A stretch of 64,000 nucleotides of DNA from the NCBI RefSeq assembly GCF_021365465.1, contig NZ_CP089932.1:4278001-4342000 (forward strand), read 5' to 3'. This DNA comes from Erwinia tracheiphila (GTDB lineage Bacteria > Pseudomonadota > Gammaproteobacteria > Enterobacterales > Enterobacteriaceae). The position numbers were made by a program, and so were the translations under genes. This document shows, piece by piece, positions 1 to 64,000 of the stretch. A model generated the notes under the pieces. It was not told where the DNA came from. It ran no database searches and worked only from the letters and a program-made list of their open reading frames with translations. How positions within the stretch are numbered: the first letter of the stretch is position 1; each line of letters opens with the position of its first letter.

Positions 1-42
1 CTGTGACAGCCGGCGTACGGGATAATAACGTTTTGATTTTAT

Positions 43-1527
43 TTAGCATGGGAAAACCGCTTCTCCCTCATCGTTCTCCATATCATCCGTTGCAGGTTGT
101 CCGCCATCTTTCTGCTCTTCACCTGCCTTCAGGCACAGCATCAGCTCATTCAGCACCAGGGTCTTACGGGCGCGTGTCACGGCCACATACAGCAGATTGG
201 TTTCGTCCTGTCGCTCCTCTGCAGAGAGCAGCGGGTCGGTGATATCACAAAAATCCTCATTCAGTACGACGACATCCCATTCCAGCCCCTTACTGCGGTG
301 CGCGGTGGAAACCGTGACCTGCGCGTCATTTTCATGCGTCACAACCTGACGGCGCATGATGGCCAGCTTTTGCGGCAGCGGGAAATACTCATCAAGCAAC
401 CGGATGGCCTGATTCATCTCCACATCCTGTGTCGCCTTCGCAATGGAGCAATACTCCTCAAAGTCCTGGTAATCCTGACGGAGACGGGGAGACTGCATCC
501 GTTCAGGCATATCCGCAGAGAACCAGTAAAGATCCTCCAGCTCTTCCGTCTTGTACCCTTCAATACCGCCCACCCAGAAGACTTTTCTCTCCTGCAGGCT
601 GGCGGAGAGCGCGGCACCAATCACACCGGAGACCGTCCGGCTTAGAACGGCGAAATGGGGTACGTCAGCAGGCAGATGCATAATTACTTCATCATCCTCA
701 CCACTGCCGGTGACTTTCATCTCCTCCCCGGACATGGCCAGCAGCACGTTCGCCATTTGTGCGACCGCGGGGCCAAACCGGAAGCTTGTTGTCAGCCACA
801 GTCGATCAGCCTGTTCCAGCAGGGGGGAACTGAGCGCATTATCCGCGCCACGAAAGCGATAAATCTGCTGGTAGCGATCGCCAACCAGCACAACCCGACA
901 GGGCTGACTGAGGACAAAGGCACTGGTGACCGGATTGGCGTCCTGGGCCTCATCAAAAAGAATGGTGTCCCATTGACTGGCAAGATTCGGCCCTGAAAGC
1001 TGAAAAAGCTTCAGGTAGACATCATGCGTGATCGGGAAATCAGATTCGGTACGACTCACCTCATACCAGAGAACCTGTACGGCCCCCAGAATTTTATCTG
1101 CAGAGAGGCCATGACGCTCATCTTCAGCCGGCAGATGGATAATGCCGGGTTCCGGCTCTGCACTACAGAGAAACGCATTCAGCCCCGTCAGCGCCAGACG
1201 CGCCAGCGGCCAGTGACGGGTATTCAGTTTCCGGGCCACATCGGTAATACGCAGATTTGCCGTCAGCCGGTGCCTGAAATGTCGGCCGAAATGCGACCAG
1301 GCCAGTTGATGGGAGGTTTTGCACTCAACATTAAAGGGAAACTTTTGTTCGGCTTCGTCGCGGATGGCTCTGTTGTAGGCAAGGTACAACATTTTGCTGT
1401 CCGGGTTCGCCTGAGCGAATTGCACCAGTGTGGTGGTTTTACCGGTACCTGCAAACGCATTGACCACAAGCTGATTGCCCAGCCATTCGATGATGGCGTT
1501 TTGTTCTGGTGTGGTTTTCCAGCTCAT
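43..1527 (-). CDS. UvrD/Rep-like superfamily 1 DNA helicase
   Basis: Probable ATP-dependent 3'-5' DNA helicase, 494 aa. Visible SF1 motifs in order: Walker A AGTGKTTT near residue 28, DEAQD (Walker B, motif II) at 192-196, GDRYQQIYRFRGA (motif III) near 216-228, TAHRSKGLEWD (motif V) and LLYVAVTRARK (motif VI) near the C terminus. I chose the ATG at 1527 because GGAGAA lies just upstream; an in-frame ATG at 1629 would add 34 residues that show no motif. Helicases of this type are common in SPI-7-like ICEs and may serve DNA processing during transfer or replication. The helicase call is firm; its role in the ICE is inferred. Confidence 0.85.
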   Translation of the reverse strand: MSWKTTPEQNAIIEWLGNQLVVNAFAGTGKTTTLVQFAQANPDSKMLYLAYNRAIRDEAEQKFPFNVECKTSHQLAWSHFGRHFRHRLTANLRITDVARKLNTRHWPLARLALTGLNAFLCSAEPEPGIIHLPAEDERHGLSADKILGAVQVLWYEVSRTESDFPITHDVYLKLFQLSGPNLASQWDTILFDEAQDANPVTSAFVLSQPCRVVLVGDRYQQIYRFRGADNALSSPLLEQADRLWLTTSFRFGPAVAQMANVLLAMSGEEMKVTGSGEDDEVIMHLPADVPHFAVLSRTVSGVIGAALSASLQERKVFWVGGIEGYKTEELEDLYWFSADMPERMQSPRLRQDYQDFEEYCSIAKATQDVEMNQAIRLLDEYFPLPQKLAIMRRQVVTHENDAQVTVSTAHRSKGLEWDVVVLNEDFCDITDPLLSAEERQDETNLLYVAVTRARKTLVLNELMLCLKAGEEQKDGGQPATDDMENDEGEAVFPC

Positions 1528-1709
1528 TGGGTTCTCCGGGAATGACAGTTGAACACTCACACTGTCACCCGGGGGAGCCTGCGGCGAGAAAAAACCAGAT
1601 ATTCCTCTCCCGAAATAAATTTCCGGCATCCTCCTGACAGTTAAACCTTTTCCATGGTATTCGGAAGCCGCAGACTGGCGGTGTCTTTAGCACAGAGGGG
1701 AAAACTGAT

Positions 1710-2009
1710 ATGACGGCCAAACGAAAAAAATCTTTGTGGCGCATCTTTTATCGCAAAAATACAGGTGAGGACATCACCACAGAGTTGAAGTCACTCGAAG
1801 AGTGTCTTCTGGAAACTAAAAAATTAATGACGCCACAGAATTATATTATTTGCATTGAGAATAACGGTGAAAGAATTAAACGCTGGGATAGAGAAATAAT
1901 ATCAGGCTCAAACAGATGGTATTCCTGTGCTGTTGATGAGATTGAAATCCTTGGGAGGTTAATTGAAATAAATAAAATAACTACCCCACAGACTTCCCGG
2001 AAGCATTAG
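1710..2009 (+). CDS. Hypothetical protein, 99 aa
   Basis: Unrecognised small basic protein transcribed divergently from the helicase gene. The ATG has AGAGGGGA as a good Shine-Dalgarno about 8 bases upstream. The N terminus is lysine/arginine-rich, the middle has a possible helical stretch, and no membrane segment or cysteine motif is visible. Codon use is AT-rich compared with the helicase gene. It is followed by an inverted repeat at 2098-2125. It may form a small plus-strand cargo unit with the next gene. Confidence 0.6.
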   Translation: MTAKRKKSLWRIFYRKNTGEDITTELKSLEECLLETKKLMTPQNYIICIENNGERIKRWDREIISGSNRWYSCAVDEIEILGRLIEINKITTPQTSRKH

Positions 2010-2097
2010 TTACCCTCCGTTAGTCAGAGTGATGTTTTTTCACTGGTGGGGTTTCCTGTATCTCAATACATCATCCAGGCATCCGCTCACCTCTTTG

Positions 2098-2125
2098 AGT
2101 CAGGCATGAATTAACCTGCCTGACT
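2098..2125. promoter_or_regulatory. Inverted repeat between two plus-strand genes
   Basis: AGTCAGGCA and TGCCTGACT form perfect 9-bp arms around an 11-bp loop. There is no T tract on either side, so an operator or mRNA hairpin is as likely as a terminator. It lies about 30 bases before the start of the gene at 2153. Confidence 0.4.
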
Positions 2126-2152
2126 TGCAAAGTCCAGTCAGCAGAGATATGT

Positions 2153-2557
2153 ATGAATAAAACATATATCATTGACCCTAAAATTCGTGCTCTTGTTATC
2201 AGTATGAACATTTATGGTTTTGAAACCTATGCCTCATGCCAGGGACATGGATTTCCTGTCAGACAACAATATCCTTACATAGCATTCAGATCTTCGTTAT
2301 CGCATGCAATAAATCTGGCACGATTGCTCAGAAATGATGCAGAATCTGACACGCCTGAACTAATGTGGGGCTGGGAAGTGACGCCTTTGTTCAATGAAGT
2401 ATTCAGCCTTTGTTTCCGACTCTCACCAACAGCTCCCCGTCGTTATCTCTACAGATACTGGCGGGGAACCCTTGATCATGATTTCAGTAAGATCATATTA
2501 ATGCTGGAAAATACTTTTCAGAAATTCCAGCGGATTAAAAATATCAAAGTGCCATAA
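2153..2557 (+). CDS. Hypothetical protein, 134 aa
   Basis: Unrecognised protein with an early YASCQGHG stretch and many aromatic and basic residues; no signal peptide or membrane segment. The start ATG follows AGAGATATGT, a modest Shine-Dalgarno. Its last 60 bases overlap, tail to tail, the 3' end of the disrupted zinc-ribbon gene on the other strand. Such overlap is unusual, but both frames look intact over the shared stretch. Confidence 0.6.
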   Translation: MNKTYIIDPKIRALVISMNIYGFETYASCQGHGFPVRQQYPYIAFRSSLSHAINLARLLRNDAESDTPELMWGWEVTPLFNEVFSLCFRLSPTAPRRYLYRYWRGTLDHDFSKIILMLENTFQKFQRIKNIKVP

Positions 2558-2696
2558 TCCTCCGACAATAAGAAGAATCAGAGCGATAAAGACCATAAAA
2601 ATCAGATGAATCTTGTCATTAAGTCGTTTAGATCCAAAGGGATCAACTGAACCACATTGAGAACAGTTTTTTGCTGTCACACTGAGCATTTTTTCA

Positions 2697-4010
2697 GAGC
2701 CTGTAATTTAAATTGTGTATCTGCCTGTTTTTGATATCTTCATTTCGATAACGGAGACAGGTAATTATGGACGAAAAAAGACTCAAAGCCCTTGCGGCTG
2801 AACTGGCTAAGGGGCTGAAAACCGAAGCCGATCTCAACCAGTTTTCCCGCATGCTGACGAAGCTTACAGTTGAAACTGCGCTCAATGCTGAGCTGACTGA
2901 CCACATCGGACACGAAAAGAACGCACCCAAAACAGGCTCAAATACCCGCAATGGTTATTCGTCAAAAACGTTGTTGTGCGACGATGGTGAGATTGAAATC
3001 AGTACACCACGTGATCGTGAAAGCACCTTCGAACCTCAGCTTATTAAGAAAAATCAGACACGTATTACGCAGATGGACAGTCAGATCCTGTCGTTGTATG
3101 CAAAAGGCATGACCACCCGGGAGATTGTCGCCACCTTCAAAGAAATGTACGATGCGGACGTCTCACCCACGCTGATATCGAAAGTCACTGATGCGGTGAA
3201 AGAGCAGGTATCTGAGTGGCAAAACCGTCCGCTGGATGCTCTGTATCCCATTGTTTATCTTGACTGTATTGTCGTAAAAGTTCGCCACAGTGGCACTGTA
3301 ATTAACAAAGCCGTATTCCTTGCTCTGGGTATTAACACCGAAGGCCAGAAAGAATTACTGGGCATGTGGCTCGCAGAAAATGAAGGTGCGAAGTTCTGGC
3401 TCAGCGTGCTGACTGAGCTGAAGAATCGAGGTCTCCAGGATATCCTGATTGCCTGCGTGGATGGCCTTAAGGGCTTTCCGGATGCGATAAACAGCGTGTA
3501 CCCGCAGACGCATATCCAGTTGTGCATTATTCACATGGTACGCAACAGCCTGAAATACGTGTCATGGAAGGACTATAAAGCCGTTACTGGCGGTCTGAAA
3601 GCGGTTTATCAGGCTCCGACAGAAGCAGCAGCGCTGATGGCCCTGGATAAGTTCGCTGATGTCTGGGACGACAAATATCCGCAAATCAGCAAAAGCTGGC
3701 GTGCACACTGGGAAAATCTCAATACGTTCTTTGGTTATCCACCAGATATACGTAAGGCTATCTACACCACGAATGCCATCGAGTCGCTGAACAGCGTTAT
3801 CCGGGCAGCGATAAAGAAACGCAAAGTGTTCCCGACAGATGACTCAGTGCGCAAGGTGATATATCTGGCAATCCAGTCGGCCTCGAAAAAATGGAGTATG
3901 CCGATCCAGAACTGGCGGCTGGCAATGAGTCGCTTTATTATCGAGTTTGGTGACCGCCTGAGCGATCACCTTTAATACGGTGGCAGATACACAGAATTAT
4001 TTACAGGGTC
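2697..4010 (+). mobile_element. IS256-family insertion sequence, IS285-like, complete
   Basis: The element is 1314 bp. Its left end (GAGCCTGTAA...) and the reverse complement of its right end (GACCCTGTAA...) form imperfect terminal inverted repeats that both run into GTGTATCTGCC. It is flanked by a perfect 8-bp direct repeat, TTTTTTCA, at 2689-2696 and 4011-4018, the usual IS256-family target duplication. It contains one intact transposase gene. The intact duplication indicates simple transposition without later rearrangement. Confidence 0.95.
2767..3975 (+). CDS. IS256-family transposase (IS285-like)
   Basis: DDE-type transposase of 402 aa, full length for the family. The sequence closely matches my recollection of the Yersinia pestis IS285 transposase (start MDEKRLKALAAELAKG, end FIIEFGDRLSDHL). 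Family-typical stretches are PIVYLDCIVVKVR (first catalytic Asp region), IACVDGLKGFPDAI (second Asp) and YTTNAIESLNSVIR (catalytic Glu). No frameshift is seen, so the element may still be active. Confidence 0.95.
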   Translation: MDEKRLKALAAELAKGLKTEADLNQFSRMLTKLTVETALNAELTDHIGHEKNAPKTGSNTRNGYSSKTLLCDDGEIEISTPRDRESTFEPQLIKKNQTRITQMDSQILSLYAKGMTTREIVATFKEMYDADVSPTLISKVTDAVKEQVSEWQNRPLDALYPIVYLDCIVVKVRHSGTVINKAVFLALGINTEGQKELLGMWLAENEGAKFWLSVLTELKNRGLQDILIACVDGLKGFPDAINSVYPQTHIQLCIIHMVRNSLKYVSWKDYKAVTGGLKAVYQAPTEAAALMALDKFADVWDDKYPQISKSWRAHWENLNTFFGYPPDIRKAIYTTNAIESLNSVIRAAIKKRKVFPTDDSVRKVIYLAIQSASKKWSMPIQNWRLAMSRFIIEFGDRLSDHL

Positions 4011-4079
4011 TTTTTTCACAATCAACGCAAGGTCTCAAATTTTTACCCATACAATCTCCGTTTGTCTGTCATTTATCAA

Positions 4080-4775
4080 TTACTTTCTGCTTTCAAAGGG
4101 AGGTAATCCACGAAACGCATCCTCCCACTGAATATCCCGATTTGGATTATTTATTATCCGACTAATCCAGACCTCTGAGCACCCCCATCTTTCAGCCAGT
4201 GCTCTGTTAGTCCATTTTTTATCTTTCATTATTTTCTTTATATCATCTGTGGATATTCTCGTCTGACTCCATTGTTTCAGATCGTCATTTGGTACAATAA
4301 AATCGTAACCCGGATAACTGGATTCCAGAGACTCAAGCGATGTTCTTATCCATGAAGGGGACCGATTCCCTTCAAACGTAACTAAATCATAATGATTGTC
4401 GAAGTAGATAGATTTTTCCATATCATAATATTCGACCCACACCGAATGACTATTTATAAAATCCCATATTTGACTGTTGAATTCTGAACTGATACGTTGT
4501 GGACTCTTCAAAGCATCGAAAAATCCATTTTGTTTCTTAAAAGAAATAACACCATCATTAATTAACATATTAATAATGGATTCTCTTACTGCCTCAACTG
4601 CATTTGTTACCGACGTATTGTAATAGTTCAAAAGTTGTGCGCACGTGAAGATTATCAATCCATTGTAAATCTGAACTCTCATATAACAATAGCCATAATT
4701 ATTATGAAAAGCTCTGAACTGCAGAGGCAAATAAATTTTATCAAAATCATCAGTGATGCAGAATTCTACTTTCAA
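4080..4775 (-). CDS. AT-rich protein with C-terminal HTH, hypothetical
   Basis: Unrecognised 231-aa protein. The first roughly 165 residues match no family I know. The last 60 (ISTDDIKKIMKDKKWTNRALAERWG, then VWISRIINN) look like an XRE-type helix-turn-helix. The chosen start is TTG, because AGAGG sits six bases upstream. A near-perfect 20-bp palindrome lies about 25 bases upstream and could be its own operator. It is a candidate ICE regulator, but nothing shows its target. Base composition is distinctly AT-rich compared with the next gene, suggesting separate acquisition. Confidence 0.6.
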   Translation of the reverse strand: MKVEFCITDDFDKIYLPLQFRAFHNNYGYCYMRVQIYNGLIIFTCAQLLNYYNTSVTNAVEAVRESIINMLINDGVISFKKQNGFFDALKSPQRISSEFNSQIWDFINSHSVWVEYYDMEKSIYFDNHYDLVTFEGNRSPSWIRTSLESLESSYPGYDFIVPNDDLKQWSQTRISTDDIKKIMKDKKWTNRALAERWGCSEVWISRIINNPNRDIQWEDAFRGLPPFESRK

Positions 4776-4797
4776 GCGGCACCTCTAAAACAGAAAT

Positions 4798-4817
4798 GTA
4801 TAAACTATACTTTATAC
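4798..4817. promoter_or_regulatory. Near-perfect palindrome, candidate operator
   Basis: GTATAAACTATACTTTATAC is palindromic except for one mirrored pair. It lies just upstream of the TTG start of the HTH gene and is AT-rich enough to overlap a promoter. A role in autoregulation is inferred. Confidence 0.4.
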
Positions 4818-4912
4818 TTATAATCAAAAACATTAACTATGATAACTCAGAAATCCGATGCACATCACATTTTTTGGCTGTTGCAGAGCCGGTTCAATCA
4901 AATCAGCCAGGT

Positions 4913-4938
4913 AAAAAAGCGCCCCCGGGCGGGAGCGC
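4913..4938 (-). terminator. Rho-independent terminator of the ardC-block operon
   Basis: Read on the minus strand, a GC-rich stem (GCGCTCCC with GGGGGCGC, partly mismatched) is followed by six T. It lies 10 bases beyond the stop of the N6-methylase gene, the last gene of the block. Confidence 0.8.
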
Positions 4939-4948
4939 GATGGTGTAA

Positions 4949-5632
4949 TTATGCGACCTTATTTCGCTGCGAATGCAGACGAAGCGACCAGTTACCGAGA
5001 TAATGGCCCGGCGTCAGCAGTACCCGCCGCCGTTCGTCACACAATGCGTTGCCAATGACGACCTCACCGGCCACGCCGCAGAGCGATAACTGGATGTAGG
5101 CCATCCCGGCAGCGAGCGGATCGATATCCGTTGCGGAAACCCACAGATAGCGGTGTGACGCATAGCCTGCCTGGTTGAGAGCATCGGCAAAAGCCAGTAC
5201 CATGCAACCCGCACCGCAGGCGGGTTCGCTGAGGGTGATGAAAGGCTTTTCATCAAACATTGCCTTCACATCCCCCAGTTGCAGCTGAGCCATCATTCTG
5301 GCCACATCCCATGGGGTGAAGAACTGGCCGCGATACTTATCGCCCAGTTCCAGCTGCATAAACACGTTACCCAGAAAATCACAAAACCCATTCTGTAGCC
5401 CGTTAACCACATGGGCCAGCAGTTGCGCCATACGGACAATATCCGGCTTTTCATAACCACCGATTATTCGCAGATATTTACCTTCCCGCTTTTCGCTGAA
5501 ACAGAGACGGTTCTCCAGCGCAATAACGCTGCAGCTGACAAAATCTTCAAATACCTTATGGCGGTGATGATATCGTGCGGTCTGATTAAAAAGTGAGATA
5601 AACGCCTTCTCATGGTCAATAAAAACAGCCAT
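4949..5632 (-). CDS. Short N6-adenine DNA methylase-like protein lacking the NPPY motif
   Basis: Protein of 227 aa related to the M subunits of type I-like N6-adenine methylases. Visible: GQFFTP at 102-107, the SAM-binding motif EPACGAG at 136-142, and ATDIDPLA at 167-174. The chain ends 30 residues after GNAL, where the catalytic NPPF/NPPY would be expected, and none is present. It may therefore bind SAM or DNA without methylating, or work with a partner. Start: ATG at 5632, with ATGGAG upstream, just after a leader hairpin (5646-5690); an upstream in-frame start at 5659 would lie inside that hairpin. Similar short genes occur in plasmid leading regions. Last gene of the block, followed by a terminator. 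Confidence 0.75.
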   Translation of the reverse strand: MAVFIDHEKAFISLFNQTARYHHRHKVFEDFVSCSVIALENRLCFSEKREGKYLRIIGGYEKPDIVRMAQLLAHVVNGLQNGFCDFLGNVFMQLELGDKYRGQFFTPWDVARMMAQLQLGDVKAMFDEKPFITLSEPACGAGCMVLAFADALNQAGYASHRYLWVSATDIDPLAAGMAYIQLSLCGVAGEVVIGNALCDERRRVLLTPGHYLGNWSLRLHSQRNKVA

Positions 5633-5645
5633 ACGCATTCTCCAT

Positions 5646-5690
5646 AAAAAAGGGAACACGTACCCCGGGCAGGAGAACAGTGTTCCCCTG
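5646..5690 (-). promoter_or_regulatory. Leader with alternative hairpins before the N6-methylase (L1)
   Basis: On the minus strand GGGAACAC pairs with GTGTTCCC followed by TTTTTT, a terminator-like stem ending just before the Shine-Dalgarno. An earlier stem, CAGGGGAAC with GTTCTCCTG, shares the GGGAAC segment, so the two cannot form together. Confidence 0.75.
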
Positions 5691-5694
5691 AGGG

Positions 5695-5725
5695 TAAAAA
5701 AGCTGCAGCCGGTGAAGGCTGCAGC
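5695..5725 (-). terminator. Rho-independent terminator after the YubB-like gene
   Basis: On the minus strand GCTGCAGCC pairs with GGCTGCAGC around a 6-base loop, followed by TTTTTT. It lies just downstream of the gene ending at 5749 and just before leader L1, so two terminator-like stems stand in series between these genes. Confidence 0.85.
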
Positions 5726-5748
5726 GCGGTTAATTGGTCAGAAACCGG

Positions 5749-6684
5749 TTATCCACGAACTTCGCTGTAACCAGCCGTCTCTGGTCCAGGATGCGGTTGT
5801 TCACTACTGACCAGATAAAGTGCCGGTGCGGACTGTAGAGTGTCCACCGGCAACCCCGGGTGACCATCCACATGCGCCCCGAGGTCATAGCAGTCATAGC
5901 CACTGAGGCCGCTGGCCGGTTCGCTGTACGTATGCCGCACTTCACACTCAAAGAGAGCGGAAATACCGGCCACCACCTCACCTGACGGTGGATACCATGG
6001 AGAATCCAGCCGCAGCGTTAACCCGTTAGTGGCATGACGGTGGAGGTTTACATTATGCCCGGCCGGCCACTCCATACCGTAAATACGGCTGTAGAAGCTT
6101 ACCGTTGTGGATATTCCCGCCAGCAGCCCACCGGAGCCGTTAAGCTCCGTGGCCAGCCGCGTCGGAATAACCATCAGCATATCGCATGGCTGCGACCGTT
6201 CCGGGTATTCCCGCAGACGCTCCCAGCAAGCTGCTGCATCAGGCTCGTCATTCATCCCGGCCAGACCAAACCAGTCCGCATACTGCCTTTTCATCAGCAT
6301 AGCCATGATGTCCCGCGACACCTGGGGGATATTTTCCCACTTCAGCGCTCCCAGGCCGGACTGGTGATACAGCCGGTCAATCCGGCGTATGGTCTCCGTA
6401 TCCAGCGCCACGTCTTTCTGCAACAGCTCCAGCCACTGCTCAAACGCAAGGTTAGCGGCCGTTGACTGCCCGACACCGTGACGAACCAGCCCCTGAAAGG
6501 GCATATACGAGACGGTTCGCACCGGTTTCAGTATCCCCGCGCACCCTGTCAGGAACAGCTGTATGCTCTGCAGTATTGCGTGGCGGTAACGCGGCGTGTC
6601 TGCGCCATTTATCCACTGCAACAGCACATCGATACAGACAGATTTACCGGTAATTTCAAAACGGTTCTGGCACCATTCAGACAT
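5749..6684 (-). CDS. YubB/Api92-like protein (DUF1281-type)
   Basis: A 311-aa protein. The start MSEWCQNRFEITG and the general build resemble the DUF1281/Api92 (YubB) family, whose members carry a ferredoxin-like fold and occur on plasmids and ICEs. Family function is unknown. No membrane segment or catalytic motif is visible. The start follows a strong GAGGAG and leader L2. It sits between ardC and the N6-methylase, as in plasmid leading regions. The family assignment is from memory of the N-terminal pattern. Confidence 0.6.
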   Translation of the reverse strand: MSEWCQNRFEITGKSVCIDVLLQWINGADTPRYRHAILQSIQLFLTGCAGILKPVRTVSYMPFQGLVRHGVGQSTAANLAFEQWLELLQKDVALDTETIRRIDRLYHQSGLGALKWENIPQVSRDIMAMLMKRQYADWFGLAGMNDEPDAAACWERLREYPERSQPCDMLMVIPTRLATELNGSGGLLAGISTTVSFYSRIYGMEWPAGHNVNLHRHATNGLTLRLDSPWYPPSGEVVAGISALFECEVRHTYSEPASGLSGYDCYDLGAHVDGHPGLPVDTLQSAPALYLVSSEQPHPGPETAGYSEVRG

Positions 6685-6707
6685 AAGTTGATACTCCTCT
6701 TTTCAGT

Positions 6708-6781
6708 AAAAAAAGAGGGCATCATCCCGTGAGGAACAATGCCCTCACGGGAGGGTGACAATTGTATTACTGTCGTCACCC
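6708..6781 (-). promoter_or_regulatory. Leader with three hairpins before the YubB-like gene (L2)
   Basis: Clearest member of the leader set. In minus-strand order: GGGTGAC/GTCACCC (6753-6781); perfect CCCGTGAGG/CCTCACGGG (6726-6751); and GAGGGCAT/ATGCCCTC followed by seven T (6708-6746). The second and third stems share GAGG and exclude each other. The T tract ends about 10 bases before GAGGAG. Confidence 0.8.
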
Positions 6782-6791
6782 GATAGATTAA

Positions 6792-7850
6792 TTACGCGTC
6801 TTCAGCCTGACGGCCGAGTGGGGCGAGCAAATATTCCGACGCCTCCCGGGCCTGCCGGCAGGCGCTGAACAGCGCCTTTTTGTCGGATTTCAGTTTTGAC
6901 AACCAGCCGTCAACATAACTTTCATGCTGCAAATCACCGGTTATCCCGAGATGTGCGCACAGAAAGGCACTGCCGATTTCAGCTATCAGTTCCTCGAAGG
7001 CATACACCGGGTCGCCAAATTTCTTTAACGCCCGCGTTATCCCTTCACGGTTCAGTCGCTTCACATGGCCACTGGCATGTACCAGCTCGTGAAGGACCGT
7101 GGACCAGTAGTCGCCTTCAGCGTCAAACTGCGACGTCAGGGGCAGCACTATCTGGTCGGTGGCGGCGCGATAATATGCCCGGTTCTGCGGCCTGGGTGAA
7201 AACTGCACGCCGGTGGCGTTCACCACCGACAGGACCTGCTGCAGCTGTGCCGGACTGACGCCAGCGAAATCCTCCTGTGGCCGGGTGACGGTGGCAGTGC
7301 CACGCACCTGGTCGGGAAGATCAGCACACTGTTCAGTATTGAACAGCGGAAACTGGCGCAACATCGGCACCGTTTCCATCTGCGGCTTACCGTCAGCATC
7401 AAACAGCTTATTGCCGTTGCTGTCTTCAGCCTGCTTTGTCCAGTCACGATATATCACTGCAAGCGTGGCGGTTTCGCCCTTGCGAACCTGACCTCCGGCC
7501 TCCTGTGCCTGGTTGTATGTCAGCCAGCGGTCGCTGGTAAAACCGCGCTCTTCAGCCGCCAGCCACAGCAGCAGAACATTCACGCCGCTGTAGTCCCGGC
7601 CGGTAAGCGCGTTGACCGGCATCAGGGTGTTTATCCCCTGCTGCGCATTTCGCCACGGCCGTCGCCAGGGGGGTATACCGTTTTCCAGCGCGACAATGAT
7701 CCGGTCAGTGACCAGACGGTAAATATCGCCGCAGCCGGTGAGCGTCGCGACCGTTCCTGCTGCCTGGCAACGTTTGCCGGAGGAGGAGGTTTTGCGTACC
7801 GCCGGCTTTTTACAGACCGTGGCGGTGGTTTTACGGTTATTCGTTTTCAT
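6792..7850 (-). CDS. ardC: ArdC-like antirestriction protein
   Basis: A 352-aa protein with the ArdC layout: a basic N-terminal tail, a ssDNA-binding domain from about residue 40 (DRIIVALENGIPPWRRPW, then GVNVLLLWLAAEERGF), and a C-terminal zincin-like domain with HELVHASGH. ArdC proteins bind single-stranded DNA and protect incoming DNA from restriction during conjugation; the metal site is intact here. The start follows AAGGAG. It lies in a block of genes each with an attenuator-like leader, downstream of a hairpin-rich repeat. Early expression after entry fits this context but is not shown. Confidence 0.85.
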   Translation of the reverse strand: MKTNNRKTTATVCKKPAVRKTSSSGKRCQAAGTVATLTGCGDIYRLVTDRIIVALENGIPPWRRPWRNAQQGINTLMPVNALTGRDYSGVNVLLLWLAAEERGFTSDRWLTYNQAQEAGGQVRKGETATLAVIYRDWTKQAEDSNGNKLFDADGKPQMETVPMLRQFPLFNTEQCADLPDQVRGTATVTRPQEDFAGVSPAQLQQVLSVVNATGVQFSPRPQNRAYYRAATDQIVLPLTSQFDAEGDYWSTVLHELVHASGHVKRLNREGITRALKKFGDPVYAFEELIAEIGSAFLCAHLGITGDLQHESYVDGWLSKLKSDKKALFSACRQAREASEYLLAPLGRQAEDA

Positions 7851-7862
7851 GGAGCACTCCTT

Positions 7863-7907
7863 AAAACCGGCATGCCCCTCCCCTGCGGGCGTGAGGCACG
7901 CCGCAGG
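7863..7907 (-). promoter_or_regulatory. Leader with alternative hairpins before ardC (L3)
   Basis: On the minus strand CCTGCGG/CCGCAGG (7882-7907) competes with an 11-bp stem, CGGCGTGCCTC with GGGGCATGCCG, followed by GTTTT. The shared segment is CGG. The second stem ends some 8 bases before AAGGAG. Confidence 0.7.
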
Positions 7908-7922
7908 CGGGTGGAATTTAAA

Positions 7923-8537
7923 TCAGGCGCTCAGCAGCAGCGCCCCGTCAGGTGAAACACATTCTGTCCGGCGTTGCAGATGATGAGCAGCCACCAAAAA
8001 CCGGTGATGATCCGCAAACCTGGCATGACGGCACGCAACGGAATGAACATCCTGAAGCAGCCGTAGTGCAGTCATACGCCAGCACTTCAGCTCGCTGCGG
8101 CTACTGCAGGCACCTAAATGCCCGGTGGCCGTTACATGCAGCCTGTCTGTCAGATCCCGGTAACCGGCCACCGGCACATAGCGCCGCTCTCCGCTGTATA
8201 CCGCGATATCGTTATCTAAAAGCATCAGTGTCAGCTGATGATTATTCGTCAGCATGTCCCATATATGCCCTTCCGTCAGGACGAGAGGTTTAGTGAAAAC
8301 AGCATTGTCGACCAGCACAGGGGCCAGCGTAGCCCATCCCTGCTCCCTGTCAGGATGACAGCCATCGGCAAACGCCTGGTGCCGTAACTGCTCTTCACGT
8401 CCGGGGGCTGAACGGAAACGTTCGCCATCCTGAACGGACAAAGAAACCGTTACGTCACAGGTGAGTACCACTGGCCTGTCGTTACTTAAGGACTCGGTCA
8501 AAACAGCTTTCAGGTCTTTTCCGTGAAAACGCAACAT
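7923..8537 (-). CDS. Hypothetical protein, 204 aa
   Basis: Unrecognised protein, third gene of the ardC block. The start ATG follows CAGGAG and leader L4. The sequence has scattered histidine and cysteine residues towards the C terminus (CRHARFADHHRF and HHLQRRTEC) but no clear metal motif; no signal peptide or membrane segment. Shared context with ardC and ssb-type operons suggests a role in establishing the ICE in a new cell, which is inference only. Confidence 0.6.
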   Translation of the reverse strand: MLRFHGKDLKAVLTESLSNDRPVVLTCDVTVSLSVQDGERFRSAPGREEQLRHQAFADGCHPDREQGWATLAPVLVDNAVFTKPLVLTEGHIWDMLTNNHQLTLMLLDNDIAVYSGERRYVPVAGYRDLTDRLHVTATGHLGACSSRSELKCWRMTALRLLQDVHSVACRHARFADHHRFLVAAHHLQRRTECVSPDGALLLSA

Positions 8538-8548
8538 ATTCGCACTCC

Positions 8549-8588
8549 TGAAAGACAGGGACCTCCGGCAGGAGGTCTCCCTGCCGGG
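8549..8588 (-). promoter_or_regulatory. Leader with alternative hairpins (L4)
   Basis: On the minus strand CCGGCAGG pairs with CCTGCCGG (8565-8587). The alternative stem pairs CAGGG-AG-ACCT with AGGTCCCTG (two-base bulge), then TCTTTC. The two share CAGG. The Shine-Dalgarno CAGGAG follows at once. The T tract is weaker than in L2 or L6. Confidence 0.65.
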
Positions 8589-8644
8589 TTGGTGTTATTC
8601 AGACGGTGTTACAGCACCACTGAAGGGTTAAGACGAATCAGCAC

Positions 8645-9643
8645 TTACCAGATCGCAAACAGAAAAACACTTTCCCGCTCCATATCCAGCGTACGGATGC
8701 AGTATTCCGCCCACACGGCGATCAGTTGCAGCTCTGTGCAGAACGTATCCCCGTGGGTTGGGTCGTCGTTGTACGACGAGAACCAGCCGTTGCGGATGTC
8801 ATCGCGTAGTAATGCGAGATGATTGCGGGACAGAAATATCGGCTCCTGATCCGGAACGCCTTCCGCATAGTCCGGCATATTGACGCTGACCCAGTAAAGC
8901 AGAGCGTCTAAACCACTCAACGTCACCAGATCACCGGTACTGGAACCTAAAACGAGTTCCAGCGAAGGGGCTTCCGGAGCGGCTGAAAGACACGCCCGGG
9001 GTTCATACAATCTGAACTCCAGAGCGGCAATATCCTCCCACTGCTCACGGGACAGATTTATTCCCGGGCTCAGGGTAAGACTGCCGGCAATAGCTTGTTC
9101 AGTCAGCCGGGCATTTTCCTGTGAAAACGATGTGGCATACTGCGCCGCATCAGGAAGTTCCCAGGCTGAGAACTGGCCGTCACGGGCCCGGTTCAGGATG
9201 GCCAGCGGCAGCGCCCATGAACAGGCTCCTGCCGTGGAATGAACAATAAAATGCGCTGCACAGATATTATGGAGCGCCAGCATCACCATGCGGGTAAACA
9301 AATCTGCCGACATCTGATGCTCAGTTTCAATCTCATCCACGCTCAGCACGTCCCGGGTACGCTCACGCGAAACGGTAATGATGCGATGCCTGTAGCCTTC
9401 ACCCGTTTTACCGCTGAAGACCAGCTCGTCAGCGTTCGGACTACTGTCGGAATGAAAAAGAGAGAAAGCCCCGGTTTGCTCATTGTTCCGGCGCGGATTT
9501 ACCGGCCGCATGCAACATGGCAGGCAGTGGTACATATCGATAATCGCCGAGGTAAATTTGTTCCAGGTGTCGACCGGAACGGTACTCCGCTGCTCGATAG
9601 TGTAAACAACAGGGTGACCTGCTGGTAAGAAACGTTCAGTCAT
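8645..9643 (-). CDS. Hypothetical protein, 332 aa
   Basis: Unrecognised protein of the ardC block. I start it at ATG 9643 (MTERFLPAGHPV) because GAGGA lies 7 bases upstream; an in-frame start at 9670 would fall inside the leader hairpin L5. It contains a CLPCCMRP cysteine cluster near residue 45 and NPRRNNEQ after it; the rest is soluble and mixed alpha/beta in look. No family recognised. Confidence 0.65.
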   Translation of the reverse strand: MTERFLPAGHPVVYTIEQRSTVPVDTWNKFTSAIIDMYHCLPCCMRPVNPRRNNEQTGAFSLFHSDSSPNADELVFSGKTGEGYRHRIITVSRERTRDVLSVDEIETEHQMSADLFTRMVMLALHNICAAHFIVHSTAGACSWALPLAILNRARDGQFSAWELPDAAQYATSFSQENARLTEQAIAGSLTLSPGINLSREQWEDIAALEFRLYEPRACLSAAPEAPSLELVLGSSTGDLVTLSGLDALLYWVSVNMPDYAEGVPDQEPIFLSRNHLALLRDDIRNGWFSSYNDDPTHGDTFCTELQLIAVWAEYCIRTLDMERESVFLFAIW

Positions 9644-9668
9644 GGATAAATCCTCTTTAATAGTTAAC

Positions 9669-9713
9669 AAAAAGGGGATTTATCCCCCGGACGGGAAATA
9701 AATCCCCGTCAGG
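9669..9713 (-). promoter_or_regulatory. Leader with alternative hairpins (L5)
   Basis: On the minus strand GACGGG/CCCGTC (9690-9710) competes with GGGGATTTAT/ATAAATCCCC followed by TTTTTG. The second stem is 10 bp and ends before GAGGA. Confidence 0.75.
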
Positions 9714-9780
9714 GTGGGTCACAGACTACAACTGTTAAGCTGACATCAACTGCTCAGATATATGAGGTAATAAATGGCTG

Positions 9781-10119
9781 TTATGGCTGGAAGCGATAAC
9801 GAAAGTGAGCAAGATGCCCGGCCTGCCGGCACGCAAGCCGGTAAGCTTTGCGGCGTCCGGCATTTTCAGGAACCGGTACAGCTAAACGAGAATAAACATA
9901 TTCACCGCTGTGCCAGCCTCTGCGTAGCGTGAGCCATACCCGCAGCCCCTTCTCTGTCGACGCGACATGAGCGCGAACGGCAAAATTACCAGGCACGTTG
10001 GTAAACCACTTGCTGTCATGGGGTAACCGTCTGCCCCGGGTTATTCGCTGAATGACCGTTTTTAAGCGATAAGGCCAGTGAACAATGAGGGGAAGTGCTA
10101 AACCGGATGATTCGGACAT
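9781..10119 (-). CDS. Hypothetical basic protein, 112 aa
   Basis: First gene of the ardC block. Arginine-rich soluble protein (VIQRITRGRRLP, then WLTLRRGWHSGEYVYSRL), possibly nucleic-acid binding from its charge; no family recognised. The ATG follows CAGGAG right after leader L6, whose T tract ends a few bases upstream. Confidence 0.6.
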   Translation of the reverse strand: MSESSGLALPLIVHWPYRLKTVIQRITRGRRLPHDSKWFTNVPGNFAVRAHVASTEKGLRVWLTLRRGWHSGEYVYSRLAVPVPENAGRRKAYRLACRQAGHLAHFRYRFQP

Positions 10120-10133
10120 CGTGTTTCTCCTGT

Positions 10134-10187
10134 AAAAAAAACGGGAAACACCTGCCCGATCGGGAAGATATTTCCCGTCGGGGAGTC
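10134..10187 (-). promoter_or_regulatory. Leader with alternative hairpins, head of the ardC block (L6)
   Basis: On the minus strand CGGGAA/TTCCCG (10161-10177) competes with CGGGAAA/TTTCCCG followed by eight T. A further stem, AGTCAGAA/TTCTGACT, stands just upstream (about 10185-10210). The terminator-like stem ends 5 bases before CAGGAG. Confidence 0.75.
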
Positions 10188-10221
10188 AGAAACGGCATTA
10201 TTCTGACTGTCTGGTAGGTTT

Positions 10222-10400
10222 AAGAAACCTTCATCGTCGCGTCATAGTGCGCTTGTATTGACGATATCTGCTTCCAAAGGTGTGCAGATGTACCACATTC
10301 GATATGCTCTCCCTTTCAGGCTGAGGGAGATTTCTTTGCAGTCACCCGAAGGCGTTTCTCACAGACTGCTGAAACATTGGTGGTCACCCGAAGGTAACAG
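10222..10400 (-). repeat. Structured leader repeat, copy A
   Basis: One of three copies of a conserved intergenic element. Stems seen in all copies: ATCTGC/GCAGAT around a 12-base loop, CTCCC/GGGAG around an 11-base loop, and GCAGTC/GACTGC (weaker in copy C) around a loop with CCCGAAGGCG, then ACATTGGTGGTC. In copy A part of the last unit is repeated (CACCCGAAGG at about 10386). It lies directly downstream of a promoter-like sequence and upstream of leader L6, so it should be the 5' end of the ardC-block mRNA. Confidence 0.8.
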
Positions 10401-10412
10401 ATTAGCCTGTAC

Positions 10413-10441
10413 ATTTTCAGACCACTAAAGTTGGGTGTCAA
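10413..10441 (-). promoter_or_regulatory. Promoter-like sequence of the ardC block
   Basis: On the minus strand TTGACA (10441-10436), a 17-bp spacer and GAAAAT (10418-10413). The predicted start point falls at the edge of repeat copy A. The same -35 sequence stands at nearly the same distance from copies B and C. Confidence 0.6.
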
Positions 10442-10463
10442 GACGATTTATCAACTATTTAAA

Positions 10464-10498
10464 CAATAAAAAAGCCGCAGCCCTGAGTGAGCTGCGGC
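10464..10498 (-). terminator. Rho-independent terminator of the recombinase operon
   Basis: On the minus strand GCCGCAGCTC.../GGGCTGCGGC forms a strong stem followed by TTTTTT. It lies about 30 bases after the stop of the gene ending at 10527 and separates that operon from the ardC-block promoter. Confidence 0.9.
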
Positions 10499-10526
10499 AG
10501 TTACGTTTGAGTATGCTGACACACTG

Positions 10527-10949
10527 TCATTTGTTAATAATCAGGTTACCTTTCTTATTAAACAGATCCCCAATCCAGTTATCAACCATTCCGTTTACAT
10601 TCTCCTCACTCCTGGCATTATACTCCTGAGACATAAGCTGATGAGTCAACCTTGTGGTAATTGGGATGATAACTTCCCCTTTATTGAGGTGAACCGTTTT
10701 TTCTGAGGGTGGGACTCTGATTACTCCCGTCATCTCGAAAATATCACCTTTTTGCGTAAAAGTATCGTGTTCGTTATCTTCAAAATACACGTTATCAAAA
10801 TACCTTGCCAACATCGCACAGGTATCAGATTCACTTAACGGTGTTTCACAATTAAAAGCAATGACAATTTCACTGCATTGATTGCCCTCCAGAATAATTT
10901 CATAAACAGGTTTAACCGAAGTGGCTTTCATTAATATATCGTAGCGCAT
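10527..10949 (-). CDS. Hypothetical protein, 140 aa
   Basis: Unrecognised acidic protein, second gene of the recombinase operon, starting 20 bases after the recombinase stop with AGAGG before the ATG. Low cysteine content, no membrane segment; the middle (FEMTGVIRVPP, GEVIIPITTRL) suggests a beta-rich fold. Followed by a strong terminator. Confidence 0.6.
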   Translation of the reverse strand: MRYDILMKATSVKPVYEIILEGNQCSEIVIAFNCETPLSESDTCAMLARYFDNVYFEDNEHDTFTQKGDIFEMTGVIRVPPSEKTVHLNKGEVIIPITTRLTHQLMSQEYNARSEENVNGMVDNWIGDLFNKKGNLIINK

Positions 10950-10969
10950 AAGGACCTCTGTATGTAAGT

Positions 10970-11893
10970 TTAACCATTATCATCAGGCAATTCTTTGAAA
11001 TAGACTTGTCTGACATATTTACCTCTCCCGTCACCATGTCCCAGGTCCATGGAAACCTGCGCGAAAATTTCTCTTTCGGTATAACCCTGTCGCTCATAAA
11101 AGGATTTTGCTTCCTGAGAGAAATGATACCGCATACTGTGAGGAGCTTTTTTCCCGGTCAGACCGACCTGACGAACCTGGTAGCGATAAGTATCTATCGC
11201 TTTTCTTATATCAGGTCGGTCAACAAGTTTTCCATTCTGTTTTTCCATTACTTTTTCGGCATAGTTAATTGCTGCTCTGACCGAATCGCGGTCAAGAATA
11301 ACGGTATCCCGGGGGCGTCCGCCTTTTGTTCCGAATACAACACGTACGGAGTTTTGCCCTGATTCCAGTGCACGTTTCCAGCTCGGAACAGATTTACACG
11401 CCTCAACAGCTTCTTTTGTTCTTAATCCCAGAGCATAGGAAAGTTGCATTGCAGCTGCCACGCCAGGGTTCTTTTTTTCCACAGCCTGGAACGCCTTATA
11501 AAACTCATCCGGTGCTAAAGGCAACTTTGTTCCATCACGACTTGCGGGTTCAAGACCAAGAGCTTTATTACTTAATAACGGATTGTCCGGATCAGCAAGT
11601 TTGTAGCGACCACCCCGGAATAAAATCCCTCGTATAGCAGAGCGTTCATTTTGAATAGTTCTGACAGAGACACCCTGCTCTTTTCTGCTTTGCAAGTAGC
11701 CCACAAAATGACGCGTCTTAATACTGTCGGCATGGCGTAATTGGATCCCGTTTTCCCGTAGATAATTCAAAAAGTATTTTGCGATCCTCATTCTATCGGC
11801 TGTGCTGGCGTATCCGCCAGACGCCTCACGAGCCTGCGTGATGAAATCGCGTCTGAATTGCTCAACCTTCGATCGTGCCGTTTTCCTGTTCAA
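10970..11893 (-). CDS. Tyrosine-recombinase-like integrase-domain protein
   Basis: A 307-aa protein with the two-domain plan of tyrosine recombinases: a SAM-like N-terminal core-binding domain (residues 1-130; TRHFVGYLQSRKEQGVSVRTIQNE) and a catalytic-like domain. Candidates are Arg in LGLRTKEAVE, and SMRYHFSQ in place of the usual HxxR box; the C-terminal HGDGRGKYVRQVY offers a Tyr. It resembles the integrase-domain family found inside ICEs away from the att ends and is not the element's main integrase. Start is TTG at 11893 with GGAGGT upstream. Incomplete active-site matches leave open whether it recombines DNA. Confidence 0.7.
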   Translation of the reverse strand: MNRKTARSKVEQFRRDFITQAREASGGYASTADRMRIAKYFLNYLRENGIQLRHADSIKTRHFVGYLQSRKEQGVSVRTIQNERSAIRGILFRGGRYKLADPDNPLLSNKALGLEPASRDGTKLPLAPDEFYKAFQAVEKKNPGVAAAMQLSYALGLRTKEAVEACKSVPSWKRALESGQNSVRVVFGTKGGRPRDTVILDRDSVRAAINYAEKVMEKQNGKLVDRPDIRKAIDTYRYQVRQVGLTGKKAPHSMRYHFSQEAKSFYERQGYTEREIFAQVSMDLGHGDGRGKYVRQVYFKELPDDNG

Positions 11894-11933
11894 AGATTAC
11901 CTCCACCTGAGTGACAGATATAGCTGTTCTTCT

Positions 11934-11973
11934 GTTCATACGGGTGAATTGCCTGCAACTCACCCGTATGAAC
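11934..11973 (-). promoter_or_regulatory. Long inverted repeat before the recombinase gene
   Basis: GTTCATACGGGTGA and TCACCCGTATGAAC form perfect 14-bp arms around 12 bases. An overlapping alternative pairs TTGCC with GGCAA. It sits about 40 bases before the TTG start, like the leaders L1-L8 but without a T tract. Confidence 0.6.
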
Positions 11974-12613
11974 GGGCAATGCGACCAAATTGTTAGTTTT
12001 GCGTCATTACAGACGTTCCCTGCGTGTCGGTTCGTTCGCCATCCTGGCTCGTTTGATATTGTGTAGCAGGGTAATGCCATGTTGAGTTTTTACAGGTGAT
12101 CAACCAGTACTCGGTACTGGCGAATTAAACACCCCATCAGCGTTTTGCTGACGCCTCAATATCAGAACGATTTTCCTCCATTTATCATAAAGTTAATGGA
12201 TATCAATTTGAGTCATTAACAATGGTTGAGATGAGTTTCCGGCACGTTCGTCCGTGAAAACGGACGTGACGGGAATGCCGGGATTGCGTCTTCATTGCGT
12301 ACGTCACGAGGTAATACAACTTGTAAACCCGCGTCGTACGTGGTGTTGACGTAGTACGCCTGGCGGCGTCACTTGGTGTTCGCTTCGCTTGCACACAAGT
12401 GACGCCGCGCAGTTTCGTGCTCGTAATGCAACGCCGTAAGCGGCCAAATGTACCAAATGGCCTTATCCGGTCGATGCAAAAGTCGTACGAAACTCAGGAC
12501 GTATCACTGAAGAAACGAAATGTTGATGCGACTTCCACAGACGATATTCGTCTGACTGGAAGTGGCCAGCCCGTTGTGCAACACCCGAACCGGTGTGCAG
12601 CTGAGCAAAGAGA
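11974..12613. other. Structured non-coding region between repeat B and the recombinase
   Basis: I see no convincing gene in these 640 bases. They hold several strong inverted repeats: 12249-12266 (CGTCCGT/ACGGACG), 12363-12408 (13-bp arms GCGGCGTCACTTG/CAAGTGACGCCGC) and 12531-12563 (ACTTCC/GGAAGT enclosing CAGACGA/TCGTCTG). If transcription starts at the copy B promoter this is the body of an mRNA leader of about 0.95 kb; a separate RNA gene or a transfer or replication site is also possible. Confidence 0.5.
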
Positions 12614-12848
12614 AAGAAACCCTCATCGCCGCGTCATAGTGCGCTTTTGTTGACGATATCTGCTTCCAAAGGTGCGCAGATGTACCACATTAATGATCTC
12701 CCTTTCAGGCTACGGGAGAATTCTTTTGCAGTCACCCGAAGGCGTTCCTCACAGACTGCACGGAACATTGGTGGTCGCTTTCGCGACAGTAGCCACCCGA
12801 AGGCGCTCCTCACAGGCTACAGGAGCATTGGTGGTCGTCATTGACGAC
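12614..12848 (-). repeat. Structured leader repeat, copy B (with an extra unit)
   Basis: Second copy of the hairpin-rich element. Same order of stems as copy A; the last unit is present twice: GCAGTC/GACTGC, then GTAGCC/GGCTAC, each around CACCCGAAGGCG and each followed by CATTGGTGGTC and a short GTCG-type hairpin (GTCGC/GCGAC and GTCGT/ACGAC). Compensatory base changes between the units (GTC/GAC to GCC/GGC) support pairing. Confidence 0.8.
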
Positions 12849-12863
12849 ATTTACAACACTTAA

Positions 12864-12893
12864 AGCCTACCAATAGAGGCTGGCTTACGTCAA
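12864..12893 (-). promoter_or_regulatory. Promoter-like sequence upstream of repeat B
   Basis: On the minus strand TTGACG (12893-12888), an 18-bp spacer and TAGGCT. Weaker than those at copies A and C, but the -35 is at the same distance (about 50 bases) from GGTGGTC of the repeat. Confidence 0.45.
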
Positions 12894-12913
12894 TATTTTC
12901 ATGTCAGGATGTT

Positions 12914-13615
12914 TTACTTTATTTTGATCTTCATATCAGCATTCATTTTTTTAATTTCCTGATGATACCCTTCCCACTTAACACCCGGAAAAACATTAGG
13001 CTCGCCTCTCAGCCATTTTTTAAAAAGCAAAGGATTATCCAGAGCAATATATAAAGACTTACTCATCTCATGACTATCTATAAATAGGTCATTGTTATGT
13101 GCTGCAAGAGCCATATAAGAAGAAAGAATCCCAGTTGAATAAAACACCGCACCATCCTGAAGTGGTGAACCATTACTTTCAATGCAATCTTTTTCATCAT
13201 TAGTAAAGAAACGTCTGCACGCTTCCGGACGGTAATTATAGATAACACACTGCCCAGAACTTTTTCCGAGAAAAACACACTCCATTCTATAGCTATCATC
13301 AATATATTCCTCAACCTTATCAGCTCGAAGTTTTAGCCTTTTTTTAATGAAAAACAACTTTGACTCACTCAAATTCTTTGTTAAATTCTCAGCTATAAAA
13401 AACACATCCGGCGTAATTAAGGAAACATGTAAAGAACAGCAACGCGAGCATCCTTTATGGCATATAGAACTTATCCCTTTTTCGTTTTTAATTTTATCCG
13501 CCACCCCCTCAGAACATTTATGCCAACTCTCCATAGTTAAAATAACTTGTCTCTTGCTTTTAACTTTAAATGAATTGTAACATGATGAATAAAACCAATC
13601 ATGAAAAGATTTCAT
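12914..13615 (-). CDS. YkgJ-type cysteine-cluster protein
   Basis: A 233-aa protein with the YkgJ-family (CxxxCxxCC) signature: CHKGCSRCC near residue 55, then CVFLGKSSGQCVIYNYRPEACR near 125-145, a metal- or iron-sulfur-binding pattern. The family is predicted to chelate zinc or iron; exact function unknown. The ATG at 13615 is preferred because AAGGGGAAAG stands just upstream; a TTG six codons earlier lies inside that site. AT-rich compared with its neighbours, so probably cargo. It ends about 20 bases from the promoter-like sequence at repeat B. Confidence 0.75.
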   Translation of the reverse strand: MKSFHDWFYSSCYNSFKVKSKRQVILTMESWHKCSEGVADKIKNEKGISSICHKGCSRCCSLHVSLITPDVFFIAENLTKNLSESKLFFIKKRLKLRADKVEEYIDDSYRMECVFLGKSSGQCVIYNYRPEACRRFFTNDEKDCIESNGSPLQDGAVFYSTGILSSYMALAAHNNDLFIDSHEMSKSLYIALDNPLLFKKWLRGEPNVFPGVKWEGYHQEIKKMNADMKIKIK

Positions 13616-13740
13616 TTCTTTCCCCTTTCCCAAAAATCAACATAAGCAGCTATTCCATTATTATTCACGACGCCAGTCTCTGGTTGTAACCATGAAATCA
13701 AAGATAAGAAGGAGGCTATCCTTCTTATTTTCCTCATAGA

Positions 13741-14309
13741 TTATCGAACATTGCCCTCTGCAACACCTTTCACTTGCGTATACAAATTACCTAAATAGGC
13801 TTCTGTTAAATGTTGTGGGTTTGAAGAAAAAAACTGAATATAGACACGACTTCCAACACCATTCTTTTCAACCTCCAGTGTAATATGATCTTTGCCTTCC
13901 CCCCAGTTTCGCCCCATTTTCGCCCCATTTTATAATAACTTCCTGCAGATGCCGACCATTCAGGCCTTTGTTCCTCAATCGCAGCAGCAGCCAAACGGGC
14001 CGAAGTACTTTCTCTATTTTTAATACTATTTAACTCATCTGTCGTCATAAATTTATAATAACGGCGCAAACGAGCAGCGGCAGTATCGACATCAACTGGA
14101 ATAGATAAATCTTTTGATGTGGAATCCTGACTGGCTTCAACTTTAGGTGCTAACTTAGGCATGCCTGATTCATTCTGCGATGACTGATTTCCTGCTATTG
14201 ACGATCCAAAATCACTGATTTTCTTATTTACTGAAGATAACTCATCCATGGAACATGCTGTTATAAACATAGAGACAATACAAACAACCAATACTTTCTT
14301 CCTGAACAT
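13741..14309 (-). pseudogene. Outer-membrane-type lipoprotein, frameshifted by an 11-bp duplication
   Basis: The N terminus has a signal peptide and lipobox (VSMFITAC, Cys 19). ATGGGGCGAAA occurs twice in tandem near codon 128. Removing one copy joins YYKMGRNWGEG to a frame that stays open to TAA at 13741-13743 and looks like real protein (EVEKNGVGSRVYIQFFSSN, then AYLGNLYTQVKGVAEG). As it stands the frame ends at 13806 with an implausible tail (167 aa). The protein next to TraG may belong to surface functions such as exclusion, which is a guess from position. Confidence 0.8.
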
Positions 14310-14456
14310 GCTTTCCTCCTTAAAAATTATTTACAATCCAATTAATGTCGATATCTCCAGCCACGCTGAGGTTGCGCACTTCTTCAACAATCCTTATGAT
14401 ACAAGGGTGATTCGAACAAAAAAACAGCGCTCAGTCAAACAGGAGAAAACTGAGAT

Positions 14457-14636
14457 ATGAATATTTTCATGAAAAAGCTACTGAATGCGGTGCTACCTGA
14501 CCCTCAACCAGACAATCACGCTGACGACAGATCTTTACTGACAAGTTTCAACGATGATGAAGCGGAAGAAACGCCGGCATTGTTTGATACACGCCCTTAC
14601 TTAGATTTTGAGCAATGGCATAACGATAACAACTAA
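14457..14636 (+). CDS. Small acidic protein, 59 aa
   Basis: Plus-strand ORF starting ATGAATATTTTC with AGGAG 11 bases upstream, ending at TAA 14634-14636. The start overlaps (ATGA) the stop of an upstream open frame (ending FFNNPYDTRVIRTKKQ..., roughly 14340-14460) for which I find no clear start; that frame may be a truncated coupled partner. The product is basic at the N terminus (MKKLLNAVLP) and strongly acidic after. A hairpin with terminator shape follows. Function unknown. Confidence 0.45.
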   Translation: MNIFMKKLLNAVLPDPQPDNHADDRSLLTSFNDDEAEETPALFDTRPYLDFEQWHNDNN

Positions 14637-14660
14637 CAGCGCTGCTCATACCAGCGCTGT
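14636..14660. terminator. Hairpin between convergent genes
   Basis: ACAGCGCT/AGCGCTGT, perfect 8-bp arms with a 9-base loop. It follows the small plus-strand ORF and faces the end of the traG-like gene, so it could serve both. Only a short T run (GTTT) follows on the plus strand. Confidence 0.5.
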
Positions 14661-14670
14661 GTTTCAGTAG

Positions 14671-16212
14671 TTATTTGTTCATTCCCTTACTCATTCCCGC
14701 CTGGAAACTGCTAATCCCTCCTTTCACAAGATTTCCGCCATTCTGAGCTGCCTGATGTGAACTGCCAGTCCCTTCTTTAGATGCATTACTGATAGCCACA
14801 CCAATATTTACACCCGCCCAAGACAATGCACCGATCCATACGGTTGGCAGCACGATAAACATCGTCCCCATAACCAGATTCATAATAAGATCATCCGATG
14901 TATTCTGGAATCCCATCATATTAAAGCGTGAGTGGGTATCAGAACTGTATAGCGCCGTCAGCAACCAGCTGTCGAGCCAGCGGGCCAGTTCCCACCAGAA
15001 CGTCAGGAAGTTCACGGCAAAAATGACAAACGTCAGGGTGATCACCGTCTTGAACTCATAGGCCGCAAAGGCCAGGATTAATGGCACCATAATATAAATG
15101 GCCATCAGCATAACAGCCTGCACCATCGGCAATGCCTGACGCATCGCGTCCAGAGCCGGGAACGCGCCCAGTGAGGCCACCGAAGCGCCTGCCGTTCCGG
15201 TGATGCGGGAAATCGCATTCATTGCCGTCATATCCGCATTACCACCATAGCCGTTATATACTTCACCGCCATGCGATACCGTCAGGTTCGCCGGACTGAC
15301 GAGCCGGCGTATTACCTCCTCCTGATAATCAGTCTGGCTGCTGCCAATCATCTTCATCGCCGCAGATAACCGCAGCCAGTAGCTGTCATCAACCTGCTCC
15401 ATCACCCTGGCCTTCAGGCCGGTATCTGCTGCCGACCACCACTCAGAACAGTAAGGGTATCCCCCATTACCGGTATTCGGCCGACCACTGTCACGGGCAT
15501 CACTCCAGGAGAACATCCCGCGCGGCAATTTCGACTGCAGGGTGGTGTAGTCTCCTTTAAGAAAGGTACTGCTGCCTATCCAAGTGAGGTCTGACAAAGC
15601 CGCCTTATCTGTTGTCTGCCCCTGATCGCGCCGTTTCCACTGGTAAAGCGCAAGCGAGTAGCAATCGTTGGTAAAATCCTGCAACTCATCAGCCAGCGCA
15701 CGGTTCTCAATGAACGTCCGCTGCACCTCAAACCGCAGTTGCCGCAGATCCGGCCGGCAGGGAATGCTGGCCACCGCTGCCTGAGTCACACCTTTGGATA
15801 ACTTATGGACCAACACCCACCAGACCGGCGCAGCCGCGCTTTCGCCGTCCATACTGGAGATAATGTTATTGTAACCACTTTCATCAGGCGCTTTTGGTGT
15901 CCAGGTTCCACACGTTTTCGCTCGGGTTTTATCAAACTCCAACGTAGTCAGGCTCACCTGAATCAGCGGAACGCAACAGGCAATCATCACGAAGAACGCA
16001 CCATAAAGCGCATTCTCGATACGGGGTAGCGACAGCATACCCTTGTTACCTTCATCTTCCCCTTCTTCGCGAACCTTCAGCCAGATACCCACGACCTTAA
16101 AGGCCATTGGCAGCGCAAACAGTCCGGTACTGACAAGGACGTCCCAGAGGCCATTATTGACCAGCCAACCCAGCAGGGTCAGGAAATACTCCAGATAGCT
16201 GTTCGTTGTCAT
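14671..16212 (-). CDS. TraG-like conjugative transfer membrane protein
   Basis: A 513-aa protein with the TraG N-terminal domain plan used in GI-type ICEs. A first membrane segment near residue 20 (WLVNNGLWDVLVSTGLFALP), another near 75-95, a long periplasmic part with CGTW and CRPD cysteines, and a cluster of three to four membrane segments from about 355 to 480. In F-type systems TraG N acts in pilus assembly and mating-pair stabilisation. It is the last gene of the transfer operon; the gene for a 117-aa membrane protein ends 6 bases upstream of its start. Confidence 0.8.
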   Translation of the reverse strand: MTTNSYLEYFLTLLGWLVNNGLWDVLVSTGLFALPMAFKVVGIWLKVREEGEDEGNKGMLSLPRIENALYGAFFVMIACCVPLIQVSLTTLEFDKTRAKTCGTWTPKAPDESGYNNIISSMDGESAAAPVWWVLVHKLSKGVTQAAVASIPCRPDLRQLRFEVQRTFIENRALADELQDFTNDCYSLALYQWKRRDQGQTTDKAALSDLTWIGSSTFLKGDYTTLQSKLPRGMFSWSDARDSGRPNTGNGGYPYCSEWWSAADTGLKARVMEQVDDSYWLRLSAAMKMIGSSQTDYQEEVIRRLVSPANLTVSHGGEVYNGYGGNADMTAMNAISRITGTAGASVASLGAFPALDAMRQALPMVQAVMLMAIYIMVPLILAFAAYEFKTVITLTFVIFAVNFLTFWWELARWLDSWLLTALYSSDTHSRFNMMGFQNTSDDLIMNLVMGTMFIVLPTVWIGALSWAGVNIGVAISNASKEGTGSSHQAAQNGGNLVKGGISSFQAGMSKGMNK

Positions 16213-16218
16213 AGTGAA

Positions 16219-16572
16219 TCAGCCTCCCACGCCGGAAAAAATGGAGTACTCGCAGACCAGAAAGAATAATGTGCTGGCGCCGGCGATGCGCAGCAGTGGA
16301 CGACGATATTCCTGCCGAAAGCCCGGTGCATGCCAGATTTTCCACAGTCCCCACCCGACGGCGCAGTAGATAACCAGCCGCCACGCCAGCCAGCCGTAGC
16401 GCGTTGCGTGCATCCATCGCTTCAGGGATGCCACGCTCTCCGGATGACGCATTCCCGTATCGGCCAGCCAGAATCCCAGGACCATTATCAATGCCAGAAC
16501 CAGCAGATAAAGCGTCCCAACTTTTAACCCTTTTCCTGTTTTACGCAGCTGGTCGCGGTGACTGTTTTTCAT
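16219..16572 (-). CDS. Small membrane protein of the transfer operon, 117 aa
   Basis: Three predicted membrane segments (GTLYLLVLALIMVLGFWLA near residue 20, LAWRLVIYCAVGWGLW near 62, ASTLFFLVCEYSIF near 98). Start at ATG 16572 (MKNSHRDQL) chosen because AAGGAAA precedes it; a longer frame runs 20 codons into the upstream gene. Position between the PFL_4711-family gene and traG is typical of these clusters. Function unknown. Confidence 0.7.
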   Translation of the reverse strand: MKNSHRDQLRKTGKGLKVGTLYLLVLALIMVLGFWLADTGMRHPESVASLKRWMHATRYGWLAWRLVIYCAVGWGLWKIWHAPGFRQEYRRPLLRIAGASTLFFLVCEYSIFSGVGG

Positions 16573-16585
16573 AATCACAATTTCC

Positions 16586-18019
16586 TTACTCTGCATCAGG
16601 AGTATCAAGTTTCTGGAACCGGCTGTCGGCATTGTCCGTCTGCTGAATCATTGGGTTTGTGCCGACACGTTCGTTGTCCCGCTCAATGATGGTCAGTACC
16701 GAGTTCCTCGCCAGCTCTCGTTTAAGGTCCATTTCATTCTTCAATGCCATGATTTCGCGATCGAGTGCATCAATCCGGCGAACACCATCTTCCAGTGCAA
16801 TAGGTTGATCCTGAGCATTTGGCTCACTCATACCTGTTGTCAGCATCCGGCGCATCAACAAAGCGGTTTCGACCGTATCAGACATGGCAAGCTCACTGGC
16901 GAGACGAACTGTCAGTGCGGTATTATCCGGGTCACGTTGCAGTGCCTTAATGACATTGGCCGTTACCGGCAAACCACCCGTTTTCAGCTTCGCCAGTTCA
17001 TTTGCCGTGGGTTTTACGGCACCATTAACCAGTTTCACCAGTTGCTCTGTATTGTTCTTTGTGGCTTCTTCCAGCATCGGGGCAAATCCTGTACCAGCAA
17101 CGGACAGACCGGGCTGATCATCGGTATCTCCACTGGTGCATTGCGACGCATTGCTGCAGGTGCGCATTGAGCGATCACCAAGAACTCTCACCACGGCTTG
17201 TGCAGCTTCTTCAGCATTACTGAACTTACTGCAGGCACCACCGTTACAACTGGTGCTACTCACGGTTTCTGAACTTAGTACGTTGAGGCTGTTCATCATG
17301 TTGTAACCAGCAGATGCCAAATCATAGGTCGGCCGGATCGCCTTCTGCCCTTTTCCTCCTCTTATCTGACCACCAATCCATTTTTTGCCAGCGGTTCCAT
17401 CTGCATCCTGATATTTTTGGTCTGCACGTATTGCGTCCGTTTCCCCACTATTGACGAGCGATTTATATTCTTCAGCTATAGCTGCCTGGCTCCACTTGCT
17501 GGTATCACTGAAATCCATCATTTTCTTCGCCATGTTCTGGCAGTTCAGTTGTGCTTTGTCGAACGAGACATTCGCCTGCAGTACACCGTTGGTCAGCATG
17601 TCATACAGTCCCGGATTGGCCCGCTGAATAAGCATTGCCGGCAGGCTGGCCACCGCGCCGGTTGCCCCCTGAATAACGTCACCCATCAGGTTTTTAAAAC
17701 CATCGGTTACGCCGTTTAACTGGTTGCCAATTGTGGTTTTGAGGTCAAAGTTGCCGCACATCAGGTCACTGCTCCACCCCACATCCAGACCCATTTTTTT
17801 CATATTGCTGCGCGTCGCCGGCTGCGATATCACCGACCCACCACCCAGGGTATAAAACAATTTGTCGGATACCGCGCCGTCAACGGATTTGCCGTAACCA
17901 AAAGCGCTGTCATTAACCTGCGGTAGCGAAATTTCAGCCCGGACAGGCAATAGGGTACCCACAGTTCCGGCAAGCAGTAGCACTGCGCCGGTTGCTGATT
18001 TAAATGTATCGATGTTCAT
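16586..18019 (-). CDS. ICE transfer protein, PFL_4711 family (TraH-like)
   Basis: A 477-aa exported protein with a signal peptide (ATGAVLLLAGTVGTLLPVRA), then several cysteines (LMCGNFD, QLNCQNM, SCNGGACSKF, MRTCSNASQC) likely to form disulfides, and a C-terminal coiled-coil-like stretch (RIDALDREIMALKNEMDLKRELAR). This matches the PFL_4711 family of integrating conjugative elements, related in role to TraH of F, which works in pilus assembly in the periplasm. Gene order with PFL_4710 and PFL_4709 upstream supports the call. Confidence 0.8.
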   Translation of the reverse strand: MNIDTFKSATGAVLLLAGTVGTLLPVRAEISLPQVNDSAFGYGKSVDGAVSDKLFYTLGGGSVISQPATRSNMKKMGLDVGWSSDLMCGNFDLKTTIGNQLNGVTDGFKNLMGDVIQGATGAVASLPAMLIQRANPGLYDMLTNGVLQANVSFDKAQLNCQNMAKKMMDFSDTSKWSQAAIAEEYKSLVNSGETDAIRADQKYQDADGTAGKKWIGGQIRGGKGQKAIRPTYDLASAGYNMMNSLNVLSSETVSSTSCNGGACSKFSNAEEAAQAVVRVLGDRSMRTCSNASQCTSGDTDDQPGLSVAGTGFAPMLEEATKNNTEQLVKLVNGAVKPTANELAKLKTGGLPVTANVIKALQRDPDNTALTVRLASELAMSDTVETALLMRRMLTTGMSEPNAQDQPIALEDGVRRIDALDREIMALKNEMDLKRELARNSVLTIIERDNERVGTNPMIQQTDNADSRFQKLDTPDAE

Positions 18020-18030
18020 GTTTTACCTCG

Positions 18031-19023
18031 TCAAAAATCCGTGCTGCTCAGGAATCTCTGCCCCATACGCTTGCAGCAACTGTAGGGCTGCCACAGCGCA
18101 AAGGCCTCGTTATTATCAGTAGCCGCGCTGTGGCTCCCGTCCGGAAATACCGCGCAGCTTTGAGTCATCTGAGGCGCCAGACGCTGCCACTTATGGTTCT
18201 TAGTGCCGGTGTTTTCCGTGACTTCTCCCGGTGGCCAGTACCCGTCGTGGCGGGTCCCTTTTAGCACCTGATAAACGTGCGGCTGGCCTGTCCGGGTGAT
18301 AATGTCCGCCACACGCTGTGCCACCACCGCCGACGCTTTGTCATCATCGGTCTGGCTGACAAACCCGGAGCGCGGGTAGACGTTGCCCCACATGTTGCCG
18401 GATGCCTGGCTACCGATTTCCCGTCGACCGGGGATCAGTGCCTCGGGATAAAGCGATTCCGGAACACCCGTTCGCCAGGCAATCGAGTCCAGCGTGCTGA
18501 GGAAATACGGCATCAGGGGAGTGGCGGCGCTGTCGCAGGAATACCCGGCGATACTGCCCCCGATAAGAGACGTGGCCGGATGCCCAATGGCATCGGCGTA
18601 TTTGAAGCGAATATTAGATTTACGCTGCCCCGGGTTCTTCATATCTGCCGGGTTGGCACCACCGGCTGTCACCCCTGACAAAGCGCCAGTAACGACATTT
18701 TCCAGCCCGCCCGCCGTCTGGCTGACAAAAGCCATCTCTGTCCAGGGATTTCCACCGGGCGCAACGTAGGTCGAAACCACCGCTTCCGGGATAAAATGGG
18801 TGACCTTTACAGAGGTTTTTACGGTGCAGCCGAATGCAGTACAGAACAGCCAGTAACAGATACCTTTTACCCGCCAACTAATGCAGTCCTGCGTCACTGC
18901 ACTGGCCACTATCTGTGCCGTATTCAGCGCAGCAAACGCTGCAGGTATTGACGCTGTGGCCAGAACGGTGGCGACAGCGGCAGAGCAGAACGTTTTTCTG
19001 AGTCGGGAAGGAGGCTGATTCAC
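18031..19023 (-). CDS. ICE transfer protein, PFL_4710 family (TraU-like)
   Basis: A 330-aa exported protein with a signal peptide (AAVATVLATASIPAAFA) and a cysteine pattern QDCISWRVKGICYWLFCTAFGC typical of TraU-type proteins. TraU proteins are periplasmic and needed for DNA transfer and pilus assembly. The last part is polar with CC in YSCCKRMGQRF. The start overlaps the stop of the upstream gene by four bases (ATGA), implying coupled translation. Confidence 0.85.
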   Translation of the reverse strand: MNQPPSRLRKTFCSAAVATVLATASIPAAFAALNTAQIVASAVTQDCISWRVKGICYWLFCTAFGCTVKTSVKVTHFIPEAVVSTYVAPGGNPWTEMAFVSQTAGGLENVVTGALSGVTAGGANPADMKNPGQRKSNIRFKYADAIGHPATSLIGGSIAGYSCDSAATPLMPYFLSTLDSIAWRTGVPESLYPEALIPGRREIGSQASGNMWGNVYPRSGFVSQTDDDKASAVVAQRVADIITRTGQPHVYQVLKGTRHDGYWPPGEVTENTGTKNHKWQRLAPQMTQSCAVFPDGSHSAATDNNEAFALWQPYSCCKRMGQRFLSSTDF

Positions 19024-19421
19024 TGACCACCTCCTGCCTGCAGCCGTAGTGCCTGAGCCCGCGCGACATCAGTTGTGCCATAAACCACATCCCGTTCGTC
19101 AAAAACGACAGCGGGCACCTTGCGAATACCGAGTTCCCGGGCGTGCACTACCTGGCGATATGCCGTGACCAGTTGCTGCTGCTTTTGTTGCCACTGAGGG
19201 GAGGACATCACCTGCCTGGCCTGCATTGCTGCCAGCTCCGGGTCAGCCGGAAGCTGGCCAAACACTTTCGCCTGCAGGCGTTCAGGTTCATCCAGCAACA
19301 CAACCACGACATTCGGGGAAAGATTTTCAGGCAAGTGCTGGCTGTCGGTATATACCACCGTGCTGGCCAGAACGGATACCGGCAACAACGCCGGCAGAAG
19401 GATAAAATCACGTAATTTCAT
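19020..19421 (-). CDS. ICE transfer protein, PFL_4709 family (TrbC/thioredoxin-like)
   Basis: A 133-aa exported protein: signal peptide ILLPALLPVSVLAS, then a thioredoxin-like fold suggested by VVYTDSQHLPEN and the cis-Pro region GIRKVPAVVFDE. This is the PFL_4709 family pattern, comparable to TrbC of F. The gene lost its usual close contact with the VirB4 region because the KAP-type NTPase gene is inserted upstream, so its transcription may now depend on read-through or a local promoter. A hairpin surrounds its ribosome-binding site. Confidence 0.8.
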   Translation of the reverse strand: MKLRDFILLPALLPVSVLASTVVYTDSQHLPENLSPNVVVVLLDEPERLQAKVFGQLPADPELAAMQARQVMSSPQWQQKQQQLVTAYRQVVHARELGIRKVPAVVFDERDVVYGTTDVARAQALRLQAGGGQ

Positions 19422-19739
19422 TAGGGAGACTCCGTCAGACTGAATCGTCTGACAGCGTGCTCCCCAACGCTCAATAAAACATCGAAAAACTAAAAACCCA
19501 AAAATAAAAATTAATTACTGGTGTTACGCTGAGCTTGCCTTTTACCAGTAAATGTCATGTCCTGCTAATTTCATTCAACTGTTAATATAGACGTTCCTGA
19601 TACCTCTATACTTGCCATTCATGAGTATGTAGTTGCCGTAGGACAACACATAACTTGCTTTTTGTAGCGCTATTCAGATGCAGAACAGCTCCTTTTCTCC
19701 CGTCCGCATAGAAACGGGAGAAGGCAGTTGCCCTTATTC
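19422..19739. other. Gap between a transfer gene and the KAP NTPase cargo
   Basis: No gene seen. On the minus strand GTCAGAC/GTCTGAC, extended by GGGGAG/CTCCC, encloses the Shine-Dalgarno region of the gene starting at 19421 and could hide it. Near the cargo end, TTCTCCCGT/ACGGGAGAA (about 19700-19728) is a stem without T tract. The rest is AT-rich. Confidence 0.5.
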
Positions 19740-22700
19740 TCAATCAATGTAGTTCTCATCCTCTTCATAACAGCAGTGTACGTGATATTTGCCTGCTTCC
19801 CGAAGTGACCATTTTTTAATAAGACCAGCTTGCTGTAAAGCAGACAGGAATAGTTCCGCTTGTTGACCATTACTGAGATTCAGTGTTGCGCTTTTTTGAT
19901 TAAATATCTTAGAGAATTCTTTTTCTTCAAGCCTGCCCACCAGACGTGCGATCTCCACTCGACTGCGATAGCCATTTTTTAACAGCCTGACTATCAGATT
20001 CATGGAAAAATTATCATCAGTAGAAAGCGCAATTATAGCGAGTAAACCTTCGTTAGAGATAGTTAGCTCATCAAGGAAGGACTCATGGTAACGCTCACGG
20101 TATTTGAACAGCAGCGTGGCTTTTTCCGAAAAAGTGAAGCACTGGGAGTTATGAATAGCAACCAACATTTCCTCAAGAAAAGTATCGTCATGCTCATCCC
20201 GAAGATAATAATCTGTATCGGAGAAAAAGGTTTCTTTAAATTGAGAAAACCACAGTACAAATGGTTCAATACTTCCCTTAGCAGTATCCGAAATGAAACA
20301 TTGCACTGCCTGTTTAAAGGATTCTGTATCCAACTCTACTTTGCTATTTTTTATCAGACGCAGAAAGTTATCCAAGCTCAACCGTTCATCCCAATAATGA
20401 ACATTAATATAAACTGGTTTTAACACTGAGAAATATGCACTATCACTAAGTTTATCATTGCAAATAACCTTCATATAAAGGAGATCATAGCGATCCCCAT
20501 CAACCAGGCTCACTTCCTTTTGGCTCAAAACCTGAGCATGCTCTTCAATATATTGGGTTAATACCTCAAGGTTGCACCCTTCGCAAATATAATTTAATAA
20601 AGCATCCCATCCCGGCGCTATGCGATCGTAGCGGTAGAACAGATCATGGTATGATAATTCATCCATATCAGCATCAATATGCTCTGGAAAATCATGTAAA
20701 TCCACCACAGTGAATTGCATCTTTTTCAGTATACCAATTTTAAGGTCATCACTTAAATTTGAGTGAGTAAGCACCGATACAATAGCCTCACTACTTTCCT
20801 TAGAGTCTATAAATATTTCCCGAACAAAAATATCGATATTGTCATTCACGTACTCTTTTACGCTGGATAATTGGTACTTCTCCAGTAATGACCACGGCAG
20901 CTCATCTACCCGATCGCAAGGTATATTTTCATATTGTAACAATCCAGCAACGATAACTCTGTAACTGCTCTTATCAAGAGTATACATCTGGTTTTCGGCG
21001 ATAAAGGTTAATGCCTGAGTTTCAGAGGGAGTGATCGGCAAAGAAATATCATGGTAAATAACGCCAAGAAGTTTGATATTGTTAAGAAATAGTTGAAGAT
21101 TGCTATCCTCCACATTAGAAATCAAACTAAATCCTTGCTCGATAATGAATTGTCGATAATTTTCCTGATTGGCTGATATCTCAGGTGAGATTAAAGCTAT
21201 CATCTTCGTAACAATTGACGTGACGATACTGCTGCGTTCTTGTTCCTCAATCACAACGATCATCTTATCCAGATAGCGGTTATCCCCCAAGGAAAAGATC
21301 ACTAACTGGATGAAATATTCAGCATCAACAAATCTGGACTCTAAAACATTAAATATAGCCAGAATATCCGTAGAGGATTGCTGGAATATCATAGAAACCA
21401 TGTCAGACAAAGTTTTTGTGTCAACGCTATGACGGCTATCAAGCAATAGTGCTACGATTTGATGGTGGATAGCACCAGCGCGATATTGATAACGCTGGCC
21501 AATCAATTCCGCCAACACATCTTTGGGGTTGTCCAGTAAGAATTTTTGGTTTACTTCTTCACAACCCATATGACGACCAACGGCTTTTATATAGTCATTA
21601 TCATTAACAGAAATGGTTCCCTGATGAAAGACAGACCTGAACATCATGACATCCTGCATAATATGACCATTGGTCAACAGATAATAAAGAGCCTCTAAGC
21701 CGCCAAAGCGGAATCCATTGCGGATAGTATCCAGCTGTTCCAAGTCAATAATCGTGCGATCATCACATTTTTCAATATAACCTTCAGCAATCGCCTTAAA
21801 TCTTTCCCATCCAATTAAATTTAATAAATCCGCCAGAGAAATGGAATTTCGGGTACGAATTTTTTCTTTTACCTCATCAATTTCACTGATGGTTTTTTGA
21901 TATTCTGCTGCTTTATCTTTGGCGATAACTTCAACTCTTTTGTTGTACTCTTCTACTATTGAAGTTGTGTCAATTTGAAAAAATTGCGGTCCTCTATTAA
22001 TTTCACACCCAATATATAACTGTGCAGAGTTAGAAAAGAAACTTTTAAAATCACTCTCACTTTCATAAAAATTCCGCGCTGAATATTTGTCATATTGCCC
22101 ATAATAATTAGAATTCTGTTTAGCAAATGAGATTAATGGCCACAACTCCGGAGAAATAAAACGACTAATGATTTGTTTACGCAAATCTGCATCAGAGGTA
22201 GCAAACTCCTGTTTTATCCTTGCTAATTTAGTATTAAGCTGCTGCAATCGTTCATCCAAACTAATGAAATAATTTTCATGTAGCTTACGCAGACGATAGT
22301 CGTGGATAAATGAATATAAAACACCTGATTTTTTATCCGTCAGGTTATAATCTTGTGCGTAGATATTCTTATAAAAGATAAGTGAAAAAATCTTCGCCTG
22401 ATTCCTATTGTCATCAACCACCTTCTTGAACAGATTGAACTCATTGACAATATTTTGCAAAGAGCGCATATCACTTATATACAATGACATCTGCTTAAGA
22501 AGCGCCTGCTCATTGGTCGGAAAATCATTTAGTTTGTTTTTTAAATGAGTGTAGGCATTCCGGGAATCCATCACTGGGATCACAGGTAAAATAAAGTCAA
22601 AAAATTTAGTCCGGATATCTGCACCAAGGAAAATATCATCCCGGCAGGCATAGACAAATCTAACCGGTTCACCCTGGATATTATTATTAACTATCTGGTT

Positions 22701-23540
22701 AATCTCTCTTAGCTTAACAAATACTTCGGTGTTACCTAACCTGTCTAAATCCTCAAATACCACAATTTTATGTTGTGAACGGGAAAAGAAATAGACAATC
22801 TCATCCAGGCAGTTATTAAGCAGTGAAGAAGCATCCTGGGATGCCATATCGGCACTACCCTGAAGAAATGCTATCTTGCTAAGCTTGATTTTCTTATCGA
22901 AAATACCAGCTTTGGAAGCAGCCCGAACGATAAAAAACAAACCAACCATTCCCATAAAAGCGCTAAATACCAACCGTGCTGGATAAGCATCAATGATCGT
23001 ATTTAGCGTAACTTCATCTACGCTAAATAATGACAGGATTTTTTTAGGAAACAGTGCCACAGCTAACAATAATATCGGCCCAACCACTGTTAATACAGTA
23101 GCGAAAAGAGAAAAAATGTGTTTTTTATTTCTATTCTGAATCCGATCAATACGTGAATCAGGAAGATTATCTTTATTTTCCTTGTACAGGATCTGCTGGA
23201 GTATGCTTAATTCAATCTCTACGCTCTCTGATTCTGATTTTTCACTCTTTCCTGACAAGGAAAAATCAGCAAGTGACACATTGATAAAATCTTTTTTAAG
23301 GCGAGATTTAAGATAAGAAAGAATAACTGTGCTTTTACCTGCACCATAAGGTCCAGTAATAGCAATATTTTTCACATCTGATTTGGAAAAAGCAAAATCC
23401 AGCGCATCAAAATAAGGTTCAACACTGCTATCAGTAATTATTTTCGGCGTTAAGGTATCATAGACTCCCTGTCGTTCATTAATCGAAGCACCAGTTTCTT
23501 TTGCTGACCAACAGCCTTTTATTACATCCAATAGAGCCAT
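19740..23540 (-). CDS. Large KAP/YobI-like P-loop NTPase, probable defence cargo
   Basis: A 1266-aa protein. Walker A GPYGAGKST near residue 65, a pair of membrane segments at about 145-165 and 190-208 inside the NTPase domain, Walker B-like HKIVVFEDLDRLG near 260, and a sensor-like RFVYACRDDIF. Membrane segments inserted in the P-loop domain are a mark of KAP/YobI-type NTPases. The remaining 900 residues are helical, repeat-like and of unknown fold. Members occur in defence islands, so an anti-phage role is likely but unproven. Clearly AT-rich and inserted between core transfer genes that are normally close together. The start ATG has AAGGA upstream. Confidence 0.75.
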   Translation of the reverse strand: MALLDVIKGCWSAKETGASINERQGVYDTLTPKIITDSSVEPYFDALDFAFSKSDVKNIAITGPYGAGKSTVILSYLKSRLKKDFINVSLADFSLSGKSEKSESESVEIELSILQQILYKENKDNLPDSRIDRIQNRNKKHIFSLFATVLTVVGPILLLAVALFPKKILSLFSVDEVTLNTIIDAYPARLVFSAFMGMVGLFFIVRAASKAGIFDKKIKLSKIAFLQGSADMASQDASSLLNNCLDEIVYFFSRSQHKIVVFEDLDRLGNTEVFVKLREINQIVNNNIQGEPVRFVYACRDDIFLGADIRTKFFDFILPVIPVMDSRNAYTHLKNKLNDFPTNEQALLKQMSLYISDMRSLQNIVNEFNLFKKVVDDNRNQAKIFSLIFYKNIYAQDYNLTDKKSGVLYSFIHDYRLRKLHENYFISLDERLQQLNTKLARIKQEFATSDADLRKQIISRFISPELWPLISFAKQNSNYYGQYDKYSARNFYESESDFKSFFSNSAQLYIGCEINRGPQFFQIDTTSIVEEYNKRVEVIAKDKAAEYQKTISEIDEVKEKIRTRNSISLADLLNLIGWERFKAIAEGYIEKCDDRTIIDLEQLDTIRNGFRFGGLEALYYLLTNGHIMQDVMMFRSVFHQGTISVNDNDYIKAVGRHMGCEEVNQKFLLDNPKDVLAELIGQRYQYRAGAIHHQIVALLLDSRHSVDTKTLSDMVSMIFQQSSTDILAIFNVLESRFVDAEYFIQLVIFSLGDNRYLDKMIVVIEEQERSSIVTSIVTKMIALISPEISANQENYRQFIIEQGFSLISNVEDSNLQLFLNNIKLLGVIYHDISLPITPSETQALTFIAENQMYTLDKSSYRVIVAGLLQYENIPCDRVDELPWSLLEKYQLSSVKEYVNDNIDIFVREIFIDSKESSEAIVSVLTHSNLSDDLKIGILKKMQFTVVDLHDFPEHIDADMDELSYHDLFYRYDRIAPGWDALLNYICEGCNLEVLTQYIEEHAQVLSQKEVSLVDGDRYDLLYMKVICNDKLSDSAYFSVLKPVYINVHYWDERLSLDNFLRLIKNSKVELDTESFKQAVQCFISDTAKGSIEPFVLWFSQFKETFFSDTDYYLRDEHDDTFLEEMLVAIHNSQCFTFSEKATLLFKYRERYHESFLDELTISNEGLLAIIALSTDDNFSMNLIVRLLKNGYRSRVEIARLVGRLEEKEFSKIFNQKSATLNLSNGQQAELFLSALQQAGLIKKWSLREAGKYHVHCCYEEDENYID

Positions 23541-23667
23541 ACCAATTCCTTACCATTGACTGACTTGGTTCCTAATCACCTACCCGGTATTGCTCCGCCA
23601 GTCCGCCGCTATTGTCGCCTGATAGTAGGCCAGTGGAGAATGGCCAAACCATCAAGTTATTTAAAAT

Positions 23668-24051
23668 TTAGTCTAATATATCACCTAACCAAAGTACCAG
23701 ATAGAGCATATCGGCCGCGTCCGTCACGGTAATATACCAGCGGGGATGTTCGTACTCCTCCTCTGCCGGCCAGCTTCCCTGCCCACTAACGGTGATAAGA
23801 ATATTAACCGCTCTGCGGAGTCTGCCCTCCACCGTCACCGCCACACAACTGCTCAGGCCCACCCGATGAGGGTGACAGGTAACGGTCACCGGGCCGTTCA
23901 TTCGCTGTCGGATGTGTTCGCTCAGACGTTGCAGATTAGCCTGCGTCACCACTGATATCCCGGGTTCCCCCTGCGGGGGCAGGGTGAAAACAGTGTTATC
24001 CGGGCTGTCATTACCGCAAACACAGGGCACCGGATACTTCAGCGTCATCAT
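23668..24051 (-). CDS. Hypothetical protein between VirB4 and the cargo, 127 aa
   Basis: Unrecognised 127-aa protein. The start overlaps the VirB4 gene stop (ATGA), so it belongs to the transfer operon. CVCGN near the N terminus and a hydrophobic C-terminal end (MLYLVLWLGDILD) are the only marks. It may be the last core gene before the KAP cargo, which starts about 130 bases further on. Confidence 0.6.
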   Translation of the reverse strand: MMTLKYPVPCVCGNDSPDNTVFTLPPQGEPGISVVTQANLQRLSEHIRQRMNGPVTVTCHPHRVGLSSCVAVTVEGRLRRAVNILITVSGQGSWPAEEEYEHPRWYITVTDAADMLYLVLWLGDILD

Positions 24052-26912
24052 GCTGCTGTGCTCTCCTCGTCGTGTGCGTCAGTCAGTCCTCGCAACCGGT
24101 CCAGTTTACGGGCAATCAGCTTCGCCGCATCCAGTTCGCTACAGTGATGCTCACGCATCAGCGCCCGGCGTTCCGCCTTTTCCTCTTTCTCCGTCATGCC
24201 CAGCGCGAGATACAGACTGGGGGGAACAGCACGGAACAGCGCCTCAATACGTTTGGCCAGCACCACCCCTTCGGTATAGCAACCTGACAGCTTGCGGGCG
24301 GAAAGTAGTACGGCTTCCTGTTCAGGCGTGAGCGCACGGAACCGGCTGATATCTTTCACCTCCTCCGGTGGCATGGTGAGGCAAATCCACCACTCCGCCA
24401 TGTTCAGCATTTTCTCCGCAATATCCGGAAAGTCCTTCAGGTTCTGCGTGGCCAGCCACAGCCAGGCCCCCAACTTTCGCCACATTTTGACCACTTTGGT
24501 CATATACGGCGACAACAGTGGATTAACCGTCACGATATGCGCCTCATCCACCGCGAAGACAATATCGCGGCCGAGATACTGGTCCCGCTCCGCAATATTG
24601 TTAATCATGTTGGTCATTGACACCATGGTCAGCGCCATCTGCGCTTCATAACCCTCACGCGCCAGATGACCGAGATCCACCAGGGTCACATCCGCTTCAG
24701 GCCACAACTCCCCCTCGCGGTTGAACAGCTCCGCCTCAAAGCTGCCTTCCTGAGTGAACATCCCCAGCGCCTCCGCCATCTCTGCGGCTTTCGCCTTACG
24801 CTGGGCATTACGGACATTCTGCCCCTCATCGCTGTCATCACCGGCAATGCTGTATAACGCTTTCTGCAGGTCAGAAGGCAGCATCTGCCTCCCTTCTTTA
24901 TATGTTGCATGCGCGGCCATCAGCAGCGCTTCACGGATCATAGCCCGGTCGGCACGCTTCATTTCGGCTTCTTCTTTCGGATCGCCGCCCGTTATCATCA
25001 TCCGGGCTGAAATCTCCATCTCACCGAGAATATCCCGTTTATCCTCGTCTTCACCCTCTCCATCGCTGTCAGCATCAATATCGGGGAGGTCGCTTTCATC
25101 AACAGCATGTGCTGCCAGCCCTTCTTCGACCAGTTTATGCGCGTCGGCAAACGGCGGCAGGCTGACCCCACTACCCGGTTTGACGCTTATCTTGTTGACA
25201 GAAAGTCCAAGGCTTTCAAAATAATCAGCCTGCAGGCCAAAACTGTTCCCGGCTTCAGCGATAAACAGACGTGGTCGGTGAACCGCCATCAGCTGAGAAA
25301 AGGCATAACACAGCGTGGCCGACTTACCTGCCCCCGTCGGTCCGAACAACAACAGATGCGCATTCTGGGTACGATCATACTTGTTCAGTGGATCAAACGT
25401 CAGAATATCGCCGCCGCGGTTAAAAAAGCTGAAACCCGGGTTGCCGGTACCGGTTTCCCGCCCGGTAACCGGCAGCAACCCCGCAAGGTGTTGTACCCAG
25501 GTCAGACGGGTGTACCAGTATTTTTTATCGCTGTCCGGGTTAAAACACATTGGCAGCGCCCGCAGCCAGGTATTCAGCGGCCCCACCTCAAATTCCGGTC
25601 GAACCGGCTGCAGACCGGCCCCAAGCAATACGGTGGTCAAATCAAGACGTTTACGCTTAAGATTATCCATATCATCCCCGCGCAGCAGGAAGGTGATCCC
25701 GGCACGATACAGCTTATGCCGGTTTCCCAGATACTCTTTCACCGTTTTCACATCCTGGCGGACACGGCCGGATTCGGTATTCTCCCCGACGGCATTTTTC
25801 GACAGGCGGTTAAACTGTTCTTCCAGCCTGTCCTGCGGCTGCACAACAATCGTCATGCACAGCAGTGTCCCTTCCGGAAACATATCCATCAGCGCGTTGA
25901 TTTTTTTCTCACCACGGGCCTGTTCACCGGTAATGGTACCCGGCTCTGGTGGAGTACGCAGTCTCTCAACCGGCAGCGCACAATGTGGTTTATTATCTAT
26001 CCACCATACGCCGTTTTCCGGATCCGAAACGGGTGGCGTAAACCACAGCGTTTCAGCAAAATCATTGCTGACCGGCGCCACGCCCGCCGGGAAGTTGCGC
26101 GGATCGGCATACGCCGCCTGATGATACAGTGTGGATTTCTCCACCCAGTCCGGAGACGGATTAAACAGGCGCAGCAGCCAACTGTGAACCTGCAGGCCGT
26201 TCTGGCGGGTACAACGAATACCGGCCCCGCCAAGCGCACTTACCACACGTTCACACGCCTGGTTGAGCATCGCCACCGGCGGCATCGGGTCCCGGGACGC
26301 AGATTTCCCGATCCAGCGATAAATAACCATACGGGTGCGACGCTGCTGGCCGCGCCACGGCTGACCGGTGATCAACGCATCGGTAAACAGCCCTTCCGGC
26401 CGCGAGATACTACGGATATGACGTTCCATTTCACCCAGCCAGGCTTCCGTAAATGCCGTGCGTTGCGCATGCGGTTTCACGTAACCGCGTAAGTGGTCCA
26501 GATACGATTCAGCATCATCTTCATCCTGGCAGAAGAACTGTACCACCCAGGGATTCTCGTCATATTCATCAAAACTGTCCTGCAGGGCATCTTCCACCGT
26601 ATCGCGGATCTGCTCGAGCCTGTCATCCGTACGTCCCTCCGTGGCCACCGGCGTCACATCATAAACCGCACCGACAGAAATACCGTCCTCAAGCAGAAGA
26701 CACTCCTCTTCATCCAGGAATTCCACCCAGGGCAGATAATCAATGATGGACGGGTTGGCGTGATACACTTTTGACTCTTCCTGCCGGGTCATCCGGCCCG
26801 GTCGCGTCAGTGGCTCCCGACCATGAATAACCAGAGGAGAATCCTTCCCCTCTGGCTGCCCTGGCATGCCGTCTGGTTTCACTTCATTTTTACGGCCGAA
26901 AAGAGAAAACAT
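24048..26912 (-). CDS. Conjugative transfer ATPase, VirB4/TraC type (PFL_4706 family)
   Basis: A 954-aa cytoplasmic ATPase that powers pilus assembly and transfer. Walker A GPTGAGKSATL near residue 525, Walker B DIVFAVDEAH near 785, then the family-typical LWLATQNLKDFPD. The length fits the PFL_4706 family. An acidic linker with many Asp/Glu lies near residues 610-630. The start overlaps the lipoprotein stop (TAATG), showing tight operon structure. Intact, with no missing motif. Confidence 0.95.
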   Translation of the reverse strand: MFSLFGRKNEVKPDGMPGQPEGKDSPLVIHGREPLTRPGRMTRQEESKVYHANPSIIDYLPWVEFLDEEECLLLEDGISVGAVYDVTPVATEGRTDDRLEQIRDTVEDALQDSFDEYDENPWVVQFFCQDEDDAESYLDHLRGYVKPHAQRTAFTEAWLGEMERHIRSISRPEGLFTDALITGQPWRGQQRRTRMVIYRWIGKSASRDPMPPVAMLNQACERVVSALGGAGIRCTRQNGLQVHSWLLRLFNPSPDWVEKSTLYHQAAYADPRNFPAGVAPVSNDFAETLWFTPPVSDPENGVWWIDNKPHCALPVERLRTPPEPGTITGEQARGEKKINALMDMFPEGTLLCMTIVVQPQDRLEEQFNRLSKNAVGENTESGRVRQDVKTVKEYLGNRHKLYRAGITFLLRGDDMDNLKRKRLDLTTVLLGAGLQPVRPEFEVGPLNTWLRALPMCFNPDSDKKYWYTRLTWVQHLAGLLPVTGRETGTGNPGFSFFNRGGDILTFDPLNKYDRTQNAHLLLFGPTGAGKSATLCYAFSQLMAVHRPRLFIAEAGNSFGLQADYFESLGLSVNKISVKPGSGVSLPPFADAHKLVEEGLAAHAVDESDLPDIDADSDGEGEDEDKRDILGEMEISARMMITGGDPKEEAEMKRADRAMIREALLMAAHATYKEGRQMLPSDLQKALYSIAGDDSDEGQNVRNAQRKAKAAEMAEALGMFTQEGSFEAELFNREGELWPEADVTLVDLGHLAREGYEAQMALTMVSMTNMINNIAERDQYLGRDIVFAVDEAHIVTVNPLLSPYMTKVVKMWRKLGAWLWLATQNLKDFPDIAEKMLNMAEWWICLTMPPEEVKDISRFRALTPEQEAVLLSARKLSGCYTEGVVLAKRIEALFRAVPPSLYLALGMTEKEEKAERRALMREHHCSELDAAKLIARKLDRLRGLTDAHDEESTAA

Positions 26913-27325
26913 TACAGCGCCTCCGTACGTTCACCTGGCATCGCATACTGTGTCTGGCTGTAGAAAGGAAATACAGTGCTATAGCCAGGCACTGGCGTGT
27001 TGCCGCCAGCCAGATGGGGATACAGGTACATCACCATATCCGGGTTGGGCAACCGGGAGAATTGTTGTGAAATTTCACTCTCCTGCGAGCGGCTGTAGCT
27101 GCGATCGTCCTGTGTACCTTTCCGGTGTTCATCGTCGGTTAACGGACGACGCAGCGTGTCCCTCGCAACAGCGGACTGACGAGTGGTTCCCCCTTCACCG
27201 TCTGCCCCGTTCCACAGTTCAAGCATGGTATGCTCGCCAGTCGGCAGCATCTCTTCTTTTGTCGTCGCGCAGCCGTTCAGCAACAGCGCAACGGTGAATA
27301 CCATAACGATCGGTTTCAGATTCAT
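26912..27325 (-). CDS. ICE transfer lipoprotein (TIGR03751 type)
   Basis: A 137-aa lipoprotein: signal peptide and lipobox VALLLNGCAT (Cys 19). The body is polar with TLRRPLTDDEHR and ends with a short aromatic and proline-rich tail. Length, lipobox and position between the VirB4 and TraB-like genes match the conserved lipoprotein of GI-type systems, perhaps a VirB7/TraV analogue in the outer-membrane core complex. Confidence 0.8.
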   Translation of the reverse strand: MNLKPIVMVFTVALLLNGCATTKEEMLPTGEHTMLELWNGADGEGGTTRQSAVARDTLRRPLTDDEHRKGTQDDRSYSRSQESEISQQFSRLPNPDMVMYLYPHLAGGNTPVPGYSTVFPFYSQTQYAMPGERTEAL

Positions 27326-27336
27326 TCGTTTCCCCT

Positions 27337-28842
27337 TCAGTCCAGACCGCCGTTGTCGCTGACCCCACCCGGGAGGGTGAAATCGTAGCGAACCCTGCGG
27401 CCGTTATCTTCATAGTCAATGGCAAGCTGGCGGGTGATATGCACGGCCAGCTTCGCACCCGGCGGCACATAAATCGCGTCAAACGTCTGCCCATAGCGCT
27501 GCTTAACCCAGTCAGTGGTCTCACTCATGCCACCTGAGAGGGCTTTCCCCAGCGCCGCTTCGCCGGCACTGCCGGTCAGCGTGGATGAAATCCCGTTAAC
27601 ATTGTTCTGCGTGGTGTACTGGCCCTCACTGAGAGCTTCCCCGGCAGCGCCGGCAGCAGAGAGCGCAAAGAGAGTAGGCAGATACGTTGACGCGTTAGAC
27701 TTGCGGGTACCGCTGATACAGGGAATACCGTCATTATCCGAAATCCAGCCGATGCCGCCGTCGGTACCGGTTTTATTCTGCGTATTGCCGTTGCCGGTGT
27801 TTTTCCCACTGACGTCTGGCTGGGGCACGGTACGGACCGTACCGTCAGCAAAAACGAAGGTGATGCTGTTCACCTGCCCACGAACGCAGGAGAGAGTCCA
27901 GTCACCGCTGGCGCTGCCGGAGACAATCGCCCCCTCCACATCCGGCAGTTCAATACCATTGGCCGTGAGGTTATCCTTACCAATCAGCACCTTGAAGGGG
28001 TACGGATCGGTCACAGTGCCATTAATCGGAATGCGCCCTAACAACGCCGTCATTGCCCGGCTGCCCACCAGGGTGGAGTTTTCCGGCAGGGTATAGACGG
28101 GTTCAGCGCTGTCCTGCCCCCCCTTCTCGTTCGTGCGGCCCTTAACCTGCTGCTCATAGGCCGCTTTCTGCCGGGTCAGAGGGTTGTTGTCCAGAAAGGA
28201 GGTGGGAAATTGCGGCGAAGCCTTACCACTGGCAGCATCGCGCGGATCGACAGCTTTTTGATCGCCTGGCGTCACCCACATCAGCCCGTCATCGCCCCGG
28301 ATGGCGGTACCATGGGTACTGCCCCCCAGACCATCCAGACCGAGGCCCAGCGGAATATCGCTGTCAGAAGCCGGTTTTGCGCCTGCGGAACCACTGCCGG
28401 TGGTTTTCAGCTGTTCAGACAGTGCCTGCACTTTTGCCAGCAGGCTGGTCTGTTCGTTCTGCAGTTGCTGCTGACGTTTGTCATACTCCTTACGCAGCCC
28501 CTGCACAGCCTCGTCAACCTGCCCGGATACATTAGTGCCGCGCTTACGCAGTTGCTCATTCTCTTTCAGCAAATCAGCATTCTGTTTATCCAGTGTTTTC
28601 TGGCGATCGCGAACGTCGTTCAGCCGGCCTATCAGTGTGCGCAGAGTATCTTCCGGCGTATCACCTTCCACTCCGAGCGCCTTAAGCTCATCCTGTGAGA
28701 GATTTTTCAGTACTGTCGTCACATCACCCGATGAATTCTCTGGTGGTCGCTCTCCTTTACAGCTTTTCAGGCCCACAGCCAGGCCCGCCACCACTACTGC
28801 GGGAACAATAAATTTCACCATGGCATTGGACTTAATCTGCAT
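27337..28842 (-). CDS. TraB/VirB10-like core complex protein (PFL_4705 family)
   Basis: A 501-aa protein with an N-terminal membrane anchor (MVKFIVPAVVVAGLAVGL), a long coiled coil (about residues 70-150, rich in Gln, Lys and Leu), and a C-terminal beta-rich VirB10-like domain including YTLPENSTLVGSRAMTALLGRIPI and YVPPGAKLAVHITRQL. The family bridges inner and outer membranes in the secretion channel. It overlaps the upstream gene by 11 bases. Confidence 0.85.
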   Translation of the reverse strand: MQIKSNAMVKFIVPAVVVAGLAVGLKSCKGERPPENSSGDVTTVLKNLSQDELKALGVEGDTPEDTLRTLIGRLNDVRDRQKTLDKQNADLLKENEQLRKRGTNVSGQVDEAVQGLRKEYDKRQQQLQNEQTSLLAKVQALSEQLKTTGSGSAGAKPASDSDIPLGLGLDGLGGSTHGTAIRGDDGLMWVTPGDQKAVDPRDAASGKASPQFPTSFLDNNPLTRQKAAYEQQVKGRTNEKGGQDSAEPVYTLPENSTLVGSRAMTALLGRIPINGTVTDPYPFKVLIGKDNLTANGIELPDVEGAIVSGSASGDWTLSCVRGQVNSITFVFADGTVRTVPQPDVSGKNTGNGNTQNKTGTDGGIGWISDNDGIPCISGTRKSNASTYLPTLFALSAAGAAGEALSEGQYTTQNNVNGISSTLTGSAGEAALGKALSGGMSETTDWVKQRYGQTFDAIYVPPGAKLAVHITRQLAIDYEDNGRRVRYDFTLPGGVSDNGGLD

Positions 28843-29758
28843 GGCTGACCTCCTTCTTCGCGGTACGAACAGCCTTACGTGCCACGGAAGGTTCAGCGAT
28901 GAATGCGCTCTCCGGCCGCGTGCCCGTCACGATATAGGCTGTGGTGGTATCTTCCGGCGTGCCCACCGGCCCCAGCCAGCGGTGCTGGAACGTCGCCGCG
29001 ACAAACTGTCCCTGCAGGGCCCGGGGATCCAGTACAATCCTGCGGCTGGCAGTATTTTGCAGACGGACGGCCACTACGGCGCGATTTGCCACGCCCCAGG
29101 CGGCCAGCGGCGTGGCCGTTATGGCTTCAGACGGATACAGTGTTGTCAGGCGTTTGGGTAAATGCGGATTCACCGGGCGGATACCCGGCACGGCTTCTAC
29201 CGTACGCAACGGCGCATACAGGCTTTGAGCAGCATAACGGGTCAGCAATACCGGAACGGGGGCGCTGTATTGCACCTTTTTACGCTTCGCCTGTGTACCG
29301 TCATCACTTCCCGGCTGGATGCTGCTGTTTTCCGCCTGCCGACGGGTATCGGCCGCACTGCTTACCGTGTTCACCTCACCGCTGTAGACCAGACGAACGG
29401 GCTCGGAAGGACCTTTTTCACCGGCAGTGACATCGAGAAGAATAACCTCACCGCTTTCCACATCCTGCAATTGCACCCGCGTCTGAGGAAAAGCGCTGTC
29501 GGCCTTCAGGTAGACAGCCCCGCCGGTACTCTGCACACGCAGCTTACCGTTGAGTGCCGGAGGAAAACCCACCCGGACATTTTTATCCACAAATACCACC
29601 CGTTCCAGCCCCACCTGCAGCGGGATTTGCAACGGGATACGCTCCCATTTCATAAATTCATCAGCCTTAGCCAGCTCGCTGTTCAGAGAGACCAGCGGCG
29701 ACAGCAAAAGGGACAGCGCCATCAGCCCGGCGCGGGTATCATTACGGGTCTTCATCAC
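28832..29758 (-). CDS. TraK-like transfer protein (PFL_4704 family)
   Basis: A 308-aa exported protein: signal peptide LMALSLLLSPLVSLNS, then beta-rich sequence (KWERIPLQIPLQVGLERVVF, then VRLVYSG). The pattern and place match the PFL_4704 family, a TraK/VirB9-like member of the outer-membrane core complex. Starts with ATGA overlap of the upstream gene. Confidence 0.85.
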   Translation of the reverse strand: MMKTRNDTRAGLMALSLLLSPLVSLNSELAKADEFMKWERIPLQIPLQVGLERVVFVDKNVRVGFPPALNGKLRVQSTGGAVYLKADSAFPQTRVQLQDVESGEVILLDVTAGEKGPSEPVRLVYSGEVNTVSSAADTRRQAENSSIQPGSDDGTQAKRKKVQYSAPVPVLLTRYAAQSLYAPLRTVEAVPGIRPVNPHLPKRLTTLYPSEAITATPLAAWGVANRAVVAVRLQNTASRRIVLDPRALQGQFVAATFQHRWLGPVGTPEDTTTAYIVTGTRPESAFIAEPSVARKAVRTAKKEVSHAD

Positions 29759-30414
29759 TGAAACACTCCTGATTTCGCGGGAATTTCCGTCGGTGGTGCA
29801 GCCTCCAGACGCTGCGGTACACCGTCATAGCAGTCCAGCGCCAGACCAAACGGATTGCGTTCAGCATCCCCCTCCCAGCGCACAACTTTCAGTGGATAAC
29901 GGACCAGGGCGCGTTTTACCGGTTCAGCATGAAAATACTCATCCGCCACCAGGTCGAGACGTACCACCCAGCTGTCTCTGCTGATAACGCTGACACTCTT
30001 CGACTGATAACCACGGCCGGGGATTTCATAAACCACGCGAACACGGTCAGTCAGTTCACCGGCGTTGCTTCTTTTCCTGGCCTCGGCATTCAGATAGTCC
30101 TGGCAACCCGGCGTCAGATAGGCTGACAACGCATGAATTTTTGCCGGATAATCCACTTCACCATTTTTCGGCCAGGCGTTGAGCTGCTGGAAAATATAGA
30201 AGGCAAAGGAATAGACCGATGACGCCGGTACTTCCCACCAGGGTCGGGTACTGCCAGTACGTAAATCAGGTGGGTTATGGACAGTCAGTTTGTTTGGGGC
30301 CAGCATCCAGCCGGCGCAGGTGATTAACAGGAAAAAGGCCAGCACACCGCAGGCAATACGCAGTGTCAGAATATGCTGATCCCGGTCTTTGACCGCATGA
30401 CGAAAACGGCTCAT
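29755..30414 (-). CDS. TraE/VirB8-like inner-membrane protein (PFL_4703 family)
   Basis: A 219-aa protein with a short cytoplasmic N terminus, one membrane segment near residues 20-40 (LRIACGVLAFFLLITCAGWML) and a periplasmic domain, the PFL_4703 plan. Start chosen at ATG 30414 (MSRFRHAVKD) with GGGAGAG upstream; it overlaps the stop of the previous gene (ATGA). The periplasmic part carries YSFAFYIFQQLNAWPKNGE, typical of the family. Confidence 0.85.
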   Translation of the reverse strand: MSRFRHAVKDRDQHILTLRIACGVLAFFLLITCAGWMLAPNKLTVHNPPDLRTGSTRPWWEVPASSVYSFAFYIFQQLNAWPKNGEVDYPAKIHALSAYLTPGCQDYLNAEARKRSNAGELTDRVRVVYEIPGRGYQSKSVSVISRDSWVVRLDLVADEYFHAEPVKRALVRYPLKVVRWEGDAERNPFGLALDCYDGVPQRLEAAPPTEIPAKSGVFQ

Positions 30415-30767
30415 TTTTCTCTCCCGGTTCGTTTCAGGGACCATCCCCGGGCATCAACGATCAGTGTCGGGTTGCCCAGGCTGTGACGACGTTTGAACGC
30501 CTCCAGCCGCTGCCAGATATAGTTTTCCGGCTTGCCGCGTTTAATGCGGCTCAGCCACCGGCCACCGAAACCGATAACCAGTAACGGTGCCAGTAACATG
30601 CCGGTCGGGATAATGACCCAGCCGGCAAGAGGAATAAATGGCAGAGACAGGAGCAGACCCACGCCCAGACCGGCTAGGGCGGCAAGCCCCATCTCCGGTG
30701 TAGTGAATCCGCGAAACACCACCGGTTCACTGTTCAGACGGTCAGGTAAAAAGCGAATGGTCTGCAT
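30411..30767 (-). CDS. TraL/VirB3-like membrane protein (TIGR03750)
   Basis: A 118-aa protein. RLNSEPVVFRGFTTPEM is followed by two adjacent hydrophobic segments (residues 29-65), then a basic C-terminal part (WQRLEAFKRRHSLGNP). This is the TIGR03750 pattern, a TraL/VirB3-type inner-membrane protein that works with the VirB4 ATPase. Confidence 0.85.
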   Translation of the reverse strand: MQTIRFLPDRLNSEPVVFRGFTTPEMGLAALAGLGVGLLLSLPFIPLAGWVIIPTGMLLAPLLVIGFGGRWLSRIKRGKPENYIWQRLEAFKRRHSLGNPTLIVDARGWSLKRTGREK

Positions 30768-30776
30768 GGGGTCGCC

Positions 30777-31163
30777 TCAGAGAATAATGTCGGCGGACTT
30801 GCCCAGCAGCCAGATAACAGCAACCAGTAACACCACCCCCACTACGATGATGGAGCCAAACTTCGTCCAGGTTGACTTCTCATTCCGGACCTCGGTAAAG
30901 GTATGGACTGCAGCAATCGCCACATTAATGAACGCAATGGCCGCCACCACCAGTCCGCCAATAACGACACCATCCTGCAGATAGCCTTTGATCTGTCCCA
31001 TCAGACCAGATCCGCCATTAGAGGTTGGCGCTTCAACCGTTGGCAGGTCAGCAAATGCGGATTTACAGGTCAGCCAGACCAGAAGCACCAGCGTGAACGT
31101 ACGGTTAATAACGCGGTCAATACCACGACGCACGCGGGTGGCAACAGACGCAAAGTGATACAT
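30777..31163 (-). CDS. Pilin-like membrane protein (PFL_4702 family)
   Basis: A 128-aa protein with a long leader ending near SAFA (about residue 38), then two membrane segments (VVIGGLVVAAIAFINVAIAA and FGSIIVVGVVLLVAVIWLLG), the plan of VirB2/TraA-type conjugative pilins. Matches the PFL_4702 family (TIGR03745). GGAGA lies upstream of the ATG. Confidence 0.85.
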   Translation of the reverse strand: MYHFASVATRVRRGIDRVINRTFTLVLLVWLTCKSAFADLPTVEAPTSNGGSGLMGQIKGYLQDGVVIGGLVVAAIAFINVAIAAVHTFTEVRNEKSTWTKFGSIIVVGVVLLVAVIWLLGKSADIIL

Positions 31164-31193
31164 AAATTTTTCTCCAGAAATTGATTGATTAAT

Positions 31194-31436
31194 TCAACTG
31201 GCAAACATCCAGATACTCACAACCAGCAGGAGCACGGCCCGGATAGCAAAGCGACCCAGCGCAGCATTCCGAACTTTCTCGTTACTCCAGCCGGTCCACA
31301 CATCGGACAGTGCCCATGCGGCCCACAAAAACAGAAAGGCCAGCAACACACCGATGCAGACCAGGTGCAGAATGCTGACCTCGACATTGCCGGAGGCAGC
31401 TTTAAAGGCTGTGGATTGTGCGGAGGTCATTCCCAT
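31194..31436 (-). CDS. Small transfer membrane protein (PFL_4701 family, TIGR03758)
   Basis: An 80-aa protein with two membrane segments (ILHLVCIGVLLAFLFLWAAWAL and FAIRAVLLLVVSIWMFAS) joined by DVWTGWSNEKVRNAALG. This is the TIGR03758 pattern. Its start overlaps the RAQPRD gene stop (TGATG). Confidence 0.85.
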   Translation of the reverse strand: MGMTSAQSTAFKAASGNVEVSILHLVCIGVLLAFLFLWAAWALSDVWTGWSNEKVRNAALGRFAIRAVLLLVVSIWMFAS

Positions 31437-31777
31437 CAGGGACGCTCCCGACGATAATTGCCGCTGACAGATGAAGCCCGGGGTTGGGACCGGGATGGCT
31501 CCAGATAGCGGTCAATACCGGCACGAATGGTGTTTAAATCGGATGTGGCCTGACGGTAGTCAAAAAAGAAACGCCCTTGCTCAGCAGGATCGGCCTGGGC
31601 CGCCGCTACACGGGCACGTTCAAGCGAGGCCTGCACCTGATCCAGCTGGCGCTGGGCTGAGGCAAGCTCGTCTTTTTCTGCCGCCTGTACAGTCGTGGAC
31701 AATGTGGCCAACAGCAACAGACCGGTGATGCCCGGTATGCAGGTAATATATCTCCAGGCCGGACGGGGATGGTTCAT
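31436..31777 (-). CDS. RAQPRD-family ICE protein
   Basis: A 113-aa exported protein: signal peptide ITGLLLLATLSTTVQA, then a helical polar part with QADPAEQGRFFFDYRQATSDL, the position of the RAQPRD signature. ATG 31777 preferred because AAGGAGG precedes it; a GTG two codons earlier overlaps the site. Found in most GI-type transfer clusters; function unknown. The restriction-modification cargo sits directly upstream. Confidence 0.85.
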   Translation of the reverse strand: MNHPRPAWRYITCIPGITGLLLLATLSTTVQAAEKDELASAQRQLDQVQASLERARVAAAQADPAEQGRFFFDYRQATSDLNTIRAGIDRYLEPSRSQPRASSVSGNYRRERP

Positions 31778-32114
31778 ACGCACCTCCTTGAGGATTAACA
31801 GGTGCGTACAGAATGCGCAGCCCGGGAGGGCTGGTCAGCGATAAACTCTATTTGCGTTTTTGAAAATTTATGCAGAAAAATAAACAATGCTGGCAACAGT
31901 GAGAAGGACGATGATGTCGATCATACGGAGACTGAAGTTGTTCGGTATTGTTCACTGCGATACATATTTGCCAGCTGAACATCTAAGTCAACATGGACAC
32001 ACCATGCAGGGAAAATGGCTACGCTATAAAATCAAAAAATGGCGTTCTACAGAGAGTAAGTGCCTGTCTGATCACTTTATGGGATGATACACCCATAGAA
32101 ACGGGAGACATTGA
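31778..32114. other. Divergent intergenic region before the methyltransferase
   Basis: No gene I trust. A plus-strand frame at 31887-32087 (66 aa) has no recognisable fold. The AT-rich part 31845-31890 could hold promoters for either direction. Transcription of the transfer genes downstream must start here or read through from TraD across the opposing restriction genes. Confidence 0.4.
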
Positions 32115-33254
32115 GTGAACATAATACCGATTCGGAGCGATTACGAATGGACCGCGCTGGAATTCTTTGCGGGTATCGGCCTGGCGAGAGCCGGAATGGA
32201 ACAAGTGGGAATTAAAACTGTTTGGTCTAATGACTATGACCTGAACAAAAAATCGATGTACGAAGGCCATTGGAAATCTCACAAACTTTTGCTGGCAGAC
32301 ATTCATACCCTGAAAAGCGAAGACCTGCCGGTCGCAGATGTTGCCTGGGCCTCCTCACCCTGTACGGACCTCAGTCTGGCTGGTAAGCGAGTAGGCCTAA
32401 GGGGAGGCCGGGAATCATCCGCTTTTTTCGGTTTTACTGATCTACTTGCTGGCATGAATGAGCGCAGACCTGAAGTGATCGTTCTTGAAAATGTCACCGG
32501 TCTTGCCTCATCCCATAACAGAGAAGATTTGAGAGCTGCGGTTAAAGAGTTTAACACATTAGGTTATGCAGTTGATGCTATCACCCTGGACGCCCGACGT
32601 TTTGTGCCACAGTCCCGGCCTCGGCTATTCATTATAGGCGCAAAAAATCCAATTGATGGCGGTGAGCAGGATTCGTGCCTGAGGCCGGACTGGCTTTCCT
32701 GGCTACATAAAGACCCTGAAGTACGTACTTTCATGATGCCTTTACCCAAAGCACCTGATCTATTGAGCCATGGCTTCACTCAAGAGATTGAGACTATGGC
32801 TGACAGTGATTCGCGGTGGTGGAATGCTGACAAAGTTGCACTTTTTAAAGAGTCGATGACAACAGTCCAGCGTGAAAGGTTAGAACACTTTGTCGCTCTG
32901 GACAGTACAACTGCCCGCACAGCCTATCGCCGCACACGTAGTGGCATTCCTGTATGGGAAATGAGAGCAGAAGATATTTCCGGGTGCTTACGCACAGCGC
33001 GAGGTGGCTCCTCCAAACAGGCAGTTGTGATCATGGGTCAGGGGACGCTAAAAATCAGATGGATGACCGGGCTTGAGTATGCACGTCTGATGGGGGCTGG
33101 GTGGTACACACTGGAAAATATGCGTGACTCTCAGATTCAATATGGTTTCGGGGACGCCGTCGCGGTTCCTGTTGTTGGCTGGGTGGCCAGGCATATGATC
33201 CTTCCGCATCTGGAGGCGGCAAAAAAATCACAGGGAATAAAAGTGAATGGATAA
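32115..33254 (+). CDS. Cytosine-5 DNA methyltransferase
   Basis: A 379-aa protein that transfers methyl groups to C5 of cytosine. Motif I EFFAGIGLARAG near 16-27, motif IV SSPCTDLSLAG with catalytic Cys 83, motif VI VLENVTG near 123-129, motif VIII QSRPRLFIIG, motif X GFGDAVAVPVVGWV near the end. GTG start with GGGAG upstream. It overlaps the next gene by 8 bases. With the DUF4928 gene it should form a type II restriction-modification pair; recognition site unknown. Opposite in direction to the transfer genes on both sides, hence cargo. Confidence 0.9.
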   Translation: MNIIPIRSDYEWTALEFFAGIGLARAGMEQVGIKTVWSNDYDLNKKSMYEGHWKSHKLLLADIHTLKSEDLPVADVAWASSPCTDLSLAGKRVGLRGGRESSAFFGFTDLLAGMNERRPEVIVLENVTGLASSHNREDLRAAVKEFNTLGYAVDAITLDARRFVPQSRPRLFIIGAKNPIDGGEQDSCLRPDWLSWLHKDPEVRTFMMPLPKAPDLLSHGFTQEIETMADSDSRWWNADKVALFKESMTTVQRERLEHFVALDSTTARTAYRRTRSGIPVWEMRAEDISGCLRTARGGSSKQAVVIMGQGTLKIRWMTGLEYARLMGAGWYTLENMRDSQIQYGFGDAVAVPVVGWVARHMILPHLEAAKKSQGIKVNG

Positions 33255-34239
33255 GTTGAGTTACACCGAAGCATACCTTGCAGCGGCAAAATCCTGGTAC
33301 GAAGGAGAGCGAGCCAAGAGTGGTTCAATAAATACCAACGTTATGAATGCAGGACTGATTGTCTCACGCATGATGGCTGATGGTATGCCCATTACTGACG
33401 AACGCCTGTACAGTGAGGGTAAAAGCCAGGTTCGAGGGCTCAGCGGTTCTACCATATCGAAGATTCTGGAACAACATGGCGAAACCCGTGTTTTCACTCG
33501 TGAAGGGGGACGCACATCCAGAGGAACTATCTTCCTTGCTGCAGCATTTCGGGATGTGCTGAACAACACTCAGGTTAATGAAAATGAGCCCGTCGACGCT
33601 GCATTGGTTTCAAATCAGCTTGAAGCGTTTTTCACACAATGTGTGCGCCTGGACTATTTTGACAAACAGAGGATAACGGTCGACCTGGATTACAGTAAGC
33701 CAGTTTCCTCTGTAGTAAGCGATATTCTTAAGGCAGCAGCGGAGCGTTCCGACAAACCCACCGGAGCGGTACTGCAGCATCTTATTGGTGCCAAACTTCA
33801 GTTACGCTTTCCCGACGTTAAAATCGGCAATGACAGGGCCAATGCGGCAGATCTTCACACTGACCGGGAGGGGGATTTTCAGGTAGGTACAACTGCATTC
33901 CACGTAACCACCGCCCCTATGGAAAAGTTGATTACACGTTGTGTTGAAAACAAGCGTGCAGGTTACAGGCCCGTTATACTGACCCTTGAAAGCAAGGTTA
34001 TTGCTGCACGTCAGATGGCCGATAACGTTGGCATGTCCGAGCAGATTGCTGTCCAGGCAGCTGAAACCTTCATCGGCAACAACATTGAAGAAATTGCTAT
34101 CTATGATGGCGATAAAATCCGAGAAGGTCTCGCAAGGCTTATTCGGACATACAACATCCGCATCAATGCTATCGAGATAGATAAATCTCTTATGATTGAT
34201 GAGCCTCGTTGGATCGTTAACATACTGAACGGCTCCTGA
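33247..34239 (+). CDS. DUF4928-type protein, probable restriction endonuclease
   Basis: A 330-aa protein. An N-terminal helical part (SGSTISKILEQHGETRVFTREGGRT) looks DNA-binding. The central region NAADLHTDREGDFQVGTTAFHVT resembles the core of DUF4928 proteins, which accompany cytosine methyltransferases; the Asp-Phe-Gln arrangement could be a diverged nuclease site. The overlap with the methyltransferase gene implies balanced translation. The family name is from memory of the pattern and the nuclease function is inferred from the partner. Confidence 0.7.
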   Translation: MDKLSYTEAYLAAAKSWYEGERAKSGSINTNVMNAGLIVSRMMADGMPITDERLYSEGKSQVRGLSGSTISKILEQHGETRVFTREGGRTSRGTIFLAAAFRDVLNNTQVNENEPVDAALVSNQLEAFFTQCVRLDYFDKQRITVDLDYSKPVSSVVSDILKAAAERSDKPTGAVLQHLIGAKLQLRFPDVKIGNDRANAADLHTDREGDFQVGTTAFHVTTAPMEKLITRCVENKRAGYRPVILTLESKVIAARQMADNVGMSEQIAVQAAETFIGNNIEEIAIYDGDKIREGLARLIRTYNIRINAIEIDKSLMIDEPRWIVNILNGS

Positions 34240-34540
34240 GATATACAGGGGCACCAAGCTTAACGAGCCGCGGCTTGCCACGGGATCTAAGCCGCGGGCC
34301 CTAAAAGCACTGACCTACCCCTTGACGTTCAGAACGTCCGCTTCATAGAGATGCCGGTCAAATTAGGTTTACCTCTGTGACGTAACAGCACTTCGGACAA
34401 AACGACACCGATAATACCGATGCTGGCAGGAACGACAGCAAAATAAGGCTGACGCGCCAGCGAATGGCTATTGCGGGGGCTTGTCTGCTGACGAAGACGC
34501 ACAAAAACAAGTTTTGTACGCCTTCGTCCAGCGCCGATAA
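34240..34540. other. Gap between the restriction cargo and the transfer genes
   Basis: No gene seen. CCGCGGCTT/AAGCCGCGG (about 34268-34300) could end transcription of the plus-strand cargo. A second long stem, GACGAAG/CTTCGTC enclosing ACAAAA/TTTTGT (about 34491-34529), lies beyond the end of the TIGR03747 gene and may protect or end the TraD transcript. The remaining sequence shows no pattern. Confidence 0.5.
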
Positions 34541-35299
34541 CTAAAGATATTTCTTAAATGAAGCCGTGGTGACCGTGATAGCGACACCCAGCAATATGGC
34601 AGCAGGCAACAGCAGCAGGTTGGGGTATACCGCCGTCGGCCAGGAAAGATACAGCATCATGGGTACTACGATCGCTGGTTTCACCATCTTTTTGGCATGG
34701 TGATAAACAAACGAACTTTCATAACCCGCCCCATAGCGCCGAAGATCCCTGCGTCCCAGCCCTTCGACCAGCGAAACCAGCACCACCATCAGAAACAGCG
34801 GGACTGACAGAACCAGTATGGTTACCCGTACCAGGGTAATCACGCATATCCATACGGTCGCCATCAGATATTCATGTAGATAGCCCGCGAGCCACCCACT
34901 CCAGTTGTTCAGATTACGGGTCAGCTCGTTATCGCTGCCAGTCTGCAACACATTCTGCTGCTTTATCCAGCCAGTAAACCCACTGTCAACAAACAGCCAC
35001 TGATACGCTACTGTTACCCATTTAACAACAGTCACAGAAGGCTCAGACAGCAACAGGCTACGGGTGAATTCTGTCGACAGCCAGCCCAGTTCGGTATTCA
35101 TCACCGCCTCACTGTGGGCTGCCCCCGCTTCCGGCCAGAAGAACGCTATGCCGGTGTACTCAATCAGCAGGCTCAACATCAGCGAACCCAGCAGCATGCC
35201 GATCAATGCCCAGGGCCAGCCCCAGAACACATTATAAAGCAAACCATGTGGCTTCTCCGGCCGGGGCGGAGGAGGACTATTACGCTGAGGTTCAGCCAC
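34541..35299 (-). CDS. ICE transfer membrane protein (PFL_4697 family, TIGR03747)
   Basis: A 252-aa inner-membrane protein with segments near residues 25-50 (WPWALIGMLLGSLMLSLLI), 140-180 and 215-245, and a proline-rich N terminus. GTG 35299 (VAEPQRNS) is the likely start: it has AGGAGG just upstream and overlaps the traD stop by 8 bases; the long upstream frame is inside traD. The family usually follows traD and may assist the coupling protein. Confidence 0.8.
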   Translation of the reverse strand: MAEPQRNSPPPPRPEKPHGLLYNVFWGWPWALIGMLLGSLMLSLLIEYTGIAFFWPEAGAAHSEAVMNTELGWLSTEFTRSLLLSEPSVTVVKWVTVAYQWLFVDSGFTGWIKQQNVLQTGSDNELTRNLNNWSGWLAGYLHEYLMATVWICVITLVRVTILVLSVPLFLMVVLVSLVEGLGRRDLRRYGAGYESSFVYHHAKKMVKPAIVVPMMLYLSWPTAVYPNLLLLPAAILLGVAITVTTASFKKYL

Positions 35300-37382
35300 G
35301 TTCACCTCCTGTCGGCACAATGACTGGCGCATCATTCCACCACGCTTCACCACTGTGATAATTGCGGCGCATTTCCTCGGCAATTTTCGCTATACTCTGC
35401 GGCATCAGTTTATCATCCACATCACCGGCAGGCAGCGGCATGCGGATTTTCCACAATTGCCCGCCTTCCAGCAGGGCGAATGCCTGCCCTTTCGGTAGTG
35501 TTACCACATCAGCCGGCTCCAGCAACGGCACCTTGACCGTCCCGACACGATCCTGCGTACTGGAGGTAAAATCCTGGCCCGCACTGATATCGGTATCCTG
35601 ATGACCAGAGACCAGCGTCTTGGTGTAAATCTCCACCTGCGGCAGCTGCGTGGTCAGGAGTTCGGCGGTACGGTTCTCCCTGACACGTAACATAATCAGA
35701 TTGTTGAAGTTGCCCTGAACCTGAGCCGTTTTGGCCGCATTGCCGATCCGGGCCTCAATATCCGATGAGGTCTGGGTGTAGGCCGTCACCTGCATGCCGG
35801 CACCGCCCCCTTTGTTAATAAGCGGGATAAATTCATCCCCCATCAGCTCATTGAATTCATCACAGTGCAGGTTAATCGGGACCTTGCTCTCCCCCTCTCC
35901 CGGTAGCCCGGCATGAATACCGTGCTTGTAGATATGACCCGCCACGCTCACCAGATCGGCAAACATGGAGTTTCCCACGGCGCTGGCCACTTCACTGTCG
36001 CTGAGCGCATCGAGGCCGATATACACCACGGCCTTTTTGCGGATTATCTGCTCCCAGTCAAAAATCGGTCGTGAATCGCTCATATCCAGATAGTCCGGTG
36101 CCAGCAGCTCTGCGGTTTTCCCGGTTGTCAGTTTCTCCAGCAAAGGCAGCAGGGAAGCCACTATTTTATCAAAATAGGTACGGTCATAGCGTACCGCGCT
36201 ACGCAGACCATCCAGAATGGGATCATACAACTGCTTCCCCTCTTCTGAACTGAGTGCCACCTCAATGGACCAGATACGTACCGCATCCGGCTGCCCCTGC
36301 ATATTCCGCGGGACATCATCATCCCCCAGAACCTGCTCGTTATTCTGAATTTGTGCCTGCAGCGAGGGAAGCTGCTCACGGATAACCTTCTCAGCGTAAC
36401 GGATATACAGATCGGCGATATTGTTCACATAGCGCATAATCAGCGTGTAATCCGGACGCTCGCCCAGTGCTACCAGGGCCCGGGCGATAATGTTGACGAA
36501 CCGCCAGGCAAACTCGCGAAACGCCGCGCTGTTCCCCTCTCCCGACAACTGCCCCGCCACGCGGGACGCCACTTCGGAAACACGACCAAAACGTCCTACT
36601 GCGTTATAGCGGGCAGATATTTCAGGCCAGCCCAGATGGAAAATATACAGCGCATCACCCCGGCCAGCACGGTGTGCTTCAGCCCAGACTCGCTTCATCA
36701 GATCGGCATCGCCCTTCGGGTCAAAAACAATGGTGACTTCACCACGACGGATATCCTGGGTAACCAGCAGCTCTGCCAGGCGTGTTTTTCCCACGCGGGT
36801 GGTGCCATAGACGATGGTATGCCCGACACGCTCCAGCAGCGCCAGCCAGACATCCTGCTCATCCGGCTCTATGCCGTGCAGTACCGGATTACCACCCACT
36901 GGCGGCAATGGGCGAACCGGGTTCAGGGGCGAATCCGTACGCAGCAGTTTTCCCAGCCCCGGCGCTGAATGCTCCGTCCTCATTTCCAGCCAACGAGCGG
37001 TCTGATACAGCCAGCCCGGCTGCAGGTACTTCGCCACTTCCGGACGTAGCGTATCCTGCAGTCGTTGGGTGTGTTTTTGCGTCCAGCGAAACCCGCGCCC
37101 CAGAAACAGGCGCTGACGGCTGACCGGTATCTGCCCGGCGCTCATGACGTAGCGGGGGAGCCGGGTCAGATTGCGGCGATAACGAAGGATCTTCATCCCC
37201 TGCCGGGCACGCACAACGGATAACACCGCGAAGCCAGACGCGGTCACATAACTGACTGAAGGTGCCATCGCCACAGCCCAGGGAGCCTGTACACAAACAT
37301 ATGCCGCCATACCGGCCACGACAGCAGTATTCAGCTCAACCGCCGGACGCAGCAGGGCTTCAATCACGTAGCGGTTACTCAT
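35292..37382 (-). CDS. traD: Conjugative coupling factor TraD
   Basis: A 696-aa type IV coupling protein. Two membrane segments near residues 15-60, Walker A YGTTRVGKTRL near 185, Walker B-like INLHCDEFNELMGDEF near 510, and TAYTQTSSDIEARIG after it. It links the relaxase-DNA complex to the secretion channel. ATG 37382 (MSNRYVIEALL) chosen for the GGAGGAAG before it; a longer frame runs into the upstream gene. SXT/TOL-type TraD subfamily by length and pattern. Confidence 0.9.
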   Translation of the reverse strand: MSNRYVIEALLRPAVELNTAVVAGMAAYVCVQAPWAVAMAPSVSYVTASGFAVLSVVRARQGMKILRYRRNLTRLPRYVMSAGQIPVSRQRLFLGRGFRWTQKHTQRLQDTLRPEVAKYLQPGWLYQTARWLEMRTEHSAPGLGKLLRTDSPLNPVRPLPPVGGNPVLHGIEPDEQDVWLALLERVGHTIVYGTTRVGKTRLAELLVTQDIRRGEVTIVFDPKGDADLMKRVWAEAHRAGRGDALYIFHLGWPEISARYNAVGRFGRVSEVASRVAGQLSGEGNSAAFREFAWRFVNIIARALVALGERPDYTLIMRYVNNIADLYIRYAEKVIREQLPSLQAQIQNNEQVLGDDDVPRNMQGQPDAVRIWSIEVALSSEEGKQLYDPILDGLRSAVRYDRTYFDKIVASLLPLLEKLTTGKTAELLAPDYLDMSDSRPIFDWEQIIRKKAVVYIGLDALSDSEVASAVGNSMFADLVSVAGHIYKHGIHAGLPGEGESKVPINLHCDEFNELMGDEFIPLINKGGGAGMQVTAYTQTSSDIEARIGNAAKTAQVQGNFNNLIMLRVRENRTAELLTTQLPQVEIYTKTLVSGHQDTDISAGQDFTSSTQDRVGTVKVPLLEPADVVTLPKGQAFALLEGGQLWKIRMPLPAGDVDDKLMPQSIAKIAEEMRRNYHSGEAWWNDAPVIVPTGGERG

Positions 37383-37887
37383 TATCTTCCTCCCTGACGA
37401 TACGGACGCCGCCCTTTGCCATGCGAACATGCGCCACCGCGCCACTGTGCCCCCTTTCCCTACGAGCACGAACCGTCATAAACAGTTCCAGGCAAACGCT
37501 GATCACCAGAACAATTTTCATCAGCAGGTGTAATGCACGGATATCGTTTTCAGCTGCCTGTTCAAACGGTTCCGCCACTGTCGGGCAGTCAGTTTCCCGT
37601 GTAGCCATCGCACGCCATTCATCTCCGCTCAGCGGTGCTACAGGGAATACGGCATTGTCCGCAGCGGCATCAATACAGCGCCGCACCATAAGGCTCCCCT
37701 CCGGTGCGTTGCGCCAGCGGGCAGCCTCATACGTGTAATAATCCAGCCGCGATGCGACGCCCCCCTGATGCGACAAGAAGGCCATCACCAGCATCACACC
37801 TCCGGTCAGTAACGCCGGCCACAAAAAAAGTAAACGGGCGAGGCTGAGACAGCCGGTCCGCAGTAAACGCTGTAAAGAAAATGTCAT
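37375..37887 (-). CDS. Membrane protein of the transfer cluster, 170 aa
   Basis: Two membrane segments (LLFLWPALLTGGVMLVMAFL near residue 22 and LLMKIVLVISVCLELFM near 128) enclose a periplasmic loop with two cysteines. ATG 37887 (MTFSLQRLL) has AGAGGA upstream. Overlaps both neighbours by 4-8 bases. Position next to traD is conserved in GI-type systems; function unknown. Confidence 0.7.
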   Translation of the reverse strand: MTFSLQRLLRTGCLSLARLLFLWPALLTGGVMLVMAFLSHQGGVASRLDYYTYEAARWRNAPEGSLMVRRCIDAAADNAVFPVAPLSGDEWRAMATRETDCPTVAEPFEQAAENDIRALHLLMKIVLVISVCLELFMTVRARRERGHSGAVAHVRMAKGGVRIVREEDNE

Positions 37888-38483
37888 ACAGATGTCCTCT
37901 GAAAATATGAACAACCTGACAGCCAGCCATGTCGGCCGGCAAGCAGATCCAGCAAGCGCTGGCCGCTGATGATAAAAAGACGCGGAGAGGTGGAGCAGAC
38001 CGCCCGACTCATGTGTCCGGTCCGCCCGGTGTGAATGAAAAAACCGCAGCAGGTACGCTGTTCAAGAAGCTGGTCAAAGTCGCGAATATGGGCTGGCGTA
38101 ATCGCCCGGCTGTAGCGTTTGGCCTGGATCAACCAGCATTCGTCATCAATAATGACCTGTCCATCAGTGCCGCCATCCCCGCTGTAAGACGCATTACGAA
38201 CCACTGTCAACCCCTGTCGTTCCAGTGCCAGCAACAGCAGTTCCTCAAACACATAAGGGTTAATTTTGCGCAGATACCGCATACGCTGTCCGTCCCCCGG
38301 GAGAGTGCCCAGTTTTTCCAGCACCCGTGCCGCCGCAGCCTGATAGCAACGGTGGCGACGAACGCTGGCTTTCTCCCGCTGACGAAAACTCAGACGCAGC
38401 ATCACCACGATAAACAGCCCCGCCAGAAGCAGGGCCGGTAACGGGTTGACCAGCAGTGCAGCACTCAGTTGCAGTGCGCTCAT
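37884..38483 (-). CDS. Membrane-anchored Mrr-like restriction endonuclease domain protein
   Basis: A 199-aa protein: a membrane segment near residues 12-30 (LPALLLAGLFIVVMLRL), then an Mrr-type PD-(D/E)xK nuclease fold (YVFEELLLLALERQGL, then GDGGTDGQVIIDDECWLIQAKRY, with Asp and Gln-x-Lys as active-site candidates). Present in many GI-type transfer clusters beside traD, so it is likely part of transfer or DNA surveillance at the membrane rather than a separate restriction system. ATG 38483 overlaps the previous stop (TGATG). Confidence 0.75.
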   Translation of the reverse strand: MSALQLSAALLVNPLPALLLAGLFIVVMLRLSFRQREKASVRRHRCYQAAAARVLEKLGTLPGDGQRMRYLRKINPYVFEELLLLALERQGLTVVRNASYSGDGGTDGQVIIDDECWLIQAKRYSRAITPAHIRDFDQLLEQRTCCGFFIHTGRTGHMSRAVCSTSPRLFIISGQRLLDLLAGRHGWLSGCSYFQRTSV

Positions 38484-38998
38484 CACGGCCGTACCTGTCG
38501 GGACAATCCGGTATCTGTGATCAGCACCGGGTAATGCCGCAACTGCAGACGGCGGGCCAGCTCAGAGCCGGATGCTGGTGCCATCGGAACACCGGGAGCC
38601 AGATCCCGCAATGACTCAACCGCCGACGCGCTGTCAACACTGACAATCATGCCTGCCGCATGCCGGGCAATTAGCGCCTGCGCATTCTCTGCCAGCCAGT
38701 ACCGTGACTGTTCGTCATCACCGATAAGGAAAAGCGCACCAATGCCCGGCAACTGCAGAGGACGATCCTCCACCGTCCCCGGCGTCATCTCCGGCGTGCT
38801 GACCGGAAACATCGCTGCCATCGCAGAAACGGGGGACTGTGTGGTTGCCGTTGACGCCTCCGGCAGGCTGGGTTGTTTATTAATGCCGTCAAAATAAGAC
38901 GAAGCATCCTCCCCACCGAGGTCAGCGAGGACGTTCAGTCCGGCATGGCCCGTCAGGGGAAGAAAAAGACTCATCATTAAAAACAGTTTTTTCATCAT
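38483..38998 (-). CDS. ICE protein, PFL_4695 family (TIGR03765)
   Basis: A 171-aa exported protein with a signal peptide (KKLFLMMSLFLPLTGHA). The body has a long low-complexity Ser/Thr/Pro stretch, then LRDLAPGVPMAPASGSELARRLQLRHYPVLI, the conserved part of the family, with a thioredoxin-like look. Starts within the overlap with the transglycosylase gene. Confidence 0.8.
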   Translation of the reverse strand: MMKKLFLMMSLFLPLTGHAGLNVLADLGGEDASSYFDGINKQPSLPEASTATTQSPVSAMAAMFPVSTPEMTPGTVEDRPLQLPGIGALFLIGDDEQSRYWLAENAQALIARHAAGMIVSVDSASAVESLRDLAPGVPMAPASGSELARRLQLRHYPVLITDTGLSRQVRP

Positions 38999-39669
38999 GG
39001 TTCACTCCCGGGTTCAGTCCAGATAAAACCAGGTTCAGGGGCAATGGCTGCCACTGTCTGCGGTAATAAAGAAGGCGGCAACAAAGGGGGCTGGCGGGTC
39101 GTGCTGCTGAGACGGACAAGATGACGCTCCACGATAGTTTTGTATCGTGCTGCAGCTTGCCCACCCGCCGGATGGTGATAACAACCGGCCGCATCCAGCC
39201 AGCTACCCGGTTTACGCTCCCAGCACTCACGCAGAATGGTGGCTGCGGCATTGAGGTTGGTGTACGGGTCAAACGCCGCCCAGGTCGACACAAAGTGATG
39301 CCCGTTCCAGCCCAGGTTTACCTGAGCCAGACCGACATCAATACGTTTAGGGGAATAGCGTGACATAAACACCTGCAGCGCCTGCCAGGCCTCCAGACGG
39401 CTGGCGTAGCGGTATCCCTTACCCGCCACATTAATCGTCCACGGCCAGGGACGGCTCACAGCAGGCAGATTTGTCTTCTGCCTGACCACCGCAGCAATTG
39501 ATCGTGGCGCCATGGCGGTTTCCGTCAGCGAGACAGAATAGAGCGCTTCCGGCGGTACCCCGTGCGCAACGGCCACCCGGATATACCCTTCCGGTACAGT
39601 CTCACCAGTTGCCGTTGCACTGCCACTTACAGCCAGCATCAGGGCGATCAGAATGCGGCGATATGCCAT
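38995..39669 (-). CDS. Lytic transglycosylase of the transfer system (SLT domain)
   Basis: A 224-aa exported protein: signal peptide ILIALMLAVSGSATA, then an SLT-type domain. The catalytic Glu is probably in LYSVSLTETAM (residues 43-53), with DVGLAQVNLGWN and AATILRECWER as further SLT marks. It should open the peptidoglycan for the secretion channel. Overlaps the upstream gene by 22 bases. Confidence 0.85.
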   Translation of the reverse strand: MAYRRILIALMLAVSGSATATGETVPEGYIRVAVAHGVPPEALYSVSLTETAMAPRSIAAVVRQKTNLPAVSRPWPWTINVAGKGYRYASRLEAWQALQVFMSRYSPKRIDVGLAQVNLGWNGHHFVSTWAAFDPYTNLNAAATILRECWERKPGSWLDAAGCYHHPAGGQAAARYKTIVERHLVRLSSTTRQPPLLPPSLLPQTVAAIAPEPGFIWTEPGSEP

Positions 39670-40352
39670 CCTTTTTCTCCCTGTTGCAGCAACACCGGCA
39701 TCATTCCGTCGCCAAAGCGCAGCCAGCGGCCACCGTCATGGTTCAGCGTAATCTGGCGGGAACGGACTTTTTCCGCCGGGATACGGTGAGCACGGGCCCA
39801 CTGGCGTAACTTTTCGTCACTCCCCTCGCTGTCGACCAGGTAAATATCAACCGGACGATTGTCACTGAGCACCGCAGACAGCCGCGCATCGCAGGTCGGA
39901 CAGTTCTTCGACTTAACGAACAACGCCAGACGCCCCCCGGTATCCCGGGCAACACCGGCAGCATTCCCCAGATTCACCGGCAGTCTGTCCGGATAAAGCC
40001 GTTGCCATGCCGTATTGATTTCCCGCTGGAAATCCAGTTCTTTTTGCGTACGGGCAAATTCCTCTTTAACCCATTTTTCCGCATACTGGCGGCGCTCTGC
40101 CGGCGTGCGGGCCTCAATCCCCAGCGCCGAGAGTGGGTCCAGCCCCGGGGACTGAATCCCCCTGGGGCCATTCATCAGTTGCTGATACCGCTGGTAATCC
40201 TCCGGGCTTAGCCCCCATTCGCCAGCTTTCTGCTGCAGGGACTGCGTCTGGCTCTGTGTGGTTTGCGAGTTTTCAACGACGGAGATATCTGTGCCCGCCA
40301 GAGCCTGCGAACCCAGCATGACCAGCGCCAGAAAAGTCAGTTTCAATTGCAT
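39648..40352 (-). CDS. ICE protein, PFL_4693 family (TIGR03759)
   Basis: A 234-aa exported protein with a signal peptide (LTFLALVMLGSQALA), the family sequence WGLSPEDYQRYQQLMNGPRG near 45-65, and a thioredoxin-like C-terminal part with a CPTC motif (KSKNCPTCDAR near 148). The CPTC suggests disulfide chemistry in the periplasm. Confidence 0.85.
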   Translation of the reverse strand: MQLKLTFLALVMLGSQALAGTDISVVENSQTTQSQTQSLQQKAGEWGLSPEDYQRYQQLMNGPRGIQSPGLDPLSALGIEARTPAERRQYAEKWVKEEFARTQKELDFQREINTAWQRLYPDRLPVNLGNAAGVARDTGGRLALFVKSKNCPTCDARLSAVLSDNRPVDIYLVDSEGSDEKLRQWARAHRIPAEKVRSRQITLNHDGGRWLRFGDGMMPVLLQQGEKGWHIAAF

Positions 40353-40358
40353 GATGGC

Positions 40359-41081
40359 TTACTCCACCTTAAGGGCAGTCAGGCGCCCGTTGACACGGAA
40401 AGTCGCTTCGCTGTAACCGGCACGAACCAGCGTCCAGCCGGAGACCGTTTCCCCTTCCCCGATAAGCGCTATCTGCGACAGGCTGTGGTAACCCCGGGGA
40501 GCCACCGCCGCCCACGACTCCGCGCCTCGTCTTTCCACGCCAGTCAGCACAAACGGTGCATGGTGCACAACAACAGCCGTCGAACGGGGTTTAACGGGTA
40601 GAGGCTTTTTGACGCCTGTCGTTGTTTTTTCCTGAGCCGGAATCGCAGCAGCCGGTACCGTTTTCAGGGCATTCAGCTGTTCAGCAAGCGCACTCAGCCG
40701 GGCCGCCATCTCCTGCTGTGCCTGTTGCAGACGTGCAGCAGATGCCTGCAACGATGCCAGCTCCTGTGAAGGCTCGGTCCGGGTTTCAGCCGCTTTCTTC
40801 AAAGTCTCCACACGCTGCTGGTTATCGGCCAGCCCGGCCTGCAGCGTTGAAATCTGCGACTGAAGGGTGGATAACGTCTCGGCGGTTGTCGCGGTATTGT
40901 CCTGCGCTTCGAGTCGTGAAAGGCGGGTATCCAGGTCGGTCACGCCGCTGACCAGCACATACAATACAAAACCAGCCGCCACCATCGTCAGGCACAGACA
41001 GGTGATAACAGCAGATCGCCAGGACCACCGGCCTCTCTTCCCTCTGGTGGGTACAGATTCAGTGATATTCGTTTCGCTCAT
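40359..41081 (-). CDS. Bitopic coiled-coil protein of the transfer cluster
   Basis: A 240-aa protein: basic cytoplasmic N terminus, one membrane segment (residues 25-48, VITCLCLTMVAAGFVLYVLV), a coiled coil to about 145, and a small C-terminal domain (FVLTGVERRGAESWAAVAPRGY, then GWTLVRAGYSEATFRV). It lies between the PilL-like lipoprotein and the PFL_4693 gene. The plan resembles PilP-like or scaffold proteins; no firm family. Confidence 0.7.
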   Translation of the reverse strand: MSETNITESVPTRGKRGRWSWRSAVITCLCLTMVAAGFVLYVLVSGVTDLDTRLSRLEAQDNTATTAETLSTLQSQISTLQAGLADNQQRVETLKKAAETRTEPSQELASLQASAARLQQAQQEMAARLSALAEQLNALKTVPAAAIPAQEKTTTGVKKPLPVKPRSTAVVVHHAPFVLTGVERRGAESWAAVAPRGYHSLSQIALIGEGETVSGWTLVRAGYSEATFRVNGRLTALKVE

Positions 41082-41674
41082 TTTTTCAGAAACCCTCCCT
41101 TAACCGGGACGGGAGTCGTCCGAGGAGCCTGGACAGGCGGTAACTGGCTGGCCGGTAACTGATACCCGTCACGCAGGCTGTGGCAGACCACACGCTGAAC
41201 ATCATCAACCTCCAGCTGCCATGCAGGGCCGGCCATCACCTGCAGAGCGGTGCGCAGGCGCATGGGCCCCAGTTGATACTGCACGGCCGGCAGTGGCTGG
41301 CGGTACAGAACGCCGTTTGCCGGTCCCGTGGCGCAAAGTGAATAACCGGACTGCTTCAGGGTATAGCGCAGGGCATCCGCCACTGTCGGATGCAGGGATG
41401 ACGGGATACGAATATCAATAATCTGCGACAGCGGATCGCGCTGGGCAGCCATCGGATCCGTGCTGACCAGCAGATAACGGTCATAACGCACCACCTCCGG
41501 CGTTCTGGCATATTCATCAGGCGCGACAGTCTGAACATTGCGGGTGACAGCCACGGAAGGCGTGGGTACAGCGGCTTCACGCTGCTGTAGTTTCTGAGGT
41601 GAAGAGGAACAGCCGGCCAATAGAAGCAGCGGCAGAACAACAGGCAGGGTCTTATAACGGGGTTGAAATTTCAT
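41078..41674 (-). CDS. PilL-N-type lipoprotein (TIGR03748)
   Basis: A 198-aa lipoprotein with lipobox LLLLAGCSS (Cys 22). The part YDRYLLVSTDPMAAQRDPLSQIIDIRIP and TVADALRYTLKQSGYSLC matches the TIGR03748/PilL N-terminal pattern, a secretin-associated domain. In SPI-7 a type IVB pilus operon follows a pilL gene; here no other pil gene is present. The IS4-family element lies 110 bases upstream, between this gene and the ssb module. Confidence 0.8.
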   Translation of the reverse strand: MKFQPRYKTLPVVLPLLLLAGCSSSPQKLQQREAAVPTPSVAVTRNVQTVAPDEYARTPEVVRYDRYLLVSTDPMAAQRDPLSQIIDIRIPSSLHPTVADALRYTLKQSGYSLCATGPANGVLYRQPLPAVQYQLGPMRLRTALQVMAGPAWQLEVDDVQRVVCHSLRDGYQLPASQLPPVQAPRTTPVPVKGGFLKK

Positions 41675-41784
41675 CCGGGGTTTCCTTTACAGTGATTAAC
41701 AGGCCTCACTGTGCGAAATCCCCCCGCATTCACTCAATTAACAACTGATTTTCCACAGATGAAAAAAAACGCCGACCGGAAGGT

Positions 41785-43200
41785 TAATGCTGGTCACTTA
41801 AGGTGACCAGCAACCTTTTTATCCGGATATTTCCTGCTCTTTACCCTCAACTCTCTCGGGTAACTTCGCTCTCTTCTACCCGGTAACACAAGCCATTTCG
41901 CCTGTTCATACAGGGTTCTCAGTTCTCCCGGCATTTTTCCCGGCGAAGCCCAGGGCAGGGTTATCAGCATCCGGATTATTTCGCTTATCGCTCCACTGAA
42001 GCTCAGCTGGTAAGGCAGGTAATCTCCTTTCAGATGGAACGCCATCTGCACCATCTGATATCGCACCAGGTTATAAGCCAGCAGTACCCCCCATAGCTCC
42101 TGTCTCACCAGCTCCGGCAGGCGACTGCGTAATGTCCACCGGCTGTCCAGCATACCCTGCTTTGCTTCCCGGTAGCCCAGTTCTGTTTCCCAGCGGTGGC
42201 GATATAGCTCGCTGATATCTTTACCCGGATAGCGATTCGGGTCTGTCAGTGACGTCAGCACCTGCCTCTCTTTACCGTCTACCCTGCGGGTCAGCAGTCT
42301 TGCCACCATTTCTTCCGGGACCCCTGGCCATTGCTTCCTGGCTCGTGGACTGGTTTTCAGGCATATCAGTTCATCTCCACGCCCCAAACGGCGAACCACC
42401 TGATACTGTACGTGTTTTTTCAACGGCAACAACCAGTGACGGTGTTCTCCTGCTGTCTGCCAGTGATGAAGCAGACCCATCGAATAAAATCCCTTATCGA
42501 ACAGGGTGATACTGTTATTCGGGGTTTTCTCCGTCAGGTGCTCAGCCAGCCGCATTTCACTGACTTTTTCACTGTCGAATGCACTGGCGGCGATCAGATG
42601 GCTGCTCAGCTCCATCAGACAAACCATTCGCACCTGAGGATAGCCGCCTTCGCCGTACTGGCTGCTGTGTTTACTGAAGACGGCTCTGTTTTCCGGCGTA
42701 TCGGCGGTACGCCAGACCACGCCGTCGACAGCAAACAGATTCAGACCGTGCCATTTTGGATGTGCAGCCTGCTGATTCCAGTGCTGCTGTGTGATATCAA
42801 AAAGCTCCCGCACTGCATTTTCACCCAGAGTCTTACGGCGCTGAATGACAGCGCTGCGTGCGGTAAAGGGAGCTCCGGTCCGGTCAGTAATATCCATCAG
42901 ATTGACGATTTCGGTCATCGGACGATCGCAAAAAATGGACATCCCAACGACAAGCCAAATCATGGATTCGAGGGAAAGTTTACGTTTACGCAAAGTAACG
43001 GTATCGGTCAGGGTGAGCGCCTGCTGAATAAGCTCGGGAGGAATAAGGTCGGCGAGACTACGGGCGCGCTCAGGAGTGGCGGCATTGATGATGCCGAGGG
43101 CCTGGGAAAGTTCCATTTAAAAAGGGTTCCATGATGAACATAGAACCCTTTTTACCGCATAAACCGGATCGGTCAACCGATCCTTAAATGATCGGCATTA
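41785..43200 (-). mobile_element. IS4-family insertion sequence, copy 1, with target duplication
   Basis: The element is 1416 bp with imperfect 18-bp terminal inverted repeats: TAATGCTGGTCACTTAAG at one end and TAATGCCGATCATTTAAG (reverse complement) at the other. It is flanked by the direct repeat ACCGGAAGGT (10 bp) at 41775-41784 and 43201-43210, in line with IS4-type duplications. A second copy lies at 58396-59811. It separates the PilL-like gene from the ssb operon and may reduce read-through into the transfer genes. Confidence 0.95.
41794..43116 (-). CDS. IS4-family transposase (copy 1)
   Basis: A 440-aa DDE transposase with the IS4-group motifs: [17 protein letters not shown] (first Asp), [15 protein letters not shown] (second Asp) and the Y-(2)-R-(3)-E-(6)-K signature in [16 protein letters not shown]. 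Similar in plan to E. coli IS4 InsG (442 aa). Intact. Confidence 0.95.
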
Positions 43201-43238
43201 ACCGGAAGGTCAGCGTTCTGTTTGTCAAATTACACCGG

Positions 43239-43502
43239 TCAGTGTCGTGGAATCGCACCTTTAGCACCACGAAGCAGCCCTTCGGTACTCAGGTCCTCAT
43301 CCAGTTCAGGCCAGTGGATACCATAGCCGGCACCACACAGCTCCCAGTTTTGTCGCTGCTCAGCAGTACCGGCAGCAAGACGCGGGAACCAGGCAACGGG
43401 AACAGAGATACTGCGTCCATCCATGAGATCAACCGTCAGGCGATCGTCATCAATACAGACATTCATTACGCGAATATCATTCTCACTTTGTAAAGTAAGC
43501 AT
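43239..43502 (-). CDS. DUF2442 protein
   Basis: An 87-aa protein with the DUF2442 pattern (DDDRLTVDLMDGRSISVPVAWFPRL, then ELCGAGYGIHWPELDEDL). It overlaps the DUF4160 gene by 20 bases, with GGGAGG before its ATG. The pair is a common two-gene unit on mobile elements, toxin-antitoxin-like in layout, but its function is not established. Confidence 0.85.
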   Translation of the reverse strand: MLTLQSENDIRVMNVCIDDDRLTVDLMDGRSISVPVAWFPRLAAGTAEQRQNWELCGAGYGIHWPELDEDLSTEGLLRGAKGAIPRH

Positions 43503-43719
43503 CCCAGGCCTCCCGGAGTGTTATCTGATATTCTTTAACCAGACGTTGTAATTCACGAAGCTCGTGTGAAGCAAATCCCACACTACGCGCGACGCTGATA
43601 TCATGTAACCATATTTTAGCGGTTGCATTGCCTTTATCAATATGGACATGCGCCGGTTCATTAGGTTCATGACTGTAAAAGTAGAATCGATAAGCGCCGA
43701 TCCTTAATACTGTAGGCAC
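43483..43719 (-). CDS. DUF4160 protein
   Basis: A 78-aa protein with the DUF4160 signature (RFYFYSHEPNEPAHVHIDKG, then AKIWL). The start is GTG with AGGGGGA upstream, 13 bases after the ssb stop. Probably co-transcribed with ssb and DUF2442. Could be the toxin-like half of a pair; this is inferred only from layout. Confidence 0.85.
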   Translation of the reverse strand: MPTVLRIGAYRFYFYSHEPNEPAHVHIDKGNATAKIWLHDISVARSVGFASHELRELQRLVKEYQITLREAWDAYFTK

Positions 43720-43732
43720 AATATTCCCCCTG

Positions 43733-44293
43733 TCATATTGCGTGTATGGTCACGCGATTAACGCCATAACCACACCCGATAAAGGGGATGTCGTCGTCAA
43801 AATCCATCGGCATGCCGGCAGCAGAGCTTCCGGTTGACGATGGCCCAACCTGAGACGGCTGACCACCTGATACAGGCTGCTGAGGTTGCCCCCATCCCTG
43901 CTGTTGAGAGCCCTGGTATTGAGAGGAGGAGCTGCCCGAGTGCTGACGACTCCCCAGCATCTGCATGCTACCGTTCACGTTGACCACCACTTCGGTAGAA
44001 TAACGATCCTGGCCATGCTGATCCTGCCATTTACGGGTACGTAACTGGCCTTCAATATACACCTGTGAGCCTTTACGCAGATATTCACTGGCCACTTCCG
44101 CCAGTTTGCCGAACAGCACAACACGGTGCCATTCGGTCTGCTCTTTCATTTCGCCGGTTTGCTTATCGCGCCAGCTCTCTGAAGTCGCGATCGACAGCGT
44201 GGTCACTGCGTTACTGTTGGGCATATAGCGCACTTCAGGATCCTGGCCTAAATTTCCAACCAGAATGACTTTGTTAATTCCACGTGAAGCCAT
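43733..44293 (-). CDS. ssb: Single-stranded DNA-binding protein
   Basis: A 186-aa protein with an OB-fold domain (residues 1-110: [19 protein letters not shown], then [22 protein letters not shown]), a Gln/Ser/Gly-rich linker and the acidic tip MDFDDDIPF. Unlike host SSB, 15 residues follow the tip ([15 protein letters not shown]). I recall similar tails in some ICE and phage SSBs, so it need not be a mutation, but the tip is not terminal. Probably coats transferred ssDNA. It lies downstream of repeat C and leaders L7 and L8. Confidence 0.9.
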
Positions 44294-44305
44294 GATGCTT
44301 TCTCC

Positions 44306-44509
44306 TTATGCCCACTCACGTTGAGTCCAGGCACCAGTGGTGAATGCCTGAAGCGCTTTTTTATGGGTACTAAAGTATTCTTCAGACTCACGGGAAACAG
44401 GTCCCTCATGATTTGCCGTACCAATATAATAACCGCGACCGCTTTTGAGCACCTGCAAAGGTAAAGTAAAACCGGACTCTGCTGCCAGAATTCCTGTTGA
44501 ATTATTCAT
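44306..44509 (-). CDS. Hypothetical protein, 67 aa
   Basis: Small protein of the ssb operon with the stretch LQVLKSGRGYYIGTANHEGPVSRESEEYF; it looks like a compact beta-rich fold. It has its own leader (L7) and AAGGA before the ATG, and ends 12 bases before ssb. Similar small genes beside ssb occur in enterobacterial ICEs; function unknown. Confidence 0.65.
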   Translation of the reverse strand: MNNSTGILAAESGFTLPLQVLKSGRGYYIGTANHEGPVSRESEEYFSTHKKALQAFTTGAWTQREWA

Positions 44510-44526
44510 GATGTGTTTCCTTAATA

Positions 44527-44570
44527 AAGAAAACAGACCTCCCTGAAGGAAGGTCCGTTATTCAGGGAGG
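44527..44570 (-). promoter_or_regulatory. Leader with alternative hairpins before the 67-aa gene (L7)
   Basis: On the minus strand CCTCCCTGAA/TTCAGGGAGG (44538-44570, perfect 10 bp) competes with CGGACCTTCC/GGGAGGTCTG followed by TTTTCTTT. The shared segment is GGGAGG. The terminator-like stem ends about 10 bases before AAGGA. Confidence 0.75.
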
Positions 44571-44586
44571 TGAGGGTAAAAATAAC

Positions 44587-45051
44587 TCAGAAAGAATTTT
44601 CAGCGTATTCGTGCTGAGCAGTACCGTTCTGAGGCGGCATGGAGTCCGGTTTTTCAGTCTTATAAACCATATCCTGGCCTATTTTTATCCAGTCCACTTT
44701 TATTAAGCGGGCTTTCAGGCTGACACGCTGCTCGCCGGCATGATCGCCTTTGTTAAGCGTAAAGATATCCGTGGACGGATTACTTAAGGTGAAGCCGATA
44801 AGGACTTTTTTATCCTCATCAACGGCTTTCTGACAGCGACCAATCAGGCTGGTCGCTTCTTTGCCGGCAACGGAAACATCAAAGCGAACATATACCGGGT
44901 TATCCGTCGGACCACTCAGTGCGTTAATCACGCAACTGAGAAAAGAGCCGTTCTGAAGATTGACCTGGCGAATATTGCTGAGATACCCCAGACCTTTAAT
45001 GGTCAGGTTGAAATATTCCGTTTTGCCGGAAGCAGGATTATTTACAGACAT
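44587..45051 (-). CDS. DUF3577 / STY4534-type ICE replication protein
   Basis: A 154-aa protein whose pattern (YFNLTIKGLGYLSNIRQV, then FLSCVINALSGPTDNPVYVRFDV) fits the DUF3577 / STY4534 family found in SPI-7-like ICEs next to ssb and topB. The family is linked to ICE replication by context only. First gene after repeat C and leader L8. Confidence 0.8.
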   Translation of the reverse strand: MSVNNPASGKTEYFNLTIKGLGYLSNIRQVNLQNGSFLSCVINALSGPTDNPVYVRFDVSVAGKEATSLIGRCQKAVDEDKKVLIGFTLSNPSTDIFTLNKGDHAGEQRVSLKARLIKVDWIKIGQDMVYKTEKPDSMPPQNGTAQHEYAENSF

Positions 45052-45087
45052 GATGTTTTCTCCATGGAGGTAAAAATAAGATACGAC

Positions 45088-45126
45088 GGAGAAAACATCT
45101 GCCCGGACGGGAGTGTTTTTCCCGTC
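45088..45126 (-). promoter_or_regulatory. Leader with alternative hairpins before DUF3577 (L8)
   Basis: On the minus strand GACGGGA/TCCCGTC (45106-45126) competes with GGGAAAAACA/TGTTTTCTCC (one mismatch). An upstream stem AGTCGGAATT/AATTCTGACT stands just before. The second stem lacks a direct T tract. GGAGAAAACAT recurs at the Shine-Dalgarno (45051-45065), so the same strand could also pair there. Confidence 0.6.
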
Positions 45127-45170
45127 GGGGAGTCAGAATTAGCTAAATTCCGACTGTCTGGTGAGTCATT

Positions 45171-45347
45171 AAGAAACCTTCATCGCCGCGTCATAGTGCG
45201 CTTGTGACTTGCGATATCTGCTTTCAAAGGTGTGCAGATGTACCACATTCAATATGCTCTCCCTTTCAGGCTGCGGGAGAATTCTTTTGCAGCCACCCGA
45301 AGGCGTTTCTCACAGACCGCTGAAACATTGGTGGTCGTAAACACGAC
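45171..45347 (-). repeat. Structured leader repeat, copy C
   Basis: Third copy of the hairpin-rich element, very close to copy A in sequence. Stems ATCTGC/GCAGAT and CTCCC/GGGAG are kept. The third stem is weaker here (GCAGCC with GACCGC). It ends with ACATTGGTGGTC and the short hairpin GTCGT/ACGAC. It lies between a promoter-like sequence and leader L8 at the head of the DUF3577-ssb operon. Confidence 0.8.
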
Positions 45348-45361
45348 AATTAAGCACGACC

Positions 45362-45390
45362 ATCATTAAACTGCCCGGCGAGAATGTCAA
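45362..45390 (-). promoter_or_regulatory. Promoter-like sequence of the DUF3577-ssb operon
   Basis: On the minus strand TTGACA (45390-45385), then TAATGA or AATGAT after 16-17 bases. Its distance from the repeat matches that at copy A. It may drive the operon that continues toward the transfer genes. Confidence 0.55.
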
Positions 45391-45426
45391 CCTGAAACCA
45401 GAGGAGGTGCTGCTGCGAGTTGCAGA

Positions 45427-45454
45427 ATAAAAAAAGGCGCCGTTGCCGACGCCC
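45427..45454 (-). terminator. Rho-independent terminator downstream of topB
   Basis: On the minus strand GGCGTC/GGCGCC (one G-T pair) around GGCAAC, followed by seven T. It isolates the topB transcript from the copy C promoter. Confidence 0.85.
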
Positions 45455-45700
45455 TTATGGCCAGTACCAGAACCTGCGGTGTCTCATCATTCTCCGGGGA
45501 TTAAGGACATTATCCCGACGCGGTTTTCACGGAGTGCATGCGTCTTGCAGGCCAGTCGGAACGTACAATTCACTGCCTGCCGGGCCAGGCTATCATCAGA
45601 CCCCGTTAAAGTCCGTAACAGCCCCGTAGCCTGCGGGGTACCTTTGCATCAAAGCGGGTTTACAATAGCAGAACTTACTGCCCTGGTGTACCCAAAACCA
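45455..45700. other. Non-coding stretch after topB
   Basis: No gene seen. It contains a short CCCCG/CGGGG hairpin near 45623-45640 and otherwise no pattern. It is probably the 3' untranslated part of the topB transcript. Confidence 0.4.
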
Positions 45701-47731
45701 TTATTGCGGTGCAGAGAATTCCGCTTTCGTCTTTGCTGCCGTTTTTTTGCCCCGAATAGTTTTCCGCCCCTTTCCGCCGCTTTTCCCAGCAACAATACCG
45801 TTACATTCTGGATAACGAATACATCCCCAGAAGTCTCCGTTTTTTCCCTTACGCTTGCGGGTCAGGCCCTTACAGAGCGGGCAGGGAGGCGTCACAGGCG
45901 CGGTAATTTTCACTGTATCAGATCGCCCTTTGTCAACCAGATGACGGGTCCACTGCAGCTGTTTTTGCATAAAGGTGTCCAGCGACATTTTTCCCTGAGC
46001 AATATCGTCAAGCGCCTGTTCCCACAGCGCGGTCATACCGGGGCTGGTCAGCGTTTCAGGCAACGCCGCTATCAGTTCCCTGGCCAGCAACGTGGCGTGG
46101 ATATGTTTGCCTTTTTTCTCCAGGTAATGACGGGAGAAAAGTGTCTCCAGTACCCCGGCCCGGGTCGCTTCGGTTCCCAGTCCCGCATTATCACGCAGCA
46201 CTTTTTTCAGCTTCGGATCGCTGACGAAACTGGCAGCATTTTTCATCGCGGCAATCAGCGTGCCCTCGGTAAAGGGTTTTGGTGGGCTGGTGACCTTATC
46301 CCCGACACTGGCGCCATTTACGATACAACTGTCACCTTTGTTCAGAGCTGGCAACGCCATATCATCATCCTCAGGCGGATCTTCCTGAATATCTTTCTGA
46401 AACAAACACGTCCAGCCCGTTATAACATTGACTTTCCCCCTGGCCAGGAACAGCTGGCCGCCGATATTAAAAGAAGCATCGGTCACATCAGACTCCTGCA
46501 GCGGCAGGAACTGGGCAAAATAATGCTGTCGAATAAGCTGATAAACCTTCAGCTCATCCGCACTGAGGCGCGAGAGGTCAAATGCCTGACGTGTAGGAAT
46601 AATGGCATGGTGTGCCGTGATTTTTTTATCATTCCAGACCCGGGAGACAAACCCGCGGTCCAGTTGAGCCAGCACCGGTGCCACTGACGGATCGGATTTG
46701 GCAACAGAGCCCATTACTTCCAGTATTTCCTTCTGCATTGATGTCGGAAGATAACCACAGTCGGTCCGCGGATAGGTCGTCGCTTTGTGCGTCTCATATA
46801 ATGACTGGGCGACAGCCAGCGTCTCTTTGGCCCCCATCCCGAATTTACGGGAGCAAACCAGCTGCAGCGTTCCAAGATCGAAGCAAAGCGGAGCCGGTGT
46901 TTTATCACGCTTTTGACTCACTTCCAGTACTGTTGCACCTTTCTGCTGCTGGCAGAGTTGTCCGACAGCGTTCGCCGCCTGCTTATTCACGCAGCGCTTT
47001 TCGTCATCGCAGTACTGCGCCGCCGCCTGCCAGGTCGCCCTGAAGCGCACGCCATCTTTCTCAAGCAGAGCCTGCACCTGCCACCAGGGGACCGGGACAA
47101 AATCAGCGATTTCCTTATCACGGTTAACCACTATCGCCAGCGTCGGCGTCTGAACCCGACCAACGGACAACACGTCGGAAACACCGGATTCACGAGCTAT
47201 CAAAGTATACAAACGGGTCAGATTCATGCCGATGAGCCAGTCCGCCCTGCTACGCCCCAGCCCTGCATCATACAGTTTTGCCGTTTTTTCCCCGGAGAGA
47301 ATACCGGCCAGAGCCTCACGGACGCTGGCTTCGTCCAGCGCGGATAACCACAGCCGACGTACCGCGCCACGATATCCGCAATACGCCAGCAGCTCACGGG
47401 CGATAACCTCACCTTCCCGGTCAGCATCGGTGGCAATGATCACCTCTCCGGCCTGCTTCAGCAGCTTACTGATAACCGTGAACTGATCCCGGGTCTGGGG
47501 TTTGACCACCATTTTCCAGCTATCGGGTAAAACCGGAAGCACATCGGCCCGCCAGGGTTTACCAAACTGCTCGCCATAAGCATCCGGGCTGGCCTGCTCC
47601 AGCAGATGGCCGATGGCCCAGGTGACGGTGATATTGCCACCGCTGATAAATCCCTGTCCCCGTTTGCTGATGCCGAGAACCCGCGCAATATCTTTCGCCT
47701 GAGACGGTTTCTCACACAGATAAAGCTGCAT
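45701..47731 (-). CDS. topB: DNA topoisomerase III
   Basis: A 676-aa type IA topoisomerase. Toprim start LYLCEKPSQAKDIARVLG, DADREGEVIARELL near 100-115, active-site Tyr in ATTYPRTDCGYLP near 315, and a C-terminal zinc finger (CPLCKG, then WGCIRYPECNG). It resolves single-strand passages in replication and transfer intermediates; a topB gene is a constant part of SPI-7/PAPI-1 ICEs. Start with GGGAGG upstream, 15 bases after the PFL_4669 gene stop. Confidence 0.95.
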   Translation of the reverse strand: MQLYLCEKPSQAKDIARVLGISKRGQGFISGGNITVTWAIGHLLEQASPDAYGEQFGKPWRADVLPVLPDSWKMVVKPQTRDQFTVISKLLKQAGEVIIATDADREGEVIARELLAYCGYRGAVRRLWLSALDEASVREALAGILSGEKTAKLYDAGLGRSRADWLIGMNLTRLYTLIARESGVSDVLSVGRVQTPTLAIVVNRDKEIADFVPVPWWQVQALLEKDGVRFRATWQAAAQYCDDEKRCVNKQAANAVGQLCQQQKGATVLEVSQKRDKTPAPLCFDLGTLQLVCSRKFGMGAKETLAVAQSLYETHKATTYPRTDCGYLPTSMQKEILEVMGSVAKSDPSVAPVLAQLDRGFVSRVWNDKKITAHHAIIPTRQAFDLSRLSADELKVYQLIRQHYFAQFLPLQESDVTDASFNIGGQLFLARGKVNVITGWTCLFQKDIQEDPPEDDDMALPALNKGDSCIVNGASVGDKVTSPPKPFTEGTLIAAMKNAASFVSDPKLKKVLRDNAGLGTEATRAGVLETLFSRHYLEKKGKHIHATLLARELIAALPETLTSPGMTALWEQALDDIAQGKMSLDTFMQKQLQWTRHLVDKGRSDTVKITAPVTPPCPLCKGLTRKRKGKNGDFWGCIRYPECNGIVAGKSGGKGRKTIRGKKTAAKTKAEFSAPQ

Positions 47732-47746
47732 GTCTCACCTCCCCTC

Positions 47747-48502
47747 TCAGCTCTTTTCGCTCTGGCGAACAAAGTGTTCCCGCAGAGGCGATGAAAAAGA
47801 AGATCGCTTTTTACCGGAGAAAATATCGGGATCGGGTTCACCCAGCCGCGCCAGGGCCTCTTTCCCACGGCCGGTCAGATTAATAATATCGCTTCGGTTA
47901 ACCGCCACGGTGTAATAAGGCTGAATCGCCCCATAAACCTGTCTGACAGCATGTCCGCCTCTGTTGAGATACTGATCGCGCTGAGCGCGTGAAATCAGCC
48001 CATAATGGAAAGCCTGAAACGCTTTCATTGCCAGCTGGTCATAACCGACCAGCAGCCATACGCACCGATACCCCAGGGGGGAACGACTGTAAACGCTGAT
48101 ATTCAGAGGATGCGCAGACGCAATATCAGAAAGCGTTATCCCTTTGGGAACCGCTGTCAGGATCACATCCAGCTCATTCACTATCGTACTGATCTTACTG
48201 GACGCCATGTGAAGCGTGGTTTCCAGTTTCACCAGCACCATATCAGCATAAGGGTTATCTGCTGCTGAATCCCGGGAAGCCACCCCGGCACGCTGAATGG
48301 CCTTCGGCATACTGATGATTTCAGGCCGCTTTTTCTCATGGGGACTACGGGAATTACTGTCACTTTGCTTACGCCCTTCCCATAATCTGATGGCATAGTG
48401 AGTATGAAGTTCCACCGAAAGCGCGGACTGTAGTGCGCCTGCCCGCAGTGAAGATGCTTCATTACCGACCTTCGCATCCGCGTTCTTTTTACCTTTTTCC
48501 AT
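47747..48502 (-). CDS. ICE protein, PFL_4669 family (TIGR03761)
   Basis: A 251-aa protein matching the TIGR03761 family by context and pattern (ALSVELHTHYAIRLWEGRK, then LGYRCVWLLVGYDQLAMKAFQAFHYGLIS). A conserved gene upstream of topB in SPI-7-like ICEs; function unknown. ATG preceded by AAGGGG. The 36-bp tandem repeat lies just upstream. Confidence 0.8.
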   Translation of the reverse strand: MEKGKKNADAKVGNEASSLRAGALQSALSVELHTHYAIRLWEGRKQSDSNSRSPHEKKRPEIISMPKAIQRAGVASRDSAADNPYADMVLVKLETTLHMASSKISTIVNELDVILTAVPKGITLSDIASAHPLNISVYSRSPLGYRCVWLLVGYDQLAMKAFQAFHYGLISRAQRDQYLNRGGHAVRQVYGAIQPYYTVAVNRSDIINLTGRGKEALARLGEPDPDIFSGKKRSSFSSPLREHFVRQSEKS

Positions 48503-48630
48503 ATATAGCCCCTTGCTGTTGCGATATCTCAGTCAGGATTGAGATAGTCCTCAGCAAGAGGAGACTCGACAATCGAAAACCAGATCGCCGGGTGATGAAA
48601 TTTTGATTTATCTGCTGTACGGGTAGCACA

Positions 48631-48820
48631 GTACATTTTTCAACCGCAGCTACCCGGGGTAGCGCCATACACTTTTTAGCCACTGCTGCCCGGGGCAGCA
48701 CCGTACACTTTTTAACCACTGCTGCCCGGGGCAGCACCGCACATTTTTTAACCATTGCTGCCCGGGGCAGCACCGTACATTTTTCAGCCACTGCTGCCCG
48801 GGACAGCACCGCACATTTTC
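48631..48820. repeat. 36-bp tandem repeat, about 5.3 units, each with a GC-rich palindrome
   Basis: Units start at 48631, 48667, 48703, 48739, 48775 and 48811, with exact 36-base spacing. Each holds GTACACTTTTTAACCACT (variable) and GCTGCCCGGGGCAGC or a variant, a palindrome of about 15 bp. A minus-strand frame reads through them as a 12-residue repeat (VLPRAAVVKKCT), but since 36 is a multiple of 3 this is not evidence of coding. The palindromes could bind a replication or partition protein. The first units overlap the 3' end of the STY4528-like gene. Confidence 0.85.
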
Positions 48821-50040
48821 AGTTGTTCCCGGAGACTGGTGACGTAATTCCTGACCTGCTCTTCAGAAGCTGCCGCAGGTCGAGGAGGCGCGGAGAACGG
48901 CTGTTGTTCAGGGCTGCATGGTCGCGTCTGAGTCTCCGGCTGAACCTGTTGCGGTTGCTTAACGGGTCTGAAAGTCCCCTCCCGGGCTTTTTTCATCACC
49001 GCCAGCATCCAGCCGAGCGGATTGTCCACTCGCTGCCTGGCCATCAGATTCTGCAGGGCAAACAGGACCTGTTGTGCCTGCTCTTCAGGAAGAGCCTGAA
49101 GCTGGCGAATCAGCATCGCCTGGTCTTCCTGCGACACCACGGTTTTCAGCGCATCAGGCAGCACTACCGGATTGTCTACGTACGTTTTTTTATTCACACT
49201 GTGTGTGAAACTACGTACGTAATGGTTCGGTTTCCGAACTCTGTTATAACCCACTGATTTTACTGGAAGTTCGGAATCCGAACTCTGTATTATTTGCTCC
49301 TGATTTTGACTAAGTTCGGTTTCCGTACTCAGTTCGCGATGGTTGTTTTTTATTCGATTCACACTGAGTTCGGATCCCGAACCCGGCTTCGGGGTTAATA
49401 ATGAGGAATGCTGCCGCGCTGCTAACTGACCAGCATTTTGTGGACGACCCAGACGGGTTTCAAGCAGAGACAGGTGGCTGTGATAGTGCCGCATTGTGGG
49501 ATCGTTTTTAATCTCGTCCAGCACATCCCGGGCGGTCTGACTGACCGTCCGGTTTTTACTCAGGCAGGCATCGGCAACAACATCAAGAAAACGCGGATCA
49601 AGCGATTCTGCATCCCGGAAAGTCAGGGGCTCGTCATGTTGCGCGTAGATATTACCGCGAACCCGCCCTTTATCGTCACGAACCCGCTTACACAGACTGA
49701 GCCAGCCGGTTATTCGTAACATCAGTAACACCCGGCTGACGGTTTCACGGGAGGCTTTACCTTTACCCGGAGAAGCCAGTTGCACCTGCAGCTCATCATA
49801 ACTGGGGAATATCGCACCCTCATTATTCTGTGCATACAGGCGGATCATCATCCAGCCCATCTTATCAAGGGGGGAAAGCCGCTGATCCAGCAACAACCTT
49901 CGGGGGATGGCATCATGCACGTTTCCCGTAAACAACAGGCCACTGCGTACCCGTCCGTCATCGCGCAGCGGATTAGCCGCCAGACGGGTATTCATTTTTT
50001 CCAGCGTAAACGCTATCAGACTGTCCGCAGGCAGCGTCAT
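48784..50040 (-). CDS. STY4528-type pathogenicity-island replication protein
   Basis: A 418-aa protein. The N-terminal half has a winged-helix-like pattern (LSPLDKMGWMMIRLYAQ, then ASRETVSRVLLMLRITGWLSLC). The middle (residues 215-290) is low-complexity with repeated SELS-type motifs, coded by DNA that carries four 15-bp palindromes. The C-terminal half is helical and Gln-rich. Matches the STY4528 family of SPI-7-like ICEs, linked to replication. The palindromes inside the gene could be its own binding sites. Confidence 0.75.
   Translation of the reverse strand: MTLPADSLIAFTLEKMNTRLAANPLRDDGRVRSGLLFTGNVHDAIPRRLLLDQRLSPLDKMGWMMIRLYAQNNEGAIFPSYDELQVQLASPGKGKASRETVSRVLLMLRITGWLSLCKRVRDDKGRVRGNIYAQHDEPLTFRDAESLDPRFLDVVADACLSKNRTVSQTARDVLDEIKNDPTMRHYHSHLSLLETRLGRPQNAGQLAARQHSSLLTPKPGSGSELSVNRIKNNHRELSTETELSQNQEQIIQSSDSELPVKSVGYNRVRKPNHYVRSFTHSVNKKTYVDNPVVLPDALKTVVSQEDQAMLIRQLQALPEEQAQQVLFALQNLMARQRVDNPLGWMLAVMKKAREGTFRPVKQPQQVQPETQTRPCSPEQQPFSAPPRPAAASEEQVRNYVTSLREQLKMCGAVPGSSG
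49176..49382. repeat. Cluster of palindromes inside the STY4528-like gene
   Basis: Four 15-bp sites of the form GTTCGGNNNCCGAAC (third site GTTCGGTTTCCGTAC) at 49225-49239, 49269-49283, 49314-49328 and 49368-49382, spaced 44, 45 and 54 bases. Just before them, TTCACACTGTGTGTGAA (49193-49209) lies between two CTACGTACGT copies (49176-49185, 49211-49220). Candidate replication origin, centromere or operator. Confidence 0.8.
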
Positions 50041-50130
50041 ATCCTCTTCCTTATAATGGCTCTCGTCAGGCCATTCTGTTCTGTCAGTATGCTTATGCCT
50101 GCATCCGCGTACAGATGCAGGATAAACACA

Positions 50131-50379
50131 CTATTTGCGGATCGCTGAGTTGTAACGCCCGTGGCTCAGTAGTAACCAGGTTCTACCATCATTACGACTA
50201 AGCAAACGCCAGAACGGACCAATATTGATCTTAACGTATCCACAGCCCCGACCCTCAAGCCGGGTATAATTACGATCGCCATGATGAAACTGACTGACCA
50301 GCCGTAAGGCTTTACGGCAACATTGCAATGGCGCTCCGGGAGAGGCCCACAGACCGGGGCCCACGTTTTTTATCCTCAT
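50131..50379 (-). CDS. Hypothetical basic protein, 82 aa
   Basis: Unrecognised. ATG 50379 (MRIKNVGPG) has AGAGGAAG upstream and overlaps the DUF2857 stop (ATGA), so translation is coupled. The body is Arg/Gly-rich (CCRKALRLVSQFHHGDRN, then LEGRGCGYVKI). The longer frame to 50445 lies inside the upstream gene. Confidence 0.65.
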   Translation of the reverse strand: MRIKNVGPGLWASPGAPLQCCRKALRLVSQFHHGDRNYTRLEGRGCGYVKINIGPFWRLLSRNDGRTWLLLSHGRYNSAIRK

Positions 50380-50978
50380 GCACGCTTCCTCTCTGAGGGT
50401 TTCTGGGACTGACTCACAGCGCGACGAGGTGTGGTTCTGTGCCATCCTTTCACCGCATGCCAGACTGAGGTAAGGGGGATATTCAGTTGCTCTGCGGCCA
50501 GCATCATGACATCAAGCCCGTCCGGGCTTTCTACCTCTTCAACACCTGATTTCTGCCACAGCCGCCAGATTTCCGCATTGTCTTCATCCCCGAGCGTATT
50601 GCCACGTCCGGATCGGGCTTCAATACCGGCGATCCTGCGGCGGGCCGCCACATCCGTACTGGAAAGCCCGAAAAATGTCTGCATCAGCTCTATCGAACTG
50701 CCCAGCGCCAGCGCCCGGTCGATGCGTTGCATGCGCTTTTGCTCCATTCTGGCCCGCTGCAGCATGCTGACCAGATTGCTGTGATCGATGCTGACGCTGA
50801 CCACAGAAACTTCGCTGTTCGCGAGATAGTGCAGCTCTTCAAGGGAGAGTCCCTGCAGCATCTGCATCTCTTCACGCTTGATCCCCAGCGACTCGCAGCG
50901 ACGGAGATAGCCACTTTTCAGATCCATCACCAGCTGCATCAGCAACCCGTTGGCGGCCTGAGACAAGTTGTTATTCAT
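50376..50978 (-). CDS. DUF2857 protein
   Basis: A 200-aa protein with the DUF2857 pattern (LVMDLKSGYLRRCESLGIKREEMQMLQGLSLEELHYLAN). The C terminus is basic (HRTTPRRAVSQSQKPSERKRA). ATG 50978 has GGAGGAAAG upstream. The family is confined to ICE-type islands next to ParB; function unknown. Here the Dam-like gene is inserted directly upstream and overlaps by four bases. Confidence 0.8.
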   Translation of the reverse strand: MNNNLSQAANGLLMQLVMDLKSGYLRRCESLGIKREEMQMLQGLSLEELHYLANSEVSVVSVSIDHSNLVSMLQRARMEQKRMQRIDRALALGSSIELMQTFFGLSSTDVAARRRIAGIEARSGRGNTLGDEDNAEIWRLWQKSGVEEVESPDGLDVMMLAAEQLNIPLTSVWHAVKGWHRTTPRRAVSQSQKPSERKRA

Positions 50979-51784
50979 GCCGCTTTCCTCCGAAAATTCA
51001 TCCATATACATTCGACTCGTTCAGTTCTGCGTCGGGATGTGGTTGCAATAACAGGTTCCCGTATGACTTCCCAGCCCATGTTTTGTAAGGGAGCGTATAA
51101 AGGTGATTCATATCCAGATAAAAGCACCTTGCCGGACAAAGTAGGCAATATCCTCACCAGCTCCTGATGCTCTTTATCATCAAAATCATGTAGATAACTC
51201 CCTCTGACACGGGTATGGAGCACATAAGGGGGGTCCATATAAAAAAGGGTGTCTGGCCCGTCATATCTAATAAGCGCATCACGCCAATCCAAATTCTCCA
51301 CTTGAACAGTGCGTAATCTGCTGACAATTTCTGGAAGACGTTCCACACCGGCAAGATAACGTCTTACAGCTGAGCTGATGCCTGAAGCCGTACTCCCTTT
51401 GCTATAACTCCAATTACCACCAATACCACCGTGGGACTGACGACAGCTCACAACAAACCGGCGGGCATTTTCTACGGGATCTGAAGAGAGAACTGAACTA
51501 CGACAATCTTGAAACTCCTGACGGCTATATGGCGTTAATTCAAGCTGCTGCTGTAACTTAACCGATAACGTTTCATTTCTGAGGACTCTGAACAGATTAA
51601 CTAAGCGCTCATCGCGATCATTCCAGACCTCTACCGGAGAAGGCTCCTTACCCAACAAAACGGAGCCACTGCCACCAAATACATCAACAAAGACCTGATG
51701 CTGCGGGAATAGCGGAAGTAACCAGTGTAGATGTCGAGATTTGCTTCCGAACCATGTAACCGGTGCCTTAACATATTTCATCAT
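50975..51784 (-). CDS. Dam-like N6-adenine DNA methylase (D12 class)
   Basis: A 269-aa protein with the D12/Dam pattern: VTWFGSKSRHLHWLLPLF (motif X), VFVDVFGGSGSVLLGK (motif I, SAM), and DTLFYMDPPYV (motif IV, DPPY) near residue 175. No restriction gene is adjacent. It overlaps ParB by 17 bases and DUF2857 by 4. AT-rich compared with the genes on either side, so possibly a later insertion into the ICE backbone. It could protect ICE DNA or mark its replication origin; neither is shown. Confidence 0.85.
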   Translation of the reverse strand: MMKYVKAPVTWFGSKSRHLHWLLPLFPQHQVFVDVFGGSGSVLLGKEPSPVEVWNDRDERLVNLFRVLRNETLSVKLQQQLELTPYSRQEFQDCRSSVLSSDPVENARRFVVSCRQSHGGIGGNWSYSKGSTASGISSAVRRYLAGVERLPEIVSRLRTVQVENLDWRDALIRYDGPDTLFYMDPPYVLHTRVRGSYLHDFDDKEHQELVRILPTLSGKVLLSGYESPLYAPLQNMGWEVIREPVIATTSRRRTERVECIWMNFRRKAA

Positions 51785-53453
51785 TCCCCTCTCCAGTAAA
51801 AGTTACTCCGCGCTGTAATTCCCGTAATCGACGCATGACACGCATCAGTCTCAGCAGTTTTATGGCATTTTCATCATCAAGAACCGGCACATCCTGCTGT
51901 GCAGAACCGCCGATCAGCACAACATCCATCCCGGTTGCCGGACACTGCGCCGGACAACACCCGGCAAGGGACAAAAGGAAGGCGGCCGGCGCACTGCAGT
52001 TATCACCTGCGGCACAATAGCCGGGCGACAAACTGCTGGCGCGATCAGGCAGAATTTCATCTTCACATCCCAGTTTTTCACCCAGTTCCCACGCCATGAT
52101 GAAAGCTATATTCTGCAGATGTTCGATATCGTCCTGATAAGCCGGAACAGACCAGATCGCATCTCCGGCAATGTGACAGGCCCGATGCAGGGCCTCCCCA
52201 TCATCCTCCAGCCCCGGCGCCAGCATGGAGATCAGCGTTTCATCACTGTCGGTTTCATCATTGTCCGGAGAAAGCCCCGTACCCATGTCGTCACCCGAAA
52301 TAACAGGAGAACCGCCATACATATCAGGCTGTATCTCTGTACGAGGGAACAGTGCAGGCGCTTCCTTATTGCTCTCTGGCGGTAGCCGTGAATTTGCATC
52401 CTGTTGCGGCCGCTCCTCCATAACCGCTGGCGTTGCAGGCTCCAGCTCAGACGATACTGCCGGCAGAGAAAAATCAGGTCCGGGTGAAGCCTCCTGAACG
52501 CTGTCGGTGGACAGCGGTGGTACCACCTCCTGAGGACGGGTAGCCTCTTCCTGTTCGCCAAAGTGATAGCGCCGGTTACGCTCGCCGGGATCCAGTTCCA
52601 TCACCCAGCGGTCATAATTCAGCTCCGGATGCGGTAGCGCCAGCAGCAGATCACCAATAAACTCATCTCGGAACATTTCCGGCGACCACAGTTCAGGGGA
52701 GTTGAATTTGCGACAACATTCACCAAACACATCGGTGAAGCATTTATCGCTTCGTTCAGACAGGAGGCAAAACTGATCCCAGACTTTCTCAGCATCCTGC
52801 CGTATCGCCAGAAGAGAGGTAATCTGGTGCCGTCCTAATCCGGACTCCAGCAAATCCGGCATCCAGGGAAAAAGATACTTCAGGGCATCTTCCATCCGGC
52901 TGATTGTTGAATTATGGACAGGCAGGCCTTCACGGGTGAGTAACGTGGATAACTCGCGCAAAGAAACTGACTTTCCCAGTTGCTCTTCATAAATAGTCCG
53001 CGCTTTATGGATCCCCCGGGCCTTTTCAATAAAGGACAGATCGCCACGGACCTCATTCTCAGCAAGATGACCAATCACGCACTGGAGCCGCCCGGGCCAG
53101 GGTTTCACGAGCACATGGATGCGGAAAAACCGCTCTTCCCCCGTTTCCTGCCACAGCTCTGTCAGTATCTGATAACGGGTGTTACCACCGTCACTGAAAA
53201 TGTATTTATTCGGGTCACCATCCGGATCGCGGGTGACTTTCGGCACCGTATCCAGCCCGCGGGCCTTAATTGACGCCTTTATCTCGTCATAGCGTGGATT
53301 ACGCGATGTTCGGGGGTTATCCGGGTTTGGCGCCAGTTGCTCAATCGTCAGAACCATTGGCATTTCAACCACTGGTGTACTCTCAACGCTCCCCGAGGCC
53401 CTGCGGCCCGGCTGGAGCATGGAGACCCCAGTATTCGTGCGGTTACGGCTCAT
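51768..53453 (-). CDS. ParB-family protein, PFGI-1 class
   Basis: A 561-aa protein. The N-terminal ParB/Sulfiredoxin-like domain runs to about 130 (LTIEQLAPNPDNPRTSRNPRYDEI, then FSDGGNTRYQILTELW), followed by an HTH (SLRELSTLLTREGLPVHNSTISRME) near 155-185. The long C-terminal part is acidic with low complexity and, near 455-490, cysteines (GYCAAGDNCSAPA, GCCPAQCP). The length and plan fit TIGR03764. Likely acts with Soj/ParA in ICE maintenance. Overlaps dnaB (ATGA). Confidence 0.85.
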   Translation of the reverse strand: MSRNRTNTGVSMLQPGRRASGSVESTPVVEMPMVLTIEQLAPNPDNPRTSRNPRYDEIKASIKARGLDTVPKVTRDPDGDPNKYIFSDGGNTRYQILTELWQETGEERFFRIHVLVKPWPGRLQCVIGHLAENEVRGDLSFIEKARGIHKARTIYEEQLGKSVSLRELSTLLTREGLPVHNSTISRMEDALKYLFPWMPDLLESGLGRHQITSLLAIRQDAEKVWDQFCLLSERSDKCFTDVFGECCRKFNSPELWSPEMFRDEFIGDLLLALPHPELNYDRWVMELDPGERNRRYHFGEQEEATRPQEVVPPLSTDSVQEASPGPDFSLPAVSSELEPATPAVMEERPQQDANSRLPPESNKEAPALFPRTEIQPDMYGGSPVISGDDMGTGLSPDNDETDSDETLISMLAPGLEDDGEALHRACHIAGDAIWSVPAYQDDIEHLQNIAFIMAWELGEKLGCEDEILPDRASSLSPGYCAAGDNCSAPAAFLLSLAGCCPAQCPATGMDVVLIGGSAQQDVPVLDDENAIKLLRLMRVMRRLRELQRGVTFTGEGNDEIC

Positions 53454-54820
53454 GCCCGACCTCCTTTCCTGTGATACCCGAGGTCATATCCCCCTTCCTG
53501 ATATTCGGAAAAAAGCGTATAGCGGCCGTCAAACTGCACTTTCACCGTTCCGGTTGGCCCCTGCCGCTGCTTACCGATAATGACTTCCGCCACACCCGGC
53601 GTCATGGTGCCCGGGTTATACACCTCATCCCGATAGATAAACATAATGAGGTCGGCATCCTGTTCGAGCGCCCCCGAATCACGCAGATCGCCGTTATTGG
53701 GCCGTTTATCCGCCCTCTGCTCCACCTGACGATTGAGCTGAGAAAGCGCCAGTACAGGACACCCGAACTCCTTGCCCATCGCCTTCAGGGAACGCGATAT
53801 CTCGGCAATCTCCTGAGTCCGGTTTTCCTGCTCAGGAGAGCGGATCAGTTGCAGGTAGTCGACCATAATGAGGGAGGGATTGCCGTACTTACGGACATAG
53901 CGGCGGGTACGGGCGCGTAAGGTTGCCGGTGTCTGATAGCTTGTATCATCAATGATCAGACGATTATTCCACTGAATAATCTCCTTCATGGCCTGTGAAA
54001 GACGGGCCCATTCTTCATCACCCAGTGATGCACTACGAAGCCTGCTGAGTTCAACCCGCCCTTCCATAGACATCAGGCGCATGGAGAGCTGTTCTTCCGG
54101 CATTTCCATGCTGTAGACGAAAACGTAATCATCCGGTTTTCCCCGTACAGCAGCGGCACATGTAGCCAGCGCCAGAGCGGTTTTCCCCATCGATGGCCGT
54201 GCGGCCAGCAAAACCAGATCGCCCGGCTGCAGGCCGCAGGTCATCTCGTCCAGTTGGCTGAAACCGGTTGGCGTACCGGTCAGACCGTCCAGCGCCATCA
54301 TAGCTTCAAGCCGGCTGACCAGCGTATCCATGGCATCGTTTATGGTGGTTTCAGTACCTGCCTGCAGCATGCCCTGCTCAGCAATGCAGAACAGCTGGTT
54401 CTCAGCTACCTCCAGAACGTCAGAAGAGCGCGCATTCAACGCCTGCACGTCAGCAACCAACATGTTGCCGACACTCTGCAGTTTGCGTAGCCGGCTTTTT
54501 TCCGCCACCACCCCTGCATATGCCAGAATATTGGCGGCCGATGGCGTGTTCTTACTCAACTCAGCCAGATAAGCAAAGCCGCCAACCCGCTCCAGCAAAC
54601 CAGCATTCTCCATCCGGTCAGAGAGCGTAATCAGATCCAGCGGCAGGCTTTCACCGACCAGCTCGGCCATTGCCCGGTAAATGGCGCGGTGCCAGCCCAC
54701 AAAGAAATCATCCGGTGCCAGCAATAAAACCACTTCATCCCAGCGGTCGTTATCCAGCATTAACCCACCCAGAACGGCCTGCTCTGCTTCTGGTGAATGG
54801 GGTATATGAATATCAGCCAT
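53450..54820 (-). CDS. Replicative helicase, DnaB type
   Basis: A 456-aa DnaB-like hexameric helicase. N-terminal domain IPHSPEAEQAVLGGLMLDNDRWDEV, Walker A AARPSMGKTALAL near residue 218, DYLQLI (Walker B) near 328, and the C-terminal SGALEQDADLIMFIYRDEVYNP. All family marks are present. ICE-borne dnaB genes beside parB and soj are typical of this class and presumably act in ICE replication. Confidence 0.95.
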   Translation of the reverse strand: MADIHIPHSPEAEQAVLGGLMLDNDRWDEVVLLLAPDDFFVGWHRAIYRAMAELVGESLPLDLITLSDRMENAGLLERVGGFAYLAELSKNTPSAANILAYAGVVAEKSRLRKLQSVGNMLVADVQALNARSSDVLEVAENQLFCIAEQGMLQAGTETTINDAMDTLVSRLEAMMALDGLTGTPTGFSQLDEMTCGLQPGDLVLLAARPSMGKTALALATCAAAVRGKPDDYVFVYSMEMPEEQLSMRLMSMEGRVELSRLRSASLGDEEWARLSQAMKEIIQWNNRLIIDDTSYQTPATLRARTRRYVRKYGNPSLIMVDYLQLIRSPEQENRTQEIAEISRSLKAMGKEFGCPVLALSQLNRQVEQRADKRPNNGDLRDSGALEQDADLIMFIYRDEVYNPGTMTPGVAEVIIGKQRQGPTGTVKVQFDGRYTLFSEYQEGGYDLGYHRKGGRA

Positions 54821-55610
54821 AACACACCTCCTGATGAAAGCGTTGCCAGAAAACCGCTGAAATAGCTGAATAAACGAGCAGGCCGTAAAGAAAGGTAAAG
54901 GGTGCCAGGCACACAGTTGCCAGGGTTATTATCCCTGACACTGACAGCACAATTTCTGACCTCATAGTTTGGCGACTCTGGTCAGAAGGCGCTGGCAGTA
55001 CATTTATATTCATTACGAATAAGGAAAAAATATGAATACCAATAGCAAACTGCTGCCTGGCGAATTTTTGGGCATGAGTGAAAGTGAATTTGACAATATC
55101 AGCCAGCGTTTCTGGCATGAGGCTGAACAGGAAAAAGCTGAAGACCGGCAACTGAAATTCCGGCTGATGTGGCTGGGTGAATGGCTGCAGCGTACCCATA
55201 ACTGGAGTATCCAGCACCACAGATGCACGCCCATGCAGGCCCTGCATTATGCCATTATCCGGCGCCACCGCTGGTTGCCAGCCGATGTCGAAAAACTGAC
55301 GCTCCGGGAAATGTCCGTTGCGCTGACGGAGGAATGGTCTGCATATCTTCCAGCCGGCAATATATGGCTCAGGGAGTGCGTTGAAAAAAAACTGGACTGG
55401 CTTGATTCGCCATACCGGTTTGCCAGTGTGTAACCGACAACATACAGGGGCCGCGGTTAAGCCGTGTGCCTCATCATGCATCACGATGACATTATTGGGT
55501 CTGCCATCCACACTATGTTGCCACTGGCAACACGCCTCCTCTGGCCCATCGACATAAGGTTGCCATTCCGGAAGCTGCGCCAGAATGGCATCGATAGTCA
55601 TTTTGCTCAT
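54813..55610 (-). CDS. Doubtful ORF with coupled ends, antisense to a plus-strand gene
   Basis: A 265-aa minus-strand frame. Its start (MSKMTIDAILAQLPEW) overlaps the previous stop by ATGA, and its end overlaps the dnaB start by 8 bases, both typical of this operon. Yet its middle (about 55030-55435) is antisense to a convincing plus-strand gene and reads like non-coding sequence. Probably two small real genes or remnants: an N-terminal piece to about 55455, and a membrane peptide (LSVSGIITLATVCLAPFTFLYGLLVY) near 54965-54813, joined by chance. Confidence 0.35.
   Translation of the reverse strand: MSKMTIDAILAQLPEWQPYVDGPEEACCQWQHSVDGRPNNVIVMHDEAHGLTAAPVCCRLHTGKPVWRIKPVQFFFNALPEPYIAGWKICRPFLRQRNGHFPERQFFDIGWQPAVAPDNGIMQGLHGRASVVLDTPVMGTLQPFTQPHQPEFQLPVFSFFLFSLMPETLADIVKFTFTHAQKFARQQFAIGIHIFSLFVMNINVLPAPSDQSRQTMRSEIVLSVSGIITLATVCLAPFTFLYGLLVYSAISAVFWQRFHQEVCYG
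55032..55433 (+). CDS. Hypothetical plus-strand protein, 133 aa
   Basis: Unrecognised 133-aa protein, the only plus-strand gene in the maintenance module. Codon use and composition look like genuine coding: LLPGEFLGMSESEFDNISQRFWHEAEQ, then LREMSVALTEEWSAYLP. AAGGA stands upstream of the ATG. Rich in Trp and Glu, with no membrane part. It seems to have entered between the soj and dnaB genes. Confidence 0.65.
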   Translation: MNTNSKLLPGEFLGMSESEFDNISQRFWHEAEQEKAEDRQLKFRLMWLGEWLQRTHNWSIQHHRCTPMQALHYAIIRRHRWLPADVEKLTLREMSVALTEEWSAYLPAGNIWLRECVEKKLDWLDSPYRFASV

Positions 55611-55987
55611 GCCGGCACCTCCTGCAGCGCACACTCCAGCACTTTCCTTAGGTGTGGTGACGCGATAAGAATCAAAGGCTCCGTATCATAAATTGCCCTT
55701 CCTCCCCCCCAGCCACATTCAAGCAACGGCATACCTGGCGGTACTTGCCCCCCCAAGGCCATATCGCGTAATTCTTTCTCATCACAGAGATTATGAAATT
55801 CGATGTGTGCCGGCTTATCATCCCACTGACTTGCTTTACTTATTCCCCATTCCTCAGCCAGCCGCTCGTAAATCCGCTCTTTCGCTGTTTCCCGATCGGG
55901 TGCATCGACGAAAACAAAAACCTCCTCCTGGAATTTACGTGTGTTAATTGCATAAGCGACAGCCCGCCAGATTAGATACCGGTTCAT
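55607..55987 (-). CDS. Hypothetical protein, 126 aa
   Basis: Unrecognised protein in the soj-dnaB interval. RYLIWRAVAYAINTRKFQEEVFVFVDAPDRETAKERIYERLAEEW has a ferredoxin-like alternation of strands and helices. ATG with GGGAGG upstream, overlapping the soj stop (ATGA). Confidence 0.65.
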   Translation of the reverse strand: MNRYLIWRAVAYAINTRKFQEEVFVFVDAPDRETAKERIYERLAEEWGISKASQWDDKPAHIEFHNLCDEKELRDMALGGQVPPGMPLLECGWGGGRAIYDTEPLILIASPHLRKVLECALQEVPA

Positions 55988-56856
55988 ACGCGAACCTCCC
56001 GGGAAAGGACGTCATCAAAGAACGCTTTCCACTCCGGAAACAACTCGCAGGCAAGGCTGTGAATGGTATCTGCCGCCGCAGGTCCCTTACGCCGGGTTTT
56101 ATATTCAAGCCGGTGAACCGGCTGCGACTTAACATGGCCCAGTTTGAAGATATCCAGTTGCTCGATACAGGTATCGAGCAGACTGAACATATTTCGCTCT
56201 CCCAACACGCTGCTGTCATACAGCTTCTCGCTGATAATTTTTGAGAGACTGTCCATCGCCTCCCGGTCAAGAAGCGTATTTTCGAAACAGTTCACGAGAA
56301 TAGAGATGTCGGGCAGGTGTATACCGTAATTTTCGTAGGTTTTGAGGCGGGAAAACATATGCAGGGAACCGCGAATAAACTCGCGAACGTCGGGAAGTAT
56401 GGGTTTCACAACCCCCATGACGCGGCCGGTTGACGCAAGTATGGAAAGCTCAGTCATCACCCCGGTGGCACCTTTGGAGTCGATAATTATTGCCCCGTAG
56501 CGGGCAAAGGCAGGATGCTGAAGAATATTCCTTAAACGGATACGACCGTCTGCCGCGTGTAGCATCGCTGTCGGCAGAAGTTCGTCCGGATCGTTTGAAT
56601 AAATAAGGTCCAGATTATCAATTGAGGTCTGAGAAATAGCCTGAACAGGGTCGGGGATCGTCTGCATGAGAAGCTCATACAGTCCGAACGGCGCTTCTTT
56701 ATTAAGAGCAAAAATACTGCTGGCCGTCGGCTGGGTCCAGTCTGCATCAATAAGAAGTGTCTTCACACCAGCATCGGCAAGAAAACCAGCGAGGTAAGCA
56801 GCGAAAGTCGATTTACCTTCACCGCCTTTTGGGGAAATAACGGGTAAAATTTTCAT
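55984..56856 (-). CDS. soj: ParA/Soj-type ATPase
   Basis: A 290-aa ParA-like ATPase. MKILPVISPKGGEGKSTFAA carries the deviant Walker A KGGEGKST (residues 10-17); LLIDADWTQPTAS and AIIIDSKGA are the following motifs. In PAPI-1 the homologue is needed for maintenance of the excised element. ATG 56856 is the likely start; an in-frame GTG at 56871 lies within the inverted repeat described next. The gene begins 63 bases from the attachment repeat, the usual place of soj at the ICE end. Confidence 0.9.
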   Translation of the reverse strand: MKILPVISPKGGEGKSTFAAYLAGFLADAGVKTLLIDADWTQPTASSIFALNKEAPFGLYELLMQTIPDPVQAISQTSIDNLDLIYSNDPDELLPTAMLHAADGRIRLRNILQHPAFARYGAIIIDSKGATGVMTELSILASTGRVMGVVKPILPDVREFIRGSLHMFSRLKTYENYGIHLPDISILVNCFENTLLDREAMDSLSKIISEKLYDSSVLGERNMFSLLDTCIEQLDIFKLGHVKSQPVHRLEYKTRRKGPAAADTIHSLACELFPEWKAFFDDVLSREVRV

Positions 56857-56857
56857 A

Positions 56858-56888
56858 GTTTGTACGTTCACTCATATAACGTACAAAC
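56858..56888. promoter_or_regulatory. Perfect 11-bp inverted repeat at the soj start, candidate operator
   Basis: GTTTGTACGTT (56858-56868) and AACGTACAAAC (56878-56888) are perfect arms 9 bases apart. The repeat lies just before the soj ATG and 30 bases from the att repeat, so it may bind ParA/ParB for autoregulation or a recombination factor. Confidence 0.6.
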
Positions 56889-56918
56889 GCTCTTTTACAT
56901 CCGATTAACACCTGCGAA

Positions 56919-56967
56919 GGGATTGAAAATCCCCGTGTCCTTGGTTCGATTCCGAGTCCGGGCACCA
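56919..56967 (+). repeat. ICE attachment repeat: 3' part of tRNA-Phe
   Basis: These 49 bases match the 3' end of enterobacterial tRNA-Phe from inside the anticodon stem (GGGATTGAAAATCCCC, anticodon GAA) through the T arm (GGTTCGATTCC) to CCA. The 5' half is missing, so it is not a tRNA gene. SPI-7 and related islands integrate at tRNA-Phe, so this is the att repeat at the soj end. The plus-strand direction places the intact tRNA-Phe to the left, beyond the window. Confidence 0.95.
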
Positions 56968-57160
56968 TGCATCAAAGCACGTTGGTTAAGGGATGAGATC
57001 CTTAACGGGCGGTTAATACGGAACCGGTAGATAGATGTCAAAGTGGTTTTCTAGGTATTTACACTCTGGCGTTGATATTAGGTTCCTCTAGAAAGGATGC
57101 CTGTGTGTCACCACAGGCGTCCTTCTCTAGATAACTGGCGATTTTTACAGCTTGTTAAAG
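56968..57160. other. Region between att and the second integrase, with terminator-like hairpin
   Basis: No gene seen. AGGATGCCTGTG/CACAGGCGTCCT (57094-57123, one G-T pair) forms a strong stem between the att repeat and the stop of the second integrase gene. A shorter stem, AAGGGAT/ATCCTT (about 56986-57002), follows the att site. Confidence 0.5.
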
Positions 57161-58174
57161 TTATGTCAAGGCGTGTCTGGCCTCTTCTTCACGTGTAGGG
57201 GTCAAATCCATATACAATGACAGTTCGTCTTCTAACGCCTGCCCCGTGATCTTCAAATCCAATTCCACGTATTCTAGGGTTGTGCTGACACTTCGATGCC
57301 CCAGCAACCCTTTTACCATTGCGAGGTTTCGATCCGGTGATTTCATCATTTCAGTCGCCAGAGTATGTCTGAACCGATGGTGACTTACCTTAAAACCACA
57401 CTCTTTCGTTAGTCGGGTAAAGAACGAGCGAACAGGTTGTATCGCAGGTTCTGGACCAACCTCACCAAATGGGTTCAGGAAACGTTTCACATCAAAAAGG
57501 TAATCTTCCGGTTCGGCTCCTTGCGCGATGGCGCGATCAACAAGTATTCGCATACGGTCACTCAGGAAGTTGACTATCGGCACCAACCATTCCCTGTGTG
57601 TTTTGCTTCCCTTTTTACACAATAAAATAGAATTAGCTTTAAGATCGACGTCTTTTAAACGCACGTGTAACAGCTGATTCTGTCGCATACCAGTTGAACG
57701 CAACACATCAAACACCGTACGCCAATACCATACGGGATAGAGCGCGCAAGGCCTGCATTGTCCCAGCCAGTGATTTTCGCGCTCTTCAAATTGCCCCAGC
57801 ACCAAATTTACCCTAACCAACTGATCTCGGCTGAGGATCTTTTTCCTTTTGCTTCCCGGTGGTACTTGCGTTTCGTTAAGCGGATTTTCCTTGAGAGTGA
57901 GCCACTTTTTCTTTATCCCCTGGTTGTAGATCGCACGTAAATGGCGAACTTTATTATTCCACGTACTTGTTGTTAGTCCCCTTCCCAGCATGTCCCGACG
58001 CCACAAAATCAACTCTCGGTTCGTGACTTCATCAGGTAACATGTCATTCCCAATAAATTTCCTGAAAACTGCAACCACTCGGCGATAACTCATTTCAGTT
58101 TCAGGACGTAACGCCTTCGAGAAAAAATACTCTTCGAGCAAAGTTTCCCAGTCCATAACACGCGTTTTTTGCAT
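57161..58174 (-). CDS. Tyrosine recombinase (second integrase, outside the ICE att site)
   Basis: A 337-aa integrase. N-terminal SAM-like domain (residues 8-100), catalytic Arg in LRSTGMRQNQLLHVRLKD, HxxR box HHRFRHTLATEM, and LLGHRSVSTTLEYVE with the nucleophile Tyr. ATG with GGGAGAG upstream. It lies beyond the ICE att repeat and is transcribed toward it, so it likely belongs to another element that used the same tRNA-Phe site. Of that element only this gene and about 220 bases remain before the IS4-family copy. Confidence 0.85.
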   Translation of the reverse strand: MQKTRVMDWETLLEEYFFSKALRPETEMSYRRVVAVFRKFIGNDMLPDEVTNRELILWRRDMLGRGLTTSTWNNKVRHLRAIYNQGIKKKWLTLKENPLNETQVPPGSKRKKILSRDQLVRVNLVLGQFEERENHWLGQCRPCALYPVWYWRTVFDVLRSTGMRQNQLLHVRLKDVDLKANSILLCKKGSKTHREWLVPIVNFLSDRMRILVDRAIAQGAEPEDYLFDVKRFLNPFGEVGPEPAIQPVRSFFTRLTKECGFKVSHHRFRHTLATEMMKSPDRNLAMVKGLLGHRSVSTTLEYVELDLKITGQALEDELSLYMDLTPTREEEARHALT

Positions 58175-58395
58175 GATCTCTCCCTAGCTTAAATAGAAGC
58201 CTTGCGAACATAAGTTAGTCGAAAGACACAATTAATCCCTGTCAAGGGATCACCAGTACCGGACTGTCGTCAGGTAAGTTTGTCCCCCGATAGAGCAGAC
58301 TTGCCTTAACGAGGTAGCCTTTGGTTCGTTTAAACGCCCCCTTACGCTCTGATGTTTCATGCAGGTGAGCAAAATAAAATCGTTTACCCTTGACC
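58175..58395. other. Remnant upstream of the second integrase
   Basis: No gene seen. Includes a short stem, TCCCTG/CAGGGA, near 58233-58246. It ends abruptly at the left end of IS4-family copy 2; the bases here (CTTGACC) are not repeated on the other side. Confidence 0.4.
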
Positions 58396-59811
58396 TAATG
58401 CTGGTCACTTAAGGTGACCAGCAACCTTTTTATCCGGATATTTCCTGCTCTTTACCCTCAACTCTCTCGGGTAACTTCGCTCTCTTCTACCCGGTAACAC
58501 AAGCCATTTCGCCTGTTCATACAGGGTTCTCAGTTCTCCCGGCATTTTTCCCGGCGAAGCCCAGGGCAGGGTTATCAGCATCCGGATTATTTCGCTTATC
58601 GCTCCACTGAAGCTCAGCTGGTAAGGCAGGTAATCTCCTTTCAGATGGAACGCCATCTGCACCATCTGATATCGCACCAGGTTATAAGCCAGCAGTACCC
58701 CCCATAGCTCCTGTCTCACCAGCTCCGGCAGGCGACTGCGTAATGTCCACCGGCTGTCCAGCATACCCTGCTTTGCTTCCCGGTAGCCCAGTTCTGTTTC
58801 CCAGCGGTGGCGATATAGCTCGCTGATATCTTTACCCGGATAGCGATTCGGGTCTGTCAGTGACGTCAGCACCTGCCTCTCTTTACCGTCTACCCTGCGG
58901 GTCAGCAGTCTTGCCACCATTTCTTCCGGGACCCCTGGCCATTGCTTCCTGGCTCGTGGACTGGTTTTCAGGCATATCAGTTCATCTCCACGCCCCAAAC
59001 GGCGAACCACCTGATACTGTACGTGTTTTTTCAACGGCAACAACCAGTGACGGTGTTCTCCTGCTGTCTGCCAGTGATGAAGCAGACCCATCGAATAAAA
59101 TCCCTTATCGAACAGGGTGATACTGTTATTCGGGGTTTTCTCCGTCAGGTGTTCAGCCAGCCGCATTTCACTGACTTTTTCACTGTCGAATGCACTGGCG
59201 GCGATCAGATGGCTGCTCAGCTCCATCAGACAAACCATTCGCACCTGAGGATAGCCGCCTTCGCCGTACTGGCTGCTGTGTTTACTGAAGACGGCTCTGT
59301 TTTCCGGCGTATCGGCGGTACGCCAGACCACGCCGTCGACAGCAAACAGATTCAGACCGTGCCATTTTGGATGTGCAGCCTGCTGATTCCAGTGCTGCTG
59401 TGTGATATCAAAAAGCTCCCGCACTGCATTTTCACCCAGAGTCTTACGGCGCTGAATGACAGCGCTGCGTGCGGTAAAAGGAGCTCCGGTCCGGTCAGTA
59501 ATATCCATCAGATTGACGATTTCGGTCATCGGACGATCGCAAAAAATGGACATCCCAACGACAAGCCAAATCATGGATTCGAGGGAAAGTTTACGTTTAC
59601 GCAAAGTAACGGTATCGGTCAGGGTGAGCGCCTGCTGAATAAGCTCGGGAGGAATAAGGTCGGCGAGACTACGGGCGCGCTCAGGAGTGGCGGCATTGAT
59701 GATGCCGAGGGCCTGGGAAAGTTCCATTTAAAAAGGGTTCCATGATGAACATAGAACCCTTTTTACCGCATAAACCGGATCGGTCAACCGATCCTTAAAT
59801 GATCGGCATTA
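58396..59811 (-). mobile_element. IS4-family insertion sequence, copy 2, without target duplication
   Basis: Again 1416 bp, with the same terminal repeats as copy 1. I noted two single-base differences (near 42531/59142 and 42860/59471). The left flank (...CCCTTGACC) and right flank (GCCCACGGGT...) share no direct repeat, unlike copy 1. This suggests the flanks came together by recombination between IS copies or by an IS-linked deletion or inversion. It lies 31 bases from the bolA stop codon. Confidence 0.95.
58405..59727 (-). CDS. IS4-family transposase (copy 2)
   Basis: A 440-aa protein identical in sequence to copy 1 (41794-43116), with all catalytic motifs. The identical protein and near-identical DNA show recent spread within this genome. 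Confidence 0.95.
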
Positions 59812-59842
59812 GCCCACGGGTCGCCGATATTAAATTCCTGAT

Positions 59843-60157
59843 TCAGGCCAACGTGCTGGCACCACGACAATTTGGTGAAGCAGGTACCGTATCCTGTAGT
59901 GCTTCCCACTCTTTCAACGTGTAAGTATGCAATGCAAGCGCATGCACACTGCCAGCCAGCTCATCGGTCAGCACGCCGTAGATGGCACGATGTCGCATCA
60001 GGAAACGTTGATTGCTGAAACTGTCGCTAACGATGACCACTTTAAAATGGCTTTCTGCACCCGCAGGAACGTTGTGACGATAACTCTCATCCTGAACATC
60101 CAGATGCACGGGAGCGAACGCTGTTCTTAACTTTGCTTCTATTTGTTCGCGGACCAT
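59843..60157 (-). CDS. bolA: BolA morphogene/regulator
   Basis: A 104-aa BolA with [18 protein letters not shown] and the C-terminal [29 protein letters not shown], very close to E. coli BolA (105 aa). BolA proteins act in stress response and, with monothiol glutaredoxins, in Fe-S handling. ATG 60157 has GAGGAG upstream. The gene is complete, but the IS stands where trigger factor (tig) and its intergenic region would be in E. coli. Confidence 0.95.
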
Positions 60158-60324
60158 ATCTTTACTCCTCATGACCGAGAATGAATCCCATAAGCCCTGC
60201 GCCCTTTATTAAGATGCAAGGCAATGAATTTACTTCCTGTCAGGCTTCAACTTGTGAAAAGCGATGTTATGATGACCGCCTAACTGTCCCGACCATACCT
60301 TTTATAGTCTCCGAGAAAATAAGC

Positions 60325-60903
60325 ATGTTAAAAAAAATCATTTTGCCTTTGCTGGCGCTGTTTGTTCTCGCCGGTTGTGCAAGCAATAACAACACCCTGA
60401 GTATCTCACCTAAAATCCAGCTTCCTCAACAGGACCCAAGTATTGGAGGCGTGACTGTCAGCATTAACGGGGCCGATCAACGTAGCGACCAGGCATTGGC
60501 AAAAGTCAACCGTGACGGCCAGTTAGCCACCCTGACCGCCACACGCGATCTGCGTTTTCTGCTTCAGGAAGTGCTGGAAAAGCAAATGGGTGCACGTGGC
60601 TACATGATCGGGCCCAACGGGCCAGTTGACCTGCAAATCATCGTGAACAACCTGTATGCCGATGTCACGCAGGGTAATGTGCGATACAGTATCACCACTA
60701 AAGCAGATATTTCTATTGTTGCCACTGCTAAAAATGGCAATAAGCAGGTTAAAAATTATCGGCAAACTTATAGCGTAGAAGGCGCATTTAACGCTACCAA
60801 CGATAAAATCACCAATGCCGTCAATTCAACGCTGAGTGACGTTATTTCCGATATGGCACAGGATACCAGCGTCAGCCAGTTTATCAGGCAAAACGCCCGC
60901 TGA
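60325..60903 (+). CDS. yajG: YajG lipoprotein
   Basis: A 192-aa lipoprotein with signal peptide and lipobox LFVLAGCAS (Cys 17), and the conserved part PQQDPSIGGVTVSINGADQR. Matches E. coli YajG in place and pattern; function unclear. ATG 60325 chosen as it starts the signal peptide; the longer frame to 60181 runs back into the bolA region. Followed by ampG on the same strand, the usual pair. Confidence 0.95.
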   Translation: MLKKIILPLLALFVLAGCASNNNTLSISPKIQLPQQDPSIGGVTVSINGADQRSDQALAKVNRDGQLATLTATRDLRFLLQEVLEKQMGARGYMIGPNGPVDLQIIVNNLYADVTQGNVRYSITTKADISIVATAKNGNKQVKNYRQTYSVEGAFNATNDKITNAVNSTLSDVISDMAQDTSVSQFIRQNAR

Positions 60904-61037
60904 TAAAATAGCAGGTTTCCGGGGAACACCTGTTCCCCAGAAACAACACAAAAATTGCCCACTCTAACGTTTCTAGTGAAGCTACCGCATGGCGCACCTG
61001 CCTTGTATTTGGCAAACTCCCTCACTCTGAGGTTTTT

Positions 61038-62504
61038 ATGACCAGTAACTACCTGCACATCTTCACTCAGCGTAACGCAGCGTTGCTGCTGTTGCTGGGC
61101 TTTTCCTCCGGTTTACCTCTGGCATTGAGCGCGGGGACGTTGCAAGCCTGGATGGCTGTGGAAAATGTTGATATTAAAACTATCGGCTTTTTCTCACTCG
61201 TTGGTCAGGCTTACGTGTTCAAGTTTCTTTGGTCTCCGCTGATGGATCGCTACACGCCGCCATTTTTAGGTCGACGTCGCGGCTGGCTATTGATCACACA
61301 GATTTTGCTGGTGGCAGGCATTGCGCTAATGGGCTTTATGCAGCCCTCGCGTGATTTGACACTGCTGGCAGCCCTGGCCGTACTGATCGCCTTTTGCTCC
61401 GCATCACAAGATATCGTATTCGATGCATGGAAAACTGATGTGCTGCCTGCCGAAGCGCGCGGTAGCGGAGCAGCAATTAGCGTGCTGGGTTATCGGCTGG
61501 CCATGCTGGTTTCCGGGGGGCTTGCCCTGTGGTTTGCTGATCGCTATGTCGGCTGGAACGCCATCTGGTGGGTGATGGCCCTGATGATGATACCGGGCAT
61601 CATTGCTACGCTTGTGGCGAACGAACCTGAAAGTGCCGACCAGCCACCAGCAACCCTGGAAGACGCAGTAATTGCCCCGCTGCGTGACTTTTTTAACCGT
61701 AATAATGCCTGGCTGATCCTTTCCTTAATTGTTCTTTATAAGCTGGGTGACGCTTTCGCACTCAGCCTGAGCACACTCTTTCTGATACGGGGCGTAGGGT
61801 TTGATGCCGGACAGGTTGGCCTTGTTAACAAATCACTGGGCCTGACCGCAACCTTGCTGGGTGCGCTGTTAGGAGGCATGTTGATGCAACGACTGAGCCT
61901 TTATCGTGCGCTGATGTTGTTTGGTATCCTCCAGGCTGTCTCAAATCTTGCCTACTGGGGGCTTTCAGTTACGGATAAGCATCTTTACAGCATGGCAGCA
62001 GCAGTATTTGTTGAAAACCTGTGCGGTGGGATGGGCACGGCAGCGTTCGTTGCGCTGCTTATGACGTTGTGCAATAAATCCTTTTCCGCCACTCAGTTTG
62101 CTTTACTCTCCGCTTTTTCAGCCGTTGGACGCGTCTATGTCGGCCCTCTTGCTGGAGAGCTTGTTGAGGCATGGGGATGGTCAACCTTTTATATTTTTTC
62201 TGTCGTTGCCGCACTGCCCGGACTGATCCTCCTTGCCGGATGTAAAAACACGCTTGAGCAAACGCAATCAGGTGAAGGGTTCGCCGTGCGTACCCACTTT
62301 ACCTTGGGCTATCGTTGGGCATTACGCGCGTTAAAAACTGGTGCCGCATTGATTGCAATGGGGTTTATCTTTATGGCGCTGCGTGCATCCGGTCTGCTGG
62401 ACATCGCTTTGCCAGTCGGTTTGTTATGGCAAGGTGGCATGGCTCTGGTAACGGCGGGTATTGTCTGCGGAAGCCTGCTGGATTATCTGGCGCTGCATAA
62501 ATAA
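61038..62504 (+). CDS. ampG: Muropeptide permease AmpG
   Basis: A 488-aa inner-membrane transporter of the major facilitator superfamily with some 14 hydrophobic segments. It imports anhydromuropeptides for cell-wall recycling and feeds the inducer of AmpC beta-lactamase. Typical stretches: RNAALLLLLGFSSGLPLALSAGTLQAWM at the N terminus and QDIVFDAWKTDVLPAEARGSGAA in the loop region. Length as in E. coli AmpG (491 aa). Confidence 0.95.
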   Translation: MTSNYLHIFTQRNAALLLLLGFSSGLPLALSAGTLQAWMAVENVDIKTIGFFSLVGQAYVFKFLWSPLMDRYTPPFLGRRRGWLLITQILLVAGIALMGFMQPSRDLTLLAALAVLIAFCSASQDIVFDAWKTDVLPAEARGSGAAISVLGYRLAMLVSGGLALWFADRYVGWNAIWWVMALMMIPGIIATLVANEPESADQPPATLEDAVIAPLRDFFNRNNAWLILSLIVLYKLGDAFALSLSTLFLIRGVGFDAGQVGLVNKSLGLTATLLGALLGGMLMQRLSLYRALMLFGILQAVSNLAYWGLSVTDKHLYSMAAAVFVENLCGGMGTAAFVALLMTLCNKSFSATQFALLSAFSAVGRVYVGPLAGELVEAWGWSTFYIFSVVAALPGLILLAGCKNTLEQTQSGEGFAVRTHFTLGYRWALRALKTGAALIAMGFIFMALRASGLLDIALPVGLLWQGGMALVTAGIVCGSLLDYLALHK

Positions 62505-62597
62505 ATTGTTACTGCACAAGCTGTTGAGCTGACGATCGCTAATTACCAGACTTAGCGTGATCGTCAACTTCATCCCGTACCTGATAATGAAAAATCT

Positions 62598-62655
62598 GTT
62601 GGTCGGAACCCTGAACCGATAAGCGCACGCTGTCGGTTCAGGGTTCCTGACCAAC
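62598..62655. terminator. Long inverted repeat after ampG
   Basis: GTTGGTC-g-GAACCCTGAACCGA pairs with TCGGTTCAGGGTTC-ct-GACCAAC, a stem of about 21 bp with one small interruption and an 11-13-base loop. It lies some 90 bases after the ampG stop. A shorter stem (TGACGATC/GATCGTCA, about 62530-62563) precedes it. Either may end transcription; neither has a clear T tract. It may instead be one copy of a dispersed chromosomal repeat. Confidence 0.5.
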
Positions 62656-63302
62656 ACATGCTGTTTGAAATATATGCGTTTTCTCCATTGTTACTGTTAA
62701 ATTTTAACAGGTAGTACTCCCACCATTCACTTTTGAACGGCAGCGTCTTTCCCTGGCAACAGGTCAGTATCCCGATAAATCGGGACGGAAAAACGGCTGC
62801 ATCCGGTTTATCTGTTTAAACGCGGTGCCCTGTCAGTGCAGCAGTTGCAGAACCGAGTATTTGAACCAAATTATTCACGACCAGTAAGTAAACCATCTTT
62901 AATGCTACGATTTTTCCGTTGAGTGCCATCGCTTGTGTTATTTTTTAAAAGTTTTTATATTTTAACTGCGCCTCATGAAAATTTAAAAAAATGGTGAGTG
63001 ATTATTTCCGTTTAATTAGCATTACTCAAACGATGTTAATATGTTAAATATTTGAGATCTAATTTCGCTGTTTATAGCAACCTTGTTTTCTCAAGGGGCT
63101 TTGAAATCATTTTTTGTTATATTCACGCCAACCCCCGTTACCATTAATGATTTTTCACCTCTGGCAACATCTGTGACAGGACATGTAAAAGGCATATACA
63201 CAGCGCTGACACAAGCTGCTGCTGGTTTACAGTAATGAAACCTTCCCGTAAAATGCAGCCACACTTAAACGACAATAGAGCCCTTGTCATTGAGGTCGTT
63301 AA
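62656..63302. other. AT-rich upstream region of cyoA
   Basis: No gene seen. From about 62930 the sequence is AT-rich and should contain the cyo operon promoter and its oxygen and iron regulation sites; I do not assign boxes. GAGGT stands before the cyoA ATG at 63303. Confidence 0.5.
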
Positions 63303-64000
63303 ATGAGACTCATGAAATACAATAAAAGTTTGGGGATTTTGTCATCGATCGCAGGCACCTTAATGTTAAGTGGCTGTGATAATGCATTGTTAAATCCCAA
63401 GGGACAGGTTGCACTGGAGCAACGTTCGCTGATACTGACAGCCTTTGGCTTGATGCTGATCGTTGTAATTCCGGCAGTCTTAATGGCATTGGTATTCGCT
63501 TGGAAATATCGGGCATCGAATACCAATGCCAAGTACAGCCCGAACTGGTCCCACTCTAACAAGGTGGAAGCCGTAGTCTGGACCGTGCCAATCCTGATTA
63601 TCCTCTTCCTTGGCGTCCTGACATGGAAATCAACCCATTCTCTCGAACCAAGTAAACCGCTGGTATCCAACGTTAAACCCATTGAAATCGATGTGGTGGC
63701 GCTGGACTGGAAGTGGCTGTTTATTTACCCGGAACAGGGTATTGCTACGGTTAATCAGATCGCGTTCCCGGCTAACACACCTGTGAATTTCAAGATTACC
63801 TCCAATACCGTGATGAACTCTTTCTTCATTCCAACCTTGGGTAGCCAAATTTACGCCATGGCAGGTATGCAGACTAAACTTCATCTTATCGCTAACGAAG
63901 CTGGCACTTTCGACGGTATTTCCGCTAACTTCAGCGGACGTGGTTTTTCTGGCATGAAGTTTAAAGCAATTGCCACACCTGACCAGGCTTCTTTCGATCA
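63303..64000 (+). CDS. cyoA: Cytochrome bo3 oxidase subunit II, CyoA (cut by the window end)
   Basis: The first 232 codons of CyoA are present; the gene continues beyond the window. It has a lipobox signal (LMLSGCD, Cys 25), two membrane segments ([24 protein letters not shown] and [17 protein letters not shown]) and the cupredoxin-like domain from about 120 ([22 protein letters not shown]). Closely follows E. coli CyoA. Subunit of the aerobic ubiquinol oxidase of the cytoplasmic membrane. Confidence 0.95.

Follow-up and report, generated by a model that had tools for sequence, protein, structure and literature searches.

Several described systems resemble the one analysed here. In two of them, putRNA of phage HK022 (PMC9378689) and EAR of Bacillus (named in PMC8955417), an RNA transcribed early suppresses termination in cis, in settings different from ours, namely phage and exopolysaccharide operons, respectively. 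The cis-acting canT RNA of Tn916, which lets RNA polymerase through terminators T1-T3, belongs, as here, to a conjugative element, but to a Gram-positive one, and a lid on the Shine-Dalgarno (SD) sequence is not mentioned for it in the cited sections (PMC11658703). The conjugation operon of pLS20 starts with an antiterminator RNA and has over 20 terminators, to which the silencing of stray transcription is ascribed (PMC8955417). This order, an antiterminator-type RNA first (conAn1/conAn2) and many terminators after it, is also the one proposed for the operons described below; however, conAn1/conAn2 require a protein for long range, and the cited sections do not mention terminators coupled to an SD lock (PMC8955417). 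Anti-defence genes in leading regions are driven by Frpo/ssi single-strand promoters, which are DNA structures, unlike RNA leaders; the words "terminator" and "hairpin" are absent from the main text of that paper (PMC11541004). The STAXI motif, described in 2010, comprises pseudoknot repeats near SSB, topoisomerase, antirestriction and integrase genes; its authors weighed single-stranded DNA but favoured RNA, and the cited sections give no function for it and do not mention leaders (PMC2864571).

The window, i.e. the whole 64,000-nucleotide stretch of Erwinia tracheiphila DNA analysed here, contains two operons headed by what a preliminary description had called repeats A and C. Both repeats proved to be STAXI (RF01728); the three STAXI copies of the window score 86.7-111.7 bits against an Rfam gathering score of 40.5. 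Eight genes of these operons are preceded by leaders consisting of four strands capable of three pairings: 1:2, the terminator-like 1:3, and 3:4, where strand 4 is the SD region. Strand 1 resembles strand 4, strand 2 is complementary to strand 1, and strand 3 is complementary to both 1 and 4. The features are as follows (bits for leaders refer to our leader model).

10413 to 10441, minus strand: sigma70-like promoter of operon A, TTGACA-17-GAAAAT, predicted from sequence; the spacing to STAXI is similar at other loci
10247 to 10399, minus strand: STAXI RNA at the head of operon A, 89.6 bits
10117 to 10184, minus strand: leader of gene 10119-9781; 1:2, 1:3 followed by T8, 3:4 of GTGTTTC with GAAACAC around the SD; 38.8 bits
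9641 to 9715, minus strand: leader of gene 9643-8645; 3:4 is GGATAAATCC/GGATTTATCC; 42.2 bits
8535 to 8590, minus strand: leader of gene 8537-7923; weak U tract and weak 3:4; only 13.7 bits; missed by the three-pairing scanner
7848 to 7915, minus strand: leader of the ArdC gene 7850-6792; short U run; scanner score 33.5; no match to the leader model in the window
6682 to 6756, minus strand: leader of the DUF1281 gene 6684-5749; called by the three-pairing scanner; 33.3 bits
5630 to 5697, minus strand: leader of the N6-methylase-like gene 5632-4949; called by the three-pairing scanner; 35.1 bits
U tract at 5701: an extra terminator immediately 5' of the preceding leader
45362 to 45390, minus strand: sigma70-like promoter of operon C, TTGACA-17-AATGAT, predicted from sequence
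45196 to 45348, minus strand: STAXI RNA at the head of operon C, 86.7 bits
45049 to 45132, minus strand: leader of the DUF3577 gene 45051-44587; 3:4 of 12 bp, GATGTTTTCTCC/GGAGAAAACATC; 22.3 bits
44507 to 44575, minus strand: leader of the small gene 44509-44306, before ssb; reversed layout; only 12.0 bits
12679 to 12849, minus strand: STAXI RNA B, upstream of an integrase-domain gene, Rfam match
12050 to 12170, minus strand: EFASI RNA (RF02957), between STAXI B and the integrase-domain gene, Rfam match

The overlapping, mutually exclusive stems that the preliminary description had placed before these genes are present in all eight leaders, and inside the window they are indeed confined to the two operons, where all five model matches with E < 0.01 are located. 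Directly 5' of six of the eight genes a stricter scanner found terminators (U tracts at 5650, 6713, 9672, 10139, 44535 and 45081); the U tracts of genes 7850 (GGTTTT) and 8537 (TCTTTC) are poor. Counted on both strands, terminator-like sites number 30 at 4000-14500 against 11.0 (sd 3.5) in shuffled sequences; at 41500-57500 the excess is small (22 against 15.4, sd 4.0). The two-stem picture itself was incomplete: the third pairing, in which the 3' arm of the terminator binds the SD region over as many as 12 bp (gene 45051), had been overlooked, and the supposed antiterminator state thus hides the SD too. Nor do all leaders share one architecture, since that of gene 44509 is inverted and two 5' strands vie for one 3' strand. 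The first gene starts at the ATG at 5632 and not at 5659. The three-pairing scanner, whose cut-offs were tuned on the window (leaders 33.5-53.6 with one missed, other genes up to 33.9), called no leader between STAXI B and STAXI A. A search of 5600-10300 for described Rfam families at E up to 5 gave three matches, all far under their gathering scores.

An alignment of whole leaders by MAFFT placed strands 3 and 4 wrongly, so that RNAalifold recovered no more than five pairs from it; a strand-swap test was used instead. The scanner calls a leader only if its sequence is U-rich and each of the three pairings reaches a set energy, and the results for ORF counts, swaps and folding obtained with it therefore apply to leaders so chosen. 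To free 1:2 and 3:4 from this selection bias, 45 distinct leaders were chosen by 1:3, U tract and start codon only, with no rule on the other two pairings. In this set z was -11.0 for 1:2 and -12.7 for 3:4, against -1.5 (2:4), +2.7 (1:4) and -1.3 (2:3) for pairings outside the model; 13 control terminators chosen alike elsewhere gave +0.9 (1:2) and -0.1 (3:4). For 60 leaders selected for all three pairings (65 minus five discarded by eye as false), the values were -12.1, -19.7 and -21.0, the last for 3:4, which stayed at -15.3 once the SD core was replaced. The preservation of the pairing in other elements, for which the preliminary description had suggested a search, is found; before the ArdC gene, the Klebsiella michiganensis and E. 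coli counterparts use different bases for it. As in a transcription attenuator, the terminator hairpin 1:3 and the alternative hairpin 1:2 compete for strand 1, and each of them shows covariation. These results establish the pairings and the anatomy of the leader in silico.

In computed folding of the 60 leaders, 1:3 is preferred in 42 when the transcript ends at the U tract; with the start codon made, the SD is paired in 59, and the equilibrium fold is the locked form in all 60, so an ON state must be brief or held by a further agent. Deleting strand 3 in silico left the SD paired above 0.5 in 21 of 60.

The leaders are closely linked to STAXI. STAXI matches occur in 84 genomes, 31 of which supplied the 80 loci examined. 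Around these the scanner called leaders before 153 of 717 downstream sense ORFs and 3 of 580 upstream ones, and 0 of 271 and 3 of 264 antisense ORFs; elsewhere in the genome it called 0 of 540. Where loci of one genome overlapped, all were retained in the ORF and terminator counts. In 20 genomes, where 150 of 355-698 candidates per genome were scored, 79 of 84 model matches fell within 7 kb 3' of STAXI on the same strand, among the STAXI matches listed. E. coli 8178 has a STAXI and then nine annotated genes, each directly preceded by a model match (E <= 0.05). One lone distant match (G366:C1:545935) is not called by the scanner, and the 6 kb upstream of it contain no STAXI. As expected of an antitermination RNA, STAXI lies close behind a predicted promoter: a sigma70-like sequence only a few nucleotides ahead scores at least 8 of 12 in 73 of 83 copies (background 4%), and the top-scoring -35 hexamer starts 38-44 nt ahead of the match in 75 of the 83. 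Several intrinsic terminators follow, judged from sequence alone: 310 sense against 108 antisense downstream of STAXI, and 94 against 5 near a start codon. These 94 are followed by a start codon no more than 60 nt away, and the median distance from the beginning of the U tract to that codon is 25 nt, too short a gap for a promoter in between. Leaders are absent from all 18 intervals between a STAXI copy and another on the same strand within 9 kb, seven of which also contain no terminator among the STAXI matches listed, and STAXI must therefore do another or an additional job. Among the remaining 65 copies, the scanner found no leader for 18, and some of the calls for the other 47 are probably false at the threshold of 33.

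Beyond the family of the window, leaders form arrays behind a head RNA; these heads are pseudoknot RNAs with a layout resembling that of STAXI, and leaders lie both downstream of them and interspersed with them. It speaks against the mechanism proposed below that a model of these heads (R2) gives no match to STAXI, and that one genome (G788) has strong R2 matches but no R1 match at E <= 0.01; at most 26 and 16 candidates were scored in these searches. An Rfam search of five loci (L174, L188, L176, L182 and L181) at E <= 0.5 returned group II intron pieces and a CRISPR repeat, and no STAXI. A general pseudoknot scanner performed weakly over 19 heads, giving the expected knot in L188, L199, L205, L208 and three of four STAXI heads, and a different one or none in the others. 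A fixed head motif matched 18 times in 36 loci: twelve beside a leader (by eye), one at a head without a visible leader, and five unrelated.

From these results, a mechanism may be proposed that we hold to be moderately probable: the head RNA acts as a cis-acting processive antiterminator, and each leader is a fail-safe lock, a terminator followed by an SD lid. When the polymerase reaches the U tract, 1:3 would form and work as an intrinsic terminator; if the polymerase escapes and makes strand 4, the RNA would refold to 1:2 and 3:4 and conceal the SD, so that stray or ordinary transcription would yield little protein. Transcripts from the operon's own promoter would start with STAXI, or with a pseudoknot RNA of similar layout in other families, which would bind the polymerase in cis and make it resistant to terminators over several kb, as put, EAR, canT and conAn2 reportedly do. 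For expression, ribosomes would have to load while 1:3 still keeps strand 3 off the SD. The promoter, head RNA, leaders, three covarying pairings, predicted folding order and co-location are demonstrated in silico; termination, read-through, control of translation and a role in transfer are inferred. The preliminary idea that one factor or leader RNA overrides the repeated terminators is partly supported, by the position of STAXI just past a promoter, by leaders lying almost solely downstream of it and by the pairing kept elsewhere. We know of no lock arrays in the putRNA and EAR systems. Coupling to an upstream ribosome was considered and rejected, since strand 1 lies at varying distances from the stop codon upstream of it (about 16 to 66 nt in five cases, by eye). 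Pairing of STAXI in trans with all leaders was rejected too, as the strand sequences of the leaders are too divergent (by eye).

Control might instead be mainly translational, the SD lid being opened by freeing strand 1, with the U tract as a site for the ribosome/S1 or Hfq and STAXI acting on translation or stability. The strong covariation of 3:4 agrees with this, as does the distribution of U tracts: when no U-tract rule was applied, 81 of 166 downstream enteric leaders had at least five T in eight after strand 3, as had 45 of 116 structures in other-family loci, and three of four leaders displayed for locus L191 have no U run. Since about half of the leaders have no clear U tract, termination is not universal. 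Such structures elsewhere, however, have the tract in 0 of 23 and 0 of 7 cases, and 1:3 covaries, its stem stopping at the U tract; a mainly translational role is unlikely. Less probable still is passive insulation, in which the double lock would serve only to shut out read-in transcription, and the genes would be expressed by leakage and not through a switch. IS200 and IS10 carry such a lock, both predicted end states are OFF, and the lock is repeated before successive genes; but the leaders are closely linked to STAXI, and, with no space for a promoter between terminator and start, pure insulation would leave the genes almost silent. That the head pseudoknot is the sensor of a local riboswitch and the neighbouring leader its expression platform seems very improbable: heads of other families can end 12-24 nt before a leader (ten hand-read cases; 42-107 nt in others), but leaders of the window's family lie up to 6.9 kb from STAXI, among the STAXI matches listed, and six of nine plus-strand leader matches in L188 (12.4-27.8 bits) have no head of their own. 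Single-stranded DNA promoters or structures of the Frpo/ssi type, active while the DNA enters, are scarcely credible, for although some of the genes (ArdC, SSB) are typical of leading regions and the STAXI authors weighed such DNA (PMC2864571), in other families a promoter scores at least 8 at 7 of 11 first heads but just 2 of 27 internal ones, and a U tract with SD pairing is meaningful only as RNA.

The antiterminator and fail-safe lock would give STAXI, linked here to dozens of differing leaders with covarying pairings, a concrete and testable function: before many genes in the early-transfer operons of this element family, a leader can fold so as either to stop transcription or to cover the ribosome-binding site, which links termination with concealment of the SD in one type of leader, and the head RNA may let the polymerase override the stops. 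More tentatively, at somewhat less than even chances, STAXI would belong, with the similar heads of other gammaproteobacterial elements, to one family of antiterminator RNAs of Gram-negative conjugative elements. Together with the leader arrays these RNAs would form a regulon in which the anti-restriction, SSB and related establishment genes obtain translatable mRNA only from polymerases loaded at the head. Leaders together with STAXI provide a sequence marker for such operons, many genes of which are unnamed. If true, the proposal would explain how the anti-defence genes of conjugative elements are kept silent yet ready.

The window contains part of an element whose genes include members of the STY4534 (ICE replication protein) and PFL_4669 (ICE protein) families, and Rfam places three STAXI RNAs (RF01728, a pseudoknot RNA motif) and one EFASI in the window. 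Two STAXI copies head operons A and C:

10441-10413, minus strand: promoter of operon A
10399-10247, minus strand: STAXI of operon A (Rfam)
ending at 4949, minus strand: six genes of operon A (three named by Pfam: ArdC, DUF1281 and N6-methylase-like protein)
45390-45362, minus strand: promoter of operon C
45348-45196, minus strand: STAXI of operon C (Rfam)
after this STAXI, minus strand: operon C genes for DUF3577, a small gene and SSB

The preliminary description had reported mutually exclusive hairpins directly before the ribosome-binding site of eight genes in these operons, and a leader is indeed present at each (8/8); before ssb (44293), none was called by our scanner for three pairings. 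From 5' to 3' a leader consists of strands 1, 2 and 3, in many cases a U tract, strand 4 and the start codon, with pairings 1:2, 1:3 (terminator-like) and 3:4:

strand 1: CCCnnGGGAAACAC type
strand 2: TTTCCCnnGGG
strand 3: GTGTTTCCC
strand 4, the Shine-Dalgarno (SD) region: AGGAGAAACACC

Leader sequences differ strongly from one another while complementarity is kept. In the ArdC leaders of the window, Klebsiella michiganensis and E. coli the pairings are kept with different bases. Strand 3 must match the SD, which accounts in part for the conserved G and C runs and makes strand 1 resemble the SD. R1, a leader model built from the 1:2 helix and the U tract, gave five matches in the window at E < 0.01, all of them leaders of operons A and C.

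Within operon C, behind ssb, lies a 440-aa ORF (41794-43116, minus strand) equal in length to that at 58405-59727 (minus), each with a 267-aa antisense ORF; apparently, a single insertion sequence is present here twice. Between ssb and this insertion sequence (43239-43720, minus), two small ORFs, one starting near 43720 and the other at 43502, have the look of a small two-gene cargo. A Mutator-family transposase (Pfam Transposase_mut; 2767-3975, plus) is inserted downstream of operon A. At 12050-12849 (minus), STAXI B, the third copy, and EFASI are followed by an integrase-domain gene, and no leader was called there.

In 80 fetched loci and at the window's three STAXI, an SD and an ORF of 60 codons or more came within 60 nt after 94 of 310 sense terminators downstream of STAXI, versus 21/183 sense upstream; antisense counts were 5/108 and 3/199. 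The scanner, which seeks the three pairings and U-rich sequence, called leaders at 153/717 ORFs sense downstream and 3/580 sense upstream, at 0/271 and 3/264 antisense ORFs, and at 0/540 elsewhere in the genome, over 400 kb (3 when the cut-off was relaxed). When strands were swapped among 45 distinct leaders picked solely on 1:3, U tract and start codon, z was -11.0 for 1:2, -15.4 for 1:3 (selected for) and -12.7 for 3:4, and -1.5, +2.7 and -1.3 for the unexpected pairings 2:4, 1:4 and 2:3. Thirteen distinct terminators from elsewhere, taken by the same rule, gave +0.9 (1:2) and -0.1 (3:4). For 60 leaders selected for all three pairings the values were -12.1, -19.7 and -21.0 versus -0.1, +2.1 and +1.4 for unexpected ones.

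Among the 392 genomes of the window's family, 84 carry STAXI; among 14 control genomes none does. The best promoter score reached at least 8 of 12 at 73/83 copies (4% of random windows of the loci from other families). Of the 83 copies, 47 have a called leader (score at least 33) no more than 9 kb away with no further STAXI in between, 30 of them two or more; where another STAXI follows within 9 kb on the same strand, none lies between (0/18). Model matches were found in 18 of 20 whole genomes (E up to 0.1), 79/84 lying on the same strand as STAXI and 40-6928 bases downstream of it; of the remaining five, four are opposite-strand, each overlapping a sense match, and one is far away. Behind the STAXI of E. 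coli 8178 (L287:12133-12008) come nine annotated genes, of which one is a pseudogene, each preceded by a model match, the scanner concurring at 7/9 (score at least 38); one 129-nt annotated gene (9326-9454) has no match before it. Operon A is matched in parts by 84/5426 E. coli genomes. It is also carried, together with STAXI A and B, by the K. michiganensis IncFIB plasmid NZ_CP048109.1, typed conjugative (MOBH/MPF_F): the match there is split into three pieces that cover 99% of the query at 92.4% identity, and a TraI-domain gene lies ~3.6 kb past the array's 3' end.

R1 also matches 22 of 229 genomes sampled from the class, counting that of the window, often several times in a row. At locus L174, eight leaders were called along a row of genes that includes DUF3577, RadC, DUF3275 and a DUF6094 methylase; other loci hold genes for SSB, DUF932 and helicases. 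From a named scan came 73 loci with DUF3577; 16 are not Enterobacterales by title, and 12 of these have a leader at any scanner score, that of L200 probably misplaced (L194 and L174 are one contig). An Rfam scan of five other-family loci returned no STAXI. Several heads (pseudoknot RNAs) of these families are laid out alike: stem, loop GGAUCGNGARA, stem, hairpin, and finally CGAUCC or CGGUCC, which pairs with the loop. STAXI units follow this order too, their sequences being UGUGAGA and a UUCG hairpin, and from this layout we infer that the two are related. R2, a model trained on ten such heads, recovered these ten among 38 matches at E < 0.01; the matches fall in 12 loci, with as many as six in one array (L199, L193), and none lies in the window or the nine enteric loci given. 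In the class sample it was strong (E < 1e-4) in five genomes, four with R1 matches, and weak in six more. A scanner-called leader lies within 114 nt of 19/38 heads, one doubtful, and in several others the skeleton can be made out by eye. A promoter score of at least 8 was found at 7/11 first-in-stretch heads (two with a poor -35) versus 2/27 internal heads; internal heads therefore behave like RNA modules that are transcribed, not like promoters. The array at L199:7798-14417 contains six dispersed heads of ~100 nt, five of them almost the same, a pattern that looks like copying through recombination.

In equilibrium (not kinetic) ensemble folding of the 60 leaders, which had been selected for these very pairings, mean P(1:3) was 0.66 and P(1:2) 0.22 with the RNA ending at the U tract's end, and P(1:3) fell to 0.06 on extension to the start codon. 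The SD was then paired at a mean of 0.84 (above 0.5 in 59/60); without strand 3, at 0.45 (above 0.5 in 21/60). The predicted sequence, terminator first and lid second, is the folding order a fail-safe would need.

STAXI is listed with the candidate RNAs that RNA-seq confirmed in Pectobacterium (PMC4710047); no function for the motif turned up in the open-licence literature consulted. Cis antiterminator RNAs are described in operons with internal terminators of Gram-positive conjugative elements (PMC8955417, PMC11658703) and likewise in phage HK022 (PMC9378689). No description of leaders of this type was found in the literature; the search was limited to open-licence papers, hence this is no proof of absence.

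A U tract, on which no rule was imposed, is present in 81/166 downstream enteric leaders and 45/116 other-family structures, and in 0/23 and 0/7 like structures elsewhere. The incomplete occurrence of U tracts, the lack of leaders behind STAXI ahead of the integrase-domain gene, and an ON state that must be transient or kept open by some partner are the weak points of an antitermination mechanism. Its best rival, that the leader is mainly a translational switch, appears rather improbable to us. We somewhat favour the reading in which the head RNA would act as a cis antiterminator and each leader as a terminator plus SD lid, termination and antitermination both being deduced.
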